Below are positions 1-64,000 of a stretch of 64,000 bases of DNA, piece by piece. Positions within the stretch are counted from its first letter, which is position 1. Every line of letters starts with the position of its first letter. Where the stretch lies: assembly GCA_032158295.1 (NCBI GenBank), contig CM063260.1:3109501-3173500 (forward strand), written 5' to 3'. The notes under the pieces were generated by a model. That model did no database searches. It was not told the DNA's origin and was given only the letters and a program-made list of their open reading frames with translations. Position numbers and translations under genes: made by a program. Origin of the DNA: Pycnopodia helianthoides. Lineage: Eukaryota > Echinodermata > Asteroidea > Forcipulatida > Asteriidae.

Positions 1-230
1 TTTCATATCATGAACTTGAAATTGTTTTAATGGCGTGATTTCTTTACACTGTTCTTTGTTATTGTCATGAGTGGAAATAAAAGTTCAAACATAGTATCTT
101 TGTCTCGTGCTATATTTATTTCTGGCATATACTGTGAAGTAGAATAGACGTCATTCTGTAAATCCGTATAGTTATCAGATCGAGGCAGGAGCTAAAATGA
201 CCAGGTCCATTTTTATGGAACTATAATTTG

Positions 231-396
231 CATTATCATCGGCATTGCTTATAGAAGGTATCATACAAAGATGGTTGTAGCAAGATGAAGGCCAACAAGC
301 CCATTTGAGAATTTCCATTATCATTGGTATTGCTTATCAAAGGTATCATACAAAGATGGTTGTAGCAATATGAAGGCCAACAAGCCCATTTGAGAA
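231..396. repeat. Two-copy tandem duplication, 85-bp period
   Basis: Copies at 231-311 and 316-396 share about 95% of their bases (both run from CATTATCAT to CCCATTTGAGAA). Nothing coding is visible in 1-1069, which is otherwise ordinary AT-rich sequence upstream of the lectin gene. Confidence 0.9.
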
Positions 397-965
397 CTGT
401 CGGCAGTAATTAAGTACACCTCGGTCTTGCAAGCTTAATTAAATGGTCTAAAAACAGCGGGTCCGATATTACGGTCACTGAAGATAAAAAGGTTGTCTTA
501 GAATAAACGGATACTTTTATAAAGGTGTTCTTCCTTCAAATTATCGTAGAGTGGAAGAAACGGACGTGCCCTTGAGGAGGCAAAATTTATTAATAAAACA
601 ACAATGGAACTATAGGAGATGACGTCGGACGTCACGCCATCACTCGCTGATATTAACACTAACACAACAGTTAGAAGATGACATTCCTCCTTATCGTAAC
701 CTGAAGTGCGCACTGTCAGCCATAAAGCACTTGTCGGTACTTGAGTTCTGTGGCAATTTGATAATCCTCTGCAGGGTGTTGGACTAACTTTCACACAACA
801 TAATCTCAAGATAACAATCTTTTTAAAGAGAGCAGCAGAGATTCAATCAAAGGTAAAGAGAAGACCAACTTGTGTGCGTAAAGATCTGACTGGAAACACT
901 TTCAATATCAAGTTATACATGATTGTACATGTACTTGTAACAAGTGGTAAACCTGCATCTCAAAA

Positions 966-980
966 GTAGGATAAATATAC
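966..980 (+). promoter_or_regulatory. Possible TATA-like element of the lectin gene
   Basis: GGATAAATATACG lies about 225 bp upstream of the lectin ATG. Its AT-rich core could serve as a TATA box with a 5' UTR of roughly 200 bp. No transcription start can be read from sequence, so this is a weak call. Confidence 0.2.
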
Positions 981-1069
981 GTCAGACAAATGACAAAATA
1001 TAGGACGTCTTACAGAAAGGAACGTTGAGAAAAAGAGTATTCCTTGGAAATACTATAAGAAGGTTTCCC

Positions 1070-1123
1070 GAGACGAATCTTCCTGGTGTTTTGCTGTCTC
1101 CTGCTGGGCGTGACGTCATCGGA
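1070..1123 (+). pseudogene. Start-less duplicate of the lectin signal-peptide region
   Basis: The segment aligns with 1199-1243 of the lectin gene (shared CTGGTGTTTTG, then TGT.TC..G.TGGG.GT.AC), but the ATG is ACG here. One frame still reads IFLVFCCLLLGVTSS, a hydrophobic signal-peptide-like stretch. It looks like a local duplicate of the gene's 5' end that lost its start codon, and it would now fall in the lectin 5' UTR or promoter. Confidence 0.5.
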
Positions 1124-1201
1124 CCACTAAACAAAGACATCTGGTCCTTCTTAAGGAATTGATACCTTCATTTTTAAGAAAACAGAAAGTATCTTCTTGA
1201 G

Positions 1202-1939
1202 ATGAAGCTTGCTGGTGTTTTGTTGTTTCTCGTTGGGTGTTACACGACCCTGGCTGCTATCTGCCCTACTGGCTGGCAACGATACGGCGAGTCATGCTAC
1301 TTACTGATAACCCAAAGTTTCAACTGGCATGAAGCTAATGACACCTGCTTAAGGAATCAACGCTCAACCCTTGCTGTAGCTAACTCACAAATGGAGCAAA
1401 CGTTCATTTGGGACATGTTCAACGATTTTAATAAATTGAAGCAAGCTGCGAGTCTCTGGATCGGCTGTAATGATATAAACAAGGAAGGTGATTGGCAACC
1501 CTGCCCTTTAAGGAACGACTCGACCCGATACAATAACTGGGGATCCAATCGTCCTAAGAATAATATCAGCAAAAACTGCGCTATAATGGGTAAATGGGCG
1601 AATGGTCGATGGTTCGACGTAGTCTGCAGCCTAAGACGTAAATTCGTATGTGAGCTCCCGGTTGACACAGGCGCCCCGGTGGTATTCTGCCTTCAGACGG
1701 GTACTGATGGCCGCGTCGAGTCCCAGTGTCTGGTCGGTCACGTCATGAAGGAGCTACGGGCTGATGGTGTGGTGTCGTGTGGGAAGGCGTGCCGATCAGA
1801 GCCCCGATGTCGCTCCTTCAATCTGCTGATGGAACAAGGCTCAGGGAAGATGGTTTGTCAGCTGAACAACGCTACTCGTTACGAAGCCTCGCAGGATGGC
1901 ATGTATGATGTCAAAAAATGTTACTTTTCAGATCTTTAG
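1202..1939 (+). CDS. Secreted C-type lectin-like protein with C-terminal PAN/apple-like domain
   Basis: A 245-aa protein encoded by one uninterrupted exon. Residues 1-19 (MKLAGVLLFLVGCYTTLAA) form a signal peptide. Residues 21-151 are a C-type lectin domain: CPTGW, GESCY, WHEANDTC, LWIGCND (the WIGL position) and a final RWFDVVC...FVCE. The Ca/sugar motif EPN or QPD is replaced by SNRPKN, and WND reads WFD, so classical calcium-dependent sugar binding is doubtful. Residues 163-241 carry six cysteines in a PAN/apple-like pattern (CGKACRSEPRCRSFN, then CQLN, then CYF), a fold used for protein or carbohydrate binding. The start is chosen from the signal peptide and the purine at -3. Such proteins are usually extracellular recognition or immune effectors. 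A multi-domain lectin in a single exon is unusual and could indicate a retrocopy or an intron-poor family. No close poly(A) signal was seen. Confidence 0.9.
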   Translation: MKLAGVLLFLVGCYTTLAAICPTGWQRYGESCYLLITQSFNWHEANDTCLRNQRSTLAVANSQMEQTFIWDMFNDFNKLKQAASLWIGCNDINKEGDWQPCPLRNDSTRYNNWGSNRPKNNISKNCAIMGKWANGRWFDVVCSLRRKFVCELPVDTGAPVVFCLQTGTDGRVESQCLVGHVMKELRADGVVSCGKACRSEPRCRSFNLLMEQGSGKMVCQLNNATRYEASQDGMYDVKKCYFSDL

Positions 1940-3048
1940 ATATAAGCGAAATGGACAACGGTGTCTCATAACGAGTGATGTTTCATTACAGGAAACTTAT
2001 AGACTAGTACTCGCTCAATACTGCCCTGTGTCTACTCTATTTGAACATGCAAGAGTCTGGTTCCCCTCTTTACGATAAAAGTGTCGAAGTATGACATTGG
2101 ACACACATCACTGATCTATCATGTTGGTAGTTCAATACGTCATACACGGGCGTCCAATAGAGGGACATCAGACTTCTCGGATCTGCCGTGTACTTCAATT
2201 CTGACTTCAACCTGAATACCATTGTATCATCTTCGAAAGATTTTTTTTATTGAGAAACATTAACATTTCTAAGGAGACGTGCAGTCTTGGCAAAGTAGTC
2301 AACAACTTCAAAGTTTCTTGAACGATAAACTAGATCTGGTGTCCCAAGGATATAGCCGGCATTATAACATCATGGCGCGTATTAAATGCGCATGCATTGG
2401 TCATAACGCCGTTGCTGTTGTCTTGTTTCACGCTGGGTGTTACATAGCCTGAACATCTGACGTCACACGTCCAGGCTCGTGAATAACGCCAGATACCAGC
2501 TTGACCGGATGTTGCCAGATGTACCTTTGACCTTGCATACATTTCACACGGAGATTCGCAGTCACTTCACACGTACATGTACACATTACATAGTGAATAA
2601 AACACCATTTACATGCAGACGATCGAAAGTGCAAGCTGACAAATTACATCACTTTGGACCAATCATAGCACAGATCCGGAAGGCTTATGTCACTGCACGT
2701 TTATCCAATGAAGGATCAAACCAGGGGACCAGTCTAGGTGTTATACTGCCTGTGCGAAATTTTCAAGTTTTCGTTCTTTTTTTACTGACTTATAATGGCT
2801 TATCATTCTACGGTTACCATGAAAATACCATATTTCTCTCGTTAAATTGAGAACTGTGCGTATGCGAGCACACGCTTTCACAATGAGTTGTCGTTATTAT
2901 TAATAATATTTATTTCTTTCAAATTGATAAGCCAGTGATAACCATTCTCTGTTATAGTTCTGATTTTGTTTTATATTGGAATATTAAGTCGAAAGTAAAT
3001 ATGGAAAGTTGCAATCCAACATGGGATTTATAAGAAGTGACTATAAGC
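1940..3048. other. Lectin 3' flank, no gene seen
   Basis: This is 1.1 kb of low-information sequence. Its open frames are short and lack domain features. It contains one further lectin signal-peptide echo at 2411-2450, listed separately. Confidence 0.5.
2411..2450 (+). pseudogene. Second decayed echo of the lectin signal-peptide region
   Basis: GTTGCTGTTGTCTTG followed by CGCTGGGTGTTACA resembles lectin bases 1210-1245 (GCTGGTGTTTTGTTG ... CGTTGGGTGTTACA). It has no start codon and no downstream lectin domain, so it is probably a remnant of a neighbouring paralogue or of a local duplication. Confidence 0.4.
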
Positions 3049-3267
3049 AGTAAACGTGCGGGTACAACCATGTGTAAATCTTATTTGTGAAGAGTGTTGG
3101 CTCTGAAAAGAGTCGCAGTGGTCTCGACGTTTCGAACAGTATCTATTCGTTTTCACATTCTCACGAGCAGAGTATACCGTTAGAAACGTTGAGACCACAG
3201 CGACTCTTTTCAGAGCCAACCCTCATCCTAAAAGAAATTTACACATGGTTGTACCCGCAGGTTTACT
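3049..3267. mobile_element. Hairpin (TIR) element, about 219 bp
   Basis: The ends are inverted complements: AGTAAACGTGCGGGTACAAC at the left and GTTGTACCCGCAGGTTTACT at the right. An inner inverted pair surrounds GAGTCGCAGTGGTCTC and GAGACCACAGCGACTC. Related right-end fragments occur at 14690-14745 and 16820-16935 (CATGGTTGTACCCGCAAG). It is a foldback or MITE-like element with no coding capacity. Confidence 0.75.
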
Positions 3268-4163
3268 AGATTTGAAGTCACTGTTCATCTGGCACCATTG
3301 AAGTACAGGTAGGCCTACTACCTTTGTCTTTTTATTAACTCCACAGATTGGCATTGATCAAAATGTGCAAGCGATCATTAAACTTAAATCGTACTTTTAG
3401 CAAATGCTTGTCATGTTTTTTCTGCCCCAACAGATAATTATCTAATTAGTATTAGGCAGGGTGCTGATATGTTGCAGACGGGACGGTGAACTACTGCGCA
3501 TCACACTGAGGCTGCCTTGCGAATAGAACCAAGTCTCGCAGCTGGCCACGTTAAACTGCGTAATTTGGTTTCCTTGTTGTTAACCCTTTAGTTCTTGCAC
3601 CGCCCGAGTTTGCTAAAAAAAATGTTTAGTTTTCAAGACGCTTTCAGTAAATTATATACCAGAATCGTGGTTCAAAATATTTTACATGATACCCAAATTA
3701 GGCTTGTTATTTACGTACAATGTTTGTTCTCTTCGTTAATATTGTCATTGATTAACATATTATTTCAATTTCGGAGGAGATAAGTCCCAAGGGAACAATA
3801 AGTTGCTCTGGCTACCGCTAATATCTATTGATGTTATTTTTCATGAGGCTGGTAAAATGAACACAATAGTTAACGAGGCTGTTGCCTGGCATCAAATGAT
3901 CATACTGAATCATTGCTAAGACATTAGGTCTGACAGTATCATCGTGATGAAAGCAAATTAAATTGTTGCGTTGAAAGTGAGCGTGGTGTTTGTAAGAGCT
4001 ACATAATTTCATCATCATAATTAGCGTTAACATTTTAACAATTCAACTGTGAAGGGCGAAAACTAAAAAATGATCTGTATAAACGATTGCCATTGTCCTG
4101 ACACCAACGCGTACCAATGACTATCTAGTTTTATTATGTTGTTACTTTCTCTCTCTCTCTCCC
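3268..4163. other. Intergenic, nothing recognised
   Basis: AT-rich unique sequence with a short CT microsatellite at 4149-4160. No coding or structural signal was found. Confidence 0.5.
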
Positions 4164-4435
4164 AACTGTAAGGGCGCACGTGTTTTAGCAAACTGATGTG
4201 TTTTGATTTGTTTTACGTTAATGGTAGTCTCGTACTAAAACGCATCAAAACCCGTCTGCGTCCAAAAATTGTTCGCGTGTGGAATGAAGACAATGGTTTA
4301 TCGAGAACAAAAATATAGGCCTGTAAACTTTAATAGGTCTTACGGCTATGCCCATTAAAGTGTGTCCTTTTTCTCTCTCAACTTAAACCTAAAAAAGGCG
4401 TTACGTCTTCTTTTTTCCTCTCGAGTTTTTTTTTT
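4164..4435 (+). repeat. Left arm of a perfect 272-bp inverted repeat
   Basis: Reading the complement of 7355-7626 gives the same sequence as 4164-4435, base for base as far as I can follow. It starts AACTGTAAGGGCGCACGTG and ends in a run of ten T after CTCGAG. Identity stops sharply on both sides. No ORF or known transposon terminus was recognised. Confidence 0.9.
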
Positions 4436-5105
4436 AATTTGAAAACACAAGCGGGTGAGCGTTTCCTCCTACCGCATCGTTTGTGCGGCTTGGCGGTCCA
4501 GTGGCTAAAAGGTTAAACCATGCATTAACGTTTTCAATTTTACACCGTCCGTGAGGCATAATGTGCATGTGGACGAACCTCCATACTAATAATTAGATAG
4601 CCCCATTTACGTTCTCATATTATTGTTCCCAATATCTGATGTATCAAGGGCAGAGTCAATCAAAGGGTGAACCTACATGATTATGGTCACACTATAGTCA
4701 TTTTGTCCCATGACACCCAAGCACATCAACATCAATGCACAATCTCCATGCATATGGTATTATTCGCTCGTCCCCAGCGCCTTGCCTTAAAACCAAAGGC
4801 GCTGGGATGGGCAAACGTATCGTTAACGTAAATGCTCAGTCCCATCATGCATCACACTCACACTGCAAGCACTGCACGCATGACGTACTTCCTGAACAAG
4901 AATCTGTGCAAGCTGATTAGCCCATTCCAAGCGGTCCTGGATAGGCCGCTGGGGCCGAGCGAAACGGTATTAGCGCGTAGCAAACCTTCCTATAGGTGAA
5001 ATAGAGGGCATACAAAAATACAGTCCGATCCTGATCCAAGCCTACTAATATGTTATTCAACCAATGGCAACGGAGGCCTGTCTAGCTGGAGGTGAAATAC
5101 GACCT
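4436..5105. other. Spacer of the inverted repeat, no gene; small hairpin near 4775-4806
   Basis: No coding signal was seen. CCCAGCGCCTTG and CAAAGGCGCTGGG form a short stem of about 12 bp with a small loop near 4775-4806. The rest appears unique. Confidence 0.45.
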
Positions 5106-5356
5106 GGGCCCAATTTCATGGCTCTGCTTACCGTAAGCAAAGAATCGGCGCTTGCGGAAGCAGGGAATTCCGCGCTTACGTCAAGCGTATTTCACGGGTT
5201 AGCGGGGAATTTCGGCTTGTGCGCGTGCGTACTCCACATTACTAGGCATTCTACGCTTACACAGCTAGCACAGAAATTCGGCGCTTGAACAGTAAGCGGA
5301 GAATGGTCACCGCAAGCGCAGAATTGGGCGGTAAGCAGAGCCATGAAATTGGGCCC
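5106..5356 (+). mobile_element. TIR element, family F copy 1
   Basis: The ends are GGGCCCAATTTCATGGCTCT and its inverted complement AGAGCCATGAAATTGGGCCC, giving a 251-bp palindromic element without ORFs. A second copy lies inverted at 58070-58297. Family E shares the GGGCCCAATTTCAT terminus, so E and F probably used the same transposase. Confidence 0.85.
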
Positions 5357-5595
5357 ATATTGTGTACAGGTTTTTTTTTTAATCGTGAATATTCATTTTT
5401 GTTTGGAGGTATAGCTACACAGAAATACCCGGGGGTACGTTCTGTGCATAGCCTCAAAATGTCAAAATAATACACGCGAGACTTGAATATTATTGACTAT
5501 CATAATAATATAGAATAAAAGTTGCGGCTCGGCAATCTGCTCACTGTAGTTCTTCACGGTAGCTGCATCGGGGCAAAAAAAGAAGTGTAACTGGC

Positions 5596-5986
5596 TTAAA
5601 GGGAAGGTGTGCGATTGGTAATCACTCTTAAAATTAATGGCAAGAAAAACTTATTATGTTAGAATTACTGCAGTTTTCGATAGTATAAAGCATTTTGAGA
5701 ATCATTTTACTTCGGAGTAATGTGGTTATGGAAAAAACATCAGTTTTTATCAGGAAAAAAAAATTGGATCTGAGAAGCGTGTCAGAAACGCTTCTCAGAC
5801 TGTGTATTCCAATTGTGGATTATTCTTCCTGCGTGGACATAACCGCTCCGGATTTTTGGCAATATCTCAAAAACGATACCACCTTTTGAAATGAAATTTT
5901 CACAGGTTAGTTTCATTGTATAAATTATATCTACATTTATATAGGATCGAACGGTTCCAAAAACCGAAGGTATACTTTGCCTTTAA
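5596..5986 (+). mobile_element. TTAA-flanked TIR element, family D copy 1
   Basis: It starts TTAAAGGGAAGGTGTGCGAT and ends with the related inverse ACTTTGCCTTTAA. A central hairpin pairs GAGAAGCGT with ACGCTTCTC. The copy at 50226-50612 is collinear over its whole length. At about 391 bp and non-coding, it fits a MITE. Confidence 0.85.
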
Positions 5987-6205
5987 TACAGCCATAATAT
6001 TAAAATCAAATTCGGTAATCGTCTACAAACAACTCTAGGAGTGTTGCCATGACTACAGTGCAGTAATTTTTTTCAGTGGTTTCCTGTCATTGATGTTTGT
6101 GCCATCCGTCTCGGTATGTTTTTGTATATTATGAACAGTAGGGAAAAACGAGCAGTCTCGTGAGTTGTGACGCCCATCAAAAGCTGGAGCCAAGGATTTA
6201 ATTAT

Positions 6206-6601
6206 TAAAGGAACATTACAGAATTGGTAAGAAAATAACTTGTAAAATATACTTTTTGTTCACAGATTTACATAAAACTTACATGGTCTAATGATGATGA
6301 TAGTAGAAAACATCCCTTGAAATATTTCTGTCTGAAATGCCATATTTGATGAGAAATGAATAAACTAATATTCTGATTGGAGTTTATCGCTGTCAGTGAG
6401 CGTTTTATTCATGTGTTGAATCTATATGATTTCGATGCAAATTGGTAATCGGTTTTTCACTATTTTCTCGTGACCCAGATGGCCGATCGATCTCAAACTT
6501 CTACAGGCTTGTCAGTTTATGTATATGGTGGATTACATAAAGTGCTTACACTGCAAGCAACTGTTTTGTTAGCAAAAACCAATTCGGTAATGTTCCTTTA
6601 A
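6206..6601 (+). mobile_element. TTAA-flanked TIR element, family A copy 1
   Basis: It starts TTAAAGGAACATTACAGAAT and ends GTAATGTTCCTTTAA, the inverse. It is 396 bp long and intact. Other copies are at 61078-61702 (interrupted) and 54858-55027 (right half only). Confidence 0.85.
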
Positions 6602-7105
6602 CAAGGAATACAAATGGAGGTCGACGGGCTACTCTGTGTTTATGCCACTGCACAACCAATCTATGACATGGGAATATTTTCGTTTAATATGTTTTACTTC
6701 TTGTCAGTATTTTGTAAACAACTAGGAAGGGGAGTATTTTAAACAGTTATTGCGGGATTTACATTTGACCACAGAGACCTAAGTTCTCTGTGAAGTTAGT
6801 TCACATGTTACTAAAAATTAACCTGCACTAGCAGCTGCTGTAATTTTTACTCATCCGTCAAATACAATTACCGGTAGGAGTGCATTCATGTTTGTATCAA
6901 CCCGGCATGTAAAACTTGAAATGTTGTCTGGTTGCTGCACAGTTATTTTGTTTAATATCAGTGCTGGAGAGTTCTTTTCTGTGCGTTCCAAATTACTGTT
7001 ACGTGCGTTTAGAGCGTATTGCAAACCCGCACAATGCTCTCATAAGCCACTTTCAATAAAACGATTTTCTTTCTATGAAATCAAAAGCCTCAACTCGAGT
7101 GCGTC
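6602..7105. other. No gene or repeat recognised
   Basis: AT-rich sequence inside the spacer of the large inverted repeat. A 73-codon open frame at 6888 has no supporting features. Confidence 0.4.
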
Positions 7106-7300
7106 CTGAGCCCATTTTCATAGAGCTGCTTAAGCATAAAACGTTGCTAAGCACAACAAAATGATGTTTACCAAAAAGGGTTACCAGCTAAAATTCAAGT
7201 TTACATGTACAAAATGTAACTGGTATCCTGGTGAGTTTTGCTTAGCAGAAAATTGTTAGGCAATATTTTCTGCTTAAGTAGCCCTATGAATTTGGGCCCT
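7106..7300 (-). mobile_element. TIR element, family E copy 1 (inverted)
   Basis: The ends are GAGCCCATTTTCATAGAGCT and, on the other strand, GGGCCCAAATTCATAGGGCT, both followed by GCTTAAG-type sequence. It matches the copies at 51170-51362 and 57818-58013 in reverse orientation. Confidence 0.8.
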
Positions 7301-7354
7301 GGTGGCTTCAAAAATGTGCGCAATTTGAATAAATTTTTGAGCCTCGAGTCAAAT

Positions 7355-7626
7355 AAAAAAAAAACTCGAGAGGAAAAAAGAAGACGTAACGCCTTTTTTA
7401 GGTTTAAGTTGAGAGAGAAAAAGGACACACTTTAATGGGCATAGCCGTAAGACCTATTAAAGTTTACAGGCCTATATTTTTGTTCTCGATAAACCATTGT
7501 CTTCATTCCACACGCGAACAATTTTTGGACGCAGACGGGTTTTGATGCGTTTTAGTACGAGACTACCATTAACGTAAAACAAATCAAAACACATCAGTTT
7601 GCTAAAACACGTGCGCCCTTACAGTT
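7355..7626 (-). repeat. Right arm of the perfect 272-bp inverted repeat
   Basis: This is the exact reverse complement of 4164-4435. The arm ends CCCTTACAGTT at 7626, about 570 bp upstream of the coiled-coil gene's start codon, so it may lie in or near that gene's promoter. Confidence 0.9.
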
Positions 7627-8041
7627 TTGTCTGTAAGTTTTTTCTCGATTGGTGGCGCTATACCAAAACAAAATAATGTTGTCCGGTTTAAGGCTGGTAC
7701 CCAGCCTCTACCAGACACAATCGCGTGTTCTGGAATGTGGAACGTGCGAATCGTTTGAATCGTTAACTCGCTCACAGACTAAAATAACTTAACCAACCAC
7801 ACACAGCGCAAAGTTGGAACTGGAAAGAGATTATTATTCGGAATGTAACTTTTTATGGAAACCCCGAATTTCAAGTCAGAGGAAAATGCAAGTTGTCAAG
7901 ATTGGGTTCAAGCTGTCGGCCTCTCGCAGCTAATCACTCTCGTTGGAAACACGTTGACTAACCCAAAACAGTCTACAAATACAATCCATTGTGTTCGTCG
8001 CGTAAGTAAGTGTTGCGCAGCAATTGTAAACAAACGCTAGG

Positions 8042-8050
8042 TATTTAAAT
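8042..8050 (+). promoter_or_regulatory. Possible TATA-like element of the coiled-coil gene
   Basis: TATTTAAAT sits about 142 bp upstream of the ATG at 8192 and is followed by pyrimidine-rich sequence suited to a start site near 8070. The stretch 7627-8191 otherwise shows no feature beyond being the likely promoter and 5' UTR. Confidence 0.25.
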
Positions 8051-8191
8051 TACCGAGCTTCCCTCTTTTCATCTTGTACTGTATTATTGATCTGATTAAG
8101 TCATGCTGGATTAAAGGAAGGAGTGATGACAGTTTGATCTGGTGTTACTTCAAATGGACTAGTTTAATCATCAAACATTCGGACGGAAACA

Positions 8192-8227
8192 ATGTCACGC
8201 CCAAGACCACTGAATGGAATTTTGACG
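8192..8227 (+). CDS. Coiled-coil gene, exon 1 (start codon)
   Basis: It has twelve codons, MSRPRPLNGILT. The ATG has A at -3 and is followed after 36 bp by the strong donor GTAAGT, phase 0. It was chosen because it joins in frame to exon 2 and no other upstream ATG does so better. Further 5' non-coding exons cannot be excluded. Confidence 0.65.
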
Positions 8228-8943
8228 GTAAGTGAAAATTAAAAAAATTCTCGCTTGGGAAAAAAAGTACACCATGCTTCATTTTGTTTTTTTTATTTAT
8301 AATGTTGTACTTGTAGACACCTTTTCAAAAGTTTTTTTCTCGGTTGTGAACCTTGATTAACTCACACACTCAAAAATAAATTCACATATTTTATGGTTAA
8401 ATTTATTATTTAAAAAAAAAAGACGATGAGCAATTGTTATAAATAAGTTAGTAGGTTGCACAGTTTTTAGTCACCCATAGGGCAAGTTTTGAAGTGGTGT
8501 TTCCTAGACCGTAGCTGTTTTTACTAGACAATGTACGCCAGGCTAGTGTTAAGGGAGAGCCCTGATCCTGTCAGCATTGCGTTTTCCTTTCTTGAATTGC
8601 ATCTAAGGAAATTCTCTCATCTTATAAGCCAGCAACAAAGATCACAAATTACGTAGCTTTAGAAAGAAATAAGAGCACATTGAATAAAACAGATTTACAC
8701 AAGCCAACTCGCAATCTTCGCTCTACAAACCAACTTCTTTTAACTGTCCCTAAAACAACCACTTTCAACGGCGTTCGCGCATTTTTTGTATCTGCACCCA
8801 CTCTCTAGAACTCTCTTCCTTTTATATCCGAGCTACAACGTCTCTGGACATTTTCAAAACATTGCTAAAAACTCACCTATTCAAAATGTCTTATGAATGA
8901 CTTTCTGTTTGTTATTTTTTACCACTTGTTTTATTCAATGTGC

Positions 8944-9109
8944 CAGGCCTGGAATTACACGGAGGCCACGAAGGCCATGGTCTCCGTTGCCTGCTCTTGG
9001 CCTTGGTGCCCCTTCAAAAGTTGCCCATAGACTTTATGATTTTCCAATGGTAGTGCCCTTTGTAAAATGGAATTGGCCTTGCCCTCTCAAAGATGAAATT
9101 CCAGGCCTG
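8944..9109 (+). mobile_element. TIR element, family G copy 1 (intron 1)
   Basis: It starts CAGGCCTGGAATTACACGGA and ends GAAATTCCAGGCCTG, a 166-bp palindromic element. Copy 2 lies inverted at 18796-18954, and a decayed copy is likely at 32225-32465. Confidence 0.8.
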
Positions 9110-9440
9110 ATGTGCTCTCATTTCTTTCTAACCTACGTAATTTGTGATCTTTGTTGCTACTCTCTCTGTTTTTTGTTTTTGTTTTTATGCGCCTCGGAAT
9201 AAGTTTAGTCTTAGATAGATGGCGCTTTACAAGTTTTTAATTATTATTATTATTATTATTATCCAGTTGGATTCTAGAGCCAATGCACTGTGAGCTGGAT
9301 ACAGGAGAGGTCCAGTGTATTGGCTAGAATGACATAAATCATAACCAATTTCTTTTCTGCAGTTTGTGTACATATTTTAGCCCGTCTGTAAATTGTTGAT
9401 TTGTTTTTTTAATATCTTGTTTATGGTTTCATCTTTTTAG

Positions 9441-9623
9441 AGTAAGAGTGATCTAGACGAGATCAATCATCGACTGAAGCAAAATGGCTTGGACCCTCAA
9501 GCGGGGGACCAGGCCAAGCTGCAGGAGTTATGGCATCTGTTGATGCACACCGAGGAAGACTTGGCTGTAGCACGACAGACAGTCGGAGAGGCTGAACGGC
9601 AGCATTCTGTGGAAATGGAAGAG
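9441..9623 (+). CDS. Coiled-coil gene, exon 2
   Basis: 61 codons, phase 0 to 0, acceptor CTTTTTAG and donor GTGAGT. It encodes DLDEINHRLKQNGLDP and KLQELWHLLMHTEEDL, the best-ordered N-terminal helical region and the most useful part for identifying the family. Confidence 0.9.
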
Positions 9624-10394
9624 GTGAGTGTGATATGGGCTCTCAAACACTCAACATACATTCCCAACTATAGATGGGCCAGCCCAATTGAGATTGGGCA
9701 ATTTTTTTCTAGTTCTACCCACTATCACGGTTCAGCTAATCTTACGAAGGACCTATATATCATAATACAGCCCAACTTTAGTTGGGAAAAATAATCCACT
9801 CGGTCGTTATTATTTTTATCCTCCAATGCTGTCAAAACACTTTAGTTTGAGTTTTTAAAAGATTTTTTTAAGTCAAATGGAAAAGTATATATGATTTTAA
9901 AAAATTTAACTTTATACCCTTTTTAAAAGCAATCAGGCATTATCATTCTTCAATTTCTATTTTCTAATCTGATTTCTGACTTGTATTTATTTATTTATTT
10001 ATTTATGGGTTGTTGTTTTTTTGGGGGGGGCGCCATCAGACAATCAGTAAGATTGTAAATTTTTGTTATTTTTAAATAGCATAACAAATGTTATCAAAAT
10101 GGTCCTTTTTATGTTCAGTGGTCAAACATCATGCTCGAAATATTGTTTAATCTTTTGCTTGAACAGATTTCAAGTGCCCTCAAATAGGCATGTAGACAAT
10201 AATAATTCATATCTCACAACATTTTTTTTGTTAAAAAATTACTTTTTAAAAAGCCTCTAGTTTTCCCCTGTGTATGTCTCAGGTTTATTTGTTGTTCTAA
10301 ATTTAAGTTTTTTATTTAAAAACAATGTCAGCCTAAGTTTGTTTGGTGTTAATGTCATACTCATTTACCAGTTTTTGTTCCAAGTATGAACATA
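9624..10394. other. Intron 2, first part; no gene
   Basis: T-rich sequence with an ATTT microsatellite at about 9987-10004 and a G run near 10022. Nothing further was recognised. Confidence 0.5.
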
Positions 10395-10751
10395 TTAAAG
10401 GCAGGGCATACTTTTGGTAGCCTAATTACTCAAAAAATTAATGAGCATTAAACTTACTTGGTAAAGAGCACTGTGGGAGCTGTTGAGTAATGTAGTTTTA
10501 GAGGAAGAGGTAATTTTTTACCTCAATATTTGAATCTGAGAAAGGCTATACATGTAGGCATGAAGCCTAATTCTCTGGCATCTGAAAGCACACAATTCTA
10601 TTTGCAAGAGTATTTTTCTGTCATTAATTTCTTGCAACTTCGATTACAAACTGAGCCCAAATTTTCTCAGGTTTGTTAGTTTATGCAGTTCACCAAAGGG
10701 GGATACTGGTCTTTGACAATTACCAAAAGTAGGCCTATACGCTGCCTTTAA
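10395..10751 (-). mobile_element. TTAA-flanked TIR element, family C copy 3 (inverted)
   Basis: It starts TTAAAGGCAGGGCATACTTT and reads as the reverse complement of the family C copies at 13092 and 14841. Its right-hand TTAA (10748-10751) is shared with the adjoining family B element. Confidence 0.75.
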
Positions 10752-11096
10752 AGGTATTGTACACTTTTGGTAACAGCTCAAAATCAGTGTCCACATTTTG
10801 TGTGATTAAACATATGCATGAACAAACAAACCTGTGAAAGTTTGAGCTCAATTGGTCATCGAGGTCACGAGAAAATAGTGAAAAGAGATCTTATGTGTTT
10901 TCTGTTTTTTCGAATTATCGCGCGCGATAATTACTAGGGCCTATTGTTTTACTCATTTCTCAGAAACGATAGCATTTTAGGCAGAAATATTTTAAGGAAC
11001 CCTTTCTACCATTACTTACTTTAAATCATGTAAGTTATGTGTGAATCTGTGAACATTGTGTTTTTCGATCTTACCAATAGTGTACAGGGCCTTTAA
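10748..11096 (+). mobile_element. TTAA-flanked TIR element, family B copy 1
   Basis: It starts TTAAAGGTATTGTACACTTT and ends ATAGTGTACAGGGCCTTTAA. An inner palindrome, TTATCGCGCGCGATAA, marks the family. Copies also occur at 42271-42610 and, inverted, at 56302-56642. Confidence 0.85.
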
Positions 11097-12906
11097 GCCT
11101 GTAAGCACTAAAGGTTCCAAAGCACAAAATAATTGCTACCGAGAAAGGTTACCTGCCAAAGTGCTTACACTGTTGTGAATCAGTGACTGGTACCCCTCTT
11201 TTTTTGTACATGGCAAAGATATTTGTGAAGCATTTGGTCTTAAGTAAAATTTCAGGTCTCCTCAGTATCAATTCCAAATTTCTAATGAAACAACGTGGAA
11301 ACAAAACAAACAATGTATCTGAATGGGGAAATACACACCGTGTGTAATATTAATGGTCAAAATATTTTATGTTATAATGTAAAAAAAAAATATTATTTAA
11401 AAGTTGACGAGGCCTATTTTTAAAATTGACACTGACAGCAATGACAAACTTCGCATTGTGATTTCCCCAAATAATAATTCCCTGCCTACTTGTCCAAACG
11501 AGACAAAGTCGTGTCAACGGCAGACAAAGTTTGTGTCTACATCATACATGTGTCATAGAGTCATCCATCTTTAGAAGGGGTTTTAGAATTTTCCGAGTGT
11601 GGGATGGACGAGTTTCCGTGTCTATTTTGTGTTTATTGTGGAAAAATCATTCAAATGAAAGGGATCTGTGTTTGGATTAAATGTAAAACAAATAATTGGA
11701 TCATATGCATTTTAGTGTATTGTCTCAGAATATCACTCGGTGAAATCTGGCCTTTTCCATTTCACTCAGCCCCGCCCCGTGAAATGGAACAGTCCAGATT
11801 TCACTTGGTAATTATATTTTTCGACAATGCACTCAAATGCATCCAATATTTGTATAAAGTTTTGTATCTGGTCAGATTGCTTGTACATATATTTCACCAT
11901 TCATCGTTTGTTTGTTTGTTTGTTTTGCAAGCTACCTGGTTGCTGTGATCAGAGCCCCTTAGTCTATCAAGGGATAATCACTCAAATCACGCTCATTTAT
12001 CATTTAGCCCTAACAGGTATTATTTTCATAACCTATGGATCCACACCTGTCTATGATTAGTAAACATCAAATTCTCCACGTCTGTGACAATGTGGCCATG
12101 ACCTTTGACCTAAGTAACCCTTGAACCCACCTGTGGTGGAGGTGATAGTAAATTACCAGGCTTGTTTTGGGGGGTTACCTTCACCAACTCCCCTGGCAAC
12201 CAGGTTGTCAAACCTGGCCCCCTCAAAGCACTTAATTTGATCTGGGATAGAGTTTCTTAACACTGTAGCAGTGGTTCAGTGTTCACATACTCAGAATGCA
12301 TTCCACTGGTACAGCAAGGTCCTTGCTTCATGTTCAAAGTTAAACAGTGTGGATTACATGTGTTCAGTGTTATCATTTCCAAAACTATGAGTAAGTAATA
12401 ACTAATGAACAACTTATGGCAATCGGGTCATGATTTTTAAGACTTTCTATAAAATAATAGTTTCACTTAGAAAGTCCAGAAATCTGAACCATATGAAGTC
12501 AACTTGAATGTACTTTATCTTGTTGGACATGTTGGAGTGTTTGAACCAGCAATGTAAGTTTGGTTTGGATACCCTGCCTCTGAGTTTGAGTTGTTGTGGG
12601 GTAAAACAAGATCAAGTTTGAGTCTGTCAGACATTTTTCAAATACACCGTATCAGCAAATTTGGACACCTCAGTTCTTAACCCAGACGAACCTCACTTTA
12701 TTTTGCTGCGCACATGGCATTGTTTACTATGAAACCCATCCATTGAAGGTTTTGTATCAGGACATTTTCTACTGTCTGTGTATTTGTCATTTTGAAATGA
12801 TTCCTTTTTTAAAGAAAATGATTGTGGATGATTAATCCACGGTTTGACTTTGATTGACTTACAAAAAATAAGTGAAATTTATGTTTTATATTTTTCTGTG
12901 TTGAAG
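11097..12906. other. Intron 2, second part; one hairpin
   Basis: There is no coding signal. A near-palindrome at about 11739-11812 pairs CGGTGAAATCTGG with CCAGATTTCACT and an inner CCATTTCAC with GTGAAATGG, giving a stem of roughly 30 bp. Confidence 0.5.
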
Positions 12907-13065
12907 GTGGAGACTTACATGGAGCAGTTGAGACACTTATCAGAGGAGCGTGAGGTACTGACCCAAGAGTTTGAAATAGAAAACGAACAACTGAAGAAAG
13001 AGTTAGACAACCTCCGAGACGAGATGACCAACGGCAAGAGTGAAGTGGCTGAGATGCTGATACAG
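12907..13065 (+). CDS. Coiled-coil gene, exon 3
   Basis: 53 codons, phase 0 to 0, donor GTAAGG. It begins VETYMEQLRHLSEEREVL and continues with regular heptads. The acceptor is TGTGTTGAAG, in a T-rich context. Confidence 0.9.
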
Positions 13066-13091
13066 GTAAGGGTTTCTATATTTCAGTGCAC

Positions 13092-13478
13092 TTAAAGACA
13101 CTGGACACCTTTGTTAATTGTCAAAGACCAGACTTCTCACTTGGTGTATCTCAACATATGCACAAAATAACAAACCTGTGAAAATTTGAACTCGATTGGT
13201 CGTTGAAGTTGCGAGATAATAATGAAAGAAAAAACACCCTTGTCACACGAAGTTGTGTGCTTTCAATGCTTGATTTCGGGACCTCACGCGTTAGGTCTCA
13301 AAATCAATTCAAATATTTTACTGAGAAATTACTTCTTTCTCAAAAACTACGTTACTTCAGAGGGAGCCGTTTCTCACAATGTCTTATACTATCAACAGCT
13401 CTCCATTACTCGTTACCAAGTAAGTTTTTATGCTAACAATTATTTTGAGTAATTACCAATAGTGTTCAGTGCCTTTAA
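13092..13478 (+). mobile_element. TTAA-flanked TIR element, family C copy 1
   Basis: It starts TTAAAGACACTGGACACCTT and ends TAGTGTTCAGTGCCTTTAA. It lies 26 bp downstream of the exon 3 donor. Open frames inside it are chance ORFs repeated in the other copies. Confidence 0.8.
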
Positions 13479-13990
13479 GTCGCATCTCTTTCTGCCTTAC
13501 TGAAGAAAGACTTCAGTAAGAAAGACTTAGATAACAACTGAAGAAAGACTGATAGATAACCTCGGATACAGTCAGTCAGGGGGCAGTCAGGTTGGCTCAG
13601 TGGTTTCCTTCCCCTGCCTTTCACCTCCGTGGGCCTCGGTTCAAATCCCGGAGCCTTGTATGTGGATAGGGTTTTCAGTCCCTACCTGATTGCGTGGGTT
13701 TTCCCCATTTGGGGTTTTCCTCCAACATCTAAAACTGAACATTTTTTATCACATCCTATTCATCCTGTTATTGTTCTAATTGTGCTGTTGGGTGTGCGGT
13801 AATAAATTAATTAATTAATCAATCAATCAATTTGTAACTCAGTCTATCAGTAGGACACTTGTTTATAAATGCACCTTTTGTCTAATTTCTGCCTCGAATT
13901 CCTCCCCTTAAGGAATTGTTCTCTGCTGCAATTTTTTGTGTTTTCCCTCTGTGAATGAATTGACCGTGTTTTTTAATTCCTCTCACATAG

Positions 13991-14137
13991 GAGGGGCTGG
14001 TGGAGCTAACAGAGGGCACCCCTAGTGAGGCCATCGCTTACCTACTGGTAGAGAGAAAGAGGACGATGGATGAACTTAAAGAAGCCAAACGCAAGATGGC
14101 CAGCAGTCCTGGCATGGCGATCACAACGAGCAAAGAG
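13991..14137 (+). CDS. Coiled-coil gene, exon 4
   Basis: 49 codons, phase 0 to 0, acceptor CTCACATAG, donor GTACGT. It encodes EGLVELTEGTPSEAIAYLL then VERKRTMDELKEAKRKM, a non-heptad insert between coils that may be a family signature. Confidence 0.9.
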
Positions 14138-14374
14138 GTACGTGTACGTGTCGAGTAGCTTAGTCTAGAGTGTACCATTTTCAAGATTTCTTAATTTCTT
14201 CCACCTGTTTTTTCTTAAACTGTTAAGAAGGTAGATGACATCATTTGCCGATATGAACATTATGTTCCTCTAAGTTACCACTAAATAACCTACTGGACTG
14301 AAGTACATACGTGTAATCCCCGAGTATCCAGTGAAACTGTTTCGGCAGGCATTGTTCCTGAAGACGAGCAGAGT

Positions 14375-14690
14375 GTACTGTTGTTTCTGTTCAGCAGAGT
14401 GTGGGTTCGAATCCCGGTCGTTACACCTGTGTCCCTGAGCAAGACACTTTACTATAATTGCTTCTCTCCACCCAGGGGTAAATGGGTACCTGGGAGGGCA
14501 GAGATGGTTCTTGTGATTGATCTAGCTTAGTGCGCTACATATTTGGCAGCACAGGCTGTATACTCCCCAGGGAGCTGAGATGGTTTAAGGAATGAAATGG
14601 CCCAGTGATCAGGGTACTAATGTTGGAAGCGCTTTGAGACATGGTGTATAAAGCGCTATATAAAAACCGAACATTATTATTATTATAGAG
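14375..14690 (+). mobile_element. tRNA-derived SINE, copy 1
   Basis: A box B (GGTTCGAATCC at 14403-14413) follows a degenerate tRNA-like head. The body has CCTGAGCAAGACACTTTACT and CTCCACCCAGGGGTAAATGG, and it ends in CGCTATATAAAA plus an ATT microsatellite. Related copies are at 46270 and 19215. Confidence 0.75.
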
Positions 14691-14840
14691 CCAACACTCT
14701 CACAAAAGAGACTACACATGGTTGCACCCGCAAGCTTACTATTTATTTATTTAAAGTTTCCTTCCTATAGGTGTTGTTTCGTTTTAAAGAAAAAATGCAA
14801 TTTTTGTATCATTTTGAAGCGACGATCGGCCAACCATCAT

Positions 14841-15228
14841 TTAAAGACACTGGACACTAATTGGTAATTGTCAAAGACCAGTCTTCTCACTTGGTGTATC
14901 TCAACATATGGATAAAATAACAAACCTGCAAAAACTTGAGCTCAATTGGTCGTCGAAGTTGCGAGATAACTATGAAAGAAAAAACACCCTTGTCACACGA
15001 AGTTGTGTGCTTTCAGATGGTTGATTTCGAGACCTCAAATTCTAATTCTGAGGTCTCAAAATCAAATTCGTGGAAAATTACTTCTTTCTCGAAAACTATG
15101 TCACTTCAGAGGGAGCCGTTTGCTCACAATATTTTATACTGTCAACCTCTCCCCATTACTCGTTACCAAGTAAGGTTTTATGCTAATAATTATTTTGAGT
15201 AATTACCCATAGTGTCCACTGCCTTTAA
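14841..15228 (+). mobile_element. TTAA-flanked TIR element, family C copy 2
   Basis: It starts TTAAAGACACTGGACACTAA and ends GTCCACTGCCTTTAA. It is collinear with copy 1 at 13092, with small indels in the middle. Confidence 0.8.
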
Positions 15229-16273
15229 ACATGTGAGTTTTAATACAACAGGGTCTGTCTGACAGCTTCAAATATTCACCATTTGTTTTCGTCTTTATTG
15301 GCAGTCACAGACTGACAAATGAAAACAGGTCATTGGAATAATATTTCATGATGAATCCTTCCCCCACAAATCCACAAATTCTCCCCCCCCCCAAAAAAAA
15401 GAAAGCAATTATCATTGATGTAATTTCCCTTTAAACCAAAATTAGCTTTCTACCTTCCCGGAAAAATTTTAATCAATTTCAAATTAGTGTTTGGCTGAAC
15501 CAAGCAAACAAAAAATGTTGTTTTCATTAGTATGACAAAAAATGCTTTGATATCAGAAAGGGTAAAAGCAAATTATCCCTGATGCAATTATTTAGAACTT
15601 AGGCTTTGTCAGGGCTTGTGTGAGATGAACGAATGATAAACGACGCTGTACGCTATCTTTGACATGCAATCTATTGTCGCAATTTGCACTTTTGTGAAAA
15701 GGCCAATGAATTAATCACCTGGAATCGTGGAAATGCTAACAAGATAATCACTCCAGAGTTCTTTGAAATAGCCCGATGTAAAGATAACCTGATTTATTAC
15801 GGTCTTCAGACTCAGAAAAAATTGTGGCTCACCACCAAGCAATGCAGTCACTTTGCATTGTGTTGAACAAACATGGCTGAAAAGTAGACATAGGAAGTGG
15901 TGGGGCTGGTTTGAAGTACACAATATACAACACTGAACATTGTTGACCTTCGTTGACTACTGGTTCGGGAAAATGAAAATCAAATTCCACTCAAAGTATG
16001 GAGGTGTTTTTGAAATGCACTGTGTACATTGATCGCCTTTGACCAGCATTGACTATAATCAGTGATATCAGTAAAATTTGAAAAACAAATTCCAGTTGTG
16101 ATAATCATTTCCTGATGCATTTCCACTTGCATATATTATCCACTTTTGCATATTTGCAAAAAGGTTGCATGAGTGTTAAAACAAACTTGCCTCGTTGTGT
16201 ATTTGTGATTTTGATTTTTGTTTTGTCTGCTCTTTGTGTTTTGTCGCTGCTCGCTGATGATGTTTCTTTTTAG
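15229..16273. other. Intron 4, distal part; nothing recognised
   Basis: AT-rich unique sequence with a C-run/A-run at about 15382-15400. No exon-like segment was found. Confidence 0.45.
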
Positions 16274-16369
16274 GTCCAGGAAGTTCTTGATAAGGAAAGG
16301 AAGGTGATGGAAGAGGAGTTGAGGGTGGAAAGGGCTAATGTCAGGAAGATGAAAGATGGGATTGAGCAG
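16274..16369 (+). CDS. Coiled-coil gene, exon 5
   Basis: 32 codons (VQEVLDKERKVMEEELRVER and onward), phase 0 to 0. The acceptor TTTCTTTTTAG is strong; the donor GTACAA is weak and is followed by a C run. Confidence 0.9.
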
Positions 16370-16819
16370 GTACAAGACCAAACACCCCCCCCCCAGATCC
16401 ACCACAATAAATACTAACTCTTAATTATTATTCTGGCTCATTTATTTACTGCACTGGCGGCCAAGCAGGCCGAAAGGTGCATTTAAAAATAGATCTAATT
16501 CATATAGGTAACAAAATATATGTATATAACTATAAAAAAGAATTACAAGAACATTAACCAAATAAAAAAGCAGAAATTATTTTTAAAAGGGGCTAGAAAA
16601 AAAACCTTTGAGAGAGTTTTGACAACAATAAAAATACCCATTAGAAGATTTAAAAAGGGGTCTCTGAAAAGACATGATACAAAAAAAATGTTGTTCAAGA
16701 CAATAAAACCACAAAAGCAAATTAAAAAAGCTCTAACAGACATAGTAAAAGGGTAAAACCAAATAATGTTCTTTATCCCCGGTGCAAAGTTAACAATCTA
16801 TTACATCTTAACCTTGTCA

Positions 16820-16935
16820 AGAAGACGAGCAGAGTATACTGTTCGAAACGTCGAGACCAAACCGGCTCTTCTCAGAGCCAACACTCACAAAAAAGAGATA
16901 TACACATGGTTGTACCCGCAAGTTTACTATTTATT
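16820..16935 (+). repeat. Fragment of the 3049-type hairpin element
   Basis: GACGAGCAGAGTATACTG, CGTCGAGACCA and ACACATGGTTGTACCCGCAA recur here and in 3049-3267, with another end fragment at 14690-14745. Confidence 0.6.
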
Positions 16936-17142
16936 TATCTATAGTTCTTCCTACTTGTCAAGATATTTGCTTTTTGTTTTTACTAAACTGCTGCCAATGT
17001 TTCTCCTCTAATTGTATACTTTGTTTTATTCCTATTCCTTCTGCTTGTTTCTACTAACACACATTTTTTACTTTCTGCTGATCTTCCTGCTTCTTGCTGC
17101 ATGCTGTGGTGTTTGTTTGTTGTTGAATGCACTGCCTTTTAG

Positions 17143-17175
17143 GTTTACAAAAAAGAGATAACCAGGGTAAAAACG
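17143..17175 (+). CDS. Coiled-coil gene, exon 6 (33-bp microexon)
   Basis: Eleven codons, VYKKEITRVKT, between the strong acceptor CTGCCTTTTAG and the strong donor GTGAGT, both phase 0. It keeps the heptad pattern between exons 5 and 7 and would be a typical skippable microexon. Confidence 0.7.
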
Positions 17176-18565
17176 GTGAGTCTGTGTTTTTGTAGAGAAT
17201 AGAACACAGAGAATGCTGAGCTCAAGCTGTCATCTGTGGTCTGCTGTGTAAGCTTTTTATGTCAGCTATGAGCATCAGTACCATGTGACATGCCTGTATG
17301 GTAAAATTAACCAGATCAACCAATGGGAAAGCTGAATTTTGCCGTACCGCTAAAATGGCAGCGCCCATGAATTGCCTCAGAGTAGATACGCACAGATAAC
17401 GACACACAGCATTCTCTGGATTTCTATAGTCTGTGCAAGTCTCGTGCACATTCAAACATTATTTGGACCACTTTGGTTCCCACGCACATTGCTTTAACGC
17501 GTGAAGGAAACAAACTCGTGCGCTTTAATGGTTCTAATGTTTGATTAAGTGCGAGACTTTGCACAGTCTGTTTCTATGGTCTGCCTGAAGTGATAGACCT
17601 TTTTCAGGAATTAGACAACTAATCTTGGTCATGTACTCACTGTACACAATAACAACGGCAATGGTAAATGACACTTACTTTGAAAGAGACCAGACTAATA
17701 TTTGTCATTGGATGGAGCCTCAGTTTGGTCGAGCCATATCCGAATTATGGGCTTGGGCTTTGGCTTGATCATCGCATCAACATGTGTTGAGGCATAGGGT
17801 ACCCTTAGCAACACCCTTAGCAACAGCCATAGCCACAGCCACAGCTGCAGTAGTCACCAATGCAGACACAACCTTACAGTTGTTTATTTTGAATGGAACA
17901 AAAAAGCAAGATGGCTTTTCTGGATATTGGTTTATTAACATAAATCATTAACTTGACCCAGTTAACCTCTTGGTAATATTGCCCTCGTTTACTTCATTGC
18001 ACATCTGGGTCTTCAAAATGTTCCATATTAGACAGATTTGAGAGCCCCCAGAAAGTGTTTCAGTGTTAAAATGTTCCCCAATTGTGACCTGGGGGTTGCT
18101 GACTTCCAACTTGAGGTATTTTGGATGACTTAGGTCCTGAAATAAATGGTCCTATTTGCTGAGAGGACGTTTTTGAAAATTACACCTGTGTAGGGGTGGG
18201 TTTTTTTTAGGAGGGAGAATAACTCAACGGGCCCATGAGCAGAGAATAAAAGTTTAAGAGTCAATTAATAATTGTCCCTCTACTGCAAAAAGCTGTGAGA
18301 CTTCTTAGTGTTTTTTGTTTATTTTTGAATATTTAGCATTTTGTACTGTATCCTATGGGAGTTTATTTAGTGGGGTGCTACCTATATGAGAGTCACAGAA
18401 AGGTGTAATATACACAATCAGCGACTGGAGTCTCAGAACTCCTGAGTTGTTTGAACTGCTTGTCTTGCCTGTTGATTTGAAAACATTCAAGCACATTACA
18501 GGCCAATACAGTCACAGAAAAATTCCTTATTTATATTCACTTTCCATTTGTGATTTATATTAAAG
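17176..18565. other. Intron 6; nothing recognised
   Basis: 1.4 kb without coding signal. It has short direct repeats (TTAGCAACA and ACAGCCA near 17810-17845) and no recognisable element. Confidence 0.45.
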
Positions 18566-18749
18566 GACAACCGACTGAAAGTGTCAAACCTGGAGTCTCA
18601 AAAACACCGTCTTGAGATGGAGTGCAGACAGCAGCAACAGAAGAGCAAAGAGTCGGAGTTTGAGGTCCAGCGTCTTAAGAAGTCGCTGGAGAGAGAGAAG
18701 ACGGATCGGAGGGAGGAGCTGGACAAACTGGAACAGCAGCTCAAAAAAG
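18566..18749 (+). CDS. Coiled-coil gene, exon 7
   Basis: 61 codons plus one base, from DNRLKVSNLESQKHRLEMEC to DKLEQQLKK. Donor GTATTT. It ends in phase 1, which matches exons 8 and 9. Confidence 0.9.
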
Positions 18750-18795
18750 GTATTTACGCCTGCACTATAATGGCTGGGATGATGGGTGTAGTTTT

Positions 18796-18954
18796 CAGGC
18801 CTGGAATTACATCTTTGAGAGGGCAAGGCCATTTTCATTTTGCAAAGGGCACTTCCATTGGAAATTCTTAAAGTCTATGGGAAACTTTTGAAGGGGCACC
18901 AAGGCCAAGACCAGGGGCAACAGAGGCCATGGCCTCCGTGTAATTCCAGGCCTG
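18796..18954 (-). mobile_element. TIR element, family G copy 2 (inverted)
   Basis: It starts CAGGCCTGGAATTACATCTT and ends GTGTAATTCCAGGCCTG, and is the reverse complement of the copy at 8944. It begins 46 bp after the exon 7 donor. Confidence 0.8.
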
Positions 18955-19214
18955 AGCTTTTGAATTGAGTTCAGTGTGAAGAACTGACTGGAAACCCAAA
19001 TCAGAATATGTATTTTATTTTTTATTTATTAATCATTTATTCAGCTCTTTTTTTCAGCAAAGATTAAAATGTAGCTTACTTTGTCAGTAACAAGGTCTTG
19101 AACGAGTTGTTCGGATTTCACTGTTGTTCATCTTCAAAACTGATTTTTACTTCTTGAGAATCAAAAATTGTACATTAACCAAGAATATCAAACTAAAATA
19201 ATTCGTTAAAAAAC

Positions 19215-19460
19215 TTGGGCTCTGGTGTTTCTGATCAGCAGAGTGCGGGTTCGAGTCCCGGTCTTGACATTTATGTCCTTAAGGAAGACACTTTACCAGT
19301 GTTGTTTTGTCTTTCGGATGGGACGTGAAAATAGGTTCCGGCGTGCGTTGCGTAATGCACATAAAAGAACCCAGTTACACTTGTAGCTGTTTCTGGTAGT
19401 GGGTGCTGAATGTACTGCAGCACCTTGTAAACTGGGTACTACATAAATCGGTCCCATAAT
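19215..19460 (+). mobile_element. tRNA-derived SINE, copy 2
   Basis: GGGCTCTGGTGTTTCTGATC then box B GGTTCGAGTCC at 19248-19258, followed by GGAAGACACTTTACCA. It is related to the sequence at 53565. Confidence 0.65.
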
Positions 19461-20660
19461 TCACAAATTTCAAAAGTCTGTCGTAATTAAAATGTTTCTG
19501 TTTTGTTCAAGCGCCTTGAGTACCTTATTGGTAGGTATGTGCAGGGCCTAGATATGCGCACATTATGAGACTGTGGTAATATTATTTTATTGTTTCCAAC
19601 CTAATTACACTTATTGCAAAGACAGATAGGAACATTATTATCTCTTCTAATCTTTTTGAAATTTTCCTTGTAGCCCTTGGGTAATTTTTATGATATTAAA
19701 AAAATAATGAAATAAAAGAAATATGAGAAATGAGTAAGAGATCACTAAATGAGAATACGCGTCTGTTTTGTCAACATTGACAATATATAGAGCTATAATT
19801 TGTGTGCACACACTCCAGCGCAGGGTTTTTTAACAAAGGCCTTTTGTTCAGCATGACTGCACATCATTCCTCAACGATCCCATTCAATGGATCAATTCAC
19901 CCATTCATAAATTAAAGAACTGTTGCACGGTAAAGATAATTAAGACGTGATCTGCGCGGTGCACAGTCATTTGAGAATGCAGTGTGTTGGAACGTGTACT
20001 TGATGTTCAGTAATTACCTGCGGTTTAGGATGCTGTTTGCATTGCAGACAGTTATACTCATTTGCATAATAGTGTTTACGACGGAAGGATATTTTTTATT
20101 TATTTTTTTTTATTAGGTTGATAGAATTTATTAGTTGTAGGTTAGGATGATGGCATTTGAATGGAATCATATTTTGTGCTGCTAGGATTATTATCAGTTT
20201 ACCATGGCGATGTGGAGTGGATTGCTAATGAGCGAAAGGTTTGTATTCTCTCTTGTACATTTGATAGATCTGTTAGACAAGACCGTGGTATCGTAATTTC
20301 ATGGAATGACAGAATTGAGGTGAATTTTTATAGTTGAAGTATAAAGTGGTAGAGTTTTTATTTTTAAAACTACAAGGTTCGTTTAAAATGGGAATACATT
20401 TAAACTTATTACATATAGATAAAATAAATGCAGTATTATTCAGAAAGTGTTCAATAGAAATTTAAATATTATGTTATATATGGGTTTATTTTTTATTTTT
20501 TTAATATTATATATGGGTGTTAATGTTTTGTTAACAATACGTGGACATCTTACCCAAAATTCATGTGCCATTTGCTTTGTACAATCATATTGTCATCAAT
20601 GAATTTATGTTATTTATTTATTTATTTTTCATTTTTTATTCAGTTTCCAAAATATTTATT
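19461..20660. other. Intron 7, middle part; nothing recognised
   Basis: AT-rich sequence with T-rich low-complexity patches (20095-20115, 20500-20640). No exon-like segment was found. Confidence 0.45.
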
Positions 20661-21038
20661 TTAGGGCAGTGGATACTTTTGGTAATTACTCAAGAAATAC
20701 ATTACCATAAAAACTTACTTGGTAACGAGCAATGGAGAGCTGCTGATTGTATAAAAAAATTGTGAGAAACGACTCCCTCTGAAGTAATGTATTTTTGAGA
20801 AAGAGGTCATTTCTCACTAAAATATTTGAATTTGAGAAAGGCCTCAGGCATGAAGCCTTTCTCGGCATTTGAAAGCACACAATTCGATGCAACAAGGGTT
20901 TTTTTCTTTCAATATTTTCTTTCAACTTCGATGACCATTTTTCATATTTTCTTTCAACTTCGATGACCAATTTGACCCAAATTTTTCACGGGTGTGTTAT
21001 TTTTGGGGATACACCAAGTGAGGATACTAGTCTTTGCT
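20661..21038 (-). mobile_element. TIR element, family C copy 4 (inverted, right end lost)
   Basis: TTAGGGCAGTGGATACTTTT and the following sequence are the reverse complement of family C. CTTTCAACTTCGATGACCA is duplicated inside. The element stops at about 21038, before a terminal repeat. Confidence 0.7.
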
Positions 21039-21905
21039 GGGTGTTTGTTTGTTTGTTTGGGTTTTTTTTTTTTCAGTTATTTGAAAATGGTCTAATTGTT
21101 TAGCCACTATTATGATAAACATATTTATTTCGTGAGAATAAGGAAATACATCACATTGAAAAGAGAAAAGTTGAATTGATGCAACAAAAATTTGATCCAA
21201 TTGAAAAGTCAGCAACATGCTGTTATAAATGATTTCTGTTTACATTTGTACAGTTGTTTAAATAATTGGTATTTACAGGTGAAGAAAAGGCAATTTTTGC
21301 AATAAACCTTTACCACCTAAATAACCTCAGTTTATTTTGATTGCAATAAAGTCAAGTTTAGTCTAATTTCAGTGGTTTTAAATTGTATAGATCAATGGTT
21401 GAAATTCAAGCTAAACAATCAAGCAATTCAAGATAAAATATTTCACTGTTTATTCAACTAAAGAAACATGTCAGTCTAATTGAAATAGTGCATCTACCAC
21501 CCTAAATCAATAAAGGATTCATTCATTGCAGTAGGTGCTGCAGTAGGTAAAATAAATAAACTCTGAAGCCGGGGTACTAGACTAAGTAAACAGCCTACAA
21601 AGAAGGACGAAACAATCCCCGGTTATTCGGCATTGTTTTCGCTGAATACCTGGAGAGACGAGAAGTTCAAACTAAATAAGTGATTGGTAGTGTTGCCATG
21701 GTTACCGAACGGACTTTGATTTGTCAAAAAAAAATAATGTCAGAGGATGGTATTCGTTTGTGTAAATTTGCCGGCTTCCATATTTGTTTAGTGGATTAGT
21801 GCAGACCTGTTCAAGTGTAGAGGAATTGTTTACAGTCTGGTGAGGTTAGAAAAACAGGACAAAATAAAAATTATGATTGGGTAACGAGACAAGCCTTTTA
21901 TCCAG

Positions 21906-22016
21906 AAGACCCTAGACCAAGTGCAGTCTCTGAAATGGATGACCAAAAAGGACATTCCAAGATGGCTCTACAGCTACGTCAACTCCAACGACCAATCACT
22001 GGCAAATTCCAGAAAG
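21906..22016 (+). CDS. Coiled-coil gene, exon 8
   Basis: 111 bp, phase 1 to 1, between the acceptor CTTTTATCCAG and the donor GTATTT. It reads EDPRPSAVSEMDDQKGHSK then MALQLRQLQRPITGKFQK. It is symmetric, so exons 7 and 9 also join without it; it may be a skippable linker with Pro/Ser content unlike the coils around it. It sits in an ORF frame other than the one a simple scan would choose. Confidence 0.75.
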
Positions 22017-22432
22017 GTATTTGGTATTTTATTTGGTGGAAAAAAATTGTGGTTTTTCTCTTCCTTGGATTGTGATTGGTCAAAACTCTATGCAACTTTT
22101 GTAATCAAGTTCCAGCGATTTTTTTCTGAGATTTGTTGTCTGCCGCGTTGGAAGCTTTTTGTGAAGTATGGGTTTTATACGTGTAACTACATTGGCGATG
22201 AGTACATTCCTAGACAATGCTCTAGAATGTGAAGGGTCCTTGGTTCGAACTCCACTTGTGGTGACTGCAGATTTCATTTTAAAGGACTTTGGAAGTACTG
22301 AGTATACAGTGCTTTTACATCGGTGTACATGGTGTAGGGGGAAAACTGCATCATATTGTTCTTTTACCCCAGTGCATTATTTTTATAAGTTTTAATGTCA
22401 ATACAAACTTATTTTTTGTTCTTGTTCTACAG

Positions 22433-22566
22433 ATAGCCCTAAGGATCTGACAAACTCCGAGACAACTCAGCTGAGAGAAGCTAAGAAGAAGTTGGAGATG
22501 GAGGTATCAACGATGAAGTATCGTATCAAGACAGTAGAAGATGACAAGAACAAACTCAATCAAAGA
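22433..22566 (+). CDS. Coiled-coil gene, exon 9
   Basis: It completes codon GAT and encodes SPKDLTNSETTQLREAKKK through DDKNKLNQR. Acceptor CTTGTTCTACAG, donor GTGAGT, ends phase 0. Confidence 0.9.
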
Positions 22567-23130
22567 GTGAGTATTAAAGTGACTCTCTTTTTTCTTTCTT
22601 TTTTTTCTTTTTTTTCTCACATAAATTTTGGAGTGCATTTTGGCGACCCTGACCATAAACATGAGTGAGCTTTGTACAACGGTTACGACATATTCACATG
22701 CTCAGTTGTGCTGCATTGATGTTGTTGACCAACCTCTAACCAAGTCTTTGGCACAGTTAAACTTGGTTTTTAAAATTTAACAAAATGTTTGGACCGAATT
22801 GTTAGCAAAAATGACGGAGTGTAATAAAATATTTTTTTATGAAATTACTAAAAATTAAGACCCAGTTTTGTAAAAATTAATATGAATTATATTTTTTAGG
22901 AGGGATTTTGTGCATATATTCATAATGTTCTTATTCCAGTAGGCCTATTCTTAAAAAAAAAATAATAAATCAAGTATTTCAGACACATGTTTTTCACAGG
23001 AAAAAGTTCCTTTGGAACTAGTGTTTATACAAATGAAAAAAAAACAAAATAAAAATAAACATAGCTGTAACAAATTGCTTACCAAACTAAATGACCCAGT
23101 TGTATTTAAGCAAAAAGTGTTTTGACCCTG

Positions 23131-23253
23131 CTAGAGGTTTTTCTCCAAGGCTGAATGGGTACTAGAGGTCTTTCTCCAAGGCTAAATGGGTACTAGAGGT
23201 TTTTCTCCAAGGCTAAATGGGTACTAGAGGTCTTTCTCCAAGGCTAAATGGGT
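23131..23253. repeat. Minisatellite, 31-bp unit x 4
   Basis: Units start at 23131, 23162, 23193 and 23224 (CTAGAGGTCTTTCTCCAAGG then CTAAATGGGT). They are nearly identical, and the array is intronic. Confidence 0.9.
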
Positions 23254-24280
23254 AACGCAGCACAAAGTACATGAGTGGTGTAACAGAAGCAGTCAGAAAG
23301 TCTCTGCTAGGGTCAAAACATTAATCATCTTTCGAGTTTATAAAATACTAAAAAGTAGCCAAGTTTCGTCTGATCATGGAGGTAGAAAAAATCTTGCTAA
23401 TGAGTCGTAAACAGGGTTAGGTTTTCGTTCTAACTCCTTTTCTTTTCTACCTCCATGGTCTGATGAAGTAGTTGTTGCTACTCATGCAGTTTTTGTATGT
23501 AATTAGTTAGTCTTTAAGTGCTACTACTTCCTTCCTTGACTTTATAAAAGTAAGTTTTCATTTGCATTGAAAAACTACCTACTGTTTTTTTTTATCCCCA
23601 ACTACATCATTCATTTGATTCTAGGAATTCGGGCCTGCCTCACTGTTTGACCTTATTAAAATTAAAAGGCCATCGCCTTATTTACTCATAAGTCATACTC
23701 ATCAGTCATGTTACTCCTTCAATGAAGAGGATCTATAAACAGACGAGGCAGCCTTACCCAGTCAGTCTCTGACTACCACTCATTAAAAGACCAAAGTAAA
23801 AAAAAACTTTTGAGCCCCCCAAAAATGCCTTATTGTCTGGGTCTACTCAGCCCGTCAATAAATCCATTTATCCCACCCAAAAGTGTATTCTAATACCCCC
23901 CTTCAATCGGGGTCACAGCCCTTTTGTTATTGATTACACCCTTTGAAAGAAAAAACCTGGGTACACTGGGTTGAAAGGGGTACCTCTGACTGGGGGACTG
24001 AACAAAACAAAAATAACTAAAGGAGTCACCGTTAAATGTGACAGACAACAAAAAAGGGTTTTAACGGTTTATGTGAGGTGTTTATGTGGTAGTTGGGTAC
24101 ATGTCAGGCCTATGAAGTTTAGAAGCAGATGGTTCAGACTGTTATTGTTGGTGGCAATTATGGGAGAATTTAAGGGGGTTTAGTGGGACTAGAGTGTGGA
24201 TGGATATTGTCTGAGTGGCTTTTTATTCTACCGGTGGATTTAATGAAGGGGATTAGTGACCTGATACTTTGTAATTGTAG
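23254..24280. other. Intron 9, first part; nothing recognised
   Basis: No coding signal. A near-inverted pair (ATCATGGAGGTAGAAAA at 23375 and TTTTCTACCTCCATGG at 23442) could form a loose hairpin. Confidence 0.45.
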
Positions 24281-24320
24281 GAGTTGAAAAAGGTGCAAGA
24301 TGTCGTTGTACAAGATACAG
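24281..24320 (+). CDS. Candidate cassette exon 9b of the coiled-coil gene
   Basis: It has good sites on both sides (TTGTAATTGTAG and GTAAGA) and encodes ELKKVQDVVVQDT, in frame after exon 9. At 40 bp it ends in phase 1, while exon 10 begins in phase 0, so direct inclusion gives a stop within about 11 codons of exon 10. It is either a frame-breaking cassette, part of a short isoform, or joined to another exon I did not find. Confidence 0.5.
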
Positions 24321-24573
24321 GTAAGATATGATAGGGATTTGCAAAGCATATGATGGTATAGGTGCAGTAATAAGGTTTGTCATTGTTTTCTGTCGAGTTC
24401 TGAAATGAACTCACAGTTTCGAAGAGCTGTTAAAATATGGGTTACTGAAAAAAAACGAACATTTTGTATGTTGTGCAGACAATGTAGGTTGCACACAAAG
24501 TACATGATTGTACATGTTCATCTAATCTTTCTATTTTCTACAGTCTCCATTTTCCGAAGCAGTACTGTTGGTT

Positions 24574-24992
24574 TTAAGACTGTGTTTGTATGAAAGGCGC
24601 AAGTTGGGCAACAGGAACTCCATCTGTTGTTAGAATGTGAAGTACAGCATGGGCGCCATTTTGATAAGCAAATGTATTGTTATAGCATTGATAGCAATGG
24701 TCATCACTGTCATCAAAAGCGTTGCTTGCTGAAATGGCGTCCAGTGCATACTTCACATTTCAGCCTGAGATGCCCGTCTTGCACCTACGGGGCTATATAC
24801 AATCTTGGTGTGTATGTTTTTGATGCACGAACCATCACTGCAGGCCACACGAGGGCGCTACACAAACCGCTACCTCAGTATACAGCTCTGCGCTCCCCAC
24901 ACACATAAACCTCACACTCGGCGGTTTGTGTGGCGCCCTCGTGTGTCGTGTAGTGATGGATTGTGCATCAGAGACATACAAACACAGTCTTG
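24574..24992. mobile_element. Nested hairpin element
   Basis: The outer arms TAAGACTGTGTTTGTATG and CATACAAACACAGTCTT are inverted. Inner arms around GATGCAC.AACCATCACT and the shared CACACGAGGGCGC form a second long stem from about 24817 to 24972. It is probably one TIR element with internal palindromes. Confidence 0.7.
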
Positions 24993-26300
24993 AACTAAGA
25001 CTACCACCTACACAACCCAAATCTCTCTATAGCCTTTTCAACACTACCAAGCTGATTCCCAAGAAATTAAACCTCAGGAAACGTTAACCCCACCATCACA
25101 AAATGATCAATTCACACTTGATGCAATTTTTTCCTGGGAAAAATGACCACTCATCAGCACGCTAGCCCAAGCATTAGCTCGCTTTAGACCCTTCTCCCAA
25201 GCACATGAAGCAGGGGTAAAGTGTTTCCAAGGGAAGGGATATTTCTTGTTAGGGTTATCAAAAAATCAACAAAATTTTCACTAGAATTTCCTTTGAAATT
25301 CTTGTAGTGTGAAAGTGGCTTTATGTTTGTTAGGGTTACCCCCAAATTCAACCAAATTTTCACTAGAATTTCCTATTGTATGTTTTTTAGAATATATTTT
25401 TTTTCGTCAGAGATCGTAAAAATTAATCCTTAAAAAAATAATATTAAATAAGGAGGCGGACTCTTAAAAGGAAGCGGGCAGGGGCGCTAAACATGTTTTT
25501 TTTTTTTTTATTTGGCCTAATATGCAAATTTTGCAATTGTCTGACTAGGAATGGAAAAGGTGACAGTTTATTTCCAACATTACAAGAGATATTTTTGCAA
25601 CATTGTAATTCCTTAACGTTGTTATAAAGTGAAGCAGATGATTGGCCCCAGTCAGTGATGATTGATGACCTCTTTATGTGTTCTTGTTGAAGGTGAAATA
25701 ATGAAATCCTTCTTTTGTTCAAACTGTTTGACAAAAAGAAAGAGAAAAGAAAGACCAACGCTTTGCTCAAACAAGTTGAAGTCATGCATGCTCGATTCCC
25801 TGTACAAATCTTTTGTGCCACTAAATTGAGCCAAGGCTAATGGGGGAGATAGCAACATGTAGGTAGCATAGCAGAATAAAGCCATGTATTGTTAAATGAC
25901 AGCATATTAAAGTAGATTTCAAAACAGACTATTGGTATTAATCAGCCAAGCGTGCGCTCAAAAGAGCATGTCGGCAAACATTCTGGTATTGTTCTTTTTT
26001 TCATCAATATGTCGACAACAGTGTACATAAAGAGACTTGTAGTTGGAACAAGTTGATTTCATGCGTGTGTAACTTTCTAGGAGAATTTATTTTTGAAGGA
26101 TACTGACCTAGAGTTCTTTCCCTGAGTGACTAGCGAGACTAGTAAATTGAGCTTCTAACCAGTCTTTTCTTCAGGGCATATTATAAAGATGTTTCCTCTG
26201 AGGTCACAGCTCCTTTGACTGACTTGTGATGTTGGTTTTTGTCTTTTTTTCATTTCATTTCGTTTCAATGGCCCAACAATTTTGTCTTCATTAAGCAAGC
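24993..26300. other. Intron 9, middle part; nothing recognised
   Basis: AT-rich, with a T run at 25496-25510. The open frames on the minus strand at 25444-25885 have no domain or coding character. Confidence 0.45.
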
Positions 26301-26329
26301 AATTTACCAGGGCTTGATTTTGCAAAACA

Positions 26330-26835
26330 CTAAGTTTCGTCTTAAGATGAGTTGTAAATATCTCCACATCACACTTTACTTGAACTAAAGTAGAGAATTT
26401 TGTCACTACGATCACTTAATGATCTTGAAGTAGAATTTCAAGAAAGATTTTACTGATCACAGTTCTGATGCTTGGAATTGTTTACTGGACTGGACAATCA
26501 ATGTACATGAACTTAACTATCTATCTTTTAATTTAAGATTCATCTTAAGATTAGTTGTAGATATCTCCATATCGATTTGTATTGTGACATCACACTTTGC
26601 TTAGTAATCTGGCAATTAAGATTGCTACACATCTTAAGATCAATCTTGGCTCTTTGTGAAATTGAGCCAGCTAGTTCAAGTAGAGAATTGTGTCACTACT
26701 ATCACTTAATGAGTCTTGAAGTCGAATTTCAAGAAAATTTTCACTGGATCAGGTTCTCTTGTTCTGTTGCTTGGATTTTTCACTGGATTGGACAATCAAT
26801 GTACATAAACTTAACTATCTTTCATGTTCATATTT
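26330..26835. repeat. Decayed tandem duplication, about 250-bp units
   Basis: The first unit (26336-26525) and the second (26540-26825) share CTTAAGAT.AGTTGTA.ATA, GTAGAGAATT.TGTCACTAC, ATCACTTAATGA and GGACAATCAATGTACAT in the same order, with indels. Confidence 0.7.
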
Positions 26836-29800
26836 GCTGAAATTTCTGAATGAAGTTTTGACTCGAAAAGCTAAAATATTGACAAGTAAATCTTAAAAAG
26901 TATGGGTTTTAACATAGAGAAGGTCCTTTCTCTATGGTTTTAACAACACCATAAACAGTATGACTTGTTTGGTTGTGGGTTACTGGCCCAATGCTAAAAT
27001 ACCTGGACTCCAGGTCCACTGGTCCAGGGGGTATGTCAAGCCCTGGTGATTGCTGCCCTCATGATGCTTGGGGCCAGTTATATGTTAATGAGTTTTTAAA
27101 ACTCTTTCCTTCACGGACTTGTATGGTTTTGTATGCAAACCATTTTGAAAAGGTCTTCCACTTTCTTGAGTAAATAATCCCAGCTATGTATGCCCACATT
27201 GTGGTTGGTATTTGTATAGAGCTTACTGTGCCCTGACACTGTTGGTTTTTGGACAAGGTATTTATAGTACTTGCTTTCAACCACAACAGTGAGCCAATGA
27301 TAGTGTGTGCAGAGTTTTTAAACACAGTATGGTTGAATGTTTGCCAATGTACACATGGTGTCACCTCTGAATGTATTTTCAACTTATGGCCAACCTTGTA
27401 AAAGTTGGCCATCAATGTATAACTAAGTTCAGATACTTGGTTTTCTTCCTGCTTGATATAATGAGCACAGGTCCCAATGGTATGGTCTTGTCACACAGGG
27501 CAATGTTTTCAATTTTCTAGCTGTAGCTCACTATCCCAAGGAAAATAATGAGAAAACTGAAATGTGAATAACTTTCCTTCTTGGAGATTGCCTGGAACTG
27601 GTTGCCTGTAACTTGCCTCATTGCATTAATGAACTTTAAAGCTGTTTCAGTTTTTTACTGAGAGAAAAAAACACTTTTAGGGAAAACTCATTTTTTCATT
27701 GAATAAAAAAACCCACCTAAAATCTCATCTTTATAATGAATCTTTTACATACAGTTGTTTTTCTGCTGCATCCTTGTATGTTCTGTTTCTTAAATCATCT
27801 TACTGATGTATCAGTACTGTTTTCAACAAAGATAATGACGGTGGGCGATGGGAGGGGGGTGTCGCAGATTATGTATGACTTTGAAAATAATGTGCATTAC
27901 TTTTGAAAGAGAAGTGTTGATTTATAAGTACTTTTTGTGGGGAGGGAGGGGGGTTCACAAAAGAAGTACTCTCTGTACAACATGAAAAATGTTGAAAACT
28001 TTAGACTCTCCCTTATTATTGTGTGATTTAATGTACATAGGCATAAATTGATTTGATCCGATGTACATTGATTTGATCATAGCACAAAGGTTTGATGTGC
28101 CACGGGTGAGTTGCCCCTCTTCAACTTTTGCTTGATAAGTTGATCGGTTTTCTCAATATTGAGTTCTGGATTTTTTTTCTGGAATTAACAAACCCTCAAA
28201 GTGCTTTCCAAGGCTGTGCCCAATGCTAAAAATAACCCCGGATTAATCCGATCATACTGTCTTTGCCTCTTCATTATTGTTAATTGAGGATTAATTTAAA
28301 TCTTAAGGCCTCAAGCAGTCGGATCAGAAAAGACTTAATCCCAGAGGAATTTTAAGAGGAGATCTCATGGTTCTTTTTAATCCTCTCTTGAGAGAAGAAT
28401 TCTTCAGGTTTCAGCAAATCAGTATCTGAGTTTGCTTTTTGAGGCTTCCTTAGGCTTCACCAAGAAATACCATGGAGCACTTAAGCATCCATCGGTCTCC
28501 TGAGGATGAACCGGAGCATTGAGTTGTTACCCCCAGACTGGTTCTTATCAGAACCACTACAGATTCTATCACATGAGTCTCGGCAAACATTTAGTTCAAA
28601 GATGTTGTCCACATCCGACTTATTTCTTATGTATTAAATTCTATGAATTTATTTATAATACTGTGAATGTCACTTGAAAAGATTGGCACTTGTTGAACAA
28701 CTGTATGATAAAGCCTTTAGTAATTTAGGCCAATTTAAAAAACACGAGTTGACTCTCCCCACCCATGTTTGTTTTTTAAGTGGGCCGCATCTTTTTTTTC
28801 TCTCTTCTTTTGTATTTCCTTCTTTTTTTTTTAGCCCGAAAGGATTGCATTTTTCACTCTTTCCTCCAATGAAAAAAAGAATAAAAATAAAATGCCCTCG
28901 TCCCTTCTTTTTTTTTTAAACCATAAACACCAGTGTATTTTTTCATGTATTTTCGTTTCATCTTGGCACCATTCTTTTGACGATTGATTTAATTTACAAT
29001 TTTTTTGTTTACTTCTAAGTCTACAAAAGTTTGGTTCTTTCTCCTTGAAAAAAAAAAATAAAAAATAGAAAGGCACTGGTCCTCTTTTAAAAAAAAATGG
29101 TGTATTTTTTTCACTTGGCCTTAAAACATCCAATTAAAACTGACCCACAGGCTATGGTTGATTGAAAGTCTGTGATTTTTGTTTGTTTCGCTATGGTTGG
29201 TGGCTTTCCTTTTTTCACTTCAGCTTTCCTAAGCTCTTACTATTTTGAAAACTTTAAATTGAAGGCTTGGCAAAACAAGAATCAAACCTTTCTAGTGGAA
29301 CTATCCAACCTGATAATTAAACATGACGTGTGACCATTATTACCTCAACGGTGGTTCACTCCATTGATTGTTCGATTGTCGGACCTGCAACAAAAGGAAT
29401 TAATTCTCAGTCCCTCTCCTAATTTGTCCCCCTCAATAAAAAGGTTTCCTGTTTCCATCAAAGAGTTTTCACTGAAAGGACGTATTGTCAGAGCTGGATA
29501 GATTAAAAAAAACCTCAGACTTTTTAAGGCTACAACCTGGGACCAGTGGTACCTGCTTATAAACAGTTCCGAGCTGTTACCTCCAGTCTCTAAATTGACT
29601 AAAATCCCCTCATGCAAACTTTCATTGTGAACCCCCCCATGTGACATATCTAACGCCCCATTAGCAGATTGCAACACACTGAGCCGCTTGGGTGGTTCCA
29701 TTGTTTGAAGGGGGAGTTTGTTTTATCTCCAGGGCAGCTCAAGGATCAAGTGATCATTATTGGTGATAATAAGAGAAGTGTTTACAGTTTGTATTTGTGT

Positions 29801-29870
29801 AAAGGTGTGCTGAGAGGGTAGCGTGTGTACCAACACTCTTTAATACCATTACTTGTATAAGCGTTGGAAT
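26836..29870. other. Intron 9, distal part; nothing recognised
   Basis: 3 kb without an exon candidate. 28740-29115 is rich in T and A homopolymers. The 118-codon minus-strand frame at 29345-29701 has no recognisable domain. Confidence 0.4.
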
Positions 29871-29871
29871 T

Positions 29872-30215
29872 AAAATCAAGCATACGTGTTTTGGTTACCG
29901 ATGAAGCTAGATGGCATTTTACTTCTCTATTTTTGAGTATCGCCGAGTTTTGTTTTGATGTGTTGTATGAAGTTTATCTCAACCAATTGGGCTGAAAAGT
30001 CATGATATGTAAGTATGGTGTTACGTTGGAATTAAAATCAAGTATATCTTGCAACTTTAGTCTCCAGACCACTTTGTAATTTGGATTTACCGATGAAGCT
30101 AGATGGCATTTGACTTCTCTAGATTTGAAAATTGCAAGTTTTGTTTTGACGTGTTGTAAAAAGTTTAATCTCAACCAATTGGGCTGAAAAGTCATGATAT
30201 GTAAGTACGGTGTTA
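29872..30215. repeat. Tandem duplication, two units of 153 and 191 bp
   Basis: Both units begin GTTGGAATTAAAATCAAG and share ACCGATGAAGCTAGATGGCA and CAACCAATTGGGCTGAAAAG, ending GGTGTTAC. The second unit carries an extra stretch of about 38 bp near its start. Confidence 0.85.
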
Positions 30216-30574
30216 CTATAAAATAAAGGACTGGGGTGTGAAATAATTCTTGCTTGTAACTGAGCGTAACTAAGTGGCTACTACATGTCGTGTCCAGTTA
30301 CCCACCTCAAAAGTTTCGCTCGATTGATTTCAATGGTTCAACTGAGTTGTTTTTTAACTTGAAGCAACAGCAGATTGGAGTTTATTTTACTTGCATTTTA
30401 GTTGACTCCAAGAGTAACTTAATGCCACTCTTTGTTAAAGCAATCTTTTGTTAAAGCAATCTACAAGCCTTTTTCCTTAAGTTGCTCTATTTTTGTTGTA
30501 AAAAAAAATGTACTTGCCATTTTTACTTTTCTCTGACAAAATGGTGTTGTTTCCTTTTGTTCAACTCTCTGCAG

Positions 30575-30634
30575 CAAGAATGAATCATGATTTATCTCTG
30601 AAAGAATATAAGAAGAAACATATTCTCAATTGAT
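30575..30634 (+). CDS. Candidate alternative terminal exon after exon 9b
   Basis: It follows a strong acceptor (CAACTCTCTGCAG). Joined to exon 9b in phase 1 it reads ARMNHDLSLKEYKKKHILN and then a stop. The charged helical character fits the protein, but there is no donor and no close AATAAA, so this remains a low-confidence short-isoform end. Confidence 0.25.
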
Positions 30635-30899
30635 ATGGAAAATGTAACTTTCTTGCTCTGGTAAATGAGAACATGATTTTGACTTTCATCTTCAAGCAAA
30701 CTTGAATCCTTGATTCTGGTTGGCCAATCCATGCAACAAGAGTTTGATATTATTACCTATAATGCACGGTCCATACCAAAACCCTGGTCTATCCTGCTGT
30801 TCTATATCTGTGTATTGTGTTTGCCTGAAGATAAATTCGTTATCGCAGGTGCGCTCATGGAATATGGAAAAATATAGCGCATCTGCGTCCCATATCCAA

Positions 30900-31030
30900 C
30901 TCACAAAGAGCTAAGATTGATCTTAAGCTTTGAGTCAATCCTAATTGCTAAGCAAAGTGTGATGTCACAAGAATCACTTTGGTGATATTGGCAACTCATC
31001 GTTAGATGAATCTTGTAAAATCAAGCCTTG
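30900..31030. repeat. Interspersed repeat I, fragment
   Basis: TTGATCTTAAG, TGCTAAGCAAAGTGTGATG and TGGTGATATTGGCAACTC also appear at 35360-35490 and 50785-50915. It has no TIRs that I can see. Confidence 0.6.
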
Positions 31031-31099
31031 GACACTGAGAGAATGCAATGGCTGTTTTATGTTTATTATATTCAAAAATAAACTATAAGCTTTTTTGTT

Positions 31100-31279
31100 T
31101 TACTGTGTGAGGGAGCTGAGTGGAGACTGAGAGGTGCAATGGTTATTTAAAATATTTTGCTTTACTGTGTTCTTTTGTAGGTGAGGGAGTTGAGTGTAGA
31201 CTGAGAAGTTCAATGGTTATTTTATTTGTATTATTTTCCAAAAAAAACCATAATCTGTGTTCTTTTGTAGGTGAGGGAG
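31100..31279 (+). repeat. Triplicated exon 10 acceptor region
   Basis: GTGAGGGAG.TGA follows a T-rich tract at 31107, 31181 and 31271. Copies 2 and 3 both have TGTGTTCTTTTGTAG before it. Only the third leads into the open exon; the others read VRELSGD-stop and VRELSVD-stop. Confidence 0.85.
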
Positions 31280-31390
31280 CTGACGGAGTCTCTGGATACT
31301 GAGAAGAAACGTCGTTCATCCTACGAGGGGACCATCATCAAGCTTAAGGCAGTAGTGGATAGGAACAAAAAACTCATCAGTAATTTAGAG
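31271..31390 (+). CDS. Coiled-coil gene, exon 10
   Basis: 40 codons, phase 0 to 0, from VRELTESLDTEKKRRSSYEG to NKKLISNLE. Acceptor TTCTTTTGTAG, donor GTGAGT. Both ends are embedded in tandem duplications (31100-31279 and 31378-31655). Confidence 0.92.
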
Positions 31391-31655
31391 GTGAGTGCAT
31401 GATATTTGAGGTTATCTTTTCGTGAGTGCATGATATTTGAGGGTGTCTTTTCAAACTCATCAGTAATTTAGAGGTGAGTGCATTGATATTTGAGGTTATC
31501 TTTTCAATCAGTAATTTAGAGGTGAGTGCATGATATTTGAGGTTATCTTTTCGTGAGTGCATGATATTTGAGGTTATCTTTTCAATCAGTAATTTAGAGG
31601 TGAGTGCATGATATTTGAGGTTATCTTTTCGTGAGTGCATGATATTTGAGGGTGT
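31378..31655 (+). repeat. Exon 10 donor region in four tandem copies
   Basis: CAGTAATTTAGAG followed by donor GTGAGTGCA occurs with GT at 31391, 31474, 31522 and 31600. Extra GTGAGTGCATGATATTTGAG units lie between the copies. Use of a downstream donor reads VSA-stop. Confidence 0.9.
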
Positions 31656-32002
31656 CGTTTGAAACTTTGCAATTTAGCAAGCAAACATTTTTCTCTCTCT
31701 GACCAATACACTCTTGCTTTGCCGAGATGTAGAACAAAAAGAGCCATTCCAACAACTTTATTCCACGTACTGCATCTCTTTGGAACTCCTTGCCTGGTGC
31801 ATGTTTCCCTCCATCCTACAAGCTAGACTGTTTGAAGTGGAATATCAATTCCTATCTTCAGATTCCCTGAGTTATTTTCATCTTATTAATGTTTTTTTCT
31901 TGTAGCCCCTTACCAAGAGTGACTTTTAGCCTTGTTTGGGGTGAACTTGAATTTTAAAAAACAAACAATTAAACAAACAATTTTTTATTTTTTTTATTTC
32001 AG

Positions 32003-32116
32003 GATGAGAAGCAATCATTGTCTGAGAACAAAGCAGCTCTTGAGATGCGAAACGGTTTCCTAGAGAAGGATCTACAACAGCTAAGAGAACAAGAGAAGAG
32101 CTTCCTTAATCAAACG
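32003..32116 (+). CDS. Coiled-coil gene, exon 11
   Basis: 38 codons, DEKQSLSENKAALEMRNGFL through EKSFLNQT, phase 0 to 0. Acceptor TTTTTATTTCAG, donor GTACGA. Confidence 0.92.
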
Positions 32117-32224
32117 GTACGATCTCTTTAGCTTCAAACGTGTGGTATTTTTTGTTCGGAAAACTTTGTTGTATGCTGTAATTCTGTTTTCAGCTTTTAC
32201 CTGCTTTATTACTCGCAATATTCA

Positions 32225-32465
32225 GGGATATTTCACAGAGGCCATTGCCCCTGGCCATTGCCTTGGTGCCCCTTGAAATGTTCCAGTTTCAGGCCTGATA
32301 CTTCACTGAGGCAATGGAGACAATTGCTCCCGTTGCCCCTGGTCATTGCCTTGCAGTCCCCTCCAAATGATCCCAATAGAAATTTACAATTTAGTCATAG
32401 AGGTGCCCTTTACAAAGGAGAAAAACGCCTTGGTGCCCTTGCCCTTTTAAGAATGAAGCATGGGG
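32225..32465. mobile_element. Decayed family G element
   Basis: CAGGCCTGATACTTCAC, GCCCCTTGAAATG, and CTTGGTGCCCTTGCCC echo the interior of family G (8944, 18796), with rearrangement and no clear TIRs. Confidence 0.45.
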
Positions 32466-32951
32466 CTGGTATTCAAGCCCAAACTAGAAACAGCTTCATA
32501 GCAGCGGTCACATGTGCTCATTTGCATAACTCTTTTTATAACAAGTTATTAAGAGGTTAAACCAGCCCCTTTCCTCTACCAACCCCCTCCCCCCTCTCGT
32601 TTGTTTCCTTCTTCTTTGTTTTTCCCTTACTTTTTCTGTGTGCTTTCTGCCTCTCTCTCTCTCTCTCTTTTCATCTCTTTCCACTTGACTGCTTCTGTTA
32701 CACCAGTATACCTGTTTATGTGTGTTGTGTTGTGTTGTCATTAGCCTTCAAGAAAGACTCTGCTACTAGGGTCAAATTGTCAGGCCATTAACTTTCCTTT
32801 TTTTTTTAGGTTGAGAATTTTATGCAATTTGTTGATCAGGAAAAGCTTCTAATTTTTTAATTGATTCGAAGTAGTTGCACCTTTAAAGGAATTCAACATT
32901 GATAGTATTTAGAAATGTCCCTTTAATTTCTATGATTTGTTTTTTCTCCAG

Positions 32952-33179
32952 ACTTCCTTAAAGTCTGAGCAGACGCTCATCGAGCGCCAAGAGTCTGAGA
33001 TCAACATCCTGAGAGAGGAGAATCAGAGCCAAGCTCTGAAGCTGCAGAAGACGATGGTCTCCTTAGAGACTGAGAAGAAGAAATGTCTGGAGCTGGGTCA
33101 GAAGCTGACCTCCACCGAGGAGAAATGGGAGAAGATCGTACAACGGTACAAACACAACGAGAAAGATCTGACCAATAAG
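32952..33179 (+). CDS. Coiled-coil gene, exon 12
   Basis: 76 codons, from TSLKSEQTLIERQESEINIL to KHNEKDLTNK, phase 0 to 0. Acceptor TTTTTTCTCCAG, donor GTACAT. Base composition is more GC-rich than the introns. The 3' end plus donor is repeated downstream. Confidence 0.92.
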
Positions 33180-33465
33180 GTACATGATTAGGGCTGATTG
33201 GCTCATTGGTTTCTTCCATGCCTACCAACGAGAAAGATCTGACCAATAAGGTTCATGATTAGGGCTGATTGGCTCATTGGTTTCTTCCATGCCTACCAAC
33301 GAGAAAGATCTGACCAATAAGGTATATGATTAGGACTGATTGGCTCATTGGGTTCTTCCATGCCTATGGGAGCAGATCGTACAACGGTGCAAACACAACA
33401 AGAAAGATCTGACCAATAAGGTACATGATTAGGACTAATTGGCTCATTGGGTTCTTCCATGCCTC
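33155..33465 (+). repeat. Exon 12 3' end plus donor in four tandem copies
   Basis: GAAAGATCTGACCAATAAG followed by GT occurs with the GT at 33180, 33251, 33322 and 33421. Spacing is 71, 71 and 99 bp. The fourth copy contains more exon sequence (ATGGGAGCAGATCGTACAAC). Reading past the first donor gives VHD-stop. Confidence 0.92.
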
Positions 33466-33697
33466 TCACCCTTGTGCCTAGTTTCAAATCCCAGACCAGG
33501 GCCCTTGCATGTGGACTGGGTTTTCAGTCCCTACCTGGGTCCCTTGCGTGGGTTTTCCCTCCCACATCTAAAAACTGAGATTATTTCAGCATCTTCTCAA
33601 AACAGGTCTTCAGGCCTACTGATCACAGTGCTAGTCACGTTTGAGGGTCCCTTGGTTTCATGACCAGAAAAATATAACTACAGTTATAATAAATTTG

Positions 33698-33890
33698 TAG
33701 TATGGGGGTTGAACAAAGAAAAATTGACTAGAGCGGGATTTGAACCAACGACCTCCGGATTAACGTACCGGCGCTCTACCAACTCAGGGCGCTCTACCAA
33801 CTGAGTTGGTAGAGCGCCGGTACGTTAATCCGGAGGTCGTTGGTTCAAATCCCGCTCTAGTCAATTTTTCTTTGTTCAACCCCCATACTA
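33698..33890. repeat. Perfect 89-90 bp inverted repeat of a tRNA-like SINE head
   Basis: The left arm ends at 33787 and the right arm runs 33801-33889/90, with a 13-bp spacer. The right arm contains CTGAGTTGGTAGAGCGCCGG and GGTTCAAATCC, a tRNA-like box A/box B pair. Arms match base for base in my reading, so the transcript would fold into a long hairpin. Confidence 0.9.
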
Positions 33891-34024
33891 TTTGAAATTC
33901 ACCCAGTCAGTTTCCCTTGTGGTTTATTACTTGACATAATAAATTTGTGAATGATTTTTTGTTTTTTACAAAGTGTCATTTTGTATAAAACTTGAATCAA
34001 TTTGCTGAAATTCTTCCTCTCCAG

Positions 34025-34117
34025 TTGGACAAGCTAACGAGGGATCTTGAGTTATCCAAATCAGAACTTGACGCAAATCATCAGCGAATCAGCAGAATCC
34101 ACCAAGAGCATGACAAG
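34025..34117 (+). CDS. Coiled-coil gene, exon 13
   Basis: 31 codons, LDKLTRDLELSKSELDANHQ through HQEHDK, phase 0 to 0. Acceptor CTTCCTCTCCAG, donor GTAGGA. Confidence 0.92.
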
Positions 34118-34338
34118 GTAGGAATTCTGTTGTTGTTATCAAAATGGTTTCGTTAAGTTCTTAAATTGTGCTCTGAAGGCAACCAATGAAGGTGTGAATC
34201 TTGTCTTATATACTTGGTGGTATTCTACATGTTCTAGGACGCTGTATTTTCTCATCAGGTCCTGGTTGAGCCTGTTTGCAACCCCCCCCCCCCCCCCCCA
34301 TCGAACAGGATATTTGCAAAACAGAGAAACCGCCATCA

Positions 34339-34440
34339 TAGGGCTAGATAACTCAGTTGGTAGAGGGCCGGCATGCTTCCGGAGGTCGCAAGTTTAAATC
34401 CCATTCTAGTCACTTTGTCTTTGTTCAGCCCAAACCTCAA
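34339..34440 (+). mobile_element. tRNA-like SINE head fragment
   Basis: GGGCTAGATAACTCAGTTGG, then CCGGAGGTCGCAAGTTTAAA, ending TCTAGTCAC. It is the same tRNA-like family as 33698-33890, but the anticodon arm and T-loop are degenerate, so it is not a tRNA gene. An 18-C run lies just upstream at about 34281-34299. Confidence 0.6.
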
Positions 34441-34644
34441 TATCCTTTTGGTGGACCTTTCCATGCTTAGCTGTTTTTTGTTGCTTATTCACATTAAAAA
34501 GACTGTACTCTAATTGAATAAACCTGAAGAAAAAAAGTGTGTCAAGTCGAGTCAGCAACTTTGAAAATAACACTGCATTAAATGTCAACACCAAAACTGC
34601 ACTCATTGATGCAACAACACATGTGTCAAACACCATACAAACAG

Positions 34645-34896
34645 CAACTTGAGGACACCAAAATAGAAGCACAATACCTGAAGGACGAACTTCAGCAAGA
34701 GAAAGGTCTCTCGGAGCAGGCCGACCGCCACCGTCTCACCATCAAGGAGCTCGAAGGTATCGTCGACGAACTCAAGAAGGACCGAGACGTCCTGGCGAGA
34801 GAGCTACAAGTTATGATCACCAAGGAGCAGAAACACAAGGAGTGGTTGAGATCGGCCGAGCAATCGGCCGAGGAGATTGCCAAGATGCGATCCCAG
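34645..34896 (+). CDS. Coiled-coil gene, exon 14
   Basis: 84 codons, QLEDTKIEAQYLKDELQQEK to EEIAKMRSQ, phase 0 to 0, donor GTTAGG. The acceptor (CATACAAACAG) has no pyrimidine tract. The frame stays open upstream to an ATG at 34582, so an internal transcription start here is possible. Confidence 0.85.
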
Positions 34897-35359
34897 GTTA
34901 GGATGGAAATCTTGAGCTTGCTGTTCTCCTTGAACTAGCCCTGATGTAATGATGCTTTGAATGGAATGAAGTTAACAGCATGTGTGGCACTAACTTGAAC
35001 CGATCGCTCTTGGATGCGGTTGGATTGAATGGAGCTATAGTGTGCTTAATACAATCTTACTAATTGTCTAATTATGTGACGTGTGCAACCTTAACTTTAT
35101 TCCACGACTCTGGAAATTTGTTAAAATTGAATTGAGTTACAGTGTGTCTAACACAGTCTAACAAATTGAATGATAACATTCTATTTACCACTAACTTGAT
35201 CAAATAAAGGCCTTTCGATACTAACTTGAGGTACATCTAATGCCTTCAATTACTTTTAAGTAGAACTTAAGTGTAACTTTATAACATGTTGTTTTGATCA
35301 CATCCATTTGATGCATCGCTTGTAGCACTAACGTGAGCTAACATAGGACTCCGAGCCAG

Positions 35360-35490
35360 GCTCAGTTTCACAAAGAGCCAAGATTGATCTTAAGATGTGT
35401 ATCAATCTTAATTGCTAAGCAAAGTGTGATGTTGCAATACAAATCACTATGGTGATATTGACAACTCTTTTTAATATGAATCTTAGTGCT
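35360..35490. repeat. Interspersed repeat I, fragment
   Basis: CAAGATTGATCTTAAGATGT, TGCTAAGCAAAGTGTGATG and ATGGTGATATTGACAACTC match 30900-31030 and 50785-50915. Confidence 0.6.
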
Positions 35491-35537
35491 TAATGGACCG
35501 TAGTTATTAAGCAGACAACAGTTTTGGTAATGTGATT

Positions 35538-35845
35538 ATTAATTTTATCACTGGCAGATAAAATACATTATTCAATGGACACCCACAACCCTTGTGGCGC
35601 CACCAAGGCTAGTTTGGTCATGTTGGGTGGGCTTTTCAAACCCTGTCCAGTTGGTCTTTTTGCGACCTTGCACATTATTTTCCCAGGGTTTTTATGGGGT
35701 TCCCGGTGGCAAAAGGGCAGGGCACCCTTCTTCAATAAATCAGGTGCAGTTATGTAAAACAACAGCGTCTGCACGCTGCTGCTTTTGTGCGGGAACCTCA
35801 CTTCGGTTCAGCTTCCAACCAAGTCAACACCCAAGAAATTTTTTC
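35538..35845 (+). repeat. Ngaro split direct repeat A1
   Basis: 308 bp, matching A2 at 41241-41548. TTTTATC (35543-35549) and GATAAAA (35557-35563) form a 7-bp stem with a 7-base loop close to the outer end. Confidence 0.95.
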
Positions 35846-36024
35846 TTCTTTAATTTGGATTTATACCGTCTTTTTAGACATCACCAAGTTTTACTTAAGT
35901 TCTTTAAATTGAAGTCGTGAGTTGTTACTTTAACGTAACAAGTTTCTACGAGGCCTTTTGGAGGGAGCGGGGATTACGTGTAGCCGTTCGTCGTTCCTTA
36001 TTTATTCTTCAACAAGGAGTTGTC

Positions 36025-37287
36025 ATGCCGCGCCCGGCACGGAATGTGCGCCGCCCGGCGAGATTTACACAGGCTAACCCGACCCGGGGCAGAGGACGGG
36101 GCAGGAAGAACTCCAACACGAGCGGGACTGAGAGCGGTCGTCGGGGGCCGCAGGCAGCGGGAGTCGCAGGAGCAGTTTCGGCCCAACAACAGGAGGCGCA
36201 GGATGTTGGAATTTTCAACAGCCAGGCTACCCATGCTACTGAGGAGGATCGTGGTGGATTGACGGGTGTGGATCCAGCTCCTCCTTCCAGCGGCGGTTTA
36301 AACCACCACAGTGGGCCTTCTACCAGTGGTGGGGGTATGGATAATATGTTTAATTTCCCGTCATCGTTTACTGTTAATACTGTTCCCACTTTTGATAATC
36401 CCATTCCGGATTTAGAGCTAGGTAGGCCTACCCCGATACCTTCCGTCCTTGGGTATGCCCCCTTGGGCATGCATGTAACCCAGCCGGTTAAGGAGAAAAT
36501 TTGGGCTTCCCAATATGTTGAAATGGCATTGCTCTTCCGGGACAATGCAGTCGTAGCTATGTCTGGGCCAGAGGCAGGTTCGGCGCTAACGCTCGCGGTT
36601 GAGCACGGTCAAGTTGTTTTTCGCCAGGCATCGGCGCAACAGCCTCGTAAAATTCAGTCAATTGCGCAATGGACGTCTGCGTTCCATACGTTTATGGCAA
36701 TTTATTCTGTGCGTCATCCATTGCGCTTTGGCGAATTGCTAAAATATGCAGAGACCGTGCGTACCGCAGCAGCGCAGTTTCCTGGCTTTGGCTGGCGTAG
36801 CTACGACGAACAGTTCCGTCTCCGTCAAGAGGTTTGCCCATCGCGTTCATGGGCACTGCTCGACACGGAACTTTGGGTGACTGTTGCCGCCGCGTCTAGT
36901 TTTTTCTCTTCTTCTGTGTCTATTCACCCACAGGAAAAAGTTAGTTCTAAGGGTGGTCCTGTATATTGTTCCCCTTTTAATTCGGGTAACTGTCGGTGGC
37001 CGAACTGTAAATTCCCTCATCGCTGTAGCAACTGCACACGCTTTGGGCATGGGGCAGTGACTTGTCGTGTGGGCAAAGTACGCCCCACTGATTCTGGTCC
37101 GTCTCACGACGTTGCCAGTAGGCAGAAGTTTACCCGCACAGGTGTTAGTTCAAAAGGGGTTGCTACAGCAAGGGTTGCGGATACCACTAGGCGTTGGACC
37201 AATTCAGCCGCTCATCAGAGCACGGCTCGGCCTGCTGCAGAAAAATCTGCTGCGTTGGCCAATTTTCGTTCCCCCAACGCCAATTAA
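36025..37287 (+). CDS. Ngaro ORF1, gag-like nucleocapsid protein
   Basis: 420 aa from the first ATG (MPRPARNVRRPARF). The open frame extends upstream to 35917, but only with GTG. The N-terminus is basic and Arg/Gly-rich (RGRGRGRKN), followed by a low-complexity G/S/P region and a folded middle part. Near the C-terminus is a Cys/His cluster, CRWPNCKFPHRCSNCTRFGH then TC, typical of DIRS-order gag proteins and likely to bind RNA. The last 221 bases overlap the reverse transcriptase frame (+1 relative). Confidence 0.85.
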   Translation: MPRPARNVRRPARFTQANPTRGRGRGRKNSNTSGTESGRRGPQAAGVAGAVSAQQQEAQDVGIFNSQATHATEEDRGGLTGVDPAPPSSGGLNHHSGPSTSGGGMDNMFNFPSSFTVNTVPTFDNPIPDLELGRPTPIPSVLGYAPLGMHVTQPVKEKIWASQYVEMALLFRDNAVVAMSGPEAGSALTLAVEHGQVVFRQASAQQPRKIQSIAQWTSAFHTFMAIYSVRHPLRFGELLKYAETVRTAAAQFPGFGWRSYDEQFRLRQEVCPSRSWALLDTELWVTVAAASSFFSSSVSIHPQEKVSSKGGPVYCSPFNSGNCRWPNCKFPHRCSNCTRFGHGAVTCRVGKVRPTDSGPSHDVASRQKFTRTGVSSKGVATARVADTTRRWTNSAAHQSTARPAAEKSAALANFRSPNAN

Positions 37288-38845
37288 AATTGACACTTTG
37301 CAGTCTTGGCTAAGCAGTTACCCGGACAGGCGTAGCGCTCATTTATTGGCAGATGGTTTCGCTAATGGTTTTCAATTGGGTTACACAGGGCCACGTATAA
37401 GTAGGAATTCTGGTTGCCCCAGTTCAGCTTCAGACAGGGCAGATATTGTTTTAACTAAGTTGCATAAAGAGATAGCTCTTGGTAGGATTGCGGGTCCATT
37501 CATAAATAAGCCATTTATTAACTTACAATGCTCCCCCATAGGTTTGGTTCCAAAGCATGAACCAGGCGAGTTTCGACTCATTCACAACTTGTCATTTCCG
37601 TTAGGTGGTTCCATTAATGACTTTATTGATCGGGACATGTGTACTGTGCATTACAATTCCTTTGACTCGGCGGTTGACATCGCCATGTCAACGAGCCACC
37701 ATGCCTGGCTGGCGAAGTCAGATATCAAGTCGGCATTTCGGCTTTTGCCGGTGGCTCCTTCCGATTACGAACTTCTCGGTTTTGTTTTTCAGGGTTTGTA
37801 TTATTTTGATAAATGTTTGCCGATGGGGTGTAGTATTTCTTGTTCGTTGTTTGAAACCTTCAGTACATTTCTTGAGTTTCAGGTAAAACAGCTTGCGGGG
37901 GTACATAGTATTACTCACTATTTAGATGATTTTTTATTTGTGGGTGGCACCGCAACTGAGTGTGCGGCATTGTTGCAAATTTTTCGTACTGTCTGTGCAC
38001 GGTTAGGGGTTCCAATCGCTGAAGAGAAGACAGTAGGGCCGGCACAAAACATAACTTATTTGGGCCTTGAAATTGACTCGGTGAGGCAGCTTGTTCGTGT
38101 GCCATCACCAAAACTGCACGTGCTACGGCAGCAAATCCTAACAGCATTAGGCAAGCGCAAGATGTCCCTTAAGGAAATTCAGTCGCTAGTCGGGTCGCTC
38201 AACTTTGTATGCAGGGCAGTTGCTCCTGGGCGGGCGTTTATGCGGCGATTAATTGCCCTGTCAAGGGGCTTGCGTAAGCCCCATCATAAAGTTCGTTTGT
38301 CTGCAGGGGCGAAGCTTGATTTATCAATGTGGCTTGAGTTTTTGGAACATTTTAATGGCGTGTCGCCAGTAAATCGCAGTGGTTGGCAGTCCAACGACAG
38401 CATCGAGCTGTTCACTGACGCCTCGGCCAGCATCGGTTTTGGTGGTTTCTTTGAAGGGAAGTGGTTTCAAGGGCGCTGGGCACCAGACTTATTGGCTCAG
38501 ACGCCGTCGATCGCGTTCCTAGAATTTTATCCATTAGTTGTGGCAGTGTATTGCTGGGGCGATCTTCTAGCCAATCAGAAGGTTAGTTTCCGCTGCGACA
38601 ACAGTGCTGTGGTAGCCATAATTAACAAGCAGTCTTCGCGATGTGACATGATCATGCAATTAGTGCGTTTATTTGTGTGCAAGTGTCTTAAACACAACAT
38701 TTTGTTTCGGGCAGTGCATGTCCCAGGCGTTCATAACGATGTTGCCGATTCCCTTTCCCGCTTTCAGGTCCTCCGATTTCGAGCCGTAGCCCCGCAAGCG
38801 GATTTACGCATGACACCTCTGCCCAGTCTGCCCACGATGTGGTAG
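37067..38845 (+). CDS. Ngaro ORF2, reverse transcriptase and RNase H
   Basis: The open frame has about 592 codons. Reverse transcriptase motifs in order: GLVPKHEPGEFRLIHNLSFP, KSDIKSAFRLLPV, LPMGCSISCSLFE and the catalytic YLDD at 37919-37930, then YLGLEID. RNase H follows with LFTDAS, FLEFYPL, RCDNSAVV and HNDVADSLSR. It copies element RNA into DNA and removes the template. There is no ATG before the RT core (the first is within the RT near 37638), so expression probably needs a frameshift from ORF1 in the 221-base overlap. The stop at 38843-38845 lies inside the recombinase frame. Confidence 0.93.
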   Translation: MWAKYAPLILVRLTTLPVGRSLPAQVLVQKGLLQQGLRIPLGVGPIQPLIRARLGLLQKNLLRWPIFVPPTPIKIDTLQSWLSSYPDRRSAHLLADGFANGFQLGYTGPRISRNSGCPSSASDRADIVLTKLHKEIALGRIAGPFINKPFINLQCSPIGLVPKHEPGEFRLIHNLSFPLGGSINDFIDRDMCTVHYNSFDSAVDIAMSTSHHAWLAKSDIKSAFRLLPVAPSDYELLGFVFQGLYYFDKCLPMGCSISCSLFETFSTFLEFQVKQLAGVHSITHYLDDFLFVGGTATECAALLQIFRTVCARLGVPIAEEKTVGPAQNITYLGLEIDSVRQLVRVPSPKLHVLRQQILTALGKRKMSLKEIQSLVGSLNFVCRAVAPGRAFMRRLIALSRGLRKPHHKVRLSAGAKLDLSMWLEFLEHFNGVSPVNRSGWQSNDSIELFTDASASIGFGGFFEGKWFQGRWAPDLLAQTPSIAFLEFYPLVVAVYCWGDLLANQKVSFRCDNSAVVAIINKQSSRCDMIMQLVRLFVCKCLKHNILFRAVHVPGVHNDVADSLSRFQVLRFRAVAPQADLRMTPLPSLPTMW

Positions 38846-39783
38846 GAGGTGAGATTACTCGTTTATTAACTCAAGCCCTAGCACCAAACACTCATAGAAC
38901 TTATCAGGTGGGCTGGAATGCTTTTTGTGCCTTCCAACGTCGGCGCGGGCTAGTGGGGATAATTATTCCGGCATCGCCACAAGATATTCATCGTTTTGTT
39001 GCGGGGCTATCGTTACAGCAATTGGCTCCAAGTACCATTGCCACTTATGTGTCGGGTGTGGGTTTTTATCACAAAGTTCGGGGTTGGCCTGATCCTACTA
39101 GGAATTACGTGGTGGAAAAATTGTTGGAGGGTTGTCGTAGAGGCCGTTTGCCATGGGCAGACAAGCGTTTACCCATCACACTGCCTATACTGTCTCATTT
39201 ACTGCATGCCTTGCCTAGCGTTTGTAGTTCGCTATTTGAGGTGGCTCTTTTCAAGGCGGTGTTCTTAAGTGCATTTTTCGGCTTTATGCGCATTGGGGAA
39301 TTCGCGGCAAAATCTAGTAGTTGCTTGCAACAATCTTTGCTCATGTTTTCGGATGTCGAATTTTGTAATTCGAGTGAGCTCTCAGCTTCAGTTGTCTTCT
39401 CTTTTCGCCATTCTAAGAATAATATGTCAGGCCCTCCACAACTAATCCGTTTGGTTCGTTCTGCTAACCCGGTAATTTGTCCTGTAAAGGCCTTGTGCGA
39501 CTTGGTTGCCATTCGCCCACTTTTGCAGGGCAGTTTTTTCTGTCATTATGATGGGAGCCCGCTCACACAGTTTCAGTTTAATGCTGTTCTCAAGAAAGTG
39601 CTTGTTTTTTCCGGTATGGGTGATGCCCATATCAGGGCACACTCATTCCGTATTGGGGCAGCCACAACTGCAGCGGCGGCGGGTATCCCCTTAACTGACA
39701 TTCAGGCAATGGGCCGCTGGCGTTCTGATGCGGTGCTGAGGTACATTAGACCAGGGGCGACTTGTGTGCTCCCAGGGGTTTAG
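38737..39783 (+). CDS. Ngaro ORF3, tyrosine recombinase
   Basis: The frame is open from 38737 (after TAA at 38734) to TAG at 39781-39783; the recognisable protein starts around VGGEITRLLTQALAPNTHR. The N-terminal SAM-like helical part has APSTIATYVSGVGFYH. The catalytic part has FFGFMRIGEF (first Arg), AHSFRIGAAT (H-x-x-R), MGRW and LRYIRP (Tyr nucleophile). It would integrate the circular DNA intermediate. No ATG occurs before the catalytic half, so it is likely made as an ORF2 fusion by a -1 shift in the 38737-38845 overlap, or from a non-AUG start. Confidence 0.9.
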   Translation, partial: RCCRFPFPLSGPPISSRSPASGFTHDTSAQSAHDVVGGEITRLLTQALAPNTHRTYQVGWNAFCAFQRRRGLVGIIIPASPQDIHRFVAGLSLQQLAPSTIATYVSGVGFYHKVRGWPDPTRNYVVEKLLEGCRRGRLPWADKRLPITLPILSHLLHALPSVCSSLFEVALFKAVFLSAFFGFMRIGEFAAKSSSCLQQSLLMFSDVEFCNSSELSASVVFSFRHSKNNMSGPPQLIRLVRSANPVICPVKALCDLVAIRPLLQGSFFCHYDGSPLTQFQFNAVLKKVLVFSGMGDAHIRAHSFRIGAATTAAAAGIPLTDIQAMGRWRSDAVLRYIRPGATCVLPGV

Positions 39784-39928
39784 TTTTTTCCTGCAGTGCC
39801 CGCGTTTTCAAATAATATATCCCAGATCGGTGGTGCGGTTCACAAATTCACCGTTTCAAATTGCTTTAGTTGTGTTGTAACCTGTCCCTCATTATTATTT
39901 GCCTAACTGCGTTCGTTTGACTGTTTAC

Positions 39929-40459
39929 ATGGCAGGTGATGTATGGATTATAGGTGACTCCATCGTTCGCAGGGCTTCACAGCATTTTGACAGTGGGCCG
40001 GTAGTGCGGTGGAACGGGTGTGGTGGGGCTCGGTACTCCGATATTCATCAACTTTTAGATAAGCTACATGCCAGGTGGCTATCCCCAAGTTTGTTAATTG
40101 TACATGTGGGGAATAATGATTTAGTTGATACTGATGCTTTCAGTTTGCGTCAGCGTATTGCATTGTTAATGCAAGAGTGTCGGAACCGTTTACCGAATGC
40201 GGCTCTGGTATGGTCTAACTTGCTTCCCAGAGCTTGCTATTTTGGGGCATTTGACCCCAAAAGGATGGAGATGAAACGGCGTTCAATAAATAGGTATGCC
40301 ACTTCATTTAGTCGCCGCATTGGGGCAACTGTGCTGCAACACCCCCAATTTATCTGGTCCTGCTTCGCATTATATCGTTTTGATGGGATACATCTTTCTC
40401 AGGTTGGGAATGAATTATTTCGAGGTAATTTACGGGCCTGCATTAATTTACATTCATAG
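39929..40459 (+). CDS. Ngaro ORF4, SGNH hydrolase-like protein
   Basis: 176 aa from ATG 39929 (MAGDVWIIGDS). Block I is GDS (IIGDSIVRRA), block III is VGNND (IVHVGNNDLVD) and block V is DGIHLSQVGNELF with the Asp-x-x-His pair, so the Ser-Asp-His triad is present. SGNH esterases cleave ester bonds in lipids or sugars. Many animal Ngaro elements carry such an ORF; its role in transposition is unknown. A 145-bp gap separates it from ORF3. The ATG has T at -3 and G at +4, a modest context. Confidence 0.88.
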   Translation: MAGDVWIIGDSIVRRASQHFDSGPVVRWNGCGGARYSDIHQLLDKLHARWLSPSLLIVHVGNNDLVDTDAFSLRQRIALLMQECRNRLPNAALVWSNLLPRACYFGAFDPKRMEMKRRSINRYATSFSRRIGATVLQHPQFIWSCFALYRFDGIHLSQVGNELFRGNLRACINLHS

Positions 40460-40476
40460 ACCTGTTGAGCCCCCCT

Positions 40477-40481
40477 AAAAA

Positions 40482-40552
<71 letters not shown>
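40477..40552. repeat. A-run and TA microsatellite in the Ngaro element
   Basis: About 24 A followed by roughly 25 TA units between the SGNH ORF and B1. It is prone to length polymorphism or assembly error. Confidence 0.9.
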
Positions 40553-40579
40553 CTGGCTGTCCATCCCTGTGGGGCACGC

Positions 40580-41242
40580 TGCGCGTGTTTGGCATTTTCT
40601 GATAGGGAAGTGGACTGCCACTGCCTGCGGGGGGTCGGATAATTGATAAACTTATAAGTGGTAATCAATATTATTAATGAGTTAAGGTATGTTTAACTTA
40701 ACACTGTAGCACCTCTCATTTCCGAGGGGCCTATATTTTTGTACATTCCAATCGCGTGTACAAGCGATGGAATAATCTTTATGCCTTTCAGGCCCTTACC
40801 TTAATGTTGATATAACTCTTGCTTGCACCTACTATTTCAAGTGGGGCTATAGCAGTACTGTAATGCAACTGCGTGTACAAGCGGTGCAATCACATAGAGC
40901 ATTGATGCCTAATCGACATGTAAGAAGTAACCCCCTCTTGTCTGTGGTTTGTGGGCAAGTGTGTTTGCCCACATTTGTTTATGGCAGGTTGCCAAGTAAT
41001 GTTATGGCAGGTTGCCAAGTAATGTTATGGCAGGTTGCCAAGTAATCCGGGCCCGGTATTCATGTATGTCTGTTGGGGGTTACTTTCAAATAAAATGTGT
41101 TATTACATAGTTACTGGTTTTGCCCGATTGGTAATTAACCAATGCGGTGTGACATGGTTGAATAAACATAGCACTTGAAGCTGATTCCAATAAGCCAACT
41201 CAATGTGTACTGTTGTGGTTATTTGTGTTCTCAGAGAATAAT
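40580..41242 (+). repeat. Ngaro split direct repeat B1
   Basis: 663 bp, matching B2. It contains three units of CAGGTTGCCAAGTAATG at 40985-41047, and AATAAA signals near 41091 and 41160 that could end element transcripts. Its 3' end overlaps the first bases of A2. Confidence 0.93.
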
Positions 41243-41548
41243 TAATTTTATCACTGGCAGATAAAATACATTATTCAATGGACACCCACAACCCTTGTGG
41301 CGCCACCAAGGCTAGTTTGGTCATGTTGGGTGGGCTTTTCAAACCCTGTCCAGTTGGTCTTTTTGCGACCTTGCACATTATTTTCCCAGGGTTTTTATGG
41401 GGTTCCCGGTGGCAAAAGGGCAGGGCACCCTTCTTCAATAAATCAGGTGCAGTTATGTAAAACAACAGCGTCTGCACGCTGCTGCTTTTGTGCGGGAACC
41501 TCACTTCGGTTCAGCTTCCAACCAAGTCAACACCCAAGAAATTTTTTC
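41241..41548 (+). repeat. Ngaro split direct repeat A2
   Basis: 308 bp, apparently identical to A1, including the TTTTATC/GATAAAA stem (41246-41266) next to the B1 junction. The 42 bp after it (41549-41590, CCGCCTCCGCCCCCTC...) match neither A nor B. Confidence 0.95.
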
Positions 41549-41590
41549 CCGCCTCCGCCCCCTCAATACCTCCAGTAGTTGAGGTTTTTC

Positions 41591-42253
41591 TGCGCCTGTT
41601 TGGCATTTTCTGATAGGGAAGTGGACTGCCACTGCCTGCGGGGGGTCGGATAATTGATAAACTTATAAGTGGTAATCAATATTATTAATGAGTTAAGGTA
41701 TGTTTAACTTAACACTGTAGCACCTCTCATTTCCGAGGGGCCTATATTTTTGTACATTCCAATCGCGTGTACAAGCGATGGAATAATCTTTATGCCTTTC
41801 AGGCCCTTACCTTAATGTTGATATAACTCTTGCTTGCACCTACTATTTCAAGTGGGGCTATAGCAGTACTGTAATGCAACTGCGTGTACAAGCGGTGCAA
41901 TCACATAGAGCATTGATGCCTAATCGACATGTAAGAAGTAACCCCCTCTTGTCTGTGGTTTGTGGGCAAGTGTGTTTGCCCACATTTGTTTATGGCAGGT
42001 TGCCAAGTAATGTTATGGCAGGTTGCCAAGTAATGTTATGGCAGGTTGCCAAGTAATCCGGGCCCGGTATTCATGTATGTCTGTTGGGGGTTACTTTCAA
42101 ATAAAATGTGTTATTACATAGTTACTGGTTTTGCCCGATTGGTAATTAACCAATGCGGTGTGACATGGTTGAATAAACATAGCACTTGAAGCTGATTCCA
42201 ATAAGCCAACTCAATGTGTACTGTTGTGGTTATTTGTGTTCTCAGAGAATAAT
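41591..42253 (+). repeat. Ngaro split direct repeat B2 (right end)
   Basis: 663 bp, apparently identical to B1, ending CAGAGAATAAT before flanking AAAGCATTTATTTGG. It holds the AATAAA signals of the terminal copy. Confidence 0.95.
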
Positions 42254-42270
42254 AAAGCATTTATTTGGAC

Positions 42271-42610
42271 TTAAAGGTATTATACAGGATTGGTAGAGTT
42301 GACAAAACAGTCGCAAACAAAGTTTATGTTTTGTGTGATTAACAATTTTTATACATGAAATAACAAACCTGTGAAAATTTCAGCTTAATTGAGAAAATAG
42401 TGAATGTGTTTTCTGTTTTTCAAACATCGAGATTATTATCGCGCGCGATAAAACTGTTGTTTTATTCATTTCTCAGAAACGATAGCATTTTAGGCAGAAA
42501 TATTTTAAGGAACCCTTTCTACCATTACTTACTTTAAAACATGTAAGTTATGTGTGAATCTGTGAACATTTGTGTTTTTCGATCTTACCAATAGTGCACA
42601 GGGCCTTTAA
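42271..42610 (+). mobile_element. TTAA-flanked TIR element, family B copy 2
   Basis: It starts TTAAAGGTATTATACAGGAT and ends AGTGCACAGGGCCTTTAA, with TTATCGCGCGCGATAA inside. It lies 18 bp from the Ngaro right end. Confidence 0.85.
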
Positions 42611-43731
42611 CAACAACATTGGTAATAAACTCACATGTAAGATTTGTCAGAATGACTTATTATGACCCAAAAAACAAAGAGGAAATCATGAAAACCTGTC
42701 AATAATCCAGACATTGGTATTTGTTTCTTACCATCATGTTCTTCTGTGCAGACTAGGAGATATGTCCTGTGGTAGCTCTTGTTTCAATTTTCCTTAATGC
42801 AGTTACTATCAATCCCTTCAAGTTAATGTTTTGGGTCATTCCATTTATATCATGAAATGGAATAGCCCAAAAGCCAAACAGGTGATTTGTTGTTATGAGT
42901 GTCTAAGTGTCACCGTGGTTACAGTAATGAGCAGGTGTTTTGATTCAGAGACCACTTCCTGGCTTGTCATTAAGAAATAACACTCTATCTAATAATGGCA
43001 TCTTGGCAAGCTACGTGAGAGTGCACTGCACTAAGAGTACACAACACCGACTTCATCCAAAAATACATGTACCTGGAGTTGTTTATTAATTCTGTAGAGT
43101 AAAGATTAGTGAACTCCCAAATTAAGCGTACTGTAAGCATACAGAGGTTGGGGTCTGGTATTTTTTCTTTTTCAAACACGATCATAAACAAATTGAGAGT
43201 CCCTAAAAGTCCATAACTAAAAAATTGCATGGCGTTTACAGAATATACTAAAAACAATTTATTTCACTGGCCAGCCAAGGTTACCGAAGAGCAGTTATTA
43301 TAATTTATAATAATTGAATATTAATAGTTAATAGCCCTAACACTAAATACTGAATGACAAGCAGGTGTTTTATCAAAGGTTCATCTTCCTTAGCAACCCT
43401 TTGCTTTTTCCTGTTTTTTTTTCCTTTCTTCACACATTGAAAGCAGGTAGCTGTGATTGCACAAACCTTTACTTCAACCACACTTCATACGTTTTTCGTT
43501 CTCAACGCAGTCATACATTTTTAATCCACTACTGATAAAAAAGCTTTCGAGAAGAGATGAGGGGACACATTTGAAACATTTTTGGCAAAAAAGCAAGCTG
43601 GCTTTTCACATCTTCACACCCTTCTGTGGTTAACATTCTACCGTGTGGGATAATTGAATTGATTTTGTTGTTGTTGTTTGGATATTTTGGAGTTGATTAC
43701 TGCTGTATGGTGGTGTTTCTTGTGATGTAGT
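42611..43731. other. Intron 14, distal part; possible promoter of the acidic exon
   Basis: There is a small hairpin near 42833-42877 (CATTCCATTTATATCATGAA continuing into ATGGAATAG). No repeat or exon was recognised. The last few hundred bases would hold the promoter if the acidic ORF is a first exon; no TATA box stands out. Confidence 0.35.
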
Positions 43732-45609
43732 ATGGCTGAGTCATCGGTGGGAGATGAGGCGTTGGATGTCACCGCAGATGAGCAGACAGTTACAGGAGGA
43801 GAGACGACAACAGAAGACCATCAGAAGATCACTGGCAAAGTTTCTGGTGAGGAGGAGATCATTCCGCTTGAATCAGAGGCGATAAAAGCTGCCCCTGAGG
43901 ACGAAGAACGCAGTGAAGAGAAAGATCCACCTTGTGAGGAAAAAAACGTCTCGGAAGAAGAAGAGGCAGTGAAAGCGGGTTCGGAGAGAGAGTCCGTCTC
44001 AGAAGACCGGAGTGACTTGAAGGTAGAGGGTGTCTCGGGAGAGGAGGTTGGTTTTGAAGAAAAGGGGGATGCTGTCGGTGAGGGTGCCTCAAAGGAGCTG
44101 AGTATCTCAGGAGGACATTCTCAACAGGAAGAGATCTCTTCAACGGGAGAGAAACCAGGCAGTGGCGTAGAGTCCATTTTGAAGGACCAGTCCGATACCA
44201 AACAACATCTTGTTTTGGGCGGAGATTCTGAATCGGAGGAAAATATTAATTTGGGAGAAAATACAGAGAGTGAGGAAAAGTCACTTGGGAAGGACGAAGC
44301 TGATGCAGAAGAAAAAGCCGAAACAGCAGGAAAAAATTTGGTGGAAGAAAAAGCCGAAACAGCAGGAAAACAATCAGCAGTAGAAAAGTCACTTTCTGGA
44401 AAAGATTCACAATTGGAGGGAAAAAGCATCTCTGGGGAAGAGGTTGACTCAGGGGAGAAGCATAGTCTGAGTGAAAAGTCTGACTCCGAAGAAAATATTA
44501 ATGTGGAGGAAAATCTTGAAGTAGGAGAGCAGCTTGTTGTCAAAGATAAATCTATATCAGATAAAACTGCATTGGTTGAAGAATTTGATGCAAAAGGAGG
44601 TTCTCTTTCAGAGGAAAAATCCTTAGTAGAAGAAAATCAACAATCTGAGAAAAGTTCCTGCTTGGAAGAAGAAAAGTCTTTATCAGGAGACGAGACAGAT
44701 TTGAAGGAGAAATCTGCCTCAGGGGAACAAGCTGGCAGTGAGGGAGAATCTGAGAAGGAGGAATTCAGTTTGGATGAGGAGGTTGGTTCAGAGCAAAAGT
44801 TAGTGTCAGGAGGAGACGTTTGTAATTTGGAGGCAGAGAAGGAAGAAAGACCTTCTTCAGAAGGAGGACTTATTCCCGGAGAAGAGCAGAGTGTAGAAGT
44901 AAGTCCTGTTTCGGATGAAGAGGTCACCACTAAAGAACCCATTTTAGAAGGAAATTCCAGTCTTGAGGAGAAAAATTACTTTGAAGAAACGGGAGTTAAA
45001 GAGAAAAAGACTTTTGCAGAAGATAAGTCTGTTCTCGAAGAAACTCCAGTATCTGGTAGTAATTTCAGTTTTGTAGAAAAAGCTGTTCAGGAGGAAGAAT
45101 TGAATGTTGTGAGTGAGACTGTATTGGAAGATCAGGCCGACCTTGAAGCAAACATCCACTTAACTAAACTTTCATCTGACTCCGATAAAAAGCATTTTCT
45201 CAAAGACTCAAGAGTGGATTGGGAACCACGTGAACAACTTTTGGAGAAGAAAATAGATCTTGAAGAAAACGTGAATTCAGAAGATTCGTTGACGGAAGAT
45301 GTTAAAGATTTAGAGGGTAGTCCTGTTTCAAAAGGAGTGACAGACTCGAAAGAGAAAATATTAATTGCAGAGAAAACTGTTTTGAAGGACCGCCAAGTTG
45401 TGAAGGCAGAAACTAGCTCAGGAGCTCGGACTGTGCTAGATAAGAAGTCCGACTCTGGTGGGACTAGTCCTAGGGAAGGGTGTATCCTCTTAGAAGGAAG
45501 AATTCGTTCGGAGGAAAGAAGTATTGCTGACTTGCAGGTTTCTTTGGAGGCAAAGATTGCATCTGCAGAGAAGACACTTCTTGAGAAAATCATTACGTTG
45601 GAATCACAG
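43732..45609 (+). CDS. Acidic repeat ORF: candidate alternative first exon of the coiled-coil gene
   Basis: An ATG in good context (A at -3, G at +4) opens a 656-codon frame. It is almost entirely E/S/K/D/G, built from loose 10-13 residue units such as SLSGDETDLKEKS and SISGEEVDSGEKHS. Around residues 600-626 it turns into a heptad stretch (SLEAKIASAEKTLLEKIITL). At 45609 ESQ is followed by GT (GTTTGC); splicing there to exon 15 is phase 0 to phase 0 and continues the coiled coil as ESQ-LESSVLKQSNL. Exon 14 cannot splice into this exon at the AG at 43730 without meeting TGA in the third codon, so it is best read as a first exon from an internal promoter. Unspliced, the frame stops at 45702 and AATAAA follows at 45789, so a stand-alone nested gene is the alternative. 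It is probably an intrinsically disordered, highly charged region. Confidence 0.65.
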
Positions 45610-46114
45610 GTTTGCAGCAGCCGAATTGAGTTTCGTTTTACTTTGGAAGATGCTAAATTCAAAATATTAGGCGGGCTTTGCTCAGAAAACAGTCCGTTTT
45701 GAAATACAACTAATTTAAAAAGTAACAAAACATATAATGTGCACACACCCACCCTAAGAGTGCTCAAGGTGCCTACAGGAAAAAAAACAATAAAACAATA
45801 ATAAAAAATAATGAAATACAAGAAATGACAATGCAGAACAATTACACAGAGTGAGCCAAAACACTAACATTACATCTTTTTAAGCTTAGAATATTGGAGA
45901 TAGTTTTAATGGTGTGTTTGCTTTATTCCTTCATACTAATTGCTATTACTGAACTTTTTCTTGTGATGTCAAACCCTTTTTTTAGCATCCAGGATTTTTC
46001 CTCGCCAGTTGTGCCAGCAGGAACAGTTTTCTGATGTGAACTATGCTTGAATCTGTACTTCCCATTTTGTCTTCATTATTAACTGGTGGATATTTTCTTC
46101 ATGGTTTATTTTAG

Positions 46115-46184
46115 TTGGAGAGCAGTGTGTTGAAGCAGAGTAACCTTGTAGAAGAACTCAGTGAAGAAAAGAGAAGGAACCAAA
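46115..46184 (+). CDS. Coiled-coil gene, exon 15
   Basis: 23 codons plus one base, LESSVLKQSNLVEELSEEKR onward. Acceptor GTTTATTTTAG, donor GTAAGT. It would join exon 14 or the acidic exon, both phase 0. Confidence 0.92.
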
Positions 46185-46269
46185 GTAAGTTGATCACATT
46201 TAATTTTGCCTTTTTGACTCGATGAAACTCAGTTGAAATAAATTCCTACTGCTCCTACTTTTTGTTTGT

Positions 46270-46560
46270 TGTTGTAATGGGGTGCTCTTGCCGAGCAGTC
46301 TAGGGCAGCGAACTCACGTTCTGAAAGTTCAGAATGTGGGTTCGAATCCTGGCCTGGTCAGTTTTGAGACACTTGTGTCTTTGAGCAAGGCACTTTATCG
46401 TAGTTGCCCCTCTCCACCCAGGAGTAAAAATGGGTGCCGGCAAAAGCTGGGAGTAACATGCGATAGACTGGCATCCTGCCCAGGAGGAATATTAAATATT
46501 CTCAGTCGTTTTAATCCCAATGAAACCGGATATAAACACCGACCTGATGAGCCATATTAG
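46270..46560 (+). mobile_element. tRNA-derived SINE, copy 3
   Basis: A tRNA-like head (CCGAGCAGTCTAGGGCAGCG) with box B GGTTCGAATCC near 46339, then TTTGAGCAAGGCACTTTATC and CTCTCCACCCAGGAGTAAA. It is the best preserved SINE in the window, lying 85 bp after the exon 15 donor. Confidence 0.85.
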
Positions 46561-46866
46561 CTCGGGACAGACTTTACTGGGGTTTTTTGTACTAATAATG
46601 TATAGATAAAACAGTGGCCATAAAATCCTAAACAAAGATTGTAGAGAACTCACTGCATGACTTGAAAAGAGTAAGTAAGCAACATGGACAACCAAACTTC
46701 TTCTTTTTTTCTTTCTTTTTTTGGAAACTAGACATCTAAAGGTCTGCTCTTGAAATTGTTGTGGAAAAATGATTTCTAAGACTGTTTTGAGTCCAAGCTG
46801 TGAAGATGCTGTCAACTTCTGCTATTTTTATGAAAAGCAAATCTTCTTTTTGCAATTTTGTTTTAG

Positions 46867-47000
46867 AGTTGCAAGACCATCTGGACCAGAGTGAAGAGTT
46901 AATCAAGCGGGCTGAGGAATCCACTGATCACCTCAAGGAGAGCATCGGCCGTAAGTCAGCCGAGCTAGTCAGGCATTACGATTGGTCCAAAGAGGGTCAG
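46867..47000 (+). CDS. Coiled-coil gene, exon 16
   Basis: It completes Lys and encodes LQDHLDQSEELIKRAEESTD through HYDWSKEGQ, ending phase 0. Acceptor TTTTGTTTTAG, donor GTGAGT. GATTGGTC.AA.GAG from its end recurs about 39 bp downstream in the intron. Confidence 0.92.
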
Positions 47001-47130
47001 GTGAGTCCATACAAGCAGTTTGATTGGTCAAAGGAGTTGCTTTACAATCAACCTTTGACACATTTTTTTGTTTCCTTGGCTGTTATGCCGTATTTATGCC
47101 AGTTATGTTTTTTTTAACTGTCTTTTTTAG

Positions 47131-47283
47131 TTGAAACTTGAAAACAAGGTCCGAACGCTTGAGAGAGAGCTGGAGGAATCCAAGATGGATTCTCATGGAG
47201 AGAAGACAGAGGTTGCTTGGCGGCTAACGAGGGAAGAGAAGAGGGTGAAGGAGTTGGAAGGATTGTTAGCAGAGAAGAAGGAG
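47131..47283 (+). CDS. Coiled-coil gene, exon 17
   Basis: 51 codons, LKLENKVRTLERELEESKMD to LEGLLAEKKE, phase 0 to 0. Acceptor CTGTCTTTTTTAG, donor GTTAGA. Intron 16 is only 130 bp. Confidence 0.92.
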
Positions 47284-47344
47284 GTTAGAACCCCTCATTT
47301 GTCAGTCTAACATATTAGTTTAATAATGTAGACCAATTATATTC

Positions 47345-47545
47345 ATAGTCTTGGCCCAAGAGGTCAGTGATCGGTAGCGGATAGTGTACTGCGCTCATTG
47401 TAAATCATTATAGCGCGCCCTCTTATGGCAGGATTTAACCAACTTGACTGGCTCTAGTTAGTGAGAGCCAGTCAAGTTGGTTAAATCCTGCTGTAGTGCA
47501 GTACACTCTGTGCTACCAATCACTGACGTCTTGGGCCAAGACTAT
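47345..47545. mobile_element. Hairpin (TIR) element, about 201 bp
   Basis: ATAGTCTTGGCCCAAGAGGT is inverted at the right end as ACGTCTTGGGCCAAGACTAT. Inner arms AACCAACTTGACTGGCTCT and AGAGCCAGTCAAGTTGGTT also pair. It is non-coding. Confidence 0.8.
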
Positions 47546-48110
47546 TATATTCACAGCTGCACCATCAGGGTGCTTGAGGCGCAGTACATCAAACTTAAGA
47601 CTGCAACTTAAATTGACAAACTGAATAAACGACTCAATGTGTTTCCTGCTGATAAGATTGTAGCCTACCTGACTTTCAAAGGTACAAAAGTCCGACTGCG
47701 GAGAGAGTCTTTTAAGAATCGGTTTTCAACTGAATGGCGTCTCAATGTTTAACTAACAACCAATCAGAAATATTCAAAGTTCAAGATCGCCAATAGGACA
47801 AATTTTATAACTTTTTACAAGTAACCAAAAACACAGCTCAATCAAGTCTTGCTCTCAAATTTTCTTTGTTGATTTGTTAAACTTATTTTACTTTCATATA
47901 TTTCATGGCTAAATTTCACCTTCACAACAGTATGATATAATTTGTATTGCCATAAACTGCGTTGTACTAAAGTATTTTGAAGAAACGGAATCGTGCACAC
48001 GTAAAAACTCAATATGGTTGAGACCAACTTGGTCCAAGAAGTTTGAATACGATTGGGAGTTGCAGTCCATAGCAGAAGATGTAGCTGAATTTTTTCTACT
48101 TTTTACTTCA
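47546..48110. other. Intron 17, middle part; nothing recognised
   Basis: No coding signal and no repeat recognised. Confidence 0.45.
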
Positions 48111-48114
48111 AATG

Positions 48115-48306
48115 TTGCCATTTTGTGTAATTCTAACAATATTTTGTTGTATTTTTGTTTGATATGAAGGAATTTGCACAGAACCATTCTGTGTAATTCT
48201 AACAATATTTTATTGTACTTTTGTTATGAAGGAATCGACACAGTACCATTCTATGTAATTCTAACCATATCTTGTTGTATTTTTGAACTGAAGGAATTGG
48301 CGCAGT
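48115..48306 (+). repeat. Exon 18 acceptor region in three tandem copies (62-bp unit)
   Basis: ATGAAG or CTGAAG followed by GAAT..G.CACAG occurs with the exon-like start at 48170, 48232 and 48294, each preceded by GTAATTCTAAC.ATAT.TTG. Only the last opens into exon 18; the others read EFAQNHSV-stop and ESTQYHSM-stop. Confidence 0.9.
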
Positions 48307-48431
48307 TGAAGAAGGAGACAGGAAGGTTATCTGTGGGTCATAACAGGGCTGAGGAGAGAGTGCTGGATGAGGCCAGACTACGCGTCGATATCGAACATAG
48401 AAATAAAGTACTCGAAGAAGAAATGACCAAG
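48294..48431 (+). CDS. Coiled-coil gene, exon 18
   Basis: 46 codons, ELAQLKKETGRLSVGHNRAE to NKVLEEEMTK, phase 0 to 0. Acceptor TTTTTGAACTGAAG, donor GTAAGA. Confidence 0.92.
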
Positions 48432-48578
48432 GTAAGACAAACAAACTTATTTTTGATGTATTTTACTCTGTTAGTAGCTTATTGTTCTGTAAAAATAGGA
48501 TTATGATGAAGAAATGTTTGGTTTTAGGTGTGGGAGAAAAACCATATATAACAAAATTGTGTTTTTTGTTTGATCTAG

Positions 48579-48662
48579 CAATGGACCCAGTTAAAGGACC
48601 TGATGACCAGACTAAGTGCTACTGAGTCAGCTAAACAGGAACTTGAGGTCCAATTGGAAAAG
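48579..48662 (+). CDS. Coiled-coil gene, exon 19
   Basis: 28 codons, QWTQLKDLMTRLSATESAKQ to VQLEK, phase 0 to 0. Acceptor TTTGTTTGATCTAG, donor GTATGA. Confidence 0.9.
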
Positions 48663-49629
48663 GTATGAACCAATGAAGATAACGTAATCTACTGACATAA
48701 CCACAATTCTAAAATAACAGTACTATAAAGACCCATTTCTTTCCTTGAAATCTTTGTCTTCTAGCTCTTCTTGGTATCTTGATGAATTTTGTTTGTAAAA
48801 GACCTTTGTCTCCAGGCAGCCATCTTGACTTTTTGGTCCACTAGAATCTATAGCCCTTTTTTGAAACTACAGCTTGGGTTTGAGGTCTGGCTTGGGCTCT
48901 GTTCCCCTGTTTGAAGCCCCGTACCAAAAGCACACGTTTCAAAAATCACGGATAGAGCCTAAGTGGGGGCCAAAGCTGAAGCTGAGATTTCAAAAAGGGC
49001 ATCAGGAGTATTCTAGTCTAGTTCTGGTCCAAATAAGCACAGTTCTTCCTGTTTTAATTTGATTTCAGATTTGTTTGTTATGCCCTCATCAGAAATCCCG
49101 TTAGATTGTTATTAAATCCTCTGATAAAGTCTACAAAAGCCTATACCATGTAGATCACCCCTCAGTCAAATGTCCATATTATTTTCATGTTGAATTGGTC
49201 AAATAACATGTCTAGTCAAAGATGGTTTGTAGAATAGGTGTAGTTGATAGAGTTGTTTTAAAACTTATTGCCAACATTTTAATCTGTGAGACTCCCAGCT
49301 TCCTAATTCCTCCATCATGATGTGGCCATAATGCTTGTCTCCCATTCAAACCAATGTCACCAAACAGAGGCTGGAAGGAAAGATTAGTCAGGTCCCATCA
49401 CATGAAATGAGAATATGAACTAATACATTGTGACTGTATACAGGACACCTAACAAAGATCTGATGATCTCCTTTTACTCATTGCCTCTGATTCCTAATCT
49501 GCTTCTTCTTCGCAAACCGCTTCAATCCTGCAGCTTCTAAATCATTCTTTTCACAATTTTTTTTATAACAAAACAAAAATTCTTTAACACATGTAACCCA
49601 TTAACCTTTGACCCTTGACCTTTTAATAG
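48663..49629. other. Intron 19; nothing recognised
   Basis: No coding signal and no repeat recognised. Confidence 0.45.
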
Positions 49630-49752
49630 CAAACTAACGAGGTGCGACAACGATACTCTGAGATTGAGCAGGTGCAGGCGGAGACCAACGCTACGACATC
49701 GACCCTGAGTCTGGTCCAACAGCGTGCCCAGGCCGCTGAACGCAAGGTGCAG
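49630..49752 (+). CDS. Coiled-coil gene, exon 20
   Basis: 41 codons, QTNEVRQRYSEIEQVQAET to AAERKVQ. Two in-frame donors compete: GTCTAT after 49752, or GTGCAG after 49746 (two residues shorter). Both are phase 0, so the difference is minor. Confidence 0.85.
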
Positions 49753-50225
49753 GTCTATTAACAATGGTTGTAGTTTGTTCACATTGCACAGATAATGCCG
49801 GTGTAATTACTGACTTGTTTGTACCCCAAAAACCTTACCCAATCACTTCCCATAATACTTCTTCTTCTATAACTACTCAAATCTAACTCACCTCTAAATG
49901 TAAGTCCTTTTCTCTAATTTAAATTCATTTCTCTTATAATGTTACATACTGCTTTAGAAAAGAAGTTGAAACTTGAGTTAACAAATCTGTCTATTTGTCG
50001 CTCTGTGTTCTGATGAGGTCACACAGACCGGTGTAGTGCGGTTACTTGAACCATCTTTTTCACCCTGACAGTTCTCAGTAGTAGAAAATATATTTTTTAT
50101 TCTTTAACCAACAGTTTCTTAAATTGTTTCTTTTCTGTTTGTGATGTGCATTTGCTGTGTGGAGCACAATGTGTACTTGTGAGTCGTCTTTTGCCAATGA
50201 CGTTTTTGTTTTATGAAGTAGCTGA
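49753..50225. other. Intron 20, first part; nothing recognised
   Basis: No coding signal and no repeat recognised. Confidence 0.45.
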
Positions 50226-50612
50226 TTAAAGGGAAGGTACACGTTTGGTAATCACTCTAAAAATTAATGGCAATAAAAACTGACTTGGTTAGAAGTACAT
50301 CAACTTTCGATAGTATAAAGCGTTTTGAGAAATATTTCAATTCGCCATGATGTGGATATGGAAAAAGATGTCAGTTTTTATCCCCTAAAATTTGAATCTG
50401 AGAAACGTTTCTGAAGCGTTTCTCAGATCGTGTATTCCTATTAGGGATTATTCTTTATGCGTGGACATATTCGCTGCGGATTTTGGGCGATATTTCAAAA
50501 ACGCGACCACCTTTTGAAATGAAATTTTCACAGGTTAGTTTTATTGTATATATCTACATTTGCATGAAACAATCAAACGGTCACAAAAACCAAAGGTGTA
50601 CTTTGCCTTTAG
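50226..50612 (+). mobile_element. TTAA-flanked TIR element, family D copy 2
   Basis: It starts TTAAAGGGAAGGTACACGTT and ends GGTGTACTTTGCCTTTAG; the final TTAA has mutated. It is collinear with 5596-5986. Confidence 0.85.
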
Positions 50613-50784
50613 GTAATCTAGCTGGTTGTGTGGGTTGTACCGGACAAGGAGCCAAGTTGTTAGCAGTCAATCCCAGGGCTGGTTTATATTTAATGACCAG
50701 ACATCTGAAGGACAACGTTTACTGAAATATTAGAGAGTCTCAACCTCGGTCCCTGAGGCTTAGGACTGTTAGGTATGAAGTATT

Positions 50785-50915
50785 TGAGAGCTCAGATTGA
50801 TCTTAAGATGTGTATTAATCTTAACTGCTTAGCACACAATACAGATCACTATGGTGATACTGACAACTCGTCTTAAGATACATTATATCTGAATGTCTGT
50901 TGAAATCGAGCCCAG
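50785..50915. repeat. Interspersed repeat I, fragment
   Basis: GATTGATCTTAAGATGTGTA, TGCTTAGCA and ATGGTGATACTGACAACTCG match the copies at 30900 and 35360. Confidence 0.55.
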
Positions 50916-51169
50916 TGTACTCAAATTTGATCAAAATTTAAAAACCAGTGTTTTCAAAACATTCTTTTCTTATTTCTGGACATTATCATAAAAAAAAGAC
51001 AAATGTTATGTCCGAATGATAAACAGGTTATCTAAAAGACACCCCTCTATTTAATGAATGGCGTTATACATTAAATTGCCCCCCCCCCTACATGTCTTTG
51101 TCCCTGCTTGCCTCCCCCCCCAAATGAAAATGTCCGGTTAGGCCTCTGATCATGGTCTCCATGACTCCA

Positions 51170-51362
51170 GGGCCCAATTTCATACAGCTGCTTAAGCAGA
51201 AAATATTGCTTAACAATTGCCTGCTCAGCAGAATTGAGCAGGATACCAGTTACAAATTGTACATGTGATATGGTAGTTTGGCTGGTAACCTTATTCTGGT
51301 AAGTATAATTTTGTTGTGCTTAGCTACTTTTTGTGCTTAAGCAACTCTATGAAATTGGGCCC
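51170..51362 (+). mobile_element. TIR element, family E copy 2
   Basis: It starts GGGCCCAATTTCATACAGCT and ends ACTCTATGAAATTGGGCCC. The interior (GGTAGTTTGGCTGGTAACCT) matches 57818-58013. Confidence 0.85.
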
Positions 51363-51439
51363 AGGATTTAAACACTGACTTTGTTTTATAATAATTGTAT
51401 CATAACCTCATCATTGTTTTTTTTCTCTCTCAATCTAAG

Positions 51440-51597
51440 ATTCCTGAGCTGCAGCAGCAGCTGGATGAGAAGTCACTGCGTCTCCAAGCTACCGAAGCCC
51501 AACTACGAGACCTTACCGCTACTAAGCTAGACCTCCGCAGCAGTAAAGACGATATCAACAGGCTGAAGGCACAACTTCATGAAGAGAGGATAGAGAA
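51440..51597 (+). CDS. Coiled-coil gene, exon 21
   Basis: 52 codons plus two bases, IPELQQQLDEKSLRLQATEA to AQLHEERIE. Acceptor TCTCTCAATCTAAG, donor GTATGT. Confidence 0.92.
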
Positions 51598-51639
51598 GTA
51601 TGTTCGGAACGCCATTTTCTTGCAACTTGATTTGAGTTT

Positions 51640-51850
51640 GGAATAATAATAATGGCTTCTTATATAGCATATCTGTCACTCAGTGAGGCTCAAGGCGCTT
51701 CAACATTCAGTATTTTCCTGCAAGGTATTGTGGAGCTACGTTTTGATGTATTAGACCTGTTCCTTTACATAGCACCATGTAATGGACTGATTTGTGAAGT
51801 TGGGTTCTGAGGAGTGCAAAGAACTCTCAGGAATAATGTAAGGAGAGCAG
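51640..51850 (+). mobile_element. Probable retroelement fragment
   Basis: AATAATAATAATGGCTTCTT, then TATATAGCATATCTGTCACT and CTCAAGGCGCTTCAACATTC. An AAT microsatellite abutting a 'cell size/stock' type tail is typical of SINE-like or LINE tails; compare 53010-53330. Confidence 0.4.
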
Positions 51851-52105
51851 TTTTATAGCTCTCTTCATATTTCTCAAAATGAAAGATTGGTTCGTGGTGT
51901 TTATGCGAATGATTCAACTTTTTCCAAAATTGCAAATCTGTAGTCGCAATCAGTCAAGCAAAGTGATTCCAGTATGAAATAGCTCATTATTCTTGCAAAC
52001 ACTTTGAGCCCCTATAGTGTCATTCTTTGAAATTGAAATCTCCTTAGTAATCAACAACTTTTCCTGATAAATGTTTGATGTTTCCATCCTTCCTGATGTC
52101 TGCAG

Positions 52106-52271
52106 GTCTTTGCTAAACCAGCAGCTGGAGGAGTTGAAGCAACAACTGACGTCGTCGTTGGAACGAGAAGAGAGAGTCCGCCACGAGAACACCGACACTA
52201 AACACAGACTGCTGGAAATTCAAAACAAACTCTATGCAACTGAAGATAAATCTAAATCAGTGGAGGACATG
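52106..52271 (+). CDS. Coiled-coil gene, exon 22
   Basis: It completes Lys and encodes SLLNQQLEELKQQLTSSLER to KSKSVEDM, ending phase 0. Acceptor CCTGATGTCTGCAG, donor GTAAGG. Confidence 0.92.
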
Positions 52272-52433
52272 GTAAGGGGAATATCGTCATATTGGCTTCT
52301 TTTTTCTTCTTCAGTAAAAACAAATCTAAAATGGCTTCTGAAGAGGAGAAAGGATTAAGAAATCTATCAGACCATCAGTTCATCGTTCAAATGTTGTACA
52401 ACTTCTTTGAGCATTATTCCTGGGGTGACCATA

Positions 52434-52741
52434 GAGTTACATAATAGAACTAGAGGGCGCTTTAAAACCATGGGACCTGGACCATCAAGACGCATTTCTG
52501 AAGACATCTTTACTCATGCTTGCCCCCCCCCTCCTCCCCCAATGAAAATGTCATTTCATTTCATTTATTCTGGTTGTGAAGGACTCTCAGAAAGCTAAAT
52601 CAATCACTACACTAGGCTAAGAACCCCAGTGGAGAGAAGACACTGAAGGAAGTTTCAGTTTTAGCCCCCCCCCCCACCATGGGGGGGGGGGCTAAAACTA
52701 TGAATAATTAGAGTGCTCCCTTTAGTTCTATTATGTAACTC
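52434..52741. mobile_element. TIR element with C/G-run core
   Basis: GAGTTACATAATAGAACTA at the left pairs with TAGTTCTATTATGTAACTC at the right. The interior has C runs and G runs (52665-52692) that are themselves complementary. One copy only. Confidence 0.75.
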
Positions 52742-52796
52742 TTTGGAAGTGACCTACAATCTTATTATTATTATTTTTTACTTCCTTGATTGACAG

Positions 52797-52969
52797 CATT
52801 CATTAGCGGAGATGGGTAAGAAATCTCTGCTAGACCAAGTGTCCTCCTTGCAGCTTGAGGTTCAACGTCTACAGACTGAGCTTGCGCAGACGACGCAACG
52901 ACTGGATGCACAGATCAGTAAATATGAGGAGCACAAGACTCATCATAAAAGCAAGCTGCAGCAAGCCAG
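52797..52969 (+). CDS. Coiled-coil gene, exon 23
   Basis: 57 codons plus two bases, HSLAEMGKKSLLDQVSSLQL to KSKLQQA. Acceptor CTTGATTGACAG, donor GTAGAG. Confidence 0.92.
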
Positions 52970-53009
52970 GTAGAGGAGCATTTCATTCAATTCCTGACAT
53001 TTAACCCAT

Positions 53010-53330
53010 ATAATAAATAATAATAATAAATCATTCTTGTAAAGCGCATTCCGTCCATGGTAGGACCCCAATGCGCTGTACAGGCATGAAACTTATTTAA
53101 AGAAACTTAAACAATTCTTAAAACTACACATTATTATACAAAAACGCATGACAAAAATTTAACAAGACGAAGTGAAACAACTGGCAGGAGAAAATGTTTT
53201 AAAAATCACATGCGAAGCAGATGGGTTTTAAGTGAACTCTTGAACAGATCTAGTGAGTTCGCATTTCTAACATGTGTTGGAAGCCGGTTCCAGAGTTCGG
53301 GAGCTCTGTATGTAACTGCCTTACTATGGG
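53010..53330. mobile_element. Probable retroelement fragment
   Basis: An AAT microsatellite is followed by TTGTAAAGCGCATTCCGTCC and TGCGCTGTACAGGCATGAAA, then GTTGGAAGCCGGTTCCAGAG. The style matches SINE/LINE tails; a single copy here prevents naming it. Confidence 0.4.
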
Positions 53331-53564
53331 ATTTCCCGTAGAGCACGCAAACACTGTCGGCGTCTAACTACGGGAAAACCCGTAGATATAATATTATAAT
53401 ATAAAAATTAAATTGGGCCCTGTTGCTTTGTCTCAACCTGTTTGATTGATGAGTTTTTTATAACATGTTAGTGAACTTAGTCAATAAAAATGAATGAGAC
53501 AAAGAAACATGATTGTTGGTTCACTATTCTGAAGGGAATTTGTAGAGTGGATTGCGTTGTGTCG

Positions 53565-53915
53565 TGACTGAGCGGTTAAGAGCACCGGACTCAAGCTCTG
53601 GTGTTTTTGATCTTCAGAGAGTGGGAATTTTTTAGTTCTGGTCGTGGCACTTGGGTCCTTTAGCAAGATACTTTACCATCATTGCTTTGTCTTCGGATGG
53701 GACATTAAGCCATAGGTCCCATGTACTAGGATTGGTAGTGCATGTTAAAAGAACACAAAACACTTATCGTGGAAGAGTAGGGGTTAACCCTGGTGTTTCT
53801 GGTTCACGTAGCAAGCACCCTTGTTGACAGGTGTCCTCGGGCTTGCGAGCTACAGTGATTAAGTACACTTATGAGACATCCTTGGTTTCATTACCAGAAA
53901 TATTATTATAATAAT
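53565..53915 (+). mobile_element. tRNA-derived SINE, copy 4
   Basis: GACTGAGCGGTTAAGAGCAC is a box A-like head of the Leu/Ser tRNA type. CTCAAGCTCTGGTGTTTTTG and TTAGCAAGATACTTTACCAT link it to 19215-19460. It ends in an AAT microsatellite. Confidence 0.65.
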
Positions 53916-53964
53916 AATAACATCATGTGCACTTTCTCTCCGTGAATACTTGTATCTATTGCAG

Positions 53965-54129
53965 AGACATCTTCTCTCGGCATAAGACTGTACTGGCCGA
54001 CAGTCTCATGAAACTACAGCAGGATCTAAACACGACCAACGCCGAGCTGCAGAAAGAGCAGAATAACAGAGAGAACTTACAGAAGAAACATGACAACCTC
54101 CTGGATGAACACCGCAAGCTGCTTGCTAT
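53965..54129 (+). CDS. Coiled-coil gene, exon 24
   Basis: It completes Arg and encodes DIFSRHKTVLADSLMKLQQD to DEHRKLLA plus two bases. Acceptor ATCTATTGCAG, donor GTGAGT. Confidence 0.92.
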
Positions 54130-54857
54130 GTGAGTAAATCCCCCCTCCCCCCAGTCTTACCCTCCCTAACAGTGTCAGTGCTATGAACAGAAACAAAAAC
54201 GTGTTTTTAAAAATATGAACACAGTTCCTTTTTTTTTTTTTTTTTTTTTTTTGCTTTTTGTAATGAAGAAAAAGGAATGTTATAGTTTGTTTTTTTGCAT
54301 GTTGCATTTCATTTCATTTAAACTCTTTTTTGTAATCGAACTAAGGGACCCACAAAAGCATTTAGCACTGTGACCCGTAGGCCTGAAGGTACCTGTGTGG
54401 AGAGAGATTATGAAGAATTGTCAGTTTGAGATGTAGGAGGAAAACCCCCGATGGGGGAAAACCCACGCAATCAGGTAGGGACTGAAAACCCCAATCTACA
54501 TACAAGGCTCCGGGTCTGAGGTGGGATATGAACCCTATCCACAGAGGAGAAAGGCAGGGCAAGATACTACTAAAGCTAACTTCATCCCCCAACCCTAATT
54601 TTATTCTTCCTGATTGACGCTGATTGCAACACACATTTCCACACACGTGCCGTATGCGTATGAAAGAGAGCCTCATTATTTATGCAGATGACCCTTCGGT
54701 GGCCTTTCAGTAGACAACCGCAAACAGCCACCTCCAAAGCCAGATTAGAAACCAGTATATCAACGGCTGTCTGCGCTGAAACGCATGAGGGCGATATTCA
54801 AAAATCTATCCAGGGTAATTTGCAAGCCTGGACCATGCCTGGATATTCAAACGCTTT
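54130..54857. other. Intron 24, first part
   Basis: A 27-T run (about 54226-54253) and sequence related to 13600-13720 and 33480-33560 (ACCCACGCAATCAGGTAGGG in inverse), an unnamed interspersed repeat. No exon was found. Confidence 0.45.
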
Positions 54858-55027
54858 CATGCAAATATGTAATCGGTTTTTCACTATTTTCTCGTGACCC
54901 AGATGGCCGATCGATCTCAAACTTCTACAGGGTTTGTCAGTTTATGTATATGGTGGATTACATAAAGTGCTTACTCTGCCAGCAACTGTTTTTGTTAGCA
55001 GAAACCAATTCTGTAATGTTCCTTTAA
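54858..55027 (+). mobile_element. Family A TIR element, right half only
   Basis: It matches the last ~170 bp of 6206-6601, ending GTAATGTTCCTTTAA. The end lies 7 bp before exon 25 and supplies half of that exon's pyrimidine tract. Confidence 0.85.
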
Positions 55028-55034
55028 CTTCTAG

Positions 55035-55215
55035 GCATTCAGACTCGGAGGAAGCTGTGAGGGATCAGAACCGGAACGTCAACACCATGGACTACAGAGT
55101 CAAGTACCTGGAGAAGGAGAATGGGGTGCTGCAAGATCGCATCGACACCCTGAGCAGACAGAGAGTGGCTATGGAGAAACTCATCAGGGAGTACAGGCTG
55201 GAGAAACAGAAAATG
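55035..55215 (+). CDS. Coiled-coil gene, exon 25
   Basis: It completes Met and encodes HSDSEEAVRDQNRNVNTMDY to EYRLEKQKM, phase 0 at the end. Acceptor CTTTAACTTCTAG, donor GTGAGT. It holds the last strong coil (VKYLEKENGVLQDRIDTL). Confidence 0.92.
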
Positions 55216-55360
55216 GTGAGTGGCAAGGAAGTAGTTTGAGGTTTGTGAAACTGGCTGTGGGTACTGCTATTGAAACTTTTTTGGTTTAATGGTGAGTGCC
55301 ACTATGAGAGTGTGTGTGAAGGGGGGGGGGGGGGGTGTATCACTCTATTTGTGTTTCCAG

Positions 55361-55387
55361 CTAGAAAAGTACAAGAAGAGTGAGTGA
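55361..55387 (+). CDS. Candidate alternative terminal exon (exon 25b)
   Basis: It follows acceptor GTGTTTCCAG. Joined to exon 25 in phase 0 it reads LEKYKKSE and stop at 55385-55387, with AATAAA at 55389-55394 directly after. It continues the basic helix of exon 25 (EKQKM-LEKYKK). A GTGAGT at 55380 would end it earlier but puts exon 26 out of frame. Confidence 0.45.
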   Translation, partial: LEKYKKSE

Positions 55388-56110
55388 AAATAAACGGGTT
55401 GTGAATGTTGAAACTATGTGACTCATCATTAGCGGCATAGCCCAGATTATTTCACTAGGAGTGGGAAGGGGGGCACAGGGGGAGCATTGTTTTCCAGTGG
55501 GGGTCCCAGGGGCCATGTTTTTCTTGTTTGTATCTGGATTTTTTCATGGGGGGCACCTGGGGGGCATGTGACCCCCATGCCCCTCGTGGCTAAGCCGCTG
55601 GAGTCACCATAGAGTAGAGATGGGAGAGATAGAAGATGGTGAGAGCGAGTGGTTGATGATTCTTTGGACACTTTCAGGAAGTGTTTCAGTTTGAAGTTTG
55701 TAGACTGGTTTCTGTTAAGATTAAAACCTAGTAAAGTTAAGGAAACAGCAAAAGGTAAGAGTGAAATTATTGTGTTTGCGACAAACTCGTGACAGTGAAG
55801 TGACAGTTGGATAGGTGGGTTGTTGGGAACTTGTAAAGTAAATATATCATAGTTTTTTTAGAATTAATAAATGTACAAGTCTGCCTAATTGTCTGTGTTT
55901 AATTTGCTGGTTAGTTTGGTTGTTACCTTGATAGCATGTTTCAAGCAGCCTGCAGTATGGAATGAACTTTTTTATAACACATCTTTAATAATGCTTTATA
56001 CATGCATGTTTATGTTTTATTATGTTGCTACTTTTTTTCCTTTTTGCTTTCATGTGGCACTTTCTGCACCCTTATTTTTAACCCATCTTTTGCTGCTTGG
56101 TCCTTGACTC
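55388..56110. other. Intron 25, middle part; nothing recognised
   Basis: A G run (about 55319-55335) precedes it. G-rich patches around 55470-55590 but no repeat family or exon. Confidence 0.4.
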
Positions 56111-56111
56111 T

Positions 56112-56171
56112 GTCTGGGTATCCGTCTGGGTGTCCGTCTGGGTGTCCGCCTGGGTGTTTGTCCTGGGTGTA
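56112..56171 (+). repeat. 12-bp minisatellite ending in the exon 26 acceptor
   Basis: Five units of the GTCTGGGTGTCC type at 56112, 56124, 56136, 56148 and 56160; the last reads GTCCTGGGTGTA and its A is the A of the acceptor AG. Confidence 0.9.
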
Positions 56172-56172
56172 G

Positions 56173-56294
56173 GAGATTGACAAGTCAATGCTAGTATCAC
56201 CAGCTGGGGGCTACATGCTGAACTCCCCCCTCAGTACGTTAAATTCTTCCCTACCTCGCACCACGCTCACTAGCGGGCTTGGCCAATCACAGAG
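56173..56294 (+). CDS. Coiled-coil gene, exon 26
   Basis: 40 codons plus two bases: EIDKSMLVSPAGGYMLNSP then LSTLNSSLPRTTLTSGLGQS. It begins the Ser/Thr-rich tail. Donor GTAAGC; acceptor GGGTGTAG lies in a G/T-rich minisatellite. Confidence 0.85.
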
Positions 56295-56301
56295 GTAAGC
56301 T

Positions 56302-56642
56302 TTAAAGGCCCTGTACACTATTGGTAAGATCGAAAAACACAATGTTCACAGATTCACACATAACTTACAGAATTTAAAGTAAGTAATGGTAGAAAGGGTT
56401 CCTTAAAATATTTCTGCCTAAAATGCTATCGTTTCTGAGAAACGAGTAAAACAATAGTAATTATCGCGCGCGATAATTTGAAAAAACAGAAAAAACATAA
56501 GATCTTTTTTCACTATTTTCTCGTGACCTCGATGACCAATTGAGCTCAAACTTTCACAGGTTTGTTTGTTCATGCATATGTTTACCACACAAAATGTGGA
56601 CACTGATTTTGAGCTGTTACCAAAAGTGTACAATACCTTTAA
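56302..56642 (-). mobile_element. TTAA-flanked TIR element, family B copy 3 (inverted)
   Basis: It starts TTAAAGGCCCTGTACACTAT and ends AAGTGTACAATACCTTTAA. It begins 7 bp after the last base of exon 26, immediately after its GTAAGC donor. Confidence 0.88.
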
Positions 56643-57565
56643 CACTTGTTTGTTTTTTTTGTTTTTGGTTTTTTTTTGCATTTTTAACAAGGTCCCTTTT
56701 TCCCTTTGTAATTGCTGCATGGTGTTCAAAAGTGATCGCAGAATTTGGGTCCATCAAAGATAACTTAAAATACTGCCCTCATGTGGTGATGTCACACACA
56801 TGCTTGTTCAAACTTGTTTTTATTGAATAAATTCTAACATAACCCACCCAAATAAATGGCATTTAATTGTCAGCCTTTGAAATGCAATCTTGTTGCCTAT
56901 GCACAGAACTGCTTGAAGAATGACAAACATTGCACGCATAATGCTCATAGTCAATACACTATAGTGCATGTTATCTTATTGCAGACTTGCTATTGTAATC
57001 TGATTTGTGATTGTTTTTGCCCTTGGAGATTGTTGTTAAATATCGACAGGAAAAATCTATAAAATCCTGTACCATATTTAGGTCAGCTATTGTACTCAAT
57101 CAAATTGTCCTCTTTATTCCAAGGTCAAATGTCAAGCTTGAGACTAAAGGGAAACGTTGCCTTTAGATTTGGTACTTTGGGCTATAAAAAGCATATTTTA
57201 GAAAAGATATTTTAAATGTAGAATATATACATAAACACTCCTTGAAATTGTGTGTTTTTTGTTTAATTTCATGACAGAATACAGACCGCTATTTTGTATA
57301 ACCAAATTTTTGACTCCACAAAAATGGCGGACCGTATGTTCCACTGGTTATATTTCCAGAGGCAAATTTATGTTTTTAAATCACTACTCACTAATTACAA
57401 AACACTGTAGGTGTTTTAAAGTACCTGAACAAACTATTGATAAAAGGATAAGGAGCAATTTCAAACAGCAACTTTTTGAGAGATTTGAAGGCGATGAGTC
57501 CCTTTAACGTTACTACTCCCCTGGTGTAAGGTTTCAGTGTTTTGTTTTGGGTTTTTGTCCGATAG
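56643..57565. other. Intron 26; nothing recognised
   Basis: AT-rich sequence without exon candidates or repeats of the families above. Confidence 0.45.
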
Positions 57566-57751
57566 CCCGAGTTACATATCAACCCTTGATACTCGCAGCA
57601 CTACTCATAACAACGGCTACTCATCAATGAGAGCGAGTCAGCAAGGGACGAGACACTCGGGATACGGTCAACACAGCAGCCCTTTGAACCGTCAGTCATT
57701 ACGAAGTCCTATCCTCAGTACTACTCAGAGCTCAGATAACGATACCGACTC
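57566..57751 (+). CDS. Coiled-coil gene, exon 27
   Basis: Encodes SPSYISTLDTRSTTHNNGYS to SSDNDTD plus two bases; polar, Ser-rich tail. Acceptor GTTTTTGTCCGATAG. GTGAGT at 57752 is a strong donor; if it is not used, TGA follows at once (57753-57755) and the protein ends ...DTDS. Confidence 0.88.
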
Positions 57752-57817
57752 GTGAGTCTCAGCGTCTCGAGATTATGCGGCGGTGAAATCTCAATAAACC
57801 ACAGGACTCTGATACCA

Positions 57818-58013
57818 GGGCCCAATGTCATAGAGCTGCTTAAGCAAAAAAATATTGCTTGACGATTGTCTGCTAAGCAGAAAGGAGCATGATACCAGTC
57901 ACAAGTTGTACATGTGATATGGTGGTTTGGCTGGTAACCTTTTTTTCTGGTAAGCATAATTTGGTCGTGCTTAGCTGCTTTTGGTGCTTAAGCGGCTCCA
58001 TGAAATTTGGCCC
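57818..58013 (+). mobile_element. TIR element, family E copy 3
   Basis: It starts GGGCCCAATGTCATAGAGCT and ends GGCTCCATGAAATTTGGCCC, matching 51170-51362 throughout. Confidence 0.85.
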
Positions 58014-58069
58014 AGCTGTGCGAACCATGTTGCTTCTGTGAGTGTTGTTGTAAGCACAAGATTAGATCA

Positions 58070-58297
58070 GGGCCCAATTTCAGGGCTCTGCTTTACTGCA
58101 GAGTTCTTCGCTTTGCGGTCACCATTCTCCGCTCACTGAGCAAGTGCAGAATTTCTGCGCTAGCTGTGTAAGGAAGAATGCCTAGTAAGATTGAGTACGC
58201 ACGCGCATGAGCAAAAAATTCTCTGCTAACCTTTGAAATACGCTTGACGTAAGCGCCAATTCTTTGCTTACGGTAAACAGAGCCATGAAAATGGGCC
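58070..58297 (-). mobile_element. TIR element, family F copy 2 (inverted)
   Basis: Its right end, ACAGAGCCATGAAAATGGGCC, is the inverse of the family F left end at 5106. It lies 56 bp from a family E element with related termini. Confidence 0.8.
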
Positions 58298-60957
58298 GTG
58301 GTCCTTCGACAGAGAATTTTCCCCGATACTCAAATCTGCCGAGTCTTGACTCACCATGAGGGATAGACTTGAAGCATACGATGTCCTGGGACTAGGGCAT
58401 CTTCGCTAATTTCAAAAAAGAATGGAGGTCATAGGTCATTAGTAGCATGCTGCACCTACACAGCTCTGCCTCTCCATTGTTTTACTTCCAAGATGGCAGC
58501 TTGGAGGACGTCACGGCGTAAGTTTTGTTATTTTGAAATAGTTTGTTTCTTTAACCATTGCTCTATGCTTTAACTGACTTCAAAAATGGATGTACATGGA
58601 CGGATATACACTGGATGTTGCACAGAGAATGCAACCTAAGACGTGGTCTGTTTCCAAGATCTTATATTAAACTTACACCTTGAGAAATAAGGGTCCACAA
58701 CAATCCCAAAAAAGTACTGTTAGAAAGACTCTACAATGTGGATTCCATACTTTATTGGCCTTATTATAGAATATTGAAGAATTGTGTGATCAGGTTTTAA
58801 AATGAGATGCATTATTTGCAATAATAAGAGTCTAATTTTGATACGATACATTTTTTACTTCGGTTGGATAATCTCTAGTTGTAGAAATACTGTTCTTGAT
58901 AATTAAATATGTCTGCATTCTTTGATAATATATATTCTGTGAAAGTAAGTTAAGTGCCTATTTTTTTCAATTAATACTCCCCTCATCTGCAAAACAGATT
59001 GGTTGGTCAGACCTATATGTTCACCTTAAAAGAGGTTAGGCCAAGTTAATTATACAAAGAACACATCAATAGGCCATGCATGAGCGCCATCTTAATGAAA
59101 TACCACAATGCATCTTCGGAAACCGAGTACAAAAAAATGTATTAAGCTGCCAAGATGGACGCCATGCTGTAATTTACATGTAACTATGCCAGGTTCTTTT
59201 ACTTGTATACCGCATTGCTTCAAAATCAGCGCGCCATGTTGGTTGCCAGTGCTGCTTGGACTCAGATTTCACCCAGAATCCTTTGCGTGCCGATTATGCG
59301 CATAGGGACTATTAGGCCTAATCCTTAAGAATGTTAGGGAGAAGTGGCATCAAGTCAGATACTTAGTAAAAGGATTGTTTGTGAAATTAACAGTTGCAAG
59401 ACAGTTAACTATTTTGTATTAATTATATATTTTTAATGTTTTTCCCTTTTTGTGTAACTGTTTTATCAGCCCTAATAACTCGCACTCAGGATAAACTATA
59501 TGTATTTAAAAATGATAAAAATATGAAAAACTATTGTGCCTTCTCTTAAAACCAAGTGGTTTGATTTGCTTCTAAAAGATGCCCCCACGTGGCCTTCTCC
59601 CTCAACACTTTGTTGCATCCAATTCAAATTATTAACAATCTCGCACAAGAGAGACTGTGAAAGAATATTTATTACTATAGCAGAGCTGCCAACTCTCCCC
59701 GATTCTGCAGAAAGTTCCCTGAAAGTAAACCAACATGTCATGTTTTGATGAACAAATTTGGAAAATCTCCCTGATAATGGAATCTTTTTTTTCTGTTATG
59801 TTGAATGTGATTTTAAATATCTCCCTGATTGTTGTACAAAATCTCCCTGATTGCTAGGTGCAAATGTTGGCAGCCCTGCTATATGTATCACATCTGTGAT
59901 AGTTTTTGCCAAAATATGACAGTTGTGTGGTTTCAAACATGTGTAACACTTAACTATTTTTAAATACTTTGTCCTGACATACAATAATGATTAGTAACAG
60001 GGGATTCTAAGGTTAAGAAAATGTTGTGCTTCTTGTACACGTGTGTTGATGTTTGTCAATCAGTAGCAAGTTAGTGCAAGGACCAATGGTTAACTAGTGG
60101 TTGTTTAGTGGCGAACGAGGCATGCGCACTGAAGTTGAAGTGCGAACGACTCTAGTCATGTCATGTCACGTCAACACGACCATAAAATGTCGGATCAAGG
60201 TATGTTGTAATTTTTCTGATAACTGGTCCTCTCTGCACTGTGCTATGAAAACAGCTATTGATAACCAGTGATTGAACATGCTCGGTAGGCTGGTTCCAAC
60301 CATCGTCGACTAGACAGAGTTGGGCTGACTTAGTTGAACTATGGGCAATGATAGTTCCTGCGCCAACATGGCCTAAGCTAAAGTGTGCTATTTTCAGATG
60401 GATGTTATTAAAACCCCTTGCATATGATGTCACAATACAAGCTCAAACAGCGCCCTCACTCGGGTCAAGGGAAGACCTATCATTGGCTGAGAGTTTGTGA
60501 GCACAACATTTCTGTCGTTTGACCTCAGTGATGGCGTCCTATGCAAGGGATCTATTGATTGATGTTTTGGTCAACATTAAGGACTCAAGACCAAAGGAAC
60601 TTTTTACATTTTTTGTCTAAAATGTAGGGCTCTTAAAGCCAAGAGTAGAGTAAAGTTTGATTTCCTGCTGAGATTTTCGTGTCAAACCAGAGGCTGTTTT
60701 TCAATTTTTTTTTATCCAGATTAATTGATGTTTTAAATCTTCAATTGTTGAACTTGAATCATTCCTCGATATATTGTTTGCCTTTTTACTTATACTGTGA
60801 TTTTTGATTTGTGTGATATTTGCCTTTTTATGTATTTATTGTCAATCGTTAGATTCGGTAGACAGGCGTCAATCATGGAAAATCGATAGTAACTTATTTA
60901 TGCCAAAGTTATAGAAGAGATTTTTGTAGATATGTAGTTCTTTTCTTAACCCTTCAG
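58298..60957. other. Intron 27; nothing recognised
   Basis: 2.7 kb of unique AT-rich sequence. Short open frames (59108, 59536) have no domain features. Confidence 0.4.
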
Positions 60958-61036
60958 AGACTATCACAGCAGATACAAACAGCTGCAGGATTTGAGCCAC
61001 GTCCAACCAAAAGGACAAACCGCGGTCATGTACTGA
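60958..61036 (+). CDS. Coiled-coil gene, exon 28 (stop codon)
   Basis: Acceptor TTTTCTTAACCCTTCAG. Joined to exon 27 it gives SDYHSRYKQLQDLSHV then QPKGQTAVMY and TGA at 61034-61036. The phase match and conserved-looking basic helical motif support it as the true end of the protein. ATTAAA at 61906-61911 is a possible poly(A) signal, giving a ~0.87-kb 3' UTR. Confidence 0.8.
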
Positions 61037-61077
61037 ATTAATGAACCCCCAGGTAAAGCTACTTATCTTATCTGAAG

Positions 61078-61702
61078 TGGAACATTACAGAATTGGTGAG
61101 AAAAAACTTGTAAAATATACTTTTTTATCACAGATTTACATAAAACTACACGGTTAATGATGATGATAGTAGAAATCATCCCTTTAAAATATTTCTCTCT
61201 GAAATGCATATTTGATGAGAAATGAATAAACTAATTTTACGATTGGAGTTTATCGCTCAGTGAGCGTTTTATTTATTTGTTGAATCTACATGAATTCAGC
61301 AAATGTGTAATCGGTTTTCACTGTTTTCTCATGACCAGATGACGATCGATCTCAAACTTCTACAGGTTTGTCAGTTTAATGTATATGGTGGATTACATAA
61401 AGTGCTTACACTGCTTACACTTATTTCCTAGGTCAAGTTGACTAAAAAGCATCAGTAGAGCCTACTGCAGCATTCTAGAGCCTAAAATGAGAACTTTCAA
61501 ATTGGCAAAAATTTGATAAAAATGCTGGACTTACCCCTTGTGATTTTTTCAGATTTTGGCTTATTTTTCAATTACCAAAATTTGATAAAAATGCTGACTT
61601 ACCCCTTGTAATTTTTTCAGATTTTGGCATATTTGGCACATAAAGTGCTTACACTGCCAGCAACTATTTTGTTAGCAAAACCAATTCTGTAATGTTCCTT
61701 TA
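61078..61702 (+). mobile_element. Family A TIR element, interrupted by a satellite insert
   Basis: It starts GGAACATTACAGAATTGGT and ends TAATGTTCCTTTAG. Bases 61414-61637 are an insertion absent from 6206-6601. It lies in the likely 3' UTR of the coiled-coil gene. Confidence 0.88.
61414..61637 (+). mobile_element. Insert of satellite leader plus about 1.7 monomers
   Basis: 224 bp flanked by the exact 19-bp direct repeat ACATAAAGTGCTTACACTG (61395-61413 and 61638-61656). From 61420 it matches 62159 onward: a leader (TTATTTCCTAGGTCAAGTTG...) followed by 69-bp monomers. Confidence 0.85.
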
Positions 61703-62158
61703 GGGCAAACCATGCAAGGGAAAGATTGTGCTGAATTTTGTATTGAGTAATTTATCAGAACTTCTTAAATTTCATAGCTAGCAGTTTGTATTTTTGTATG
61801 TTTTATAATATAGCCTTATTTATTTTGTACATAGATTTTGTAAGCTGTGGATGATTTTGTTGTTATTACATTGTAACAGGATATGCTGTTAGTTTGTTCT
61901 TCATCATTAAAAATTCTTGAGAGAAAGATTAATGTTTCATTTCAGAAGTTGCCTACAGTTGTTTTTATCCCCAATCGCTGTCGAAATGGAAAGGGTTAGT
62001 GTAAGGATTGTTGTGTATTGTATGGGATTGGGGGTTAGGGTTGGGCTAGAGTAGGGGTTAAGGTTGGTGTTGCTCGCCAAACCATACCCCCAAATGTAAC
62101 CCTAGCCCTAACTGAATATTCGTTCAATATTTTTTACAGAGTGAAAATTGGTCGAAAC
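61703..62158. other. 3' UTR remainder and satellite flank; degenerate TTAGGG-like stretch
   Basis: It contains the ATTAAA at 61906. At 62030-62115 there are G/T-rich GGGTTAGGGTTGGG and, further on, AACCCTAGCCCTAAC, an inverted pair of telomere-like words too short and irregular to be a telomere. Confidence 0.45.
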
Positions 62159-64000
62159 CTTATTTCCTAGGTCAAGTTGACTAAAAAGGCATCAGTAGAG
62201 CCTACTGCAGCATTCTAGAGCCTAAAATGAGAACTTTAAAATTGGCAAAAATTTGATAAAAATGCTGGACTTACCCCTTGTGATTTTTTCAGATTTTGGC
62301 ATACTTTTCAACTATCTAAAATTTGATAAAAAATGCTGGACTTACCCCTTGTGATTTTTTCAGATTTTGGCATATTTTTCAATTATCAAAATTTGATAAA
62401 AATGCTGGACTTACCCCTTGTAATTTTTTCAGATTTTGGCATATTTTTCAACTATCAAAATTTGATAAAAATGCTGGACTTACCCCTTGTGATTTTTTCA
62501 GATTTTGGCATACTTTTCAACTATCTAAAATTTGATAAAAAATGCTGGACTTACCCCTTGTCATTTTTTCAGATTTTGGCTTATTTTTCAATTACCAAAA
62601 TTTGATAAAAATGCTGGACTTTCCCCTTGTGATTTTTTTCAGATTTTGGCATATTTTTCAATTATCAAAATTTGATAAAAATGCTGGACTTACCCCTTGT
62701 CATTTTTTCAGATTTTGGCTTATTTTTCAATTATCAAAATTTGATAAAAACTGCTGGACTTACCCCTTGTCATTTTTTCAGATTGTGGCTTATTTTTCAA
62801 TTACCAAAATTTGATAAAGTGCTGGACTTACCCCTTGTAATTTTTTCAGATTTTGGCATATTTTTCAATTATCAAAATTTGATAAAAATGCTGGACTTAC
62901 CCCTTGTGATTTTTTCAGATTTTGGCTTATTTTTCAACTATCTAAAATTTGATAAAAAATGCTGGACTTACCCCTTGTAATTTTTTCAGATTTTGGCATA
63001 TTTTTCAACTTTCAAAATTTGATAAAAATGCTGGACTTACCCCTTGTGATTTTTTCAGATTTTGGCATATTTTTCAATTACCAAAATTTGATAAAAATGC
63101 TGGACTTACCCCTTGTCATTTTTTCAGATTTTGGCTTATTTTTCAATTATCAAAATTTGATAAAAACTGCTGGACTTACCCCTTGTCATTTTTTCAGATT
63201 TTGGCATATTTTTCAATTATCAAAATTTGATAAAAATGCTGGACTTACCCCTTGTCATTTTTTCAGATTTTGGCATATTTTTCAACTTTCAAAATTTGAT
63301 AAAAATGCTGGACTTACCCCTTGTGATTTTTTCAGATTTTGGCATATTTTTCAATTATCAAAATTTGATAAAAATGCTGGACTTACCCCTTGTCATTTTT
63401 TCAGATTTTGGCTTATTTTTCAATTACCAAAATTTGATAAAAAATGCTGGACTTACCCTTGTCATTTTTTCAGATTTTGGCATATTTTTCAACTTTCAAA
63501 ATTTGATAAAAATGCTGGACTTACCCCTTGTGATTTTTTCAGATTTTGGCATATTTTTCAATTATCAAAATTTGATAAAAATGCTGGACTTACCCCTTGT
63601 CATTTTTTTCAGATTTTGGCTTATTTTTCAATTACCAAAATTTGATAAAAAATGCTGGACTTACCCCTTGTGATATTTTTCAGATTTTGGCTTATTTTTC
63701 AACTATCAAAATTTGATAAAAATGCTGGACTTACCCCTTGTCATTTTTTTCAGATTTTGGCATATTTTTCAACTTTCAAAATTTGATAAAAATGCTGGAC
63801 TTACCCCTTGTGATTTTTTCAGATTTTGGCATATTTTTCAATTATCAAAATTTGATAAAAATGCTGGACTTACCCCTTGTCATTTTTTCAGATTTTGGCT
63901 TATTTTTCAATTACCAAAATTTGATAAAAATGCTGGACTTACCCCTTGTCATTTTTTCAGATTTTGGCATATTTTTCAATTATCAAAATTTGATAAAAAA
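62159..64000 (+). repeat. 69-bp satellite array, about 25 monomers, open at the window edge
   Basis: A leader (62159-62250) precedes head-to-tail monomers of 69 bp (AAAATTTGATAAAAATGCTG, GACTTACCCCTTGT, ATTTTTTCAGATTTTGGC, then a TTTTTCAA tail). Monomers vary at GTGATT/GTCATT/GTAATT, GGCATA/GGCTTA and the last four bases. Because 69 is divisible by 3, all frames stay open over many copies and give spurious ORFs. The array runs to the last base. Confidence 0.95.

Follow-up and report, generated by a model that had tools for sequence, protein, structure and literature searches.

Why does a single sea-star gene repeat its own splice sites? The window, a 64,000-nt stretch of Pycnopodia helianthoides DNA whose best protein matches are from Asterias, contains a CCDC30-like coiled-coil gene (9441..57752; this and its exons and arrays below lie on the + strand) in which tandem copies span four exon edges: the acceptor and the donor of 31271-31390, the donor of 32952-33179 and the acceptor of 48294-48431. 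The gene has 17 homologues and carries the DUF4686 domain (PF15742; Pfam E 4.2e-37), scoring 128.6 bits against a curated cut-off of 31.3. Its exon edges were set by spliced alignment of the Asterias amurensis isoforms P0001 and P0003 to the window, which placed 25 exons; the first exon (MSRPRPLNGILT) lies outside these. The exons concerned are designated exon 10 (31271..31390, 120 nt, phase 0-0, duplicated at both ends), exon 12 (32952..33179, 228 nt) and exon 18 (48294..48431, 138 nt). The edges given by spliced alignment, together with TRF and alignment of the copies, confirm all four boundary-spanning tandem duplications reported in the first-pass annotation. All splice-site scores quoted here come from hand-entered matrices.

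Exon 10 is preceded by an intron of 8.7 kb, the second longest among those placed in the gene. Within it, a copy of positions -16..+13 of the acceptor (copy score 27) occupies 31165..31219 (right end approximate) and presents the decoy TAG|GTGAGGGAG, whose copied exon part begins at 31181. This copy equals the real acceptor over 16 bases through the AG and scores 5.1, compared to 7.0 for the real site. A degraded third copy (31101..31160, ends approximate) is identical to the 31181 copy at 45/51 positions. The third copy has lost its AG and junction 31107 is therefore not usable as an acceptor; the other nine of the ten junctions listed in the first-pass annotation are exact. At the donor of exon 10, a nested array (31391..31661; TRF 31391-31651, with donor scores) holds seven GTGAGTGCAT units, at 31391, 31422, 31474, 31522, 31553, 31600 and 31631, four of which are identical across 31 nt. 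The real site and the copies at 31474, 31522 and 31600 carry approximately 15-21 exon bases, as judged by eye, and all score 7.7. The remaining three units are preceded by TTTTC and have a donor score of about 0.

The end of exon 12 and its donor are present in four copies at 33155..33466 (right end approximate), three of which are found by TRF (33155-33366, 71 bp x3) and the fourth by alignment. The real donor GT at 33180 scores 1.7, and the decoys at 33251, 33322 and 33421 score -2.5, 1.6 and 1.7, respectively; the fourth copy includes about 50 exon bases (by eye). The acceptor of exon 18 occurs three times at 48118..48307 (right end approximate; TRF 48118-48297, 62 bp x2.8). Both decoys, at 48170 (2.1) and 48232 (1.7), outscore the real acceptor at 48294 (-0.2), and the exon 18 copies start with GAAT, without a GT. 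The acceptor of exon 26 (56173-56294) had also been described as ending a minisatellite. TRF and scoring place a 12-bp minisatellite at 56112..56170 that does adjoin this exon, but the array stops two bases before 56173 and the boundary itself is not copied. Two further edges in the window, 47131 (score 20) and 48579 (score 19), fall just under the threshold of 24 at which we counted an edge as duplicated.

As duplications, the four arrays exceed chance, with copies identical at, for example, 70/71, 67/70 and 55/62 positions. Identity within arrays ranges from 93-99% at exon 12 to 81-89% at exon 18, and such differences would fit a separate duplication event for each array. We also considered a dispersed repeat family that bears splice sites, which was not supported. 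In DNA searches of the genome, the exon 12 array and the exon 18 array each returned only itself, and matches elsewhere to a 31000-31800 query were confined to 31698-31800, outside the exon 10 arrays; scoring in this search is restricted to the best candidates, and very common words are passed over. Tandem arrays are easily misassembled, and the copies could be false or expanded, as the four identical exon 10 donor units might suggest. Substitutions nevertheless separate the units of exon 12 (65-70 of 70-71 positions identical) and those of exon 18 (50-55 of 62), and both arrays are therefore a poor fit to reads duplicated by the assembler. We regard an assembly artefact as very improbable.

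Does the position of these duplications at exon edges need a special cause? At the level of single points, 4/50 exon edges are duplicated, compared to 4.93% of 6171 intron points of the same gene that lie within local tandem copies (binomial P 0.23); the 50 include the end of the stop codon at 57752, which is no splice site. At the level of loci, three of the 14 duplication loci cross a boundary versus 2.3 expected from random placement (P 0.41), with the retroelement present at 35400-42100 masked. Over 16 settings, random-placement P ranged from 0.085 to 0.62, the lowest value being that of the loosest threshold, at which 5/50 edges were counted. Exon edges thus show no significant excess of duplications over introns of the same gene. 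A hotspot, defined as boundaries being duplicated more often than the introns of their own gene, was accordingly not supported.

To place the gene among others, we used control regions that match the dynein MT domain of Pfam; the search gave 19 matches at approximately 14 places, and four regions were taken. One of these, D11, was excluded from the locus test because only seven strong exons were predicted in it; its one boundary match, at 3540 with a score of 25, falls inside a predicted exon of low complexity that we judged false. For D8 and D1 the exons were predicted de novo, and those of D3 come from a homology model of 71 exons that includes a few doubtful tiny ones, one of 1 nt. For D3, the predictor and the homology model concurred on 40 of 49 starts and 44 of 49 ends. 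Of the 16 strong exons that the predictor called in the window, 14 had the start exactly right and 14 the end; these are part of the 25, and exon 18 was missed. The predictor may undercount duplicated boundaries.

In three control regions, 2.3-6.9% of intron points lie within local tandem copies, and one of the three usable dynein controls has a boundary-spanning duplication of its own. In the ciliary dynein beta chain gene, an 80-bp unit is repeated 2.8 times across the acceptor at D3:20287 (L011:287) and includes 17 exon bases; the decoy acceptor 80 bp upstream (D3:20207) and the real one both score 7.3. Controls nonetheless fall below expectation at boundaries, with 1 crossing versus 4.7 expected in D3, 0 versus 3.4 in D8 and 0 versus 0.5 in D1 (threshold 24, gap 150). 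Duplicated edges number 4/50 in the CCDC30-like gene and 1/274 in the controls (Fisher P 0.002), or 1/136 in the homology-annotated control alone (P 0.019). At the control rate of 1/274, finding at least 4/50 has P 3.6e-5, and with a rate of 2.0%, its upper 95% bound, P is 0.018. Control edges are far under the intron rate (1/274 at 5.5%, P 3e-6), and the locus-level contrast is weaker (3/14 versus 1/29, P 0.09). The CCDC30-like gene is thus less depleted at its boundaries than the controls, in a post hoc comparison for which the gene was chosen for this very feature. The gap leaves room for a gene-specific cause, such as weaker splice-site constraint.

These data bear on a proposal of the first-pass annotation, that a mutational process linked to splice sites or transcription generates tandem duplications at exon edges. 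Four boundaries in a single gene and the ratio of 4/50 to 1/274 speak in its favor. Random placement within the same gene, which leaves no significant excess, and the deficit of crossings in the controls, whose introns carry local tandem copies too, both argue against it, and we give it very little credence. The annotation had itself named a counter-finding, boundary repeats being as common as repeats in introns; in the regions sampled, the outcome is close to that.

Decoys may also matter after transcription. Three exon 10 donor decoys equal the real donor, both exon 18 decoys outscore the real acceptor, and each scored decoy meets a stop 4-9 codons past its junction, in agreement with the earlier statement of about ten codons. 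Since several decoys score at least as high as the real site, it is possible that they act as competing or poison sites, diverting transcripts to stop-bearing forms that would be cleared by nonsense-mediated decay and so tuning output. The early stops support this weakly, as 13/24 donors of the gene are in any case followed by an in-frame stop no more than 10 codons on, and a special design is unnecessary to account for them; the donor decoys of one array also share one stop and provide few independent tests. In the Asterias isoforms P0001, P0002 and P0003, none of the four boundaries carries an insertion of decoy sequence, although the Asterias genes may lack the arrays and stop-bearing forms would be missing from protein lists. 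In P0002, the residue directly after exon 10 is V instead of D, a single substitution. On balance, a regulatory role for the decoys appears unlikely.

At recursive splice sites, AG|GT can permit two-step removal of an intron. The sequence GTGAGG is present at 31181, which makes this decoy a candidate ratchet: exon 9 would join TAG|GTGAGGGAG, regenerating the donor CAAAGA|GTGAGG (score 1.8), and the 90-nt segment 31181-31270 would then be removed. The dynein decoy at D3:20207, CAG|GTTGAGG, has a layout like that of the exon 10 AG|GT decoy. If the ratchet operates, for which we see only a slim chance, the decoy would do no harm, since the donor is made by the first bases of the exon itself, and duplications across the boundaries of AG|GT exons would readily supply recursive splice sites.

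We consider it likely that these are ordinary short intronic tandem duplications, some of which span an exon edge by chance and are tolerated since the intact exon-proximal site stays. Duplications of the kind common to introns in the sampled parts of the genome would reach exon edges at random. They would persist because the intact exon adjoins a working site, namely the first donor copy or the last acceptor copy. Splicing most likely picks mainly the exon-proximal copy, low-level leakage into decoys would yield transcripts with early stops, and the duplications would be neutral. Intronic tandem copies, covering approximately 5% of the intron points of this gene, can in this way provide splice-site decoys for free as they reach an exon edge, some of them with the copied site at full strength. 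With its four edges of this type, the gene offers a handy natural test of how the spliceosome chooses between near-identical adjacent sites.

The discovery is modest, because human and plant genes are already known to have this layout, and random placement can give the frequency seen here. The first-pass annotation knew of no named description. This does not hold for the type of feature, of which published reports give examples (PMC6627357, PMC2812944, PMC4974935); for a cluster of four such boundaries in one gene, no description was found among the literature matches listed. In the Lipomyces stwintrons, duplication of donor elements (4-7 nt) can permit two-step intron removal (PMC7138796). 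Donor elements are duplicated in the sea-star gene as well, although not in units of 4-7 nt, and two-step splicing is putative here. Internal tandem repeats across exon-intron boundaries have been catalogued in human duplicated genes, where they can alter splicing (PMC2812944); there they were detected because paralogues differ in copy number, and transcripts support them, whereas our case is one gene in one assembly. In potato, a boundary-crossing tandem duplication gave rise to a new intron by copying the branch site, pyrimidine tract, AG and exon start, with a donor from exonic sequence and RNA reads that support the intron (PMC4974935). The duplications at the exon 10 and exon 18 acceptors likewise cross an intron-exon boundary, and the exon 10 and dynein decoys share the potato layout in having AG|GT at the copy. 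Unlike the potato intron with its RNA-read support, the sea-star segment is a candidate intron. In intron 7 of human F7, 37-bp repeats of high similarity and variable number start at the donor of an exon, and normally only the most upstream donor is used, a precedent for use of the exon-proximal copy; mutating this donor activates downstream cryptic donors, which may or may not be repeat copies (PMC6627357). The donor arrays of exons 10 and 12 resemble F7 intron 7 in consisting of tandem units that start from the exon and repeat its donor. In contrast to F7, with one array whose splicing was measured, the sea-star gene, known to us as genomic sequence, has four such boundaries, two of them acceptors.

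The coiled-coil gene matched DUF4686 (PF15742) in a Pfam search, with an E value of 4.2e-37. Among 17 protein matches, the best rows were from the sea stars Asterias amurensis (95%) and A. rubens (90%), proteins of Patiria and Acanthaster stood at 81%, and two Strongylocentrotus entries are named "coiled-coil domain-containing protein 30". Because of the Pfam match and these closest and named proteins, we class the gene, by similarity, as CCDC30-like and as that of a sea star close to Asterias. Two A. amurensis isoforms were placed on the window with a purpose-written spliced protein-to-DNA aligner, giving 25 exons from 9441 to 57752, with the first exon outside the placed set. The isoforms differ in the use of two of these exons, one of 33 nt (17143-17175) and one of 252 nt (34645-34896).

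The first-pass annotation had claimed tandem copies at four exon edges, namely the acceptor and donor of exon 10 (31271-31390), the donor of exon 12 (32952-33179) and the acceptor of exon 18 (48294-48431). All four were confirmed, and the copies contain exon bases. Nine of the ten junctions proposed there (31181, 31474, 31522, 31600, 33251, 33322, 33421, 48170 and 48232) are exact, but the tenth, 31107, is a copy whose AG is gone. A minisatellite adjoins the acceptor of exon 26 (56173-56294), ending 2 bases before the exon, but the boundary itself is uncopied. At the exon 10 donor, seven donor units form a nested repeat, and four of them carry the exon tail (the real site and three intronic copies, or decoys), and an interspersed repeat with at least 41 further matches in the 479-Mb genome lies directly downstream (31698-31800). 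Copy identity varies by array (93-99% at exon 12, 81-89% at exon 18), which fits separate duplication events.

Scored with approximate splice-site matrices, the real exon 10 donor and its three decoys with an exon tail reached 7.7 each, the exon 12 donors 1.7, -2.5, 1.6 and 1.7, the exon 10 acceptors 5.1 (decoy) versus 7.0 (real), and the exon 18 acceptors 2.1 and 1.7 (decoys) versus -0.2 (real). By these scores, the decoys with an exon tail match the real exon 10 donor, and both exon 18 decoys outscore the real acceptor. As had been noted, decoys meet early stops: every scored decoy does so 4-9 codons from the junction, and one stop is common to all donor decoys of an array. When reading continues into the intron, a stop occurs within 10 codons at 13 of 24 donors of the gene, and for 18 of 24 acceptors the 20 codons upstream include a stop as well; early stops after decoys are an expected property in this gene. 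The exon 10 decoy acceptor reads TAG/GTGAGGGAG, and joining exon 9 to it would give CAAAGA/GTGAGG, with a donor score of 1.8 (1.7 for the real exon 12 donor, both by the same matrices). Because its use would regenerate a donor, with 90 nt left that end at the real acceptor, this decoy is a candidate recursive splice site, albeit a highly improbable one.

The large intron between 34896 and 46115 also harbors a retroelement with a tyrosine recombinase (35535-42057), which we take to be Ngaro/DIRS-like. It matches RVT_1 reverse transcriptase and a GDSL hydrolase, with a phage-integrase match slightly under the cut-off. Its split direct repeats (35535/41238 and 40579/41590) are identical over 300 nt and therefore suggest a recent insertion. 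The same intron contains an acidic, ATG-started open frame of 656 codons (43732-45699) that had no Pfam match at E 0.001. A gene finder closed this frame at 45609 and connected it, in phase, with the exon at 46115; the CCDC30-like gene may use it as an alternative first exon. Another intronic stretch (34342-34412; Rfam 32.6 bits, cut-off 29) is a putative tRNA gene or tRNA-derived repeat. Towards the window's ends lie an open frame encoding C-type lectin and PAN domains (1178-1936) and a satellite array of about 25 copies of a 69-bp unit (62248-63999), which reaches the window's end.

The duplicated boundaries had been suggested as possible marks of a local mutational process tied to splice sites or transcription. 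The 60 bases around each point were compared with the DNA within 500 bases, and the best copy there was scored if 8 or more bases aligned on both sides of the point. A score of at least 24 was found at 4 of 50 exon edges (one of the 50 being the stop-codon end), compared with local copies at 4.93% of 6171 intron points (binomial P 0.23). When both ends of exon 10 are counted as one locus, three of the 14 duplication loci outside the retroelement cross a boundary, against 2.3 by random placement (P 0.41; range 0.085 to 0.62 when threshold and clustering were varied in 16 combinations). These tests give no good sign of a mutational process directed at splice sites.

As controls, four regions were picked, blind to repeats, from about 14 dynein heavy-chain places found by Pfam search; one (D11) was too poor and was dropped. 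Local copies occurred at 6.9%, 5.1% and 2.3% of intron points in the three usable regions. In the ciliary dynein beta chain gene (D3), where spliced alignment of P0018 from A. amurensis supplied the exon model, 1 of 136 boundaries had a spanning copy, and the two controls annotated de novo had none at 104 and 34 boundaries. Control boundaries have far fewer spanning copies than the intron rate predicts (P 3e-6), a deficit expected under selection on exons, and the window gene lacks this deficit. Acceptor D3:20287 of the beta chain gene (exon L011:91-520) has an 80-bp unit in 2.8 copies with 17 exon bases; its decoy, 80 bp upstream at D3:20207, lies at AG/GT like the exon 10 decoy, and both sites score 7.3 with the same matrices. 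This is the same kind of feature, which is therefore not private to the CCDC30-like gene. The window gene, chosen for its duplicated boundaries, differs from the controls, three long conserved dynein genes, by 4/50 versus 1/274 boundaries (Fisher P 0.002; P 0.019 against the homology-annotated control only) and, by loci, 3/14 versus 1/29 (P 0.09). At the control rate, at least 4 of 50 has a P of 3.6e-5, and of 0.018 at that rate's upper 95% bound. Because of this choice of gene and controls, we take the contrast to hint at weaker constraint on the window gene but not to establish a special process.

Each duplication would place an exon-edge copy in the intron while leaving the exon intact together with the splice site next to it, so the protein would be unaltered provided that the exon-proximal site is used. 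In human F7 intron 7, normal splicing is confined to the most upstream of the repeated donors, and mutation of that donor activates downstream cryptic donors (PMC6627357); by analogy, the donor arrays here would likewise rely on the exon-proximal copy. At acceptors, the exon's own enhancers would probably determine the choice, favoring the proximal copy. The first-pass annotation knew of no named description of such a cluster; the matches listed in a literature search included no single gene with four such boundaries, but the kind of feature has precedents. For duplicated human genes, there is a catalogue of tandem repeats located at exon-intron boundaries (PMC2812944); in potato, a new intron is described as derived from a tandem duplication across an intron-exon boundary, with a donor of exonic origin (PMC4974935); and donor duplication has been proposed as a route of origin for stwintrons (PMC7138796).
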